Below, piece by piece: positions 1 through 25,666 of a stretch of 25,666 nt of DNA. The position numbers and the translations under genes are program-made. Location of the stretch: positions 1-25,666 of the IMG/VR virus record IMGVR_UViG_3300035682_000177. One strand, given 5' to 3'. This DNA comes from a virus. Positions within the stretch are counted from its first letter, which is position 1; the number at the start of each line of letters is the position of its first letter. The notes under the pieces are model-generated. The model searched no databases. It saw only the letters and a program-made list of their open reading frames with translations, and was not told the origin of the DNA.

Positions 1-1477
1 CACCATCTATCTTACTTGTTGCATTCGGTCTTGCAACACCTGTTGTAACAAAATCATAAACCTTTGATAGCATTGATTTTTTTGGGTTGTTTAAACGCTC
101 TAATTCTGCATCTAATGAATCCTCGCTATCATAATCAACCTTTCTACTATCTACTAATTCCCATTCTAAAGGATCTAAATTTTCACCAAACTGCGACAAA
201 TCTAAATCATCTAAATGCTTTGATAGCATTGTTGGTGCAGTTGGTAAATCAGAACCTCCCAATTCGGCTTTTAATCCTACTAAATCACGAATTTCATTAG
301 CTGTCATTGATTCTAAAACCTTATTAGCTACCAATGGACTTAATGAATTTATTGAATCTATAACAGCATTACTTGCTCCTAATCCGGTAAGCTCACCTGC
401 TGCATCTAATAAGTTTAAAGGAATAAACTTTAAGTTTAAACTAACTTGATTAAATGCTAATATCTGATCTAAGGCATCTAAAATCGTTTCCTGAAATGGA
501 ACTATTACGGTATTATCAAATAACACAGATGCGTTCTTTAATTCGTCTGCATTTGAGCTGAATCCGTTTGCTGTCTGAATCCCAAATAATAAACCAGATG
601 TTACACGATGACCAAGTAAAATTTTACCTCTTGATTCCTCAGACAAATATTGATAATGTGCAGGAGCATCATTTAAAGGAATAGAATCAACTGTTGTTTT
701 TTCCGTTTCTGAATTATTAAATGATACGATAACCGGATCTCCACCGCTACCGGTTAATTGGCCTTTTACCTTACTTGATATTAACTGTTGTTTTTCTTCG
801 TCTGGAATGCCATTATTAAAATTTATTACAGTTCTTCCGCTAAAACCTTTTTGAACATCATTAATAAGATAGTCTGAAATTTCTTCTTCTAATTTAGCAT
901 AAGGGATTGAACCAATATAATCTACGTTTGAGTAATATTTTTGACCTACTGTATAATTACCTACAAACAGAATTTCTAATGTCTTATCACCGTAACCAAA
1001 TGCAGGTATTTCTTTAGGAACAAACTTCTTTACATCTTCCCAATTATCACTATAATAATAAGCAGTTATTTCACCTTTATCATTGCACTTTTTTGCTCTT
1101 AATAAATGAACTGGTATATGCTCAGTTCTTATAATAGCATCTTTTGTTTTGTTGTATATTAATTGAATAGCAAATTGACCAAGCATCTTTAAATCAATAG
1201 CCGACTTCTTCAACATATCCTTTCTAAATAGCATTTTCATTTGTGCATATTCATTCGGTTTTTTGTTTGAATCAGTTGCATCTAAGCCTTTACCATAGAT
1301 AAGCTTAGATATAGCGTTTATAATAGCATTGTTAGTAGTGCTATTATTGTATGCATCTATAAGGAATTGATAATAGTTATTATCATCACCAAACTCAACC
1401 CAATCATTACGATTTGATTCTACTGTCTTAGGAGCCTTGTAAGCCTCTAACTGTACAAAATGTATATTACTACTCAT
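1..1477 (-). CDS. Portal protein (3' end cut by window edge)
   Basis: Open from an ATG at 1477 through the left edge, giving about 492 visible residues. It begins MSSNIHFVQLEAYKAP, and continues with a DWVEFGDDNNYYQFLIDAY segment, a YGKGLDA segment, and NFNNGIPDEE near the middle. I recognise this as the portal family common in Bacteroidetes siphophages: the dodecameric ring at the head vertex through which DNA is packaged and to which the neck binds. The acidic C-terminal part (DSEDSLDAELERLNN) looks like an added domain that continues beyond the window. The start lies inside the end of the 1470-1796 gene (8-nt overlap, TATGAGTAG), so the two are probably translationally coupled. Portal is the last visible virion gene, far from the terminase, which is unusual. 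Recognition is by sequence memory only. Confidence 0.85.
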   Translation of the reverse strand, partial: MSSNIHFVQLEAYKAPKTVESNRNDWVEFGDDNNYYQFLIDAYNNSTTNNAIINAISKLIYGKGLDATDSNKKPNEYAQMKMLFRKDMLKKSAIDLKMLGQFAIQLIYNKTKDAIIRTEHIPVHLLRAKKCNDKGEITAYYYSDNWEDVKKFVPKEIPAFGYGDKTLEILFVGNYTVGQKYYSNVDYIGSIPYAKLEEEISDYLINDVQKGFSGRTVINFNNGIPDEEKQQLISSKVKGQLTGSGGDPVIVSFNNSETEKTTVDSIPLNDAPAHYQYLSEESRGKILLGHRVTSGLLFGIQTANGFSSNADELKNASVLFDNTVIVPFQETILDALDQILAFNQVSLNLKFIPLNLLDAAGELTGLGASNAVIDSINSLSPLVANKVLESMTANEIRDLVGLKAELGGSDLPTAPTMLSKHLDDLDLSQFGENLDPLEWELVDSRKVDYDSEDSLDAELERLNNPKKSMLSKVYDFVTTGVARPNATSKIDG

Positions 1478-1796
1478 AAAATATTATAGTGTCATTAGGT
1501 GCAACATATTCGCCTTGATTGACAGAATACGTTTCAATAGTTTGATTAGTGCAAAAGATTCTATCTCTGTGAACTAAGATATCATCATACTTTAATATTA
1601 CTTCATAGAAATGATTTTCTTTTAAATCAAATACTTTATCAAAGTAAGAGTAATAGCATGAATCGTTTACAGTAATAGATTCTGTGATAATTTCATTAGT
1701 CGTTTCGTTTCTCAATAGCATAGTATTTGCAGTTTCAAACCTTGTAGGAATAAATCTAAATACTTGTGATTCTAAAGTTTCTTGTAAAATTATCAT
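1470..1796 (-). CDS. Small beta-rich phage protein next to portal
   Basis: 108 aa (MIILQETLESQVFRFIPTRF...), predicted mostly beta from its alternating hydrophobic pattern, with a conserved-looking RIFCTNQTIETYSVN segment near residues 79-93. Proteins of this shape sit beside the portal or tail genes in many Bacteroidetes phages, but I know of no proven function; a neck, adaptor or decoration role is an inference from position. The ATG at 1796 is preceded by TACGTTTAT at 1804-1812 (minus strand), a leader shared with two other virion genes, and by the AT-rich inverted-repeat element. Its stop overlaps the portal start. Confidence 0.7.
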   Translation of the reverse strand: MIILQETLESQVFRFIPTRFETANTMLLRNETTNEIITESITVNDSCYYSYFDKVFDLKENHFYEVILKYDDILVHRDRIFCTNQTIETYSVNQGEYVAPNDTIIFYE

Positions 1797-1803
1797 CTAT
1801 ACT

Positions 1804-1812
1804 ATAAACGTA
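1804..1812 (-). promoter_or_regulatory. TACGTTTAT leader motif, copy A
   Basis: On the minus strand the sequence TTTTTTACGTTTATAG lies 7 nt before the ATG at 1796. The same nonamer lies 7-8 nt before two other virion gene starts (4963 and 11796). TACGTTTA resembles the Bacteroidetes -7 box TAnnTTTG except for the last base, but no TTTG -33 box is seen about 19 nt upstream. It may be a phage-specific promoter element, perhaps read by the phage sigma factor, or a translation signal. Confidence 0.4.
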
Positions 1813-1828
1813 AAAAACATGATTTGAT

Positions 1829-2070
1829 TTATTTTAAAGCATTTTAAAAATTTTAAAGTAATTTTAAAGTAAATTAAGGCTTAACTCGTTGTTAATCAAT
1901 GCTTTAAAGTAATTTATTTTAAAATCCTGTTTTTTAAAATTATTTTTTCATTTTACTTTTTTTTATTTCATTTTAAACATTTTAAAAGAAAAGCTTTAAA
2001 AATGCCTTTACACTATCTTAAACGCAATAAATCACTTTAAAATTACTTTAAAATACTTTAAAAATTTTAA
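1829..2070. repeat. AT-rich inverted-repeat element 1 (TTTTAAAG array)
   Basis: This fills the 327-base gap between 1796 and 2124, which has no credible ORF. By hand count it contains about 14 copies of the palindromic core TTTAAA, mostly as TTTTAAAGTA on the left side and as its reverse complement on the right side. A 21-base block at 1850-1870 recurs as its exact reverse complement at 2034-2054, so the element is an imperfect inverted repeat with a T-rich centre. The block 1979-2004 (26 bases) is the exact reverse complement of 17052-17077 in the second element. It could be an origin, a protein-binding array, a recombination site or a structured RNA; the sequence does not decide. Confidence 0.8.
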
Positions 2071-2073
2071 AAT

Positions 2074-2100
2074 AAAAAAGGGTTGACTAAATGCCAACCC
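2074..2100 (-). terminator. Rho-independent terminator after tail tube gene
   Basis: On the minus strand GGGTTG (2100-2095) pairs with CAACCC (2085-2080) across a 9-nt loop and is followed by TTTTTT. It lies about 24 nt after the stop codon of the 2124-2651 gene and ends that unit before the AT-rich element. Confidence 0.85.
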
Positions 2101-2123
2101 CTAATTAACCATGAAAAAGATTT

Positions 2124-2651
2124 TTAAACTCCTACAGTTACAGTAAAACCTGCTGCTACTAAAGTGTTCATAATAAAGTTAGCCGGTACTGGTTCTTGAC
2201 CAACTAAAGTTAAAGTATAACCAGATAAATCACCGATTGCAGCACCAGTTACAATAGTACCAGATGTTACATCCATACCATGTTTTAAACCGCAATAGAA
2301 TAAGTTACCGTTATTATCTTCAACCACTACAGTAGGCTTACCGTAGCTTAATAATTTAATTTGCTTGTTATCCTTTACAGATAATTTCTTTAATGTAAGA
2401 TTTAAGGTCTGCTCAAAGTAGGTTGTTCCGTTTTCTCTACTTGAAGTAATAGTTTGATCAAATGATGAATTACCTTTCAAATCATATTTAAACGCTACAG
2501 GTGTACCCGTAACCGTTAATATAGCATCTGTGTCTGTAACATCGTATGTAACGCCCGTTACATCTCCATCATTGATTATATAAACTGCCTTTAAACCGCC
2601 ATTGCTTGTCTTACAAGGTTCCAGCCTTCCAGCCGCGATATCACATGACAT
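2124..2651 (-). CDS. Probable major tail tube protein
   Basis: 175 aa, beginning MSCDIAAGRLEPCKTSNGG. Features visible include a YDLKGNSSFDQTI segment, SRENGTTYFEQTLNLTLKKL near the middle and a DLSGYTLTLVGQEPVPANF end. I recognise this as a protein widespread beside the capsid gene in Bacteroidetes siphophages and usually annotated as a tail or structural protein. The beta-rich makeup, small size, own terminator and position after MCP fit the tail tube subunit that polymerises around the tape measure. It could instead be a head decoration protein. Terminators both before (2675-2706) and after it suggest its dosage is set separately from MCP. The start is ATG at 2651. Confidence 0.65.
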   Translation of the reverse strand: MSCDIAAGRLEPCKTSNGGLKAVYIINDGDVTGVTYDVTDTDAILTVTGTPVAFKYDLKGNSSFDQTITSSRENGTTYFEQTLNLTLKKLSVKDNKQIKLLSYGKPTVVVEDNNGNLFYCGLKHGMDVTSGTIVTGAAIGDLSGYTLTLVGQEPVPANFIMNTLVAAGFTVTVGV

Positions 2652-2674
2652 AGTTTCTTAATTTATTAATAGTG

Positions 2675-2706
2675 AAAAAATAAGCAGAGGAACTTAATCC
2701 CCTGCT
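2675..2706 (-). terminator. Terminator between MCP and tail tube genes
   Basis: On the minus strand AGCAGGGGA (2706-2698) pairs with TCCTCTGCT (2691-2683), nine pairs with one G-U, followed by TATTTTTT. It lies 9 nt after the MCP stop. No clear promoter is seen before 2651, so it may act as a partial terminator or as a 3'-end stabilising hairpin. Confidence 0.8.
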
Positions 2707-2714
2707 ATTATAAT

Positions 2715-3665
2715 TTAGTTAGCTGCGTTTACAATTCCGTAAGTTACGATATCCTCGATAACTCCGATTTGAACGCCTGCAGTCATTCTTAAAACTACTC
2801 TTACGTTTTGAGATCCGTCTAAGTCTGACATGTCGATAATTTTAGCCTCACCCATATCAGTCAACAAACCTGTTCCAAAGAAAAGATTTGATTTCTCAGC
2901 TGCAATAGCTGTGTTAGATGCTAATCCATTTGCTACGAATAACTTAACACCGTCAAACATTAAATCACCGAATTGTTGGTTATTTCCTTGAGCGTTAAAA
3001 CCTGCAGCACCTAAACCAGATGCACCAAATCCACCCAAAGAACGAACGTATGCTCTGTAAATGTTTTGAGAAATGTAGATATGTAAATCTTCTTTACCGT
3101 AAAGTGCTGCTGGTATTGCATCAACAATTTTACCTAATTCAGCTACTACGTTAGCAGCAGTTACAGTAGTTCCTAAAACCTCCTGAGCTGGTGGCAATAA
3201 TGGATCTAAAGAAGCGATTGTAGAAAATCCTGAGAATTCTCCAACATTAGCAGAAACGCCTTTCCAGATATTGCTTTCGTTTTTAGCTGCTACTTTAGCA
3301 ACAACATGAGCCATCAAGAAATCAGCAAAAGTTTTTGGTAAAACATCAAATGCTGAATAACCTTGTTGTGCTGATAACCAATCAGAATGAAAATCTTTCT
3401 TACATAATTGCAAGTTAACTTGAAACTCTTCTGGTTGTAAAACTCTTTCAGTTAAAGTGATAGTAGATGTTGCAGTGAAATCACAGCTTGCATCTTTTAA
3501 AATGTCATCAGATGACATTTTTTTCATCACTTCTTTGTACTTAATAGAAGGCTTAATTTCGATACCACCGTTATCGATAGTAGGCGCACTTAATAATGCT
3601 GCAGCAATGATTTTATCTTTAAATTCACCTGCATAGGTTGTAGTAATACTTGTAGTTGTTGGCAT
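2715..3665 (-). CDS. Major capsid protein
   Basis: 316 aa, beginning MPTTTSITTTYAGEF. It follows the protease and scaffold genes, as HK97-fold capsid proteins do. Residues roughly 60-110 (ATSTITLTERVLQPEEFQVN, then CKKDFHSDW) and 120-150 (DFLMAHVVAKVAAKNESNIW) resemble the major capsid family of Bacteroidetes phages. The C-terminal part (VRVVLRMTAGVQIGVIEDIVTYG) fits the axial domain. The leader is AATTAAAAAAAAATG, an A-rich signal typical of strongly translated Bacteroidetes genes. A hairpin terminator follows directly. The recognition is good for the class, though no structure comparison was possible. Confidence 0.85.
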   Translation of the reverse strand: MPTTTSITTTYAGEFKDKIIAAALLSAPTIDNGGIEIKPSIKYKEVMKKMSSDDILKDASCDFTATSTITLTERVLQPEEFQVNLQLCKKDFHSDWLSAQQGYSAFDVLPKTFADFLMAHVVAKVAAKNESNIWKGVSANVGEFSGFSTIASLDPLLPPAQEVLGTTVTAANVVAELGKIVDAIPAALYGKEDLHIYISQNIYRAYVRSLGGFGASGLGAAGFNAQGNNQQFGDLMFDGVKLFVANGLASNTAIAAEKSNLFFGTGLLTDMGEAKIIDMSDLDGSQNVRVVLRMTAGVQIGVIEDIVTYGIVNAAN

Positions 3666-3682
3666 TTTTTTTTAATTTTAGT

Positions 3683-4222
3683 TTAGTTAAACATTTTTGA
3701 ATAAACCGAATCCTTAATTGATTTAGTTTTGTTTTGTGAAAATCTGAATCCCTCTGCTTTTACTTCGCTTTCTGGATTAGTTACGATTGGAGAAGCACCT
3801 GCCTCCATTGATGATAAAGAAACTTTTAACGCTTCATTTTCCGCTTTTAAAGAAGCAAGTTCCGTTCTGAAGTTTTCAATCTCTGCAAAGAAACTTTCCT
3901 TTGAAACAGATTCAACAACCCTCTTTGGTTGTGTTGCCGCTTCTACTGGCATTTCTTCCTCAACTGCAACTTCTTCTTCTTTAGCTGCTAAAGACTTAAT
4001 TACGCCTTCAACTTCTACAACTAAAACGCTGCCATCTTCTAATTTGTACTCACCTACTGGCATTGGTATTGCGCCTTCAGGAGTTACGATTCCGATTGAA
4101 TAATCTGCTTCAAATTCCTCAGCTTCAACAATGGTTACTCCATCTTCAAGCTTCATTTGAGCAAGTTTTACATCCATCGAAAGCAATGCTCTGATTTTGT
4201 TTTCTACTCTTTTATAGTCCAT
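3683..4222 (-). CDS. Probable head scaffolding protein
   Basis: 179 aa, acidic. The N-terminal part (MDYKRVENKIRALLSM, then MKLEDGVTIVEAEEFEADY) is followed by a Glu/Ala/Val-rich linker (EEEVAVEEEMPVEAA, residues 80-97) and a predicted coiled coil at about 108-140 (FFAEIENFRTELASLKAENEAL), ending SVYSKMFN. Position immediately before MCP, acidity and coiled coil are the usual marks of a scaffold that is removed before DNA packaging, probably by the protease at 4397-4963. The family itself is recognised only in general terms. Confidence 0.7.
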   Translation of the reverse strand: MDYKRVENKIRALLSMDVKLAQMKLEDGVTIVEAEEFEADYSIGIVTPEGAIPMPVGEYKLEDGSVLVVEVEGVIKSLAAKEEEVAVEEEMPVEAATQPKRVVESVSKESFFAEIENFRTELASLKAENEALKVSLSSMEAGASPIVTNPESEVKAEGFRFSQNKTKSIKDSVYSKMFN

Positions 4223-4224
4223 AT

Positions 4225-4407
4225 TTAATTATTGTTTATTGTTCTTTCTGTGTTTGTGTTTATGATTACGCTTGTTCCTTGTTGTACTAATGAACCTATG
4301 CCTTGTTGTATCAATTCACCTTCGCAACATTCCTTAGAATACTTCTTGCCATCTTTACAAAGACATGCACGATTACCGCCTTTTGGGCTTGATGTTTTAT
4401 CCGCCAT
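4225..4407 (-). CDS. Small Cys-rich conserved head-region protein
   Basis: 60 aa with cysteines at 15, 17, 27 and 28 (RACLCKDGKKYSKECCEG) after an SPKGGNR start. Small proteins of this type occur between protease and scaffold in Bacteroidetes phages. The four cysteines could bind a metal, but there are too few residues between them for a standard zinc finger. Function is unknown. It overlaps the protease end by 11 nt and is followed 2 nt later by the scaffold start, so it is embedded in the head operon. Confidence 0.7.
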   Translation of the reverse strand: MADKTSSPKGGNRACLCKDGKKYSKECCEGELIQQGIGSLVQQGTSVIINTNTERTINNN

Positions 4408-4963
4408 TTTCTAAAACCTTAATGATTTGATTAATTAAATCTTCGTGTTTTTTTAATTCTAATTTATCCGCAAAAGATCCTTCTATTGAAAACCCTTTTA
4501 TCTCACCAGACTTTACACGATTCCAAACATCATCATTATCGACTTTCATTGAAATCATCCATGTTCCAACCGGTAAATTGAACTCGTACTTTCTTGACTT
4601 ATCAAATTGCTCATCTTCAATAATCCAAGACTCTACAACTGTCATTCCTTCCAATTTATCTTGGTGCTGAATTGTTGATTTGCTTTGATTACCTTTCTGC
4701 AAAAATAATTCCGATGCTTTTTTTATTGTATCCTTTGAGAAAAAGATATAGTATTCATCTTCTCCATCTCTACGATAAATCTGTTTGTTAGGAATCAAAG
4801 CCGCTCCCATTAGAATGCGTTTCTCTGAATCCACCTCCGCAAGCTTTACCTCATATTCCTTAGCTAATGCAATAAAATTGCTTTCCATCGCTGGATAATC
4901 AACCACAGAAACGGCATCAATGCCATCTATTTCGTTATCAATTACAAGCTCTATTATTCTCAT
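4397..4963 (-). CDS. XkdF-like prohead serine protease
   Basis: 188 aa from the ATG at 4963; an ATG at 4972 would add MNR. It resembles the phage putative serine protease XkdF family: RIIELVIDNEIDGIDAVSVVDYPAMESNF at the start, then GAALIPNKQIYRRDGEDEYYIFF, a HQDKLEGMTVVESWIIEDE segment (family His region) and GTWMISMKVDNDDVWNRVKSGEIKGFSIEG (family Ser region). It probably matures the scaffold and capsid. I prefer 4963 because this places TACGTTTAT at the same distance (7 nt) as in two other genes; the 4972 ATG lies inside that motif. Confidence 0.8.
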   Translation of the reverse strand: MRIIELVIDNEIDGIDAVSVVDYPAMESNFIALAKEYEVKLAEVDSEKRILMGAALIPNKQIYRRDGEDEYYIFFSKDTIKKASELFLQKGNQSKSTIQHQDKLEGMTVVESWIIEDEQFDKSRKYEFNLPVGTWMISMKVDNDDVWNRVKSGEIKGFSIEGSFADKLELKKHEDLINQIIKVLENGG

Positions 4964-4970
4964 TCTATTC

Positions 4971-4979
4971 ATAAACGTA
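4971..4979 (-). promoter_or_regulatory. TACGTTTAT leader motif, copy C
   Basis: TACGTTTAT on the minus strand, 7 nt before the ATG at 4963. It matches copies at 1804-1812 and 11805-11813 in sequence and spacing. It occupies the short gap between the tape measure stop (5003) and the protease start, where a new promoter for the head genes would be useful. Confidence 0.4.
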
Positions 4980-5002
4980 TTTATTTATCTTTGTTACATT
5001 TT

Positions 5003-6748
5003 CTAACCGCCTAATGTTGCAGTCCTTACAATATTTCTATCTAATGCTTGTTGTGTTGTTACTTGTGAACCTACTACATAAGCTTGAACTGGTGACTGAT
5101 TACCTAAGCCTTGTGCTATCTGATTTACTCCGCTTGTTCCTACTACGTTGAATTGTGGCGCTGCTGGTACTGATGCAGTAGCTGGCATAGACGGAGCAGA
5201 TCCACCACCACCACCACCAGGAACTTGAACAGAAAGTATTTTCTTTACGTTTGAAAAAGCAGCAGTAGCAACAGCTATCGTACTTGCTATTTTTACACCT
5301 GTTCCAAATGGTTCCGGATAAATATTTTTAGCCTTCCAAACCTCAGATATACCTAAGTAAGCGTTAATAGTTGCAGTTGCAATAGCTAAGGCTTTACCCT
5401 CTGCCGTTTGTTGACCTAACATATCAGCAAAAGTGCTTAATATATTAGCTGTCTTTGCTAAAATTTCTCGCTTACCTTCATATTCTAATCTCGCTATTTC
5501 CGCTTTTTTATCTGCTGCTTCTTTTTCATCTGCTACACCTTGATCTCTTTGTGCTTTTAAATCAGCGGACATTTTTGCAAAGTCATCAACAATTTTTTTA
5601 TCCGCTGCAGCCTTTGCTAAATTATCACGCTCTTTCTTTTCGGCATCTAATTGTTCTTGATTTTTTAAATCTTGATCTCTTATTTCTTGTTGAGTTTTAA
5701 ATCTTGCTTTCTCGATTGATGCCGCTTTTTCATCTGCTGCTTTCTTAGCCGCTGCTAACTTTTCATTAGCTGCTTTTATCTTATCAGCTGCTTCTTGATT
5801 TATTTTAATACGGTCATCTTCTCGTTGCTTATCAATAGCAGATAATTCCCTATTTAATCTTTTAGCTAATGCCGCAGTATTTGCTCCTTCTTCTTTTATT
5901 GCCTCCGCATAAGCATTTTTTGCGTCTATCTTTTGTTTAGTATATTTGTCAATTTGATCTCCGTGTTCTGCTAAAAACTTTTTATTAACACTTAAAGTTT
6001 TATCTGCTGCATCCTTCAAAGAATCTAAAGCACGCTCAGCTTCCGATGTTGCTCCAACAAAATCAGTAACTGATTCAACTATATTTCCGAAAAACTCACC
6101 AACTTGTGCAAGTCCTGGAATCAAATTTAAAACCGCCTTCTTTACTTTGTCAAAGTTTGCAATCAGCAAGCCTAACCCGACTACGATTGCACCGATACCG
6201 GTAGCCGCTAATGCTATTCTTAATAACTTTAATGCGCCAGTAGATGCACCGACTACCGTTGTGTAAGCCGCTTGTGATGCCGTTAAAACTTTTTGAACCG
6301 CTACATTACTTTTTAATACTGCACCTAATTGCTTAAATGAATCTACACTTTCGCCAATCGTTTGCAAACCTTGCGATAAAGCCATTGCAGACTGAACCTT
6401 TAACAATGTCTTTTCAACATTCTCAGATTCCGAACCGAACAAAGCCATCCCGCCCTGCACCGCTGCAAAACCACCGGCTACACCACTTAAAGAAGATGAT
6501 AATGCTTTAAACTTTGCATCAGGATTAAAGGCATCCGTTAACGCTTTAGCATCACCGATTGCATCCTTTAATATACCTGCCTTTTTAGCTGCATTAATAG
6601 CCTCCTTAGATGTTGCGCCAAACTTCTCAGATAATTGCGTAACATCATTTTGTGCCTCCCTTAATTGAGCCTTTAAGGATTTAACGCTTTCAGTTGTCGC
6701 ATTTAAATTATCAGAAATTTGTAAATTAACTATTTTAGTTTCAGCCAT
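5003..6748 (-). CDS. Tail tape measure protein
   Basis: 581 aa. It starts with a coiled coil (about 15-55, TESVKSLKAQLREAQNDVTQ), then a small-residue-rich segment, a hydrophobic stretch at about 175-205 (LRIALAATGIGAIVVGLGLLI), and a very long charged alpha/coiled-coil region (270-430) rich in Ala, Lys, Glu and Asp. The end has a poly-Gly patch (PGGGGGGSAPS) and a beta-like tail. This is the ordinary composition of a tape measure protein, which sets tail length and helps DNA entry. At 581 residues it implies a fairly short siphophage-type tail. The start is ATG at 6748, overlapped by the 49-aa ORF. It sits just before the head genes, not at the end of the tail module. Confidence 0.85.
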   Translation of the reverse strand: MAETKIVNLQISDNLNATTESVKSLKAQLREAQNDVTQLSEKFGATSKEAINAAKKAGILKDAIGDAKALTDAFNPDAKFKALSSSLSGVAGGFAAVQGGMALFGSESENVEKTLLKVQSAMALSQGLQTIGESVDSFKQLGAVLKSNVAVQKVLTASQAAYTTVVGASTGALKLLRIALAATGIGAIVVGLGLLIANFDKVKKAVLNLIPGLAQVGEFFGNIVESVTDFVGATSEAERALDSLKDAADKTLSVNKKFLAEHGDQIDKYTKQKIDAKNAYAEAIKEEGANTAALAKRLNRELSAIDKQREDDRIKINQEAADKIKAANEKLAAAKKAADEKAASIEKARFKTQQEIRDQDLKNQEQLDAEKKERDNLAKAAADKKIVDDFAKMSADLKAQRDQGVADEKEAADKKAEIARLEYEGKREILAKTANILSTFADMLGQQTAEGKALAIATATINAYLGISEVWKAKNIYPEPFGTGVKIASTIAVATAAFSNVKKILSVQVPGGGGGGSAPSMPATASVPAAPQFNVVGTSGVNQIAQGLGNQSPVQAYVVGSQVTTQQALDRNIVRTATLGG

Positions 6749-6879
6749 TGCCTTTTTATTTGTTTGAACCCGCCTTTAAATGTTGTTTGTAATTCGTATT
6801 TCCCTTTCGCTATTTCGATGTTTTCGCTCTGGTTGTAATGCTCGTTTAATGTTAGCATTAATAAAATGTTCTTTATCAT
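6730..6879 (-). CDS. Small ORF (49 aa) before tape measure
   Basis: ATG at 6879 overlaps the stop of the 6876-8840 gene as ATGA, and the ORF runs to TAG at 6730, 19 nt inside the tape measure gene. The protein begins MIKNILLMLTLNEHYNQSEN and contains KGKYELQTTFKGGFKQIKRQW. Without it there would be 127 unexplained bases in an otherwise closely packed operon. It is unrecognised; the start/stop overlaps at both ends support translation. Confidence 0.6.
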   Translation of the reverse strand: MIKNILLMLTLNEHYNQSENIEIAKGKYELQTTFKGGFKQIKRQWLKLK

Positions 6880-8840
6880 AATGTTCTGAAATCGTTTAGT
6901 AAATCAAAGTCAACCTCGCCAGTAGTTAAGTCCGTAGTAAATGAATTGATAAGGTATCTTTTACCCTGCATAATAACCCTATCGTTAAGTTGTAACGATG
7001 TTAATATACTAAGTGGTAGTTTTCCTTTAATCTTTATTTGCCTTGCCTTAGAAGTGAAGATATTAGCTAAATAGTTTTGATAATAATCAAAGTATAATGT
7101 ATCTGTAATTAGACTATTATCAAGTACCGATTGTTCTACTCCAAAATTTAAAGAGTAAATAGGTCCGCTGATATTTGTATCTGCACCAAAAGCGTTATAA
7201 TCCGTTAAATTAAAGTTAGAAGTTCCATCATTAAATTTAAAACCACTTGCACCAGCCGATTGCAAAACTCCGTAATCGTATAAAATTATAGGCTTAGGGA
7301 TGTAAGGTTTTAAATCAGTCTTTAATGTATATCCAACTTGTAACGTTGTGGATAAATTGCTAAACATTAAGTTTTCAAATGGTAGATTAACGCTGTATTC
7401 TTCGCCATCAGCATCAAAGTCTTGCGCTAAGTTTCCGTATTCTAACCCATTGTTAGAAAGGTAAGCTACTGAAATAAGATTTTCGCTTTTTTGATATTCA
7501 AAATTTACACGTTTATAAGATTTCACTCTGTCTATTGTTGCCGATTCTTTAAAAATATATTGCGTTAAATCAATAATATCCCCTGATTCGTACCAGCTTT
7601 CAATTTGTCTAATGTTGTATGTTGTTCCATCTGTTGAATAACACGTTAGATTAAACATCTTTAATATTCCGGAAAAGAAATCTTCAACCTTAATATCTGG
7701 CATTAAGTTAGAAACCGCAGATCCAGAATTAAAAGCCTTCGGTGTAGTAACAGATGCTAACAAAGATTTAGTTACAAAGCCGCCATCTGATATAGCAAAG
7801 TCAAAACTAAAGTCTATTGTTAAAGCGGAATCTATTTCTATATAAAATTGAAACGAGCTTGATCCATAAGGTGTTAAATCTATAGGAATATCTAAAGGTG
7901 GAATCTGAGAAACAAAAGGGATTGCTTCAACTTGAACGCCAAATGCATAAATATACAAAGTACCATTTACTCCGTTTGCGCTACACTCCAAAGTAATCTT
8001 TGATGTATCTATTATTTCAGTTCCAAATAAACCACCAAATACAAACGTATCCGTTAACAAATCAAAGTTTACATCATAACCGTTTGGGCTTGATTTAGCA
8101 TCAAAGTCTAATATATTACGAGCTGCCGGTAAAGTAAATACATCACCATTCTTTAGCCATAGATAAGCATTCTTAAAATTATCTGTATCTAAAAAATCGC
8201 CTTCAAAAGTTACATCATAAAAATCAGATATGCCTTTGAATACTTTGCTTAATCTTAATGCTGGAAATAACTCGGTGTAAACAATAGCATTAGCCGTTAC
8301 AGTAATATCGTTAACACTTGCATCCCCGTACTGCCATGGTCTTAATGAGCTGATAAGCGGAAATTTAATATCGCTTGTGGTTTGGGCGCTTACTCTATCT
8401 TTTACATAGGTTCCATTGTATATAAAATTGAATTCGCTATAATCAACATCCCTTAAAGATAAACCTCTAAACGTATCCTTTAACGAAACTAAATTACCAA
8501 AGAAAGTAATGGTATAGTTTTCTGGCTTACCGTTTTTCATCGAAGCAGATTCCAGCTGAATCTTGCCGTTACGAAAAGGAATTGTATCAAGTTCTATGTA
8601 TGCGTTTTTTCTTCTTCTTGCATCGTAACCATTAACTAAACTATTATCATACCAATGCGAAAAGATAGCGTTGTTATTCTTAGTTGCCGGAACAGTAAAC
8701 GACTGACTAAAATCAGTATAAATTTTACTTATATCCGCAATGTTTTGAATCGAAGATGTTACACTTATTTTTTCATCATTGAATAACTCAATACGTTTTG
8801 CAACCCCGTCAATCGAAATATAGATACCTACTGTTAACAT
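6876..8840 (-). CDS. Large tail protein (probable distal tail/baseplate)
   Basis: 654 aa, begins MLTVGIYISIDGVAKRIELF. The segment SSIQNIADISKIYTDFSQSFTVPATKNNNAIFSHW is typical of large tail proteins adjacent to the tape measure in Bacteroidetes phages. The rest is beta-rich, with FSGILKMFNLTCYSTDGTTYNIRQIESWY around 390-415. I infer a tail-tip or baseplate role from its size, beta content and place beside the tape measure; exact function is not known. The ATG at 8840 overlaps the previous stop (ATGTTAA). Confidence 0.65.
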   Translation of the reverse strand: MLTVGIYISIDGVAKRIELFNDEKISVTSSIQNIADISKIYTDFSQSFTVPATKNNNAIFSHWYDNSLVNGYDARRRKNAYIELDTIPFRNGKIQLESASMKNGKPENYTITFFGNLVSLKDTFRGLSLRDVDYSEFNFIYNGTYVKDRVSAQTTSDIKFPLISSLRPWQYGDASVNDITVTANAIVYTELFPALRLSKVFKGISDFYDVTFEGDFLDTDNFKNAYLWLKNGDVFTLPAARNILDFDAKSSPNGYDVNFDLLTDTFVFGGLFGTEIIDTSKITLECSANGVNGTLYIYAFGVQVEAIPFVSQIPPLDIPIDLTPYGSSSFQFYIEIDSALTIDFSFDFAISDGGFVTKSLLASVTTPKAFNSGSAVSNLMPDIKVEDFFSGILKMFNLTCYSTDGTTYNIRQIESWYESGDIIDLTQYIFKESATIDRVKSYKRVNFEYQKSENLISVAYLSNNGLEYGNLAQDFDADGEEYSVNLPFENLMFSNLSTTLQVGYTLKTDLKPYIPKPIILYDYGVLQSAGASGFKFNDGTSNFNLTDYNAFGADTNISGPIYSLNFGVEQSVLDNSLITDTLYFDYYQNYLANIFTSKARQIKIKGKLPLSILTSLQLNDRVIMQGKRYLINSFTTDLTTGEVDFDLLNDFRTL

Positions 8841-9895
8841 ACGTTATTGATTAACTCAAATGAATAACTAAACTCAATCTCGTAATTTATATTCTTATCC
8901 TGCAAAGATGTTTTTATTGTATTTGCCTTAGTCTTAACTTCAACCGGCTTACCATCTAATAAAATAGTTTCCGATAATAACAAGTCTTGTATCAAATCGG
9001 AATAATTTTCATTAACAAAACCGGTATTCAATCTTACCGACTGACCACCGTTTATATTAAACGATTTATTTTCACCTCTTAATGGATTATAGTTAACATC
9101 ATTTGGAAGCATTCTGTAGCTCGTTCCATTTGTTTCGATTGTGTTAATCTGCACCTTAAAGAATGTTAAAAACTGCCACCCTCCAAATCGATTAATAAAC
9201 GAACAAACAACCGGTGTATATTTACATTCTGATATTGGCAAGACTGTTATCGATACCGTTTTAGTACTTAATCCAGCAACATAATTTATTGTTAATATAT
9301 TGCCGTTGTCATACGCTGCATTTATTAAGGTGTAAGGAACTTTAATTATTTTGTTAGCGTTACTATTGTAATTTACAACCGTTGCATTAGAACCGTTTAA
9401 ATCGGTATAGGTTGCGTTAAATGTATCGAAGAACGTAATACCTAAAGCATAAACATCTACATAAGGATAACTTACCGACCTATCATAATTTATGTCAATC
9501 AAAGGATCGGCTAAGAAAACAAAACCTACTGAACTATCCCCTTGATTATAACCGTTCATGTAATTAGTATATCCTGCAGTAGCTACATAGGTAGTTGTAT
9601 CAAGTAATGAATAAACACCAATCGCAGTTTCTTTGTAACGCTTTACCTTTACGTTAACAGATAAGTTATTAACCGAATCAGTTGGTGCAATGTTATCTAT
9701 AAACTCGGTTATAAATGGACTGATATTGTAAACGTTCTTTAGTTGCGTAACCGATGGAATAGGCTTTGCTAAAACGTAGTTAGCAGCAACCGGTTCCGTT
9801 GTTCCGTTGTTCCAAATAAACAGCTCTATCTTAGACCCAACTTGTGCGGCTTCGTTTACCTCGATGAAATATGGTGACCTTGTTTTAATTATCAT
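8834..9895 (-). CDS. Tail protein, beta-rich, unknown role
   Basis: 353 aa, begins MIIKTRSPYFIEVNEAAQVGSK. It looks beta-rich throughout, with many Asn/Thr/Val residues and no obvious catalytic motif. GGWQFLTFFKVQINTIETNG around 240-260 and a C-terminal KNINYEIEFSYSFELINNVC are visible. It pairs with the 654-aa tail gene, and such pairs are a regular part of Bacteroidetes siphophage tail modules. The role is probably distal tail or tail tip. Its start overlaps the previous stop as ATGA and its stop overlaps the next start. Confidence 0.6.
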   Translation of the reverse strand: MIIKTRSPYFIEVNEAAQVGSKIELFIWNNGTTEPVAANYVLAKPIPSVTQLKNVYNISPFITEFIDNIAPTDSVNNLSVNVKVKRYKETAIGVYSLLDTTTYVATAGYTNYMNGYNQGDSSVGFVFLADPLIDINYDRSVSYPYVDVYALGITFFDTFNATYTDLNGSNATVVNYNSNANKIIKVPYTLINAAYDNGNILTINYVAGLSTKTVSITVLPISECKYTPVVCSFINRFGGWQFLTFFKVQINTIETNGTSYRMLPNDVNYNPLRGENKSFNINGGQSVRLNTGFVNENYSDLIQDLLLSETILLDGKPVEVKTKANTIKTSLQDKNINYEIEFSYSFELINNVC

Positions 9896-10449
9896 TTTAT
9901 ATCTTTTAATTCGTAATCAACCATTGTATCAATATCGCTACCAAATGCTTTAATTAAATCTGTATCGATATACTTTTTATATCCTGCTTCAAATGGCTTA
10001 GTAAAAAACAGACTTGGTTTTATCCCCCTTGCCCAAATGTTTTTAGCAAGTATAATTCCAATTGTTTTATAATTGCCTTTCTTAAATTTACCGTTCTCAT
10101 CTCTTAACCTTAATCCTTTTCTTTTCGCCCAATCTTCAAGCGGCTTACTTGGCGGCCTTTTATTCTTAAAACTAAACCTACTGTTAGGTGCTTGTTGTCC
10201 TCTTATTTTAGCGTTCTTTGATACCTTAGAAGGATCTGCACCTTTTACTCCTTCGTCTTGGTAAGCTCCATATTCTGACATCGTAAACCCAACTATCGAA
10301 TAGTTGCCCTCTGTTACTATCTCACCTTTTACCGAATTGTATAAAGTCTTTGTATCATTCTTTTTACCTTTAGATAGATTTGCTCTACTCTGTTGTATTA
10401 CATAGTTTTTAAACTTAAGAAGTAAAGCCTTAGTTTCTTTTAATTCCAT
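9892..10449 (-). CDS. Probable neck/minor tail protein (gp10-like position)
   Basis: 185 aa, basic. It contains YGAYQDEGVKGADPSKVSKNAKIRGQQAPNSRFSF (about 59-94), then RPPSKPLEDWAKRKGLR, IIL-AKNIWARGIKPSLFFTKPFEAGYKKY near 130-165. The arrangement (N-terminal helix, a Y-x-x-x-Q/E-G motif, a late FFxxPF motif) is like HK97 gp10 or minor tail proteins that join tail and neck, but this family is Bacteroidetes-specific. It precedes the tail proteins and follows the probable tail terminator, which suits that reading. Confidence 0.6.
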   Translation of the reverse strand: MELKETKALLLKFKNYVIQQSRANLSKGKKNDTKTLYNSVKGEIVTEGNYSIVGFTMSEYGAYQDEGVKGADPSKVSKNAKIRGQQAPNSRFSFKNKRPPSKPLEDWAKRKGLRLRDENGKFKKGNYKTIGIILAKNIWARGIKPSLFFTKPFEAGYKKYIDTDLIKAFGSDIDTMVDYELKDIK

Positions 10450-10450
10450 C

Positions 10451-10906
10451 TTAACAGGTAGTCATGTCATTCGGTACTATCACGTCAAAGGTCATAGTCC
10501 AACCTGCAAGCTTATTTTCAAACCTATCTACAAAAGGTTCGCAGTTTACCGGTGCCGTTGTTTGTACTAATGAAGTATATAAATCCCCTCTTAATAAGTC
10601 CGAAGCTAAACGATTTGATAATGCAAGTTGTGTGTTTAAAATATCTTCCTCATTGTCATTACCTAACCATGTATCGGTAATTAAAGACTTGCTTTCGTCT
10701 ACTATATCCATAAACAAAACAGATACGTTTAAAGACATTGTGTTCTCATTTATCACCGCATTGTTTACCATGATATGGCTTAACGGAAAGATAGTCTGCT
10801 TTGCCAAATCAACATCAAATATATTACCGGTAGTTACCGTATTGGTAAATCCGTTTAGCTTAATGTAATCCTTTAACGTGTTGATGATATAGTAATATCC
10901 GTTCAT
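10451..10906 (-). CDS. Probable tail terminator/completion protein
   Basis: 151 aa, begins MNGYYYIINTLKDYIKLNGF. It has DVDLAKQTIFPLSHIMVNNA near residues 27-50 and a strongly conserved-looking C-terminus FENKLAGWTMTFDVIVPNDMTTC, which I recognise from many Bacteroidetes phages. Size, alpha-beta makeup and position before the gp10-like gene fit tail terminator proteins (lambda gpU-like) that cap the tail tube. The functional name is inferred from position. It starts 2 nt after the stop of the 10908-11063 ORF. Confidence 0.6.
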   Translation of the reverse strand: MNGYYYIINTLKDYIKLNGFTNTVTTGNIFDVDLAKQTIFPLSHIMVNNAVINENTMSLNVSVLFMDIVDESKSLITDTWLGNDNEEDILNTQLALSNRLASDLLRGDLYTSLVQTTAPVNCEPFVDRFENKLAGWTMTFDVIVPNDMTTC

Positions 10907-10907
10907 T

Positions 10908-11063
10908 TTATCTACAATTTATTTGCATCCAATTTTGTGCAATCTTATAAGCATCCTTAAGCCTAAATATATCTTTATGGTTAACTATTTTTATATTGAC
11001 TTGTTGACCTGTCATGATGTGTATGTAACATTGTACATGTGCAACCATCTCATTTACTGTCAT
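10908..11063 (-). CDS. Small ORF (51 aa) after chaperone frameshift product
   Basis: ATG at 11063 gives MTVNEMVAHVQCYIHIMTGQ and ends INCR at TAA 10908. Its start overlaps the TGA (11062-11060) that ends the -1 frame of the tail chaperone, giving the ATGA arrangement used repeatedly in this genome, and its stop lies 1 nt before the next ATG. This packing strongly supports translation. The sequence is not recognised; an alpha/beta fold is likely. Confidence 0.65.
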   Translation of the reverse strand: MTVNEMVAHVQCYIHIMTGQQVNIKIVNHKDIFRLKDAYKIAQNWMQINCR

Positions 11064-11796
11064 TTCTTTTTAATCATTTTCATTTCCAAATCAACCTTTT
11101 GTTTCTCAAATGTCAAGTAGGTTAAAAACTTGTGAACTGGTAACTCTGTGACTTCATTAAATCGGAGAATGTTTCCCTGAGCTGCTCCATAGATAGAAGC
11201 GTACCATCCCCAGCGTTTTCCAAATTGTGCTTGTTCAGAATATTCGCCACCTCCGGATTCGCCGCTAAATAAGACATCGTACTGTTCACTAAGTCTTTGC
11301 CTAAATCCCAAAAAAAAACCATTGCGCCTAAAGCAACATCTAAAGGCATGTCCTTTAATACATCGGAATACTTATCTGATCCTTCGTACTTCTCAATCAG
11401 ATACCTATCTGAGAAACTTTTTGTAACCGGTCTAAATAATACTGCCATCGCTTGGTGCATCTTTTGCCAATCAGAAATGTAAGCATCTAAGTCTATAACC
11501 TCACCTGCTGACATATTATCAAGGTTAGGGATAAAGCCATAATCAACACCGTTTAACTTAAATTTATTAACCAGCTTATTCTTATCCGTAAACAAAGAAC
11601 CTATCTTTGCGCTTATCTCCTCAACATCTTTAAAAGACATTAGCATAACAATCTTTAGACTAACATCACAAAAGATTTGAATCATCTTGTGCTTAAGGAA
11701 ATCCTCTGTTTGCCCTTCAATACTTGATACCTTTAGAAAGGATTGGTATTGATGCAACTTGATTTCGTTTAAACTTGTTGGTATTGTAATTTTCAT
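11060..11796 (-). CDS. Tail assembly chaperone, long form via -1 frameshift
   Basis: The long product would join residues 1-162 of the 11796 ORF to 83 residues of the -1 frame (11311-11060), about 245 aa. The -1 part contains FGKRWGWYASIYGAAQGNIL, NEVTELPVHKFLTYLTFEKQK and a basic end, which looks like genuine protein and resembles the T-domain of tail chaperones. Slippage is possible on nine T (11318-11310) read GTT TTT TTT TGG, a T TTT TTT heptamer. The -1 frame has no ATG near its start and its TGA overlaps the next gene's ATG, so both the need and the benefit of frameshifting are seen. By analogy with lambda gpG/gpGT, the long form would bind the tape measure and recruit tube subunits. 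Confidence 0.75.
11122..11796 (-). CDS. Tail assembly chaperone, short form (0 frame)
   Basis: 224 aa, begins MKITIPTSLNEIKLHQYQSF. Mostly helical, with a central LFRPVTKSFSDRYLIEKYEG segment and LDVALGAMVFFWDLGKDLVN just at the slip site. After the slip site the 0 frame continues for another 62 residues (DLVNSTMSYLAANPEVANIL and so on) that also look like real protein, so about 190 bases are apparently used in two frames. Lambda gpG-like function is inferred from position before the tail genes and from the frameshift. The start has the TACGTTTAT leader 8 nt upstream. Confidence 0.75.
   Translation of the reverse strand: MKITIPTSLNEIKLHQYQSFLKVSSIEGQTEDFLKHKMIQIFCDVSLKIVMLMSFKDVEEISAKIGSLFTDKNKLVNKFKLNGVDYGFIPNLDNMSAGEVIDLDAYISDWQKMHQAMAVLFRPVTKSFSDRYLIEKYEGSDKYSDVLKDMPLDVALGAMVFFWDLGKDLVNSTMSYLAANPEVANILNKHNLENAGDGTLLSMEQLRETFSDLMKSQSYQFTSF
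11311..11317 (-). promoter_or_regulatory. Slippery heptamer for -1 frameshift
   Basis: T TTT TTT in the 0 frame of the chaperone gene (codons 160-162), within nine consecutive T and followed by GGGATTTAGG. It is a canonical X XXY YYZ site. I did not identify a convincing downstream pseudoknot by eye. The Gs after the run could also permit transcriptional slippage on T9. Confidence 0.75.
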
Positions 11797-11804
11797 GTTA
11801 TCTT

Positions 11805-11813
11805 ATAAACGTA
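11805..11813 (-). promoter_or_regulatory. TACGTTTAT leader motif, copy B
   Basis: TTTTTACGTTTATAAG on the minus strand, 8 nt before the ATG at 11796, in the 38-nt gap after the TerL stop. With copies at 1804-1812 and 4971-4979 it forms a set of three leaders, each at the start of a virion sub-operon. Confidence 0.4.
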
Positions 11814-11834
11814 AAAAGATGGTATTGTTTTTTT

Positions 11835-13067
11835 TTAATATACTGCGTACGTTCCTCGATGTGGATTGTCTAAATGGAATATCACATTGTACCTGATAGC
11901 ATCTATTAAGTGATTCCAATCATCAAGATAAAGCTTAGATTGCTTATTGATGTAAACATAATTATTAAACTCCTTCGCTATGTTAGAACTATCTGGATCA
12001 ACAATTATAGTATAATCTTGCATCCTTATAATCCCACTTTCAATAGTGCCTTTCTTAACTGCTTGTATATTTATACCGGCATGTTTTAAATCATCTATCA
12101 ATCGAGGTTCTGCACTATCTGCTATAATCAAATTACGTTGGCATTTATCCCGTAACATGATTGCCAAGATATGCGTCTTAATACCTCGTTCATAAATATG
12201 CTCCTTAACATAGATAATCTTTTTAGCCTTATCGATTGCTACCTCAGCAAGTGAATCTGGATCTATCGAGAATCCAAAATCTAACCCAAATGAAGTCTGC
12301 AATCCATCAGGGTTGAACTGTCCAAACTTCCAATTTGTAAACACAACACCCTCAGCTTTGTCTAACCAACCTCCAAGTATCTGATGCTCGTACTTCTTTG
12401 GATTGTTTAACCTGATCCTTTCAATTTCATCTAAGAAAGACTTATCTAAATTTTCTATGTTATCGTTGAAGGTAGTATGAATGTAGGTTGTGTTTCCTTT
12501 GATACCATTAAACCCTTCTTGAACTCCTTCTTGCTCAAAGAATCGTTTATAAATCCAATGTTCTTTCGTGGCTGGGTTAAGGATTAATATAATACGGTTC
12601 TGGATTCCCTTTTGTCTAATAGATAGATTTATCTTATCAAAGATTAACTCATCGTTTAGTTCTTCGGCTTCGTCTACAATCCAAGTTGTAACGCCTTGCA
12701 ATGACTTAAGGTTTGCAGTTTGGTCACCGCTTGATGTCTTTATGCCTCGAAATATTATCTCGCTTCCAGATGCTTTATTTTTAATCTCTGACTTTGTTAT
12801 ATCAAAATAGTCATGAGCATTTAGTAGGCTTATCTTCTCTTGAAATTCTGGAATAATAGACAAGTGTGCGCTTGTCATTGTCTGCCTGGTAAACAGTATT
12901 TTATGTCCTGCTTCGAATGAAAGTATTGATGCAAAGGTACCAACACCAAAAGACTTAGACGAACCACGCCCTCCAGTAATTACAAAGAATCTGGTATCAT
13001 TCTTTAACGCTTCGTACTTTCGGTTAAGTTCAATCATAATATAAATGCTGTCTTTCCATGCTGTCAT
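11835..13067 (-). CDS. terL: Terminase large subunit
   Basis: 410 aa ATPase-nuclease that drives DNA into the prohead. Walker A GGRGSSKS lies at 32-39, Walker B TWIVDEAEE around 128-136 with D132 and E133. RNase H-like nuclease acidic residues are visible as D263 (LDFGF), D317 (IIADSAEPR) and D389 (HLIDAIRY). Length and motifs are normal. The ATG at 13067 adds MTAWKDSIYI before MIELNRKYEAL; many relatives start at the latter (13037), so the true start is uncertain. It is preceded by a tRNA-like gene, not by the usual tight TerS overlap. Confidence 0.95.
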   Translation of the reverse strand: MTAWKDSIYIMIELNRKYEALKNDTRFFVITGGRGSSKSFGVGTFASILSFEAGHKILFTRQTMTSAHLSIIPEFQEKISLLNAHDYFDITKSEIKNKASGSEIIFRGIKTSSGDQTANLKSLQGVTTWIVDEAEELNDELIFDKINLSIRQKGIQNRIILILNPATKEHWIYKRFFEQEGVQEGFNGIKGNTTYIHTTFNDNIENLDKSFLDEIERIRLNNPKKYEHQILGGWLDKAEGVVFTNWKFGQFNPDGLQTSFGLDFGFSIDPDSLAEVAIDKAKKIIYVKEHIYERGIKTHILAIMLRDKCQRNLIIADSAEPRLIDDLKHAGINIQAVKKGTIESGIIRMQDYTIIVDPDSSNIAKEFNNYVYINKQSKLYLDDWNHLIDAIRYNVIFHLDNPHRGTYAVY

Positions 13068-13106
13068 ACTGTCCTATACATTAGGATACTTATCTCGACT
13101 TGCGAG

Positions 13107-13121
13107 GAGGAGTCAAACCTC
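13107..13121 (-). other. Orphan tRNA T-arm-like hairpin 2
   Basis: GAGG-TTTGACT-CCTC on the minus strand, a 4-bp stem with a 7-nt loop resembling a T-arm, though position 56 is T where C is expected. No matching acceptor or D-arm is seen. It may be a tRNA remnant or chance. Confidence 0.2.
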
Positions 13122-13140
13122 ATTTAGATTCCAATTCTCA

Positions 13141-13163
13141 GTAACCGAGCAGAATCGAACTGC
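13141..13163 (-). pseudogene. tRNA 3'-end remnant (T-arm plus acceptor strand)
   Basis: GCAG-TTCGATT-CTGC is a normal T-arm with a consensus TTCRANT loop, followed by CGGTTAC as a possible 3' acceptor strand. The matching 5' strand (GTAACCG) is absent from the minus strand upstream, and only about 6 nt separate it from the complete tRNA-like gene, so it can only be a 3' fragment. It may be a deleted second tRNA or a captured host tRNA end. Confidence 0.35.
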
Positions 13164-13168
13164 ATTAG

Positions 13169-13256
13169 TAGTCATGACAGGATTCGAACCTGTTAGGAGT
13201 TATTGACTATTACCTCCGCCGCTCACTCGGTGCGTCTACCATTCCGCCACCTGACT
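13169..13256 (-). tRNA. tRNA-Leu-like gene (anticodon arm irregular)
   Basis: 88 nt on the minus strand. Acceptor AGTCAGG pairs with CATGACT (six pairs, G6-A67 mismatch), discriminator A. The D-arm GCGGAATGGTAGACGC matches the Leu consensus closely. T-arm ACAGG-TTCGAAT-CCTGT is perfect. A long variable arm with GGAG/CTCC marks class II. The anticodon arm is poor: placing T33 correctly gives anticodon GAG (Leu) with three G-C pairs but mismatches at 27-43 and 31-39. No CCA is encoded. It begins 6 nt after the TerS stop codon. Leu is the best identity; it may be degenerate or need an unusual fold. Confidence 0.65.
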
Positions 13257-13262
13257 ATTGTA

Positions 13263-13526
13263 CTATTTTATCCTAAACACATCATTAAGATTAAATGTGT
13301 TGATGTCATGTGTGTTGTGTTGGTCTACTACTTGCTTAGGCATACCGTAATTATATTGGAAAAACAATTTAACCGCCCAATCCTTACCATCATTTAAAGC
13401 CGCCTCTAATGCTTCATAAGCTTTAGGTTCTAATGGTGATAATTTTTCAATTAAAGATTGCTCTTCCGCTTTGCTTTTACGACCTCCGTTTGTGCTATGA
13501 CCTCCGTTGTTTTTTCTTTTATCCAC
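13263..13526 (-). CDS. terS: Terminase small subunit
   Basis: 87 aa starting at GTG 13526 (no upstream ATG in frame). It begins MDKRKNNGGHSTNGGRKSKAEEQS, then LIEKLSPLEPKAYEALEAAL and KDWAVKLFFQYNYGMPKQVVDQ. This is the short TerS-like family that precedes TerL in Bacteroidetes phages: a basic N-terminus, a helical DNA-binding core and a KPKQ-type end. It would recognise the packaging site and regulate TerL. The sequence around the start codon coincides with a perfect DnaA-box consensus (13519-13527). Confidence 0.8.
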   Translation of the reverse strand: MDKRKNNGGHSTNGGRKSKAEEQSLIEKLSPLEPKAYEALEAALNDGKDWAVKLFFQYNYGMPKQVVDQHNTHDINTFNLNDVFRIK

Positions 13527-13546
13527 AATTAAAAAAAATTAATTAA

Positions 13547-13912
13547 TTAAATACTTGCATCATACACCCGTTTTAAATCAGATACATATTCTCTCCAACA
13601 TGAAGCGCAGTTAGATGATTCTAAGTTAATCTTAAACACGTTTAGATATATCTTAGATAAATCACGTTGCATCAAAGGTGATAGTATATTAACGTTATTT
13701 TCGTAAAATGATTTTAAATAATTTTTATCATCATCATTTAGACATTCTGGTTTCTTATAAGGAAAGATTTTGTTTAGCAATATTTTGCGTTCTTCACATC
13801 CGCAATCAATACCGGTCAAGTCTGATATGACATCAACTACTTTCTTTATTCCTGTGGCTTTGGTGACTGCTTCAATCGAATCCCCTAACCCTCGCTTTGT
13901 TCTTTTTGCCAT
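13547..13912 (-). CDS. Conserved phage protein of unknown function before TerS
   Basis: 121 aa. It begins MAKRTKRGLGDSIEAVTKATGIKKVVDVISD, then GIDCGCEERKILLNKIFPY with three cysteine-region residues, and ends near NCASCWREYVSDL with CxxC. The GLGDxIExVTKxTGIK and CGCEERK segments are familiar from Bacteroidetes phage genomes in just this place beside terminase, but no function is known. The CxC and CxxC could bind metal. It overlaps the sigma-like gene by 28 nt. Confidence 0.7.
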   Translation of the reverse strand: MAKRTKRGLGDSIEAVTKATGIKKVVDVISDLTGIDCGCEERKILLNKIFPYKKPECLNDDDKNYLKSFYENNVNILSPLMQRDLSKIYLNVFKINLESSNCASCWREYVSDLKRVYDASI

Positions 13913-14322
13913 TGTTTTAATTTATTTTTGCAGTTGGTTAATGTATTATAAACAGAACTAAATGTTATACCAAGTTCTTTTGATAATTGTCGCATTGACA
14001 TTTTGTTGTTAATGTAAGTAAGGAACATTTTCTTATCGTACCAATCCCATGTATCTATGTAATCAAAGTATAAGGATACATCATTAACAACCTCTATGTT
14101 TTCCGGTATGTTTAGGATTTGATCGTTTAGTTCTAACTTAATCACTTTTTTACGATGCAAATCCATTGTAAGAGATCGAAGTGTAAAATAGAAATAGGCT
14201 TCGTTTATTTCTTTACCATGTGTTTTTATGTAAGCTTCTTGCACGATGTCCTCAGCATAGGCAAACTCCCCGAACTTCTCGACTTGCTTAATCCAATGTA
14301 AATGCTTTTTATACATCTTCAT
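13885..14322 (-). CDS. ECF-like RNA polymerase sigma factor
   Basis: 145 aa. AEDIVQEAYIKTHG and YFYFTLRSLTMDLHRKKV (about 19-57) match the sigma region 2 pattern. An acidic linker follows, and KMSMRQLSKELGITFSSVYNTLTNCKNKLKQW (about 108-139) is a region 4 helix-turn-helix. It could direct host polymerase to the virion genes that follow, and is a candidate reader of the TACGTTTAT leaders, although that is inference. The start is ATG at 14322; an ATG two codons later is possible. It overlaps the 50-aa ORF by 14 nt. Confidence 0.75.
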   Translation of the reverse strand: MKMYKKHLHWIKQVEKFGEFAYAEDIVQEAYIKTHGKEINEAYFYFTLRSLTMDLHRKKVIKLELNDQILNIPENIEVVNDVSLYFDYIDTWDWYDKKMFLTYINNKMSMRQLSKELGITFSSVYNTLTNCKNKLKQWQKEQSEG

Positions 14323-14461
14323 TTTGATAATAAGGACAACCTATGCTAACTAATTGACCTTTAATTGCATCCATTACTTCGTCATAATCAGATTGATCTG
14401 ATAAAACTGTAATAGTTGTAATGCCATAAGCTTCTATTGTTATAACTATTTTGTCTTTCAT
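14309..14461 (-). CDS. Small ORF (50 aa) before sigma factor
   Basis: ATG 14461 to TAA 14309. It begins MKDKIVITIEAYGITTITVL and contains DQSDYDEVMDAIKGQLVSIG, a plausible small alpha-beta protein. It overlaps the sigma gene start by 14 nt, which suggests coupling. Unrecognised. Confidence 0.6.
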   Translation of the reverse strand: MKDKIVITIEAYGITTITVLSDQSDYDEVMDAIKGQLVSIGCPYYQNEDV

Positions 14462-14507
14462 AATTGTAAATGTATAAAATAATATTTTTTAATACATAAT
14501 TTAGTTT

Positions 14508-14744
14508 TTAACATTTATCTACCATAGCATTAAACCCAAGACTATTAAGTAAATCAATCATATATTGCTGTAAAGGTTTAACGGTGTCTGTTTTTTCTTT
14601 GCATTCAATAAACAAAGGTATTTCACCTGATTTAAGACATAACAAGTCAGGTACACCGTTCTTATTAGTCTTAATCAGATTAATCACAAACCAACCTAAA
14701 GCCTCGTATTTCTTAATCGTTTTCGTTTGGTGCTTACTTGCCAC
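14508..14744 (-). CDS. VRR-NUC domain nuclease
   Basis: 78 aa from a GTG at 14744. Catalytic pattern of the PD-(D/E)xK superfamily: G30-V-P-D33 (PDLLCL), then E47-C-K49 (FIECKEK), and Q59/Q60 in the following helix. This is the compact stand-alone VRR-NUC common in phages, linked to Holliday-junction or flap resolution. It overlaps the previous gene by 11 nt. No substrate can be assigned from sequence. Confidence 0.8.
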   Translation of the reverse strand: MASKHQTKTIKKYEALGWFVINLIKTNKNGVPDLLCLKSGEIPLFIECKEKTDTVKPLQQYMIDLLNSLGFNAMVDKC

Positions 14745-14964
14745 TTTTTAAACTTTTAATTCTAATTGTGCCTACTTGTTTGAGTTCTTTGGATTTAAAC
14801 CACATTCTATTATTGATATTTTTATTATTTAATAAAATACGGTGAGGCAAATTAGAATCTGATTTGTCAAATTTAATTTCAATTCCTGTTTTACTATTTA
14901 AAAAATCATAATATTCATTAGTTTTCATTACTTCAAAAACTCTAAATGTATCTCCTACTTTCAT
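14734..14964 (-). CDS. Hypothetical protein (76 aa)
   Basis: MKVGDTFRVFEVMKTNEYYDF start; likely a small beta protein with a basic end (TIRIKSLKSGK). No motif recognised. AT-richer than its neighbours. It lies in the accessory stretch between the helicase and the nuclease, overlapping the latter. Confidence 0.6.
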   Translation of the reverse strand: MKVGDTFRVFEVMKTNEYYDFLNSKTGIEIKFDKSDSNLPHRILLNNKNINNRMWFKSKELKQVGTIRIKSLKSGK

Positions 14965-14984
14965 GATTCTGGTTGATTAAAGGT

Positions 14985-15170
14985 TTAATTGTAATAATCT
15001 TTTGCGTTTTCTATACCAAAATAATGCAAAGCATCAACAATCTGCTCCTTTTCTAATTCTTTGGCTTGTTCAAGTAATCCATTAAATATTTGAGATGTTT
15101 GAATATTTTGAAATGGGATAGCATTATCTATTTGTTCCCATAACCATTCTACTGCTGTTAACTTCTTCAT
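14985..15170 (-). CDS. Small conserved phage protein (MKKLTAVEWL type)
   Basis: 61 aa, helical, begins MKKLTAVEWLWEQIDNAIPF with a charged QAKELEKEQIVDALHYFGIE end. Short proteins starting MKKLTAVEWL are frequent in Bacteroidetes phages and have no assigned role. Its ATG overlaps the stop of the 15167-15745 gene (ATGA), and both genes start with the same TATGAAGAAGTTAA sequence. Confidence 0.65.
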   Translation of the reverse strand: MKKLTAVEWLWEQIDNAIPFQNIQTSQIFNGLLEQAKELEKEQIVDALHYFGIENAKDYYN

Positions 15171-15745
15171 AGTCCTATTTGATTAATTGCTGTTTGTGTA
15201 AGACTTTTACCTCTACAATAGTCTGTATTTGCTTTTTTACATAATTCGCATCTACATTTATAATTACCGTATGAATATAGTGTTCCGTGTATTTGTTCTT
15301 TTTGTCTTTTTTCTTTGTTATGTGCTTCTTTACCTTTTTTAGAATTAGACATTTTTTCTTTGGTTTCCAAATAACTTCCTGTTTTTTCATAATGATAATT
15401 TATTAAAAATTCAATTGTTTTACCTTGAGTAATCAACTCTTTAATTTCAATCAAAGATAATAAATTATTATTAAATATACAAATTTCTTTTGCTTGTTGG
15501 TATTGTTTTTCAAATTCAATTTGAGCCACATCATCAAACGCTTTGTTTTGTGGATAGTCAAATTTTAAAACATACCCATTTTCATCACAAGGAACAAACA
15601 TCCAAAGTTCTAAAGGTTGTTTTATAAATTTAGCGTAAGACATTATTTTATTATACCTTGAAGCCCATTGATTAGTTAATGATTGAACTGATATTGTAAA
15701 ATCTTGCTCCAGAACAAAGTCTGTCATTGTGATTAACTTCTTCAT
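15167..15745 (-). CDS. Protein with C-terminal HGT/CRCxxC zinc-type motif
   Basis: 192 aa. The N-terminal 110 residues are unrecognised. After a helical, Lys-rich KEKMSNSKKGKEAHNKEKRQ stretch (about 131-150, similar to NUMOD3-type DNA-binding motifs of homing enzymes) comes HGTLYSYGNYKCRCELCKKA (about 153-172), a His/Cys motif shared by many phage proteins and likely to bind zinc and DNA. Its low G+C content, HEG-like features and repeated start sequence suggest an inserted gene. I do not see a full HNH catalytic motif. It overlaps the helicase stop as ATGA. Confidence 0.6.
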   Translation of the reverse strand: MKKLITMTDFVLEQDFTISVQSLTNQWASRYNKIMSYAKFIKQPLELWMFVPCDENGYVLKFDYPQNKAFDDVAQIEFEKQYQQAKEICIFNNNLLSLIEIKELITQGKTIEFLINYHYEKTGSYLETKEKMSNSKKGKEAHNKEKRQKEQIHGTLYSYGNYKCRCELCKKANTDYCRGKSLTQTAINQIGL

Positions 15746-16965
15746 AAATATTCTTGTTTAAAATGTGATAGTGTAAAATTCTTTTTGTTCATTACTGCCT
15801 TAAATATTTTATCTTCTATTCCTCCATTAGCAAATATAAAATAAATATCATTAGTTTTTCTATCCATTGTTGTAAGACGATCTCTTGACTGCCAATAAGA
15901 TGTTGCACTAAAATCAACATTCAAATATACAAGATAATCAGCAGCTTTCAAACTAATTCCTTCTCGACCTGCTATAATCTGCAAAGCTATGTTTTTATCT
16001 GTGGTGTTGAACTCTTCTAAATCAGTTGTTAACTTATCACCATAACATGACTTTAATAGATTTAATTCTTCTTTGAACTTATAAAAGATTGCGATCTTCT
16101 TACCCTTAAACTTATCAACAATGAATAGACCTTTTGAATTATCCATTATCATGCTATTACCTGATTCGAATTTAATTGTACCAGAATAAAGCTGGTGTAG
16201 TTTCTGCATCAACTTAACCGGTGTATCTGCAAGGATAACTTCACTACTACCTTGAACAACTAAATCATTACATAAACGTTTACATATTGAATGTGTTTGA
16301 TCTTGCATGTCACAATACAACACATGCTCATTTATAACGCTTGTAAAGCCAGCTAACTCTTGAGTGTATGTTATCATGTACTTACTAATGAAAGTGTCTA
16401 TAATCGTCTTATTTGCATCGGAGTAATCATTACACAATCCATAAGATACGTACTTTTGTTTTACATTAACAAAGTCCTTGCACCATTTATAGAAGTTACT
16501 ATACATTTTGAACGGTGAACGATTAGAAACCCAAAGCTGGTGATAGATTTGAGAATATGATTCTGGTGTTGGTGTACCGCTTAAGAATATAAACGGTTTA
16601 TCTGCAAAACGTTTCTTTAAATCCTTTGCCATCTTACCCGACTTAGGATAAGAACCTAAACGGTGTGCTTCATCCATAACTATACAATCAAAATCATTAT
16701 CTTTAATAGTGTGTAATGATTCATTATTGATAACAGTAAGATCAAAGGTATAACCAAAATCTTTATAGTCTGATTTAATATTACCGATAGCTTTTTTCTT
16801 TGTAAGAAATAGCACTTTATTATAATTATTCAATTTACATACCTCTAAAGCGGTTGAACTCTTACCTGTTCTCACTTGCATAGAAAGGTAAACTATACCT
16901 AAATTCTTTAATATTTGTGATGCTTTTATAGAATTGTCTACTTGATACCCTCGTAACTGTTTCAT
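15742..16965 (-). CDS. SNF2-family DNA helicase
   Basis: 407 aa from the ATG at 16965; a TTG six bases upstream is less likely. Q-like N-terminus LRGYQ (4-8), Walker A variant MQVRTGKSS (29-37), DEAH box MDEAH at 97-101, motif III SGTPTPES near 128, and C-terminal ALQIIAGREGISLKAADYLV with QSRDR (motif VI, arginine finger). This is a compact phage superfamily 2 helicase without extra domains. It may remodel DNA during replication or recombination; the substrate is not evident. It is directly downstream of AT-rich element 2. Confidence 0.85.
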   Translation of the reverse strand: MKQLRGYQVDNSIKASQILKNLGIVYLSMQVRTGKSSTALEVCKLNNYNKVLFLTKKKAIGNIKSDYKDFGYTFDLTVINNESLHTIKDNDFDCIVMDEAHRLGSYPKSGKMAKDLKKRFADKPFIFLSGTPTPESYSQIYHQLWVSNRSPFKMYSNFYKWCKDFVNVKQKYVSYGLCNDYSDANKTIIDTFISKYMITYTQELAGFTSVINEHVLYCDMQDQTHSICKRLCNDLVVQGSSEVILADTPVKLMQKLHQLYSGTIKFESGNSMIMDNSKGLFIVDKFKGKKIAIFYKFKEELNLLKSCYGDKLTTDLEEFNTTDKNIALQIIAGREGISLKAADYLVYLNVDFSATSYWQSRDRLTTMDRKTNDIYFIFANGGIEDKIFKAVMNKKNFTLSHFKQEYL

Positions 16966-16972
16966 AATCAAT

Positions 16973-17236
16973 GTTTTAAACGATTTTAAAGTATTTTAAA
17001 GCATTTTAAAGTATTTTTAAAGTAAATAGTGTCTTTAAAGTACTTTAAACCCATTTTTAAAGCTTTTCTTTTAAAATCTTTTTTTTAAAAATTATTTTTT
17101 AAAATTCTTTTTTTTATTCTTTTAAAAGATTTTAAAGTATTTCTTTTAAAACTCTTTAAAATCACGCTTGAAGTATTCGCAAACATCGTTTTTAGGTTTT
17201 AAAAGACTTTAAAATACTTTAAAATGCTTTAATAAA
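16973..17236. repeat. AT-rich inverted-repeat element 2 (TTTTAAAG array)
   Basis: This fills the gap between primase stop and helicase start. About 18 TTTAAA cores by hand count, as TTTTAAAGTA/GC units on the left and in reverse orientation on the right. The 22-base block 16996-17017 recurs as its exact reverse complement at 17211-17232. The 26-base block 17052-17077 is the exact reverse complement of 1979-2004 in element 1. A 16-base TAATCAATGYTTTAAA also occurs in both, in the same orientation (16965-16980 and 1893-1908). No ORF or promoter was recognised inside. Confidence 0.8.
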
Positions 17237-17239
17237 CTA

Positions 17240-19498
17240 TTAGTTAATTTTCACCTGCTTTAAATAGTTATAAATAGATTGAACCGATACGTTAAGCAAT
17301 AAGGCAACCTCTTTAATATCTACCTCTGGATTAGCTTTGTATAGTTCTAAAAACTGCTGTTTCTTGTTTTTACCTTTATTCAATCCTATAATAGATTTGT
17401 ATTCATTTACCTTTGTTGAATTGCTTTTTATCTTCTTAGCTGTTGCTATAAAGTATTTGCTTAACCTCTCTGCTTTTAAGACGCTGTGCTGGCTTATAAT
17501 CATTGAGCTATCTACTACGTCATCTGAAAAGAATTTGTCCATTACATCGATTAATAATGCGAATCTCGGAATGTATGACTTTTGCTTGGGTAGCATGCTT
17601 TTCATATACTCGTTTTCGTTGTCATCATTTTGAATAGTTGTGATATCGTTAAAGATTCTTTTCCATTCCGTTTTAGCTTCGTCTGAAAACCTCGCAACAT
17701 TTGGGACTATCTCGCCATCGTCTGAATACTTAACTACATTTGCCTTTATTGATTCGTAAAAAGAAAGAACACTATCCGAATACCATTTAATCATACTATA
17801 ATCAATCTCTTTATCGTTGTAAGATTCGATAACTAAATCAGGATAAGATAAAAGCATACGATCCATAAAACCATTTTCTTTGTTTTCGTCTGTATAAAAC
17901 GTGTTAAAGATTGAAGGCTGAATACCACCAAGTACCGGAATTAATGGGTTTTCAACAAACGAACCAGCTCTACTCATTCTATTAAGTGATACCGATTTAC
18001 CAGACCAAGTAGATAACCAAAACTCAAGATCAGAACCAGCACGATACTTGTTCATATCCTTTAACCATCCTGCAAGCTCGTCTTTAAAAACACCAACCGC
18101 ATTCTTCGATTCTTGATGCAAATCAACTAAAGCCTCTAATGTAATATCATTGGCTATAAACTGCGTCTTTGATGGCTTACCTACTTTCTCATGCTGCTTT
18201 TTCTCGTCTTTGCTTAACTCGTTATATTCATTGAACTTATCAGACTTTTTGATGTAGTCCTTTATCTCCTTTGAATTTGCTTTAAGTAATGGAAATATGA
18301 TATTGTTTATCGATGGTGTTTTACCTAAACCAGCTTTTCCGACTATCGCCATCCAAAGCGTTACATTCTCACGCCAACCAGACTTTACCTCAACTTGAAT
18401 GCTATTACCTATTATAACCGATGATAACCAAAGCATAGAACAACCCATGTAATCTATTGAAGCGTCAAGCGTTTTCCTGCATTCGTTCATGTATGCTTGT
18501 AACGGTAACGGAAATATATCAATAGGAAAAATCAGATCATCTGTATTATAAACCAAAGGATGGTAATCAGCTACAATCTCTTTAGATCGTTCTATAATCT
18601 CGCTTTTTCTTCTGGTTCCGTATCCATCGTGATATAACTTAGAAGCAGATGCTTTAAAATCTCCATTGTGTTCTTTAAATGTGTAAGCACTAAACGGACT
18701 GATTAACTTTTCATGCGGGTAAATTGTTGCAGTGCTGAAAAGATACATGCAGTTTTTATCCTTGTAAACATAACCAGAATGCGGCGAATCACCTCCGTAT
18801 CTTTTTATAATATACTTATCTTTTAAATCAGCTACAATCTTAAAATCTAAGCCTATAACATCAAAAATAGAATGCTTAGCGTTATATGCTTCCCAAGGTG
18901 TAACCTCGTTTTCAATAGTTTCAATTTGTTTTTTTGTATCAATTTGTATTGTTTTTTCCTCTTCTATATAATTATAAGTTCTAAGACATGACCAAAGTAT
19001 ATTTCTATCATCCTCTGATATTAATTGAATTGATGAATATTTATTTTTAGTTATACAATTTTCATAAATTACAGCATAACCAAAACGCCCCCTGCTTTCA
19101 ATTATTGCTTCTTTCTGACCTTGTAATTTTGCTATTTTAGTATTTCCTTCAATTTTATTGCATCTATATAAAATATGATAACCATTATTTTTAGTTTTAT
19201 AAATAACAAATTTTTCATAAAAATCATCAATATTATCAGATAGAAAGGAAATTACTTCATTCCAAAATTCTTTTTGTTCTATTAATGTTCCTAAAACTTT
19301 TAAATCAAAATCAATTATTTCCAAGTCGTTATATCCTGAAACTATTGCCCATGAATCAGATTCAATTTTGTCTATTTCATCAGGTGTTAAATGATTAGTT
19401 TGATTTTTTTTCCAAGATCCTTTTGGAGTTTTATCATTATTTATTGGAATAATAGAAAATGATAATTGTGCCAGCCTTTTTAAAATACCTTTTTCCAT
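17240..19498 (-). CDS. PriPol-DUF3987 primase/helicase
   Basis: 752 aa. N-terminal bifunctional primase-polymerase domain (about 1-180) with catalytic IIDFDLK (D63, D65), GYHILYR (106-112) and SRGRFGYAVIY. The middle and C-terminal part is DUF3987: Walker A variant GKAGLGKTPS near 385-395 and GGIQPSIFNTFY with GFMDRMLLSYPD around 520-545. A C-terminal helix-turn-helix (DIKEVALLLNVSVQSIYNYL) ends it. It likely primes and unwinds the phage genome. Its ATG overlaps the preceding GIY-YIG stop (TAATG). The first 180 codons are clearly AT-richer than the rest, so the PriPol half may have been exchanged. Confidence 0.9.
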   Translation of the reverse strand: MEKGILKRLAQLSFSIIPINNDKTPKGSWKKNQTNHLTPDEIDKIESDSWAIVSGYNDLEIIDFDLKVLGTLIEQKEFWNEVISFLSDNIDDFYEKFVIYKTKNNGYHILYRCNKIEGNTKIAKLQGQKEAIIESRGRFGYAVIYENCITKNKYSSIQLISEDDRNILWSCLRTYNYIEEEKTIQIDTKKQIETIENEVTPWEAYNAKHSIFDVIGLDFKIVADLKDKYIIKRYGGDSPHSGYVYKDKNCMYLFSTATIYPHEKLISPFSAYTFKEHNGDFKASASKLYHDGYGTRRKSEIIERSKEIVADYHPLVYNTDDLIFPIDIFPLPLQAYMNECRKTLDASIDYMGCSMLWLSSVIIGNSIQVEVKSGWRENVTLWMAIVGKAGLGKTPSINNIIFPLLKANSKEIKDYIKKSDKFNEYNELSKDEKKQHEKVGKPSKTQFIANDITLEALVDLHQESKNAVGVFKDELAGWLKDMNKYRAGSDLEFWLSTWSGKSVSLNRMSRAGSFVENPLIPVLGGIQPSIFNTFYTDENKENGFMDRMLLSYPDLVIESYNDKEIDYSMIKWYSDSVLSFYESIKANVVKYSDDGEIVPNVARFSDEAKTEWKRIFNDITTIQNDDNENEYMKSMLPKQKSYIPRFALLIDVMDKFFSDDVVDSSMIISQHSVLKAERLSKYFIATAKKIKSNSTKVNEYKSIIGLNKGKNKKQQFLELYKANPEVDIKEVALLLNVSVQSIYNYLKQVKIN

Positions 19499-20226
19499 TA
19501 CGCTATAATTAAATTAGTTCTATTTCTTAACCTTCCGTTTAAATAACATTTTAATGTGCAATAATTTATTTCGTAAACTTCGCTTGCGTGTTTAATACTA
19601 TCAAAAAAAACTCCTGAAATAGTATCTAAAACAATAAAAGAACATGGGCTTATTTCTCTATCTCTAATTTTTTCTTCTTGTGTTTTTTTAATTCCAAATT
19701 TTTTATTTAGTATTCCCTTTCTACCAAATTTTATACGTTCATCCGCTGTAAATATACGCCCATACATAGGATTTTTATTTCCTGAAAATTTACCCTTTAA
19801 TGAATTAGATATTTTTTTCTTTATCTCATCAGTATGTTTTATTCCTTTTCTAAAAGAATTACCAATTAAATAATCTAAATTTTTATTTTTAGCCATCTTT
19901 TTTTTGGTTTCATCAGAAAGACTACCACTAATATCATCATAACCAGTTAATCTACAATTTAAACCATTTTTATTAGAAGCATTAAATAAATCTTGATAGT
20001 ATCTTTCAAATCTATTTAAATCATGTGACTCACATACCTCAATAATCTCAAAAATATGATTTTCAAAGCCGTATTTTTTAAATGAATTAAAAAGTCTTGG
20101 TTGATTTTTAGGTAATTTTTTTTTATAAGATTTTAATCTTACCTCTATATTAATGCTTTGACCAATATAAATTTTTCCAGTTGGATTGGTTATTTTGTAA
20201 ATACCAATTATAGGTTTTATTATCAT
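19498..20226 (-). CDS. GIY-YIG homing endonuclease
   Basis: 242 aa. GIY at 8-10 and YIG at 20-22 with R30, then NRFERYYQDLFNA carrying the catalytic Glu. The middle has NUMOD3-type DNA-binding motifs (DETKKKMAKNK, TDEIKKKISNSLKGKFSGNK), and the C-terminus (VFFDSIKHASEVYEINYCTLKCYLNG) looks like a NUMOD1/HTH module. Intact and of normal length. It lies free-standing before the primase, whose start it overlaps, in a low G+C stretch. Its likely recognition site would be the equivalent uninterrupted locus of a related phage. Confidence 0.9.
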   Translation of the reverse strand: MIIKPIIGIYKITNPTGKIYIGQSINIEVRLKSYKKKLPKNQPRLFNSFKKYGFENHIFEIIEVCESHDLNRFERYYQDLFNASNKNGLNCRLTGYDDISGSLSDETKKKMAKNKNLDYLIGNSFRKGIKHTDEIKKKISNSLKGKFSGNKNPMYGRIFTADERIKFGRKGILNKKFGIKKTQEEKIRDREISPCSFIVLDTISGVFFDSIKHASEVYEINYCTLKCYLNGRLRNRTNLIIA

Positions 20227-20234
20227 TTTTTAAA

Positions 20235-20269
20235 TAAAAAAGCCCCGAGGTAGTGAGTTTCCCGAGGCT
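20235..20269 (-). terminator. Terminator with loop complementary to upstream hairpin
   Basis: On the minus strand AGCCTCGGG pairs with CTCGGGGCT (nine pairs, two G-U), followed by TTTTTTA. It closes the DnaA-like transcription unit and sits 9 nt before the GIY-YIG start. Its loop AAACTCACTAC contains CTCACTAC, complementary to GTAGTGAG in the loop of the hairpin at 20297-20332. Confidence 0.85.
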
Positions 20270-20280
20270 ATTTTAAATCT

Positions 20281-20332
20281 GCTAAAAAACAAATTTAGCA
20301 TAAATTTTGCTCACTACTTCAAAATTTATGCT
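20281..20332 (-). ncRNA. Structured intergenic RNA with kissing-loop potential
   Basis: A perfect 13-bp hairpin (AGCATAAATTTTG at 20297-20309 with its complement at 20320-20332; 10-nt loop) is followed by a 6-bp hairpin (20281-20286 with 20294-20299) that shares three bases with it, so the two compete. Then comes the terminator. The first loop can pair over 8 nt with the terminator loop. TAAATTTG at 20290-20297 also matches the Bacteroidetes -7 box, with TTTG 22 nt upstream, so this stretch could instead include a promoter. Possible roles are attenuator, small RNA or 3'-end protection. Confidence 0.5.
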
Positions 20333-20365
20333 TTTAATTACAGCGCTAATATACTAAATAATTAT

Positions 20366-20686
20366 CTAACATCTTACCTTTTTTAAACAGTTCATAAAAT
20401 ATTTGTCTTTTATTTGCGTTAGTGCATCGTATTGGCGCAAGTTATAAATAATAGTCGAATGATCACGATTAAAAACGTGTCCTATCTCTTTTAAATTCAT
20501 TCGTGTATTTTTGCGAATCAAATAAATAGCTATTATTCGAGCCGTTACATATTCTTTTTCTCTGCATGTGCCTAAGATGTCTTTTAATCCCATTTTAAAT
20601 GCAATTCCGTTAATACATTCTTTAACACTAAACTCATTTCTTTTTGCTCCTATTAAAGGATCTGTATTTATAATTATTCCCAGCAT
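20366..20686 (-). CDS. Stand-alone DnaA domain IV (HTH) protein
   Basis: 106 aa. Residues 45-100 read as the DnaA C-terminal DNA-binding domain: ARIIAIYLIRKNTRMNLKEIGHVFNRDHSTIIYNL, with the signature RDHST at 74-78 that contacts the DnaA box in cellular DnaA. The AAA+ domain is absent. It could bind DnaA boxes in the phage or host origin, compete with host DnaA, or act as a repressor. It overlaps the coiled-coil gene by 13 nt and is the last gene of its unit. Confidence 0.85.
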   Translation of the reverse strand: MLGIIINTDPLIGAKRNEFSVKECINGIAFKMGLKDILGTCREKEYVTARIIAIYLIRKNTRMNLKEIGHVFNRDHSTIIYNLRQYDALTQIKDKYFMNCLKKVRC

Positions 20687-20997
20687 TGATCCATTATTAA
20701 ATTGATTTCTGATTCCACCTCTTCGGTGCCATGTTTCTCCATTACTGCAAATAGCTTGTTAAATGCTCCGATTAGCTTTTCTGTTCGGTGTTGCATCTGA
20801 CCAGCTTTTTCAGATCTTTGAATTGCTAATTTTATTGATTCATCTTTTATATCTTTTGCAGATTTTAAAGTTTTGATCTGAATCATTAATTTTTCCTTTT
20901 CTAGCTTTAATTCGTGGTTTGCAAACTCTAAGTTTTTAACCGCTATCTTAGAATGAATGTAAGATAAGGCTAAGGCTTTGTTTAATACTTCGTTCAT
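20674..20997 (-). CDS. Coiled-coil protein upstream of DnaA-like gene
   Basis: 107 aa, almost wholly helical and charged, with heptad-like NLEFANHELKLEKEKLMIQIKTLKSA at about 22-47 and an acidic end. No family recognised. Tight linkage with the DnaA domain IV gene suggests a joint role in replication control, or a multimerisation partner that supplies what the missing AAA+ domain would. Its ATG overlaps the preceding stop (ATGA). Confidence 0.65.
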   Translation of the reverse strand: MNEVLNKALALSYIHSKIAVKNLEFANHELKLEKEKLMIQIKTLKSAKDIKDESIKLAIQRSEKAGQMQHRTEKLIGAFNKLFAVMEKHGTEEVESEINLIMDQCWE

Positions 20998-21167
20998 CTT
21001 GTCCTTGTTACTTTAACATTGTTATTACCTAATTTAATCTCCCAGTTCAAGTCATCTGTTCTGGTGATTCTTCTTCTTGTTGACATCAAAGTATCATAAA
21101 ACTTGACATCTGCTATAAATGAGCCGTTAACGCTCAATGATAATAGTTTCTCTTTCCAGTTATTCAT
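20994..21167 (-). CDS. Small ORF (57 aa), first in DnaA-like unit
   Basis: ATG 21167 to TGA 20994, MNNWKEKLLSLSVNGSFIAD, then FYDTLMSTRRRITRTDDLNWE and a basic end. A promoter lies 22 nt upstream (21189-21219), and the stop overlaps the next ATG, so expression is likely. Predicted beta with a basic patch; function unknown. Confidence 0.65.
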   Translation of the reverse strand: MNNWKEKLLSLSVNGSFIADVKFYDTLMSTRRRITRTDDLNWEIKLGNNNVKVTRTR

Positions 21168-21188
21168 GTTATTTTCTTTTTGTTAAAA

Positions 21189-21219
21189 CAAATGTACTAA
21201 TATTTATCAAACAAACAAA
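21189..21219 (-). promoter_or_regulatory. Bacteroidetes-type promoter
   Basis: On the minus strand TTTG (21219-21216), 19 nt spacing, then TACATTTG (21196-21189), an exact match to the TTTG/TAnnTTTG consensus at near-optimal spacing. It follows the terminator at 21234-21262 and precedes the ATG at 21167. Confidence 0.75.
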
Positions 21220-21233
21220 CATAATTTAAAATA

Positions 21234-21262
21234 AAAAATCCCTACCAAATTAATGATAGGGA
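21234..21262 (-). terminator. Terminator after DUF3127 gene
   Basis: On the minus strand TCCCTA (21262-21257) pairs with TAGGGA (21244-21239) across a 12-nt loop, followed by TTTTTATTTT. It lies just after the stop of 21271-21582 and ends the recombination unit. Confidence 0.8.
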
Positions 21263-21270
21263 AATTAGAT

Positions 21271-21582
21271 TTAAAATATAGGTTCGTTACTTGTTAAAAC
21301 GTTAATTTTCCATATAGCTAGTGTATTGAACCATTTATCTACACCTTCTTTATTAGTCCATTTGCGACCTTTAAGGTTGACGTGTAACTCAACTTCATCG
21401 CCAATACTAATGCCGTTCAGCTCATCGCATTTGTCTTTCGTAGCTTCAAACGCTACCTCATCAGGATAATTAGGATTACCATCTAATTCTAAAACGATTT
21501 CACGTTTCTTAAATTCTTTCTCGCCAACTACTTGAGTTTGACCTACAAATACTACTTTACCTTTTACTTTGATTGCTTCCAT
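21271..21582 (-). CDS. DUF3127 OB-fold, SSB-like protein
   Basis: 103 aa, matching the DUF3127 layout: KVKGKVVFVGQTQVVGEKEFKKREIVLEL, then FEATKDKCDELNGISIGDEVELHVNLKGRKW and WFNTLAIWKI. This is a five-stranded OB-fold family from Bacteroidetes and their phages, thought to bind single-stranded DNA. It overlaps the YqaJ nuclease by 19 nt, which fits a recombination/repair role. The acidic C-terminal tip of true SSB is lacking. Confidence 0.8.
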   Translation of the reverse strand: MEAIKVKGKVVFVGQTQVVGEKEFKKREIVLELDGNPNYPDEVAFEATKDKCDELNGISIGDEVELHVNLKGRKWTNKEGVDKWFNTLAIWKINVLTSNEPIF

Positions 21583-22190
21583 TGTCTGTTATTATTTAAT
21601 TGTTCTACAAATTTATTTCTAATTTCTACTGCTTCATCTAATCTATTAACCATTAATTTAATACGTTGTTCATCCCTTTCTACTAAAATCTTATGATGCA
21701 AAGGCTCACCGTTGTAAATGCAATAGTTGAAGAAGTAAGCTTGATGACATCCTGTAACCATCATTTGATGCTGCATCTGATCAATATAGCACTGATCTAT
21801 ATTATTATCACAAACCAACCTAAAAAACTTATTAGGCTTAGGGCATTTTATTTCAAGTACCGAACCATCAGAAACCAAACCATCTGGACTGCCCCCGGTA
21901 CTATTGCTAAATTCAATAAATCCGCACTTATCAACTGTTAAAAAATCTTCTGCTATAATCTCTGCAAACTTTTCAAATGCGTACGGTTCAAGTTCAATGC
22001 CTCGTTGCATATCAAATGATATAAAATCATCTTCTAAGTTACGACCGTTCACAATCTCACATGCTAATTCAAAAGCGTACGTTTCGCCAGTCTTGCCTAA
22101 GCCCTTAATGCCCATCAAATCGTTTATCCTTGATGAAGTAAATTTGCCTAATCGCAAATCAAACCATTCGTTACTGCGCTGCTCCGACAT
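21564..22190 (-). CDS. YqaJ-family viral recombinase/exonuclease
   Basis: 208 aa. RSNEWFDLRLGKFTSSRINDL at the start, RGIELEPYA (E68), GGSPDGLVSDGSVLEIKCPKP with D103 and E113-x-K115, then QMQHQMMVTG helix near 138-147. These are the lambda exonuclease-like PD-(D/E)xK residues. It would resect double-strand ends 5' to 3' and work with an annealing protein; no obvious RecT/Erf annealer is in the window, so the neighbour at 22171 or the DUF3127 protein may take that part. Confidence 0.9.
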   Translation of the reverse strand: MSEQRSNEWFDLRLGKFTSSRINDLMGIKGLGKTGETYAFELACEIVNGRNLEDDFISFDMQRGIELEPYAFEKFAEIIAEDFLTVDKCGFIEFSNSTGGSPDGLVSDGSVLEIKCPKPNKFFRLVCDNNIDQCYIDQMQHQMMVTGCHQAYFFNYCIYNGEPLHHKILVERDEQRIKLMVNRLDEAVEIRNKFVEQLNNNRQWKQSK

Positions 22191-22659
22191 AAGACAAATA
22201 TTTAGTTTCCATCTCTGGCGTTAATTCATAAGCTGCTTTGATTTTATCAATGCTTGCTTTTGCCGCTTTGGCTTTTTCAAAATTTGATTCCGTAAACACA
22301 AGCTTTGTTTTGATAGTAGGTTGAATTGGTTTAATACGAATACCTCCGACAATCTGACCTTTCATCTTAACATTTTCATCAATGTATAGTTCAATATGTA
22401 TATTATTCCAATTATCGGTATCTGTACTTTTTGCAAAACCTTTAATAATTCCAGCGTTACCAGCATTTAAAACCCAAGGCTTTATTGGTTCAACAAAGTA
22501 TGCTATATTATGATTGCCTTTGTTACCTGCTACCATTACGCCTATTTCTTGCTTAACGTGTTTAATGGTAAGCTTTAAGCTTTGTCCTGATTCAACCATT
22601 TCTTCCAAATCAACTACTCCCAGATGATCTGATTTGTAAACTTTTCTATAATTTGCCAT
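22171..22659 (-). CDS. Conserved protein paired with YqaJ nuclease
   Basis: 162 aa. It begins MANYRKVYKSDHLGVVDLEEMV and has VKQEIGVMVAGNKGNHNIAYF, WVLNAGNAGIIKGFA and HIELYIDENVKMKGQIVGGIRIKP. I recognise the family from Bacteroidetes phages but not a function; the fold looks beta-barrel-like in the first 110 residues with a helical end. Its consistent place before the exonuclease suggests an ssDNA-binding or annealing partner, which is inference. It overlaps the YqaJ start by 20 nt. Confidence 0.65.
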   Translation of the reverse strand: MANYRKVYKSDHLGVVDLEEMVESGQSLKLTIKHVKQEIGVMVAGNKGNHNIAYFVEPIKPWVLNAGNAGIIKGFAKSTDTDNWNNIHIELYIDENVKMKGQIVGGIRIKPIQPTIKTKLVFTESNFEKAKAAKASIDKIKAAYELTPEMETKYLSYVGAAQ

Positions 22660-23076
22660 TTATTTATTAATTAATTCTTGATTCTCGTAGATGTTGCCTA
22701 TTATTTCTGCTATATCTTTATTAGTTGTATTATCTACCGCTGAATAAAGATTCATGCCATTAGGCATCCAAGAGTTAAATCTCCAACCATCTAAACCCCA
22801 AACAACAAAAGAAATACCTTCGTCACTTTCCAAAATATCACCCTCATAAATATCAACACCGTTTTTATCTTTTAATCCTGTGAATTGCATTAAAGTAAAG
22901 TCTGGTGTTTTACTTTGGCTTTCACCTAATAAATAATCTCCTTTATAATTGGAAATATTTGGTATAATGTTCCATCCTGAAATCTTGTTAAACTCTAAAG
23001 TAATTTTTGAGTTATCACTTATTTCAAGCATTCCAGTTTCTATACTGTAAGCCCTAAATTTAATTTCTCTTTTCAT
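22660..23076 (-). CDS. YopX family protein
   Basis: 138 aa. KREIKFRAYSIETGMLEI start, MQFTGLKDKNGVDIYEGDILES in the middle (about 63-85) and IIGNIYENQELI at the end are diagnostic of the YopX family, common in phages of Firmicutes and Bacteroidetes. The function is not known. The next gene's ATG follows its TAA without a gap. Confidence 0.9.
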   Translation of the reverse strand: MKREIKFRAYSIETGMLEISDNSKITLEFNKISGWNIIPNISNYKGDYLLGESQSKTPDFTLMQFTGLKDKNGVDIYEGDILESDEGISFVVWGLDGWRFNSWMPNGMNLYSAVDNTTNKDIAEIIGNIYENQELINK

Positions 23077-23077
23077 T

Positions 23078-23179
23078 TTATCTTAATGCTAAATAAATTA
23101 AAATTAATACTGCTGCTGTTGTAAAAAACATCGTTGTGTAATATACGAAATCTTCGCTAAACTTTTTAGTATTTCTCAT
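23078..23179 (-). CDS. Tiny single-span membrane protein (33 aa)
   Basis: ATG 23179 to TAA 23078. MRNTKKFSEDFVYYTTMFFT followed by TAAVLILIYLALR: a basic N-terminus and one transmembrane helix. The ATG overlaps the preceding stop (ATGA). Possible membrane or lysis-related role; unrecognised. Confidence 0.55.
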   Translation of the reverse strand: MRNTKKFSEDFVYYTTMFFTTAAVLILIYLALR

Positions 23180-23343
23180 AATTCTTTGATTCTTATAAAC
23201 TCGTTAAAAATTGTATTGAATAATTCGTTTTCATCTTCGTCTGATAGGTTAACATCAAAAGCCAGCATTCCGGCTATTTCTTCAAGTAAATTATCATCAG
23301 TAGCTTCGAGTACTGATTTTAAAACTGTGATATCTGCTTTCAT
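23176..23343 (-). CDS. Small acidic protein (55 aa)
   Basis: ATG 23343 to TGA 23176. MKADITVLKSVLEATDDNLL, then LSDEDENELFNTIF; strongly acidic and helical. Start and stop overlap neighbours as ATGA. Acidic small phage proteins may mimic DNA or inhibit host factors, but nothing specific supports this. Confidence 0.6.
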   Translation of the reverse strand: MKADITVLKSVLEATDDNLLEEIAGMLAFDVNLSDEDENELFNTIFNEFIRIKEL

Positions 23344-23510
23344 CTTTGGTTAAGTATTTTATACGTTGATAATGCGCCTTCTAAGCCTATGATAACCCCC
23401 ATGATTACACCACGTTTAGTGAAATCTTCTTTATCTACCTTAGATAAATCTGTTTGTCTGTCTGCAATCCTTGCTTCAAGAATTTGAATGTATTTTTCTA
23501 TTTGTCCCAT
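23340..23510 (-). CDS. Small helical protein (56 aa)
   Basis: MGQIEKYIQILEARIADRQT, then KEDFTKRGVIMGVIIGLEGA and a short end. An upstream ATG at 23534 would add MGTTTRRN, but these codons are fully shared with the preceding ORF and look unlike a real N-terminus, so I prefer 23510. Function unknown; a hydrophobic patch at 35-50 may be amphipathic. Confidence 0.6.
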   Translation of the reverse strand: MGQIEKYIQILEARIADRQTDLSKVDKEDFTKRGVIMGVIIGLEGALSTYKILNQR

Positions 23511-23593
23511 GTTTCTTCTTGTTGTTGTTCCCATAATTGTTCTTCGTAATGCTCTGCAGCAAATTCATCTGCTTCTATTTCTTCGTTAGTCAT
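23498..23593 (-). CDS. Tiny acidic ORF (31 aa)
   Basis: ATG 23593 to TAG 23498, MTNEEIEADEFAAEHYEEQL ending QEETWDK. It lies seven nt... inside the chain of overlapping small ORFs: its start overlaps the end of the 23586-23693 ORF and its end overlaps the start of the next. Composition is very acidic and helical. Unrecognised, supported by packing only. Confidence 0.5.
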   Translation of the reverse strand: MTNEEIEADEFAAEHYEEQLWEQQQEETWDK

Positions 23594-23693
23594 TCCAGTG
23601 TTTCTCTACGTATTCAAAAAAAGCGGTAAATAACCAAGCAAATAATGCTATCGCTGGCATGATCGCCATAATTACAAGTTGATAAAATTCCAT
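23586..23693 (-). CDS. Tiny membrane protein (35 aa)
   Basis: ATG 23693 to TAA 23586, MEFYQLVIMAIMPAIALFAW then LFTAFFEYVEKHWND: one hydrophobic helix with an acidic/aromatic end. It starts 1 nt after the stop of the preceding gene. A small holin-like or membrane-modifying role is possible but not shown. Confidence 0.55.
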   Translation of the reverse strand: MEFYQLVIMAIMPAIALFAWLFTAFFEYVEKHWND

Positions 23694-23694
23694 A

Positions 23695-23952
23695 TTAATT
23701 ATAAAAAAATTTAGATAAATCCGCAGCTATAAATTGTAATTGTTGTCCAAAATTATTATCACAAAAAAAATGTTGTACATTTTGTAATTGATTATTTTCA
23801 ACAGCCCATTTTTTAAAACCATCTAATCTTGCTTTTTGTTCTGCAAGCTCTTCTTTATCAGAATAACATCCGCAATTAACATTAAATTGCAAAACAACTA
23901 TTTTTTCAATCATTCTTAAACCTTTTATTCTTATTAAATCTAAATCTTTCAT
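23695..23952 (-). CDS. Hypothetical protein (85 aa)
   Basis: From ATG 23952: MKDLDLIRIKGLRMIEKIVV, then FNVNCGCYSDKEELAEQKARLDGFKKWAVENNQL and a C-terminal LQFIAADLSKFFYN. Start chosen because AATAAAGAATATG precedes it and a promoter lies at 23975-24002; the open frame upstream relies on a TTG and crosses that promoter. Low G+C content. Unrecognised. Confidence 0.6.
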   Translation of the reverse strand: MKDLDLIRIKGLRMIEKIVVLQFNVNCGCYSDKEELAEQKARLDGFKKWAVENNQLQNVQHFFCDNNFGQQLQFIAADLSKFFYN

Positions 23953-23974
23953 ATTCTTTATTTTTTTGTTGAAA

Positions 23975-24002
23975 CAAATATACAACATTAAATAAATACA
24001 AA
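23975..24002 (-). promoter_or_regulatory. Bacteroidetes-type promoter
   Basis: On the minus strand TTTG (24002-23999), 16 nt, then TATATTTG (23982-23975), matching TAnnTTTG. It follows the terminator at 24045-24076 and precedes the ATG at 23952. Spacing is slightly short. Confidence 0.6.
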
Positions 24003-24044
24003 ACAAACAATCAAACAACTTTTAATAATAAAATAATTTAGGCA

Positions 24045-24076
24045 CAAAAAAAATGCAATACTTTTAAATATTGCAT
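24045..24076 (-). terminator. Terminator after spanin-like gene
   Basis: On the minus strand ATGCAATA pairs perfectly with TATTGCAT over an 8-nt loop, followed by eight T. It lies 24 nt after the stop at 24100. Confidence 0.85.
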
Positions 24077-24099
24077 CTTCTTGTTAACAGTTTTATAAT

Positions 24100-24633
24100 C
24101 TATCTATATCGATAGTAAAGAATAGTAGCAAAACATAAAGCTATAAATATAAATAGTGCAATCTTATTGCCTTTTGTTTCAATCGTTTTTTTATAAACAT
24201 GCCTTTGTTCAACCTTGCTACTATCAAGAATAGTGACCTTTGTGTTATTAGCAAATGAATCCTTAATGCTATTTACGTCATAGGTGCTATTTTGCGTTGA
24301 TTTAAGCGACTTTCTTACCTTAGTGATAGTTTTGTATATGCTATTACTTGGCGTTGCGCTATCAGGCTTAAAATAGATAACCTCAATTTCTGTATAGGTA
24401 TTATTTGAATCAATTTTATTAATGTCAGTTTTAATCTTTAATTGTTCTGTTTTATTTGACATATCGTTAATTGAATCTTTTTTACTAAAATCGGTTTTAA
24501 TCTCTGTTTTATCAATATCAACTTTCTTTATCTTGCAACTATTCATTAAAGTAACAATAAGTAAAGCTGAAAAAATGATAATCATGTAAATCCAATTTCT
24601 TGGTGTTGGCGGATTAAATAGTGCTGAGCTCAT
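24100..24633 (-). CDS. Lipobox plus C-terminal TM protein, candidate u-spanin
   Basis: 177 aa. A hydrophobic segment at 14-31 ends in LMNSC with C33, a weak lipobox; a polar Ser/Thr/Lys/Asp-rich middle (34-155) follows; a second hydrophobic helix at 156-174 ends in YYRYR. An acylated N-terminus in the outer membrane and a C-terminal inner-membrane anchor is the layout of unimolecular spanins (T1 gp11), which fuse both membranes at lysis. The MNS residues before Cys are not ideal, and no holin or endolysin is visible nearby, so a plain two-TM protein remains possible. It overlaps the previous gene by 20 nt. Confidence 0.6.
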   Translation of the reverse strand: MSSALFNPPTPRNWIYMIIIFSALLIVTLMNSCKIKKVDIDKTEIKTDFSKKDSINDMSNKTEQLKIKTDINKIDSNNTYTEIEVIYFKPDSATPSNSIYKTITKVRKSLKSTQNSTYDVNSIKDSFANNTKVTILDSSKVEQRHVYKKTIETKGNKIALFIFIALCFATILYYRYR

Positions 24634-24976
24634 GGTAATGTTTAAATGTAATACCTTCTTTTTCTTCGTTCTTCATTAATAACTGAGCGTTAAAAATGAT
24701 AGCTGATAAATGATCTTCGCTTCTATCGCCAACCTCATATAATGCCAAATGTCTATTTAAGCTTTCAATAGCTGCTTCATCTGGTTGTCCTAATTTCCAG
24801 TTATTCTTACCGTAGTGATTCGCTCCCTTTCTTAATAGGTAACCATAACGCAACCTACAATAAGCATCAAAATGGTTTACCAATGGTTTGGTTTCGTCTG
24901 CATCTCTTTTACTTCCGCTTTCAAATGTTCTATGCTCGTCTTGAAATCTATCTCCGTAACTTTTGTTTTCTATCAT
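24614..24976 (-). CDS. dATP/dGTP diphosphohydrolase-like protein (DUF5664)
   Basis: 120 aa. RYGYLLRKGANHYGKNNWKLGQPDEAAIESLNRHLALYEVGDRSEDHLSAIIFNAQLL is typical of the dATP/dGTP diphosphohydrolase N-terminal family (MazG-like all-alpha): conserved Tyr-Gly-Lys-Asn-Asn-Trp, an E-x3-R-H helix and DHLxAIxFNAQLL. It would hydrolyse purine dNTPs or shape the nucleotide pool. The ATG overlaps the exonuclease stop (ATGA). Confidence 0.8.
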   Translation of the reverse strand: MIENKSYGDRFQDEHRTFESGSKRDADETKPLVNHFDAYCRLRYGYLLRKGANHYGKNNWKLGQPDEAAIESLNRHLALYEVGDRSEDHLSAIIFNAQLLMKNEEKEGITFKHYHELSTI

Positions 24977-25666
24977 AACCTATTTTTAAATTTAAGTAAA
25001 TTCATATATGAAGCATTATTTATTTCGTAAACAAACCCGCATTCACATTCCATCTTACGTTTTATTGTGCCTGCCGTTGTAACTACATTTTTAAGTAATT
25101 CTACATTTTCACTTCCACAACTTTGGCAGCTATATTTTAAATTACCGTTTATTACACCTGTATGTGTGTTCTGCTTAATGTAGTTTTGCATCGTTAAATA
25201 AACATCTTCAAGCACTATAATATCCCCCTCACAATAAATGCTCATTTCTTTTAAAGCAACCGGATCTCCCTTCATTACGTTTTTCCACATATCAAAACCT
25301 GAATGTTTAACCTTTGCGCCAACACCTAAGAACTGAGCAATGTAATCAAGTTTATTGCTATTAAAATTAAAACCGCTTTTAGCTTTTTTTAACGTATCTA
25401 AAGTTTTGTAATCGGGAAACATTGGAACTCTATGAAATATGCATCTTGTACGGATCCATTTAATATCAAAACGATCTCCATTGTGTGCTATCATTTCATC
25501 AGATTGATTAGCAACCGCAATAAAGTCTATTAACATCTGTTTATCACAAAGATTTGAATCCCATGTTAATGTTGTTATTGAATCTTCATGCTCCCATTTG
25601 TAGCTGATGCAAATTATCTTTCTTTCTTCGATAATATTTTCAGGTCCGATGTTTAATTTGTACCCT
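24973..25666 (-). CDS. YprB-like 3'-5' exonuclease (5' end cut by window edge)
   Basis: The frame stays open to the right edge; the ATG at 25536 is internal. Visible RNase H-like features: ERKIICISYKWE near the edge, IAHNGDRFDIKWIRTR (ExoII, D-containing), FPDYKTLDTLKKAKSGFNFNSNKLDYIAQFLG, and YCEGDIIVLEDVY (ExoIII). The C-terminal CQSCGSENVELL...MECECG is a zinc ribbon. This is the predicted YprB/DnaQ-type exonuclease of Bacteroidetes phages, probably proofreading or nick-processing during replication. It is the first visible gene of its unit. Confidence 0.85.
   Translation of the reverse strand, partial: GYKLNIGPENIIEERKIICISYKWEHEDSITTLTWDSNLCDKQMLIDFIAVANQSDEMIAHNGDRFDIKWIRTRCIFHRVPMFPDYKTLDTLKKAKSGFNFNSNKLDYIAQFLGVGAKVKHSGFDMWKNVMKGDPVALKEMSIYCEGDIIVLEDVYLTMQNYIKQNTHTGVINGNLKYSCQSCGSENVELLKNVVTTAGTIKRKMECECGFVYEINNASYMNLLKFKNRL

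Follow-up and report, generated by a model that had tools for sequence, protein, structure and literature searches.

Two origin-like iteron arrays in a Bacteroidota virus and their predicted DUF3987 reader

What is the function of two AT-rich elements that lie about 15 kb apart in one viral genome fragment and are built from the same short word, and which protein reads them? The window (the whole 25,666-nucleotide stretch analyzed here, IMG/VR record IMGVR_UViG_3300035682_000177) comes from a Bacteroidota virus and seems to carry two copies of a replication start site. Element B is quite probably a replication origin read by the DUF3987 protein encoded beside it, and Element A a second complete site that may act as a second or late origin or as a fork barrier. 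Further arrays may exist outside the window, because the record is a 25.7-kb fragment.

Features of the window discussed in the text (positions refer to the window)
Feature	Position	Strand	Description
Element A	1829-2076	none	About 250-bp TTTTAAAG-word array, four clusters flanking an A/T-rich centre; additional origin-like copy, within the virion module
Element A clusters	roughly 2036-2072, 1972-2003, 1905-1943, 1832-1868
26-bp block	1979-2004 and 17052-17077		Identical, inverted; within an inner array of each element
Terminator-like hairpin with T-run	2080-2101	-	After the gene at 2124-2651, with A just behind; read by eye
SNF2/ResIII-type helicase gene	15742-16971	-	Starts at the other edge of B
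Element B	16973-17236	none	Origin-like TTTTAAAG-word array, four clusters; directly downstream of the DUF3987 gene
Element B clusters	roughly 17197-17232, 17110-17160, 17035-17100, 16974-17020
Predicted initiator	17240-19498	-	752 aa: primase-polymerase (primpol) domain, MCM-like AAA+ helicase (DUF3987), C-terminal helix-turn-helix (HTH)
HTH recognition helix, residues 739-751	17246-17284	-	AlphaFold2 helix, pLDDT of blocks 69-76 (middling); covariation peak
DnaA-domain-IV-like protein	20366-20686	-	Considered as array binder; unsupported as a general one

Anatomy of the two arrays

The repeat structure described in an earlier note on this DNA is confirmed. Each element contains an exact inverted block (1850-1870 with 2034-2054 as its reverse complement, and 16996-17017 with 17211-17232), the 26-bp block of A is the exact reverse complement of that of B, and TAATCAATGYTTTAAA occurs at both 1893-1908 and 16965-16980. 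The note had asked whether shuffled DNA would give such inverted matches as often. The longest exact inverted match between A and B is 26 bp, while dinucleotide shuffles of both elements give at most 20 (0/200 reach 26). Of the 99 copies of TTTAAA in the window, 32 start within A or B, and a triple TTTTAAA with 10-bp spacing and up to two mismatches matches 11 times in the window, always in A or B, and never in 100 shuffles. When the elements are aligned with each other, 99/113 word positions are identical, as are 90/137 spacer positions.

AT content is highest in the gaps that hold A (327 bp) and B (268 bp), but these are not the only large gene-free gaps, as had been thought: others span 273 bp (20998-21270) and 263 bp (23077-23339). 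GC skew is negative throughout the window, since the assigned genes share one strand, and does not turn at A or B; it is uninformative for origins. As far as anatomy and alignment go, A and B are two distant sites of one design, as expected of a two-origin system.

The DUF3987 protein and the word it may read

The gene that ends next to B encodes a member of the Pfam family DUF3987 (PF13148; E 2.6e-49, 168.8 bits against a curated cut-off of 27), whose domains are described as predicted helicases of mobile elements (PMC5862659). Its primpol domain resembles that of pRN1 ORF904 (Foldseek 2.6e-6), and the likeness of residues 327-711 to an MCM ATPase is confined to the fold, with Z 15.2 over 284 residues at an rmsd of 5.2. 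The AlphaFold2 model places helices at 728-734 and 739-751, and has pLDDT below 50 over much of 449-521. A profile search of PDB sequences gave no match at E 0.01. Distant matches were found in 27 phage records, the top-ranked with 28.9% identity over 49% of the query. No title or abstract opening among the papers listed, mainly open-access, describes these origins.

An array lies directly downstream of the DUF3987 gene in 56 of the 80 sequences scored (the window and 55/79 relatives). Each relative's array has its own word (TTTAAA, GTGTAAAG, TGCGCA, TGGGTAA, TGTAACA, and others), with at least ten different words across the family. A four-cluster layout like that of B is seen in most of the 29 array-bearing relatives (of 55) that were mapped with core words entered by hand; L024, L040, and L056 are among the few with fewer sites on this map. 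A motif for the gaps was likewise picked by eye. A also keeps the four clusters. The remaining 24/80 sequences fell below the array score at this place, and three of these were followed up: G029 has a fair array (score 24) near the opposite contig end, and G030 and G031 have only weak candidates (scores 10 and 12, no better than unrelated repeats, which attain up to 14).

We show that the word covaries with the recognition helix. The comparison used 47 de-duplicated phages, 9/56 having been dropped for at least 97% whole-protein identity to one kept (the dropped L003 has a TGCGCA-type word that differs from that of L002). Given the protein body, the partial correlation between helix and word is 0.493, and 0/5000 permutations are as high. 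The body itself has hardly any relation to the word (r 0.083 in the same phages). Among 248 nine-residue blocks the recognition helix ranks first, and the top 11 all fall within residues 709-750. Synonymous third positions of the same helix codons give 0.040; thus, linkage alone is not a sufficient explanation. Because the word follows the recognition helix and hardly the body, the DUF3987 protein is likely the reader of the iteron words and B likely its origin. This strong covariation also leads us to predict that the C-terminal HTH recognizes the iterons.

Individual residues go with individual features of the word. Phages with R or K at 739 have a TG-containing word in 41/41 cases. With V or L there, the word lacks TG in 5/6, among them L004, which has no resolved word (an A-run from 4 sites); the sixth, L040, has TTGAACC, its G going with R740, and a count of 6/6 is obtained only by exempting words with TTCAA. 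R740 accompanies a GC-step word in 10/10. All 37 phages without R740 have an "A-core," which means only none of the listed GC steps and includes TGGGTAA of L006 and L015 (K740) and TGTCAA of L056 (Q740). The K740 words (TGGGTAA, TGTCGCA) and TGTCAA of L056 do not fit a simple base-6 rule. By eye, residue 744 goes with the far bases of the word. Between L011 and L012, bodies are 99% identical, and helix and word both differ.

The rules for 739 and 740 were derived from the same 47 phages, with words found under a mild prior for AGTGTAAAGT. Held-out relatives comprised 37/100 loci, taken by eye as contigs outside the first 80. Of these, 31 were scored, with words found without a prior, the other 6 being cut off. 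The 739 rule holds in 13/13 clear arrays, with agreement judged by eye, a cut of 77 chosen after the scores were known (the next lower score is 72), and with L302/L303 and L219/L225 among the 13 as likely relatives and some proteins sharing up to 90% identity with earlier ones. One held-out relative, L296 (K740), supplied the new word TGTCGCA.

Element A and its competing explanations

The earlier note would have taken a lack of arrays at these loci in related phages as a refutation. For B this fails, since arrays are present in most sequences scored; for A it comes true outside the closest sister records. The A site is empty in all 61 other comparable capsid relatives that have both neighbor genes, and relative to these A is about 235 bp of extra DNA. 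It is filled in two sister records, L081 and L216, so that A occupies one position in all three records, which are 4-9% apart over shared stretches. Its absence from the other relatives means that the family does not need A. Hairpins similar to the one beside A also occur in relatives without A. Changes in A affect 2/113 iteron positions and 11/162 spacer positions (P = 0.08), which is only suggestive of words changing less than spacers.

In the reading we propose, this phage starts its replication at B. There the DUF3987 protein would read the TTTTAAAG iterons through its HTH recognition helix, assemble on the two-fold symmetric arrays, and then open the A/T-rich centre, a design in which a self-loading initiator helicase has its origin just downstream of its own gene. 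A would be a second complete site of the same kind, bound by the same protein; it follows a terminator and belongs to the late virion module, some 15 kb from B. We infer that it is most likely a second or late origin, or an initiator-bound fork barrier.

Among the earlier suggestions, paired replication origins or iterons are best supported; recombination sites and a DnaA-domain-IV binder fared worse. There is no sign that the arrays serve inversion or recombination, the one hint being that A lies within a 2-kb tract free of differences between the window and L081, which are otherwise diverged. The same tract would suit an account in which A is neutral, a piece of an origin picked up through recombination with another phage of the same word and retained by chance. 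The empty sites of the other relatives fit such a capture, as does the alignment of A to the B of a sister record (L214) at 112 bits, slightly above its own B at 97 bits. However, all four word clusters are intact while the spacers have diverged, and A has kept its place in three diverged records; we consider neutral retention unlikely, at perhaps one chance in four. Much the same weight falls to the idea that A, rather than being a working origin, is a cis-acting helper or control site (crr-like, or an array for handcuffing or titration), where bound initiator would loop the DNA to B. In phage P4, crr is a second site. The P4 alpha protein binds origin repeats through a winged-helix domain (PMC4234260), and A shares its word and four clusters with B. 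Against this stands a scan of 20 relatives' contigs (19 whole, G024 over 39,480 of 40,681 bases). It recovered the known array in 15 of them, up to 40.7 kb and most perhaps incomplete, and in none of these did that word form another array; therefore, a helper seems not to be generally needed. G009 and G026 are uninformative on second arrays, the scan having missed the one next to DUF3987 itself.

It is very improbable that the DnaA-domain-IV-like protein binds the arrays and DUF3987 is merely linked. Domains of this type bind DNA, the gene is near by, and L001, which also has the TTTAAA word, encodes a homologue just upstream of DUF3987. But a homologue was found in just 15/81 sequences (the window and 14/80 loci). 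It was not found in 66/80 loci, including 50 of the 55 array-bearing ones, some of them short; the five with it are L001, L002, L029, L044, and L077 (many loci are short, with possible truncation). As a regular companion of the arrays the protein was therefore rejected. Scanning viral sequences yielded no confirmed relative of this protein, though such a scan detects close relatives only and missed the L001 homologue. It is the DUF3987 recognition helix that instead covaries with the word, and synonymous sites give near zero. Finally, a GC content of 0.18-0.19 in A and B might suggest functionless low-complexity DNA, alike by composition. This we regard as scarcely credible: shuffles reproduce neither the arrays nor the 26-mer, and the same place in relatives holds GC-containing words such as TGCGCA and TGGGTAA.

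Implications and closest known systems

A wider and more tentative reading, which falls a little short of being probable, concerns a whole family of uncultivated Bacteroidota phages. Its primpol/MCM-like/HTH initiator would have a helix that co-diversifies with the adjacent origin, partly by cassette swaps, under a readable code in which R/K739 accompanies TG in the word, R740 accompanies a GC step and, by eye, residue 744 tracks the far bases. One branch would have gained a second complete origin in its virion module, independently reaching the oriL/oriR plan of SPP1. For DUF3987 proteins, the comparison points to where the origin and the DNA-binding part probably lie, and it supplies natural specificity variants open to direct test. 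It suggests that sequence alone can serve to find origins and to sort likely compatibility groups in uncultivated phages. If the virion module has indeed gained a second origin, this would be a natural test of the purpose of late origins.

Several known systems share parts of this design. In SaPI Rep (with SCCmec Cch2), the C-terminal domain of an initiator helicase is reported to recognize a short-iteron origin directly downstream of its gene (PMC7581432). An iteron array in that place is also seen at B and in 55 of the 79 relatives scored. Here, however, the helicase is DUF3987/MCM-like with a fused primpol, the host is Bacteroidota, at least ten words have a readable relation to the helix, and a second full copy lies far away. 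For PLE RepA of Vibrio cholerae, covariation with the origin is likewise described for the DNA-binding domain of an otherwise conserved protein, along with swapping of modules (PMC8263062). That system has two origin types rather than at least ten words, a RepA_N domain rather than a C-terminal HTH, and a satellite rather than a phage.

Like P4 alpha and pRN1 ORF904, the protein combines primase, helicase, and DNA-binding domains. Their helicase module is SF3 and not DUF3987, and the pRN1 origin is described as a stem-loop with no iteron array, in contrast to the iterons here. The two-site arrangement most resembles oriL/oriR of the Bacillus phage SPP1, which are reported to share a repeat and AT-rich design about 12-13 kb apart, with one origin in the initiator gene and oriR in the virion gene region, both bound by G38P (PMC6316719, PMC3485210). 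For oriR, a role as an initiator-bound fork barrier has been proposed. In SPP1 the initiator, the loader, and a DnaB-type helicase are separate, whereas here the primase-helicase itself is the likely binder of both sites.

Origin-like arrays and the predicted initiator gene

The two AT-rich elements of the window are as an earlier note described them: each is an array of a short TTTAAA-type word in opposite orientation on its two sides, and a 26-bp block is shared between them in inverted orientation. Shuffled sequences yield neither the word arrays nor the 26-mer, which upholds the note's view that low complexity alone would not readily give such a match.

Positions of the two elements and neighboring features in the window
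Feature	Position	Strand	Remark
Element A	1829-2076		AT-rich word array in the virion module
26-mer	1979-2004		identical but inverted to 17052-17077
tRNA-Leu (anticodon gag)	13168-13256		between the TerL gene and a small gene (13263-13526)
Element B	16973-17236		AT-rich word array
DUF3987 gene (predicted initiator)	17240-19498	minus	752 aa
GIY-YIG endonuclease gene	19498-20226		adjoins the DUF3987 gene

Relatives of the DUF3987 protein were taken from a viral scan (the best 80 of 131 loci), and an array was called at a motif score of at least 48, with no array-less locus above 41. By this score, 55 of the 79 scored relatives, together with the window, carry an array directly 3' of the DUF3987 stop codon. 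Most of the 29 relatives drawn have a common layout, spanning roughly 230-270 bp and consisting of an outer array, a gap of ~45 bp, an inner array, an A/T-rich center, an inner array, a gap, and an outer array. The word itself varies among phages. Judged by this comparison, element B is a conserved origin-like site. Three loci without a downstream array were checked: one contig (G029) has a fair array near its opposite end, and two (G030 and G031) have weak candidates only, located upstream of the gene. Dense direct repeats of ATTAGCA (G003, near 33101; contig of locus L005) and CTACAGA (G018, near 20101; contig of L040) are unlike the iterons.

In relatives such as L002, L010, L012, and L019, the gaps that separate an outer from an inner array hold a conserved 18-bp motif, AAGCCTTATAAACATTGA, which also occurs as an inverted pair in some origin regions downstream of DUF3987. 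Exact plus-strand copies are found in 9 of 48 elements, while the best shuffle match still has at least 4 mismatches; in the window, the motif is degenerate. It contains TTATAAACA, one base off the DnaA box TTATNCACA, and a host protein may therefore bind there.

Covariation of the word with the recognition helix

Among the 47 phages left after near-identical proteins were dropped, counted as phages rather than as independent helix changes on a tree, word distance correlates with distance in the recognition helix (residues 739-751) at a partial r of 0.493 given the protein body, with 0 of 5000 permutations as high. Word distance is nearly unrelated to the body itself (r 0.083), and the remainder of the helix-turn-helix (HTH; 0.255 given the body) falls to -0.016 after correction for the helix. 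In a scan of 248 nine-residue blocks (median 0.003), the top 11 all lie within residues 709-750 and the highest is the helix at 739; single-residue maxima over 700-752 are at 739 (0.41) and 740 (0.36), then 716 (0.34) and 744 (0.27). As a control for linkage, since the HTH-coding gene end adjoins the origin, the synonymous third positions of the helix codons were scored and give 0.040.

The residue-to-base rules were derived from the data they summarize; residue 739 alone was also checked on held-out relatives. R/K739 is accompanied by a TG-containing word in all 41 phages that carry it. Five of the six V/L739 phages have words without TG (one of these, L004, has no clear word); the sixth, L040, has TTGAACC, in which the G accompanies R740. 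A GC-step word is present in 10 of 10 R740 phages. The 739 rule fits 13 of 13 clear arrays in later-fetched relatives (11 R, 2 L). Since the near-identical proteins of L011/L012 (99% body identity), L013/L021 (97%), and L006/L007 (96%) differ in helix and word, helix and origin look like they were exchanged as a cassette.

Element A within the virion module

The window, a complete virus record of 25,666 bases, is probably a piece of a tailed-phage genome. Its assigned genes (portal, capsid-like, tape measure, and TerL, followed by the replication module) are all on the minus strand. Seven genome contigs carry DUF3987 relatives, five titled Bacteroidota/Bacteroidetes or Psychroflexus, one Saprospirales, and one Sphingomonadaceae. 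In the DNA retrieved for the 80 capsid-type loci (L081-L160), no DUF3987 relative is present, so the window's virion module and replication module seem to be combined with other partners elsewhere; however, 4 of 32 DUF3987 records encode a capsid 55-64% identical to that of the window. Endonuclease genes lie near the origin both in the window (GIY-YIG) and in the sister record L214 (5562-5963, HNH-like by eye).

Both neighbor genes of element A could be identified in 62 of the 80 capsid-type loci, and 61 of these have only a short array-less gap there (median 92 bp, 12-111). The exception, L081, shares the window's 327-bp gap and has an element A without a single difference. This element lies in a tract (positions 1001-3000 of the window) that is difference-free over 2 kb, all 177 differing alignment columns in the shared 4.2 kb lying outside, a pattern that may reflect recent exchange or an assembly effect. 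The sister record L216 has A at the matching place and comes from the same sample as L214, which has a B-type element; both elements thus probably coexist in a sister phage too.

Four clusters are retained in A. Words are more conserved than spacers between A and B (identity 99/113 versus 90/137) and between the window's B and that of L214 (146/157 versus 96/119; P 0.003), and fewer word than spacer positions changed between the window's A and that of L216 (2/113 versus 11/162; P 0.08), counts in which alignment may favor words. Among the relatives' contigs scanned, the 15 in which the known array was recovered showed no second array of that word. On this sequence evidence, A is an extra copy of a B-type array.

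A proposed one-protein initiator and known systems

All of the evidence comes from comparing sequences and from a single predicted model, and the window is a fragment. In that AlphaFold2 model (35 sequences, mean pLDDT 73), the N-terminal domain shows structural similarity to the primase-polymerase of pRN1 ORF904 (Foldseek E 2.6e-6; Z 15.2 over 158 residues, rmsd 2.6). The middle part, partly of low confidence, resembles an MCM ATPase (Z 15.2 over 284 residues, rmsd 5.2, 11% identity), with Foldseek E-values no better than 1.7e-3. C-terminal helices at 712-722, 728-734, and 739-751 form an HTH-like fold in the model (pLDDT 69-84 per block). DUF3987 is a predicted helicase of mobile elements according to Kazlauskas et al. 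(PMC5862659).

We propose, as the most likely mechanism, that the HTH of the DUF3987 protein would bind the iterons, that helicase rings would assemble on both halves of the array, and that the protein would melt the A/T-rich center and prime with its own primpol domain. Element A would also be bound by this protein and would act either as a second origin or as a fork barrier. Such a one-protein initiator would resemble SaPI Rep, whose C-terminal domain reads the origin directly 3' of its gene (PMC7581432). For element A, the precedent is SPP1: PMC6316719 and PMC3485210 describe two similar origins 12-13 kb apart, with oriR among virion genes, where, in the proposed model, the bound initiator halts forks and sets off concatemer synthesis.

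Follow-up and report, generated by a model that had tools for sequence, protein, structure and literature searches.

The window, the 25,666-nt stretch of IMGVR_UViG_3300035682_000177 that was analyzed, raises the question of whether a gene beside its terminase gene yields two proteins by slipping at a run of nine T, and whether these proteins are the tail-assembly chaperones of the phage. The evidence described below assigns the locus, with a probability of about 0.8, to the G/GT-type tail-assembly chaperone genes of Bacteroidota siphophages, with a −1 fusion at the T9 run and a dual-coded tail. Here, G denotes the 0-frame protein and T the domain encoded in the −1 frame.

Direct reading of the locus (Table 1) bears out the layout proposed in an earlier sequence-only reading, namely, a T9 run holding T TTT TTT in slip phase, a −1 frame whose stop overlaps the ATG of the next gene as ATGA, and a 0 frame that continues well beyond the slip. 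Codons 160 to 163 of the 0 frame are GTT TTT TTT TGG (V F F W). Past the slip, the 0 frame has 62 codons before its stop at 11122, and the −1 frame has 83 before its TGA at 11062-11060. With the −1 frame taken as a C-terminal extension, the predicted G-T fusion has about 245 amino acids. The same reading held that the −1 frame contains no ATG; none is usable as a start, but two ATG do occur at its extreme 3′ end (EMKMIKKK), where they are useless for that function. The window contains four T9 runs versus the 8.5 expected from dinucleotide shuffles. Since such runs are thus not above chance in the window, the case rests on the homologous loci.

Table 1. Features of the slip locus and of the associated genes in the window
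Feature	Position	Strand	Evidence or remark
0-frame protein, G-like, 224 aa	11122..11796	-	Read directly; phrog_32199 (unknown function), E 3e-16
Residues 1-162 of 0-frame protein, common to both products; last 62 codons dual-coded		-	
T9 slip site	11310..11318	-	T9 or T10 in 359/359 loci
Heptamer T TTT TTT, X XXY YYZ phase	11311..11317	-	Direct reading
−1 frame, T-like domain, 83 aa after slip	11060..11311	-	Three-helix model, pLDDT 80
Dual-coded stretch, 189 bases, 0 and −1 frames	11122..11310	-	
+1-frame TAG shortly past run	11301..11303	-	
Next ORF, 51 aa; ATG at 11063	10908..11063	-	ATGA overlap with −1-frame TGA
Terminase large subunit, immediately upstream	11835..13067	-	Terminase_3, E 1e-33
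Tape-measure-like protein, presumed client	5003..6748	-	phrog_3336 "tail length tape measure protein", E 8e-10

A slip site conserved in phages of Bacteroidota

Homologs were searched for from two independent starting points, the 0-frame protein and the −1 protein, and the T run was located in 359 of the loci retrieved. These loci represent 76 lineages, nearly all below 65% core identity, with a few variants of interest added by hand. Some of them are the same contig fetched twice, and the 340 loci complete enough for the substitution test hold 262 distinct sequences. Set aside from the run counts were L285 and L286 (plasmid records with many broken frames), L031 (truncated), and L242 (internal deletion).

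The run is T9 in 349 of the 359 loci and T10 in the other 10, with T7 or T8 in none. The search anchored on the −1 protein, which is blind to the run, found T9 in 77 of 78 loci, the exception being L242, with its internal deletion. Homologs lacking the run, which were to speak against a slip, were thus not found apart from truncated, deleted, or error-rich records. The −1 open reading frame (ORF) spans approximately 78 to 93 codons in nearly all loci, and its product carries the conserved motif FGxKWGWYxSIYALAxGD. Early stops in the −1 frame, likewise named beforehand as adverse evidence, are confined to L033, where a single TAG lies about 40 codons past the heptamer, within the KWGWY part of the motif; this may be a broken copy, a sequence error, or a recoded stop, and the frame is intact in the relatives L287 and L288. 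The −1 transition that joins the C-terminal domain to the upstream product, a feature of G/GT genes (in which the shift may also be +1), is kept in the relatives, which include the cultured Nonlabens phage P12024S.

In 43 of the 76 lineages, the stretch of the −1 frame that begins at its upstream stop and ends 20 codons beyond the slip contains no ATG, GTG, or TTG; with no start codon within reach, T needs the slip in those lineages. The possibility that the −1 ORF starts on its own at the TTG within the run (11311) was rejected for this reason and because many relatives have TTA or TTC at that position. In 198 of 199 loci, the +1 frame stops 2 to 3 codons past the heptamer, a proximity that is partly forced by dual coding; across the 76 lineages, this stop is never more than 11 codons away. 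The coupled start proposed for the next gene is retained in part of the family, with the ATGA overlap present in 41 of 73 lineages but not in all.

Taken together, the −1 slip site is real and conserved across the 359 loci. The phage family to which it belongs is one of Bacteroidota (flavobacteria and relatives); among a sample of 395 Bacteroidota genomes, no further prophages were found. The records L285 (CP045836.1) and L286 (NZ_CP040811.1) are circular "plasmids" of 66 to 67 kb assigned to Lysinibacillus and Escherichia fergusonii, in which the homolog of this Bacteroidota phage gene has broken frames and a run shortened to T8 (L285) and T7 (L286). Both look less like plasmids than like error-prone assemblies of a contaminating phage genome, perhaps in dimeric form.

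Slippage by the ribosome or by the polymerase

We infer that both products are expressed, that they act as chaperones, and at which level the slip takes place. The majority of expression would yield G, whereas a minority would be read one base back at the U9 and would yield the G-T fusion, in which the helical C-terminal domain of 83 residues would take the place of the 62-codon 0-frame tail. Of the programmed −1 frameshift of the sequence-only reading, the −1 transition at the T run stands and is conserved, but a locus with a run of at least nine and no conserved stimulator does not establish that the slip is ribosomal.

A tandem ribosomal slip on U UUU UUU has, in our estimate, even odds. 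It is slightly favored because of precedent, as the tail chaperone shifts described in the open-access literature searched are all given as translational. The heptamer lies in the phase expected of a −1 ribosomal site, though any T9 contains an in-phase heptamer, which makes the phase uninformative with respect to slippage by the polymerase. Sites of −1 ribosomal frameshifting commonly, though not necessarily, have a conserved stimulator. Around the run, no conserved downstream RNA structure was detected (mean z of ∼0 in 45 lineages), Shine-Dalgarno-like motifs were not enriched (7 of 45 lineages, with a background of 13.7%), and no Rfam family matched the locus.

The −1 product may instead be made by RNA polymerase slipping on the T9, with ribosomes reading the altered transcripts normally; this explanation is less probable than the ribosomal slip but is a serious contender. 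Under it, mRNAs with 8 or 11 U would lead into the −1 frame and give G-T, whereas those with 10 U would lead into the +1 frame and give G without its tail. Bacterial polymerases slip efficiently at nine A/T, and selection acts against such runs in many genomes (PMC5009743; PMC1088944). An A/T run of about this length or longer, as expected of a transcriptional slippage site, is kept across the relatives here; the run is at least nine in 359 of 359 loci, always longer than the seven T of the heptamer that a ribosomal slip needs. Nevertheless, other T9 and A9 runs do occur in these loci (23 and 43, respectively, in 1.25 Mb). Where the codon before the two phenylalanines has no T in its second position (Ala in the clade of L120, Ser or Gly in that of L033), the codon after them is always TTN, restoring nine; this compensation is significant at the lineage level (one-sided Fisher test, 0.004), in a test that was post hoc and involves only two separate clades. 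The residue after the two phenylalanines varies (W, Y, F, S, C, or L) and is always coded by TNN, although what the two frames encode may be enough to hold the flanking T's in place. The missing conserved ribosomal stimulator also points toward the polymerase, as does the fact that ribosomes of Bacteroidia do not recognize Shine-Dalgarno sequences (PMC9976891).

Transcriptional slippage that gives two products from nine A/T is known from Thermus dnaX and from insertion sequence elements (PMC5009743, PMC1088944), but these are cellular or transposon genes, and no phage tail gene is described there as using it. Nor did the open-access literature searched contain a description of the shift in the present family or of a tail chaperone using transcriptional slippage. 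The full proposal, in which the chaperone fusion arises from polymerase slippage at an invariant T9/T10, with the ratio set at transcription and a third, tailless G made from +1 transcripts, is tentative and somewhat doubtful. A mixture of ribosomal and polymerase slippage is unlikely.

A probable tail-assembly chaperone pair

A likely chaperone role, which we infer from the frame architecture, the tape-measure gene in the module, the apparent one-chain relatives, and a weak fold match, supports the identity proposed in the sequence-only reading. The AlphaFold2 model of G is of the alpha/beta type, with a mean pLDDT of 82; it is confident up to approximately residue 180 and less so in the overlap-encoded tail. 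Fold searches among viral proteins retrieved a large set of unnamed relatives. Several BFVD proteins of about 226 to 267 amino acids (A0A516L611, A0A516L5A8, A0A6J7WJY4, and A0A6J5N0W0) match the models of both, so that G and T are apparently joined in one chain, judging from two separate fold matches; this would be consistent with G-T as a natural unit. The weak fold match is to A0A8S5V8Z8, a protein annotated (not characterized) as a tail assembly chaperone (probability of 0.99, E value of 0.038). Sequence profiles from Pfam, PHROGs, and the PDB do not name G or T a chaperone, profile comparison revealed no relation to lambda G or T, and a fold search of the PDB returned no match. In Flavobacterium phage 6H, a 191-amino-acid protein is a possible remote fold relative, but neither a run of nine nor a clear T domain was seen there.

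The terminase, the tape-measure-like protein, and the XkdF-type protease mark the window as carrying a siphophage-like structural module, where a chaperone is to be expected. The gene adjoins the terminase gene rather than lying between the major tail protein and tape measure genes, which is the usual, not absolute, location of G/GT genes; five ORFs (51, 151, 185, 353, and 654 amino acids) separate it from the tape-measure-like gene. This atypical position, together with the fact that no family profile names the gene, would suit a programmed shift pair with another structural role, such as a head-tail or tail-completion protein. We regard that as improbable, given that the module includes a tape-measure-like gene, that an unsystematic look at the window noticed no other frame-shifted candidates, that the G/GT pattern consists of such a helical C-terminal extension read in the −1 frame, and that several relatives apparently hold G and T in one chain.

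As a presumed chaperone pair, the two predicted products resemble gpG and gpGT of lambda, where a minor −1 fusion carrying an added C-terminal domain is made besides an abundant 0-frame product and the slip also lies in the 3′ part of the gene (PMC5009743). If lambda is a guide, the tape measure would be coated by G, the major tail protein would be brought in by the T domain of G-T, and the ratio of G to G-T would matter. Lambda differs in slipping on GGGAAAG, after which 6 codons remain in its 0 frame, whereas the present family has T9/T10 and usually 53 to 84 remaining codons, which are under selection; the 0-frame tail is here itself a maintained protein segment. The lambda genes lie between those for the major tail protein and the tape measure, while the present gene adjoins that for the terminase, and no sequence relation between the two systems was detected. 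A true homolog (27 to 28% identity) with T9 and the −1 domain follows the terminase gene in the Nonlabens phages P12024S and P12024L (Inhavirus), but its 0-frame tail has only about 25 codons. In the P12024S record (JQ823122.1, 23136-23830), the −1 domain is not annotated as a frame-shift product, and a separate short hypothetical ORF is called instead.

The genes of the window from 1470 to 13067 have an unusual order, with the terminase, the putative chaperone, small ORFs, the tape-measure-like protein, and the protease followed by two ORFs. These ORFs (2715-3665 and 2124-2651), unnamed by profiles, look like capsid and tail tube proteins. Between 3683 and 4972, PHROG 24921 is matched in one part by the XkdF-like protease (4397-4972) and in another by the ORF at 3683-4222; an ORF of 60 amino acids (4225-4407) lies between these two, as if a protease-scaffold gene had been split. 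A GIY-YIG homing endonuclease gene with a NUMOD3 motif (19498-20226) lies directly upstream of the primase/helicase gene, which it abuts, and contains an A9 run on its coding strand.

Both frames of the overlap are under selection

The substitution test was based on 78 disjoint pairs with a median core identity of 0.925. At fourfold sites of the T frame, the sequences differ by 0.062 (0.047 to 0.077) in the overlap and by 0.196 (0.142 to 0.246) where T is encoded alone, and at fourfold sites of the G frame they differ by 0.261 (0.227 to 0.296) where G is encoded alone. The confidence interval of the overlap value does not overlap those of the singly coded parts, and the value is 0.068 when only T-frame fourfold sites without the risk of a 0-frame stop are considered. 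Variation at positions 1 to 3 of the 0-frame codons follows the same pattern. The third position dominates in G alone (0.043, 0.023, and 0.212), the peak is at position 2, the wobble position of the −1 frame, in T alone (0.022, 0.146, and 0.053), and variation is low with no dominant wobble in the overlap (0.032, 0.082, and 0.070). Past the slip, the 0 frame stays open for a mean of 61 codons versus 13.6 expected when T is recoded with the codon usage of the family. The depressed variation at fourfold sites and this openness show that both frames are selected at the protein level and are not merely open.

The overlap of about 190 bases therefore encodes two proteins, as the sequence-only reading had supposed, and both are under selection. 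A nonfunctional 0-frame tail, kept open solely because the −1 protein is conserved, would agree with the low confidence of its model (pLDDT below 50 at residues 194 to 203 and 215 to 224) and with its shortness in the P12024S lineage (25 codons). It is very improbable for two reasons. Compared with the singly coded parts, the overlap shows roughly three- to fourfold less variation at silent sites of the T frame, even at those unable to produce a 0-frame stop, and the openness is far above that expected from the protein sequence of T. A frameshifted pseudogene or an assembly error, as might be suspected at a homopolymer, a common site of sequencing error, and with T8 and T7 in the two plasmid records, is rejected on the identical run and frame relation in 359 loci from many assemblies and on the selection in both frames.

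Frame-shifted tail chaperones are already well known, and the length of the overlap is not unprecedented. The claim that it exceeds the length typical of G/GT genes is correct relative to lambda but overstated in view of SPP1, in which the 173-amino-acid gp17.5, with 112 residues common to gp17.5*, has a predicted −1 shift at the U-rich heptamer UUUUUUC that leaves 61 codons in the 0 frame (PMC6316719). The SPP1 site has six U, in contrast to the run of nine here, and dual selection is shown for the overlap of the present family. The new elements are the family itself in phages of Bacteroidota, the demonstration that both of its frames are selected, and the invariance of its run at nine or ten T.

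For a large group of phages in which the genes examined are annotated only as hypothetical and the fusion is missed, these results identify a probable pair of tail chaperones, and they make the dual-coding stretch an unusually well documented one. Should polymerase slippage lie behind the invariant nine, then in Bacteroidota, where the ribosomes also disregard Shine-Dalgarno signals, phages would have arrived at a hallmark of the tailed phages through a different molecular mechanism.

Follow-up and report, generated by a model that had tools for sequence, protein, structure and literature searches.

On the minus strand of a viral genome fragment, between the gene of a DnaA-like protein and that of a GIY-YIG homing endonuclease, lie two hairpins with complementary loops, the second of which looks like a terminator. 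The locus raises the question of whether the two loops pair in an RNA and what such pairing would do for the genes behind it. The window analysed here is the whole virus record of 25,666 bases, and its long open reading frames (ORFs) are on the minus strand. Read along that strand, the features of the locus are:

20366..20686, minus strand: gene of a protein with a DnaA C-terminal domain (Pfam PF08299, 1.1e-16), upstream of the RNA
20346..20353, minus strand: promoter -7 box TATATTAG, assigned from the sequence
20297..20332, minus strand: P1 hairpin, assigned by folding, 13 bp including the outer A-U pair, 10-nt loop AAGTAGTGAG at 20319-20310
20275..20296, minus strand: linker hairpin of the lowest-energy fold, the third hairpin of an earlier, sequence-only reading
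20241..20269, minus strand: P2 terminator hairpin, assigned by folding, 9 bp, 11-nt loop AAACTCACTAC at 20260-20250
20235..20241, minus strand: terminator T-run in the sequence, its first base closing P2
19498..20226, minus strand: GIY-YIG/NUMOD3 homing endonuclease gene (Pfam PF01541, 3e-10; PF07460, 1.3e-5)
17240..19498, minus strand: DUF3987 primase-type gene (Pfam PF13148, 2.6e-49), behind the endonuclease gene

Hairpins and promoter in the window

The coordinates and sequences that the sequence-only reading had given for the two hairpins proved correct on re-reading, as did its claim that the loops are fully complementary: GTAGTGAG and CTCACTAC pair at 8/8 positions, and the loop-loop duplex has a calculated energy of -11.0 kcal/mol. 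It had also proposed that a third hairpin competes with P1 for three bases. This hairpin exists, but the competition occurs only in an alternative fold; in the lowest-energy fold the hairpin is placed at 20296-20275, beside P1 and without overlap, and it is also found in the centroid of the 20341-20195 fold, where the lowest-energy version is one pair shorter. The minus-strand fold reaches -33.4 kcal/mol (z = -4.5; 0/200 shuffles equal it), and the predicted fold of 20341-20195 (z -4.9) leaves the endonuclease ATG unpaired. P2 has the build of an intrinsic terminator, a 9-bp hairpin of -13.3 kcal/mol followed by a T-run, and its stem lies 14 nt from that ATG.

The probability of an 8-nt match arising by chance between random 10- and 11-nt loops of the same base composition is 0.00037. 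None of 100 dinucleotide-shuffled windows contained a kissing score of at least 35, compared with 35.1 in the real window, in which the runner-up scores 27.0. An exact search of the whole record for the loop 8-mer and its complement returned only the P1 and P2 loops. The match in the window alone nevertheless leaves doubt, because the sequence-only reading had surveyed many features; this doubt is removed by the relatives described below.

At 20353-20346 there is also a promoter box of Bacteroidota type, TATATTAG, which that reading had missed. In Flavobacterium psychrophilum the -7 box of sigma-A, TAnnTTTG, is placed at -12 to -5 by a published study (PMC9723704), and by this spacing transcription in the window would therefore start near 20341, so that P1 begins at about +10 relative to the predicted start. 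As a promoter/short-leader string, TATATT(N)GCNNTGTAATTAAA recurs in viral contigs (L262-L332): among 77 distinct sites in other viral contigs, 65 precede an ATG within 60 nt, counting ORFs of at least 30 aa, and two contigs of ~430 kb hold ten matches each, before genes and, by eye, before tRNA-like sequences. A promoter-string search aimed at near homologues revealed TGTAATTAAA as a widespread context, with the RNA at only 1/77 distinct sites (L068, already known). The leader common to the window and L068 is therefore no proof of close descent.

Some further features of the record were seen along the way. An imperfect repeat array of the TTTTAAAGT type occupies 16970-17240, between the primase and helicase genes, and looks like a candidate iteron-type origin; arrays after the primase gene in some relatives are built from other units (AGTGTAAAGC, TGTAACC and GTGTGAAGT). 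Distant phage relatives of the DUF3987 protein carry the annotation primase/polymerase. At 13885-14322 on the minus strand a 145-aa protein is encoded that resembles a sigma factor by eye; at what is likely the corresponding position, Nonlabens phage P12024S has a protein annotated with Sigma-70 region 2, and the window protein may be a late sigma factor. The large terminase is an ordinary one, of the Terminase_3 family (Pfam), and that of Nonlabens phage P12024S is 69.9% identical to it. The terminase of OQ791282.1, named Shigella phage Henu10, is as close as those of Riemerella phages, and the host label of Henu10 may be wrong.

Loop matching in relatives

A query with the primase protein was used to collect phage loci, of which the best 80 of 131 were taken. 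Upstream of the primase, these loci often have a promoter and a terminator, and the loop of the latter is complementary to the early part of the leader; the sequences involved differ from locus to locus. For the synteny test, leaders upstream of the primase were chosen without loop information; three loci without a usable start codon and two with less than 170 nt upstream were lost, leaving 75/80 usable. A terminator lies at most 60 nt from the primase ATG in 48/75 and is absent in 27/75, and a promoter is present as well in 31/48, 23 of the 31 being distinct. When the complement of the terminator loop was sought in the 32 nt after the promoter, 20/23 distinct leaders contained one of at least 6 nt (range 6-10) and 19/23 one of at least 7 nt, compared with a complement of at least 6 nt in 7.2% of 506 pairs formed by swapping loops among phages. 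In two of the misses, L007 and L056, the hairpin register chosen hides a match that is seen in the rows of the grammar search described below; L048 is a true miss by this test.

In a wider, blind screen of 81 sources for promoter, terminator and ATG, a match of at least 7 nt was present in 59/141 cases (some of these being AT-rich chance matches), and in ~6% of the controls with swapped loops and shuffled leaders. A grammar search was then applied to both strands of 101 sources (1.11 Mb), with the mean of five shuffles as control. It returned 89 matches at a score of at least 24 (18.4 in shuffles), 49 at a score of at least 30 (1.2) and 31 at a score of at least 32 (0.0); the window scores 35.1. 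An ATG follows 62 of the matches at 24 and above, against 0.6 in shuffles, a soft control since shuffling also destroys ORFs. Previous detectors had been rejected: an early one missed the window pair because it allowed too few G-U pairs, a second gave 106 matches against 55 in shuffles, and a third, with 52 matches carrying a promoter against 7-16 in five shuffles, was replaced by the final grammar.

In an alignment of 11 rows, which had been found by kissing (the fair tests being the blind screen and the synteny test), 5/7 pairs of the kissing helix are changed on both sides and 6/77 cells are unpaired. For the whole structure, 0/500 shuffles reach the covariation score and 42/500 reach the pair-type count. 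In a covariance model the kissing helix was the only helix, so that the model offers no independent test. The nearest look-alike of the window, L068 (5617-5695), has a 12-bp P1 with the 10-nt loop AGGTAGAGGG and the P2 loop CCCTCTAC; relative to the window, 2/8 of its kissing pairs are changed on both sides and 6/8 are the same. A third member with a long P1 is L144.

The sequence-only reading had named covariance in related phages as one check to make, and relatives with uncompensated loop changes as one finding that would speak against it. Loop changes come with compensation instead, and that loop-loop pairing is a selected feature is strongly supported by these comparisons.

Members and their distribution

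Members were selected from the grammar search at a score of at least 24 with an ATG behind or at least 30 without, which yielded 71 matches, 54 of them unique, and 45 after hand curation. The nine rows dropped by hand were repeat-array or otherwise unlikely matches (L020, L030, L031, L037 and L045 minus strand, L092, L097, L074 at 842, and L045 at 13158), and L068 at 5617 and the members from loci found by a loose DNA pattern fall outside the 45. From these sequences we conclude that the predicted window RNA is a member of an undescribed phage leader-RNA family, ~75-110 nt in length, with conserved loop-loop pairing. Its layout comprises a Bacteroidota promoter, a hairpin near the 5' end, a linker, a terminator with a matching loop and usually an ATG 6-40 nt further on, and the leader-RNA structure is well supported by the comparative evidence.

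The 45 members contain 38 distinct kissing sequences, none palindromic, of 6-9 bp (10 bp in L078). The two loops of a member pair with a median energy of -9.7 kcal/mol, a value that is low by selection; with the loops of other members the figure is -1.7 kcal/mol. In 28/45 the start of P1 is no more than one nucleotide away from the predicted +1, and the median terminator hairpin is -17.8 kcal/mol. In 54 rows, a single unpaired loop base falls on the 5' rather than the 3' side in 23 cases against 1 for P1 and in 20 against 3 for P2, a bias that is suggestive only, the detector scoring a 3' base worse. Four of the 45 (L036, L039, L055 and L072), the window not among them, have an AGTA/GAAA internal loop below the P2 kissing loop, which we take to recall the loop E / sarcin-ricin motif. 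A similar P1, with a GTAG or AGG stem and an AGTSGWCG-like loop, is shared by L045, L051, L056, L059, L077, L165 and L226; the GTAG/AGG-stem P1 occurs in endonuclease-linked members, before genes of both the HNH and the GIY-YIG or T5orf172 type.

In 44/45 members an ATG in the same direction follows the terminator stem by 6-40 nt (median 17), although an ATG was a selection rule for members scoring 24-30; without this rule, an ATG follows 40/49 matches at 30 and above and 28/31 at 32 and above. Primase relatives are the commonest genes behind the RNA among the fetched loci, most of which were fetched by primase, and a downstream ORF of primase length is present in 21/45 members, as expected in such a set. 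In the rest, among the 45 or the loose-pattern members, the gene behind encodes a NUMOD4/HNH endonuclease, a GIY-YIG or T5orf172-type protein, a ResIII/DEAD helicase, or a DUF6291 or BT4734-like protein, or it is a small unknown ORF.

Twenty contigs were read nearly whole, in two pieces each. The detector found at least one member in 15/20, with 26 matches in total (23 after three likely false ones were dropped), and 6/20 contigs have two or three copies that precede different genes; the detector misses some members, the RNA of the L068 record (G016) being absent from the whole-contig list. The loop sequences differ between copies in 9/9 records with at least two copies, and copies within a record hardly cross-pair, the exception being the near-identical GTGGAAG / GTGGACG of one contig (about -7 kcal/mol). 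Among 119 loci found by the loose DNA pattern, which selects one P1 type and is not a neutral background, there were 16 matches at 26 and above compared with 2 in each of two shuffles, and 9/16 look like members.

The RNA is not obligatory for the primase locus. L001, whose primase is the closest (71% identity) among the best 80 of 131, lacks the RNA (spacer z -0.4) and apparently has a small ORF where RNA and endonuclease stand in the window; joint arrival of the two in the window lineage would fit this arrangement. An obligatory link of the RNA to homing endonucleases is not supported: in a census with four endonuclease-type queries, a leader was detected for 12/34 distinct proteins. Of these 12, L018 (element TATTTT) is doubtful; among the 34, L006 and L015 look like primase pieces rather than endonucleases, and L056 at 932 was missed by the detector despite a 6-nt match in the blind screen. 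In a search for relatives of the DnaA-like protein, 4 stretches matched a pattern and 0 were confirmed. No DNA similarity of 17000-21200 to phage records was found, and neither a grammar match of at least 28 nor a member row came from Nonlabens phage P12024S, Riemerella phage RAP44 and part of MW202828, or from 3 primase-relative loci in genome contigs.

Possible functions and known counterparts

The sequence-only reading had suggested that loop-loop pairing could gate termination and so control the endonuclease and primase genes, and the anatomy supports a place for the RNA in their 5' leader. P2 lies in the path of any transcript that reaches the endonuclease gene, be it from further upstream or from the promoter box described above. 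The simplest reading is a 5' leader with a partial terminator. The two loops would kiss within the same molecule, and RNA polymerase from the promoter would mostly stop at P2, freeing a compact, end-protected RNA; the read-through fraction would be the messenger for the endonuclease and then the primase. The kissing helix would stabilise the terminator or the fold, and the genes would thereby be kept low or timed. We lean towards this account, in which a leader limits read-through at its terminator. Another promoter would hardly fit into the 6-40 nt that separate P2 from the ATG, and a promoter-like box between the P2 loop and the ATG is present in 1/44 members. Counting against it, terminators in compact phage genomes sit near the next gene in any case, so nearness alone is no proof; L001 lacks the RNA, and a terminator is missing before 27/75 primase genes.

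No conserved antiterminator was found in the 45 members: pairing of the terminator 5' arm with upstream sequence amounts to 3.2 kcal/mol, versus 3.6 for shuffled upstream sequence, and exceeds this control in 19/45 (5.8 versus 4.4 kcal/mol in the window). Because the partner of the 5' arm is no better than shuffled sequence, a classical two-state attenuator is unsupported, and the kiss would therefore stabilise the terminator or the released RNA, or form a shape read by a protein. In the family, the loops most likely pair within one molecule. One prediction of intramolecular pairing, that the linker grows with the stem, failed (Spearman -0.57, 45 members), in a test blurred by the detector, whose P2 stems reach into the linker in the window and in some other members.

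The RNA might instead be made for its own sake, as a trans-acting or structural small RNA, the gene behind being read by leaky read-through. Its own promoter box, the hairpins near both ends, the strong terminators (median -17.8 kcal/mol, 45 members) and the stable fold (z -4.9) would suit such a product. However, the 38 distinct loops among 45 members and the differing copies in 9/9 multi-copy records make one conserved pairing target unlikely, and 28/31 strong matches (at least 32) stand directly before a gene in the same direction, which is weak evidence given gene density; overall, we regard a free small RNA as possible but unlikely. Far less probable is pairing between molecules, giving dimers or rings as in the phi29 packaging RNA. 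Each RNA does offer two non-palindromic complementary loops, and linker length does not follow stem length, but linkers of 12-37 nt permit pairing in one molecule in 39/45 if judged crudely by length, the large terminase of the phage is an ordinary one, and copies in one record do not cross-pair, bar the two near-identical ones in one contig. It is very improbable that the inverted repeats are due to chance or that they are DNA hairpins with no role as RNA: the sequences are AT-rich and full of inverted repeats, but the blind-screen, grammar, synteny and shuffled-window controls all speak against chance, and promoter and T-run fix one strand.

Another proposal fits the leader model: the kissing complex may be a shape recognised by a phage or host protein, as antitermination or processing sites are. 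With a sequence of its own for each copy and one shape for all, several operons could share a regulator without cross-pairing. Layout and loop geometry are kept and sequence is not, two or three copies with different genes behind them occur in 6/20 contigs, and 4/45 members have the AGTA/GAAA loop below P2; on the other side, there is no candidate protein, and that internal loop is absent from 41/45 by the same test, the window included. We regard recognition of this kind, like a free small RNA, as possible but unlikely; these two are the main rivals of the leader account. A more specific version, in which the element is modular and its kiss-made shape is read sequence-independently by an antitermination or decay factor, with private loop codes and a shared switch, is slightly less probable. 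If it were true, a single switch would serve several operons, mobile endonucleases among them, with no cross-talk between copies.

Taken singly, the leader, the terminator and the kissing loop are known. What is new to us is a terminator loop tied by a highly variable matching code to a hairpin near the 5' end of its own RNA and reused before many phage genes. Rfam 15 gave 0 matches at gathering score in the window and 8 relative loci; the best sub-threshold match of 20200-20400, RF04312 trpB (33.8 bits versus 59), aligns as two hairpins and a terminator. No description of such an RNA was found in a literature search that covered mainly open-access journal papers. Intrinsic-terminator leaders (attenuators) have in common with the present RNA a promoter, a structured 5' leader, a terminator and a coding sequence, but here no conserved antiterminator was found and the terminator loop matches a hairpin at or near the 5' end. 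The loop-loop helices of ColE1 RNA I/RNA II are of similar length (~7 bp) and serve intermolecular antisense control of the plasmid primer, whereas here both loops are in one RNA. The c4 antisense RNA (RF01695) is likewise encoded by phages upstream of a gene and works through complementarity within one transcript, its partner being the messenger downstream. In the present RNA it is the terminator loop that is matched; the exact 8-mer and its complement are confined to the P1 and P2 loops and do not recur in the downstream messenger, and there is no Rfam match at gathering score.

Phage homing endonuclease genes with structured RNA before them are also known: hairpins precede the T4 endonuclease genes I-TevI and segB and Aeh1 mobE, and sequester the ribosome site, according to a published study (PMC2988022). 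In the window, by contrast, the ATG lies outside the hairpins and is predicted to be unpaired, and members of the family stand before primase and helicase genes as well. The phi29 pRNA (PMC7357161) is a small phage RNA with two complementary loops that form four base pairs. Two complementary loops in one RNA are found here too, but with 6-9 bp (45 members), probably intramolecular pairing, a terminator end and diverse genes behind, in a phage with a Terminase_3 large terminase.

This is apparently an undescribed structured RNA family, seen by eye in raw sequence and backed by compensatory change across phages. It allows a clean test of whether loop-loop contact alters the efficiency of an intrinsic terminator, and it could supply orthogonal leader parts for Bacteroidota. 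For the phages themselves, it offers a clue to how they may hold down their homing endonucleases.
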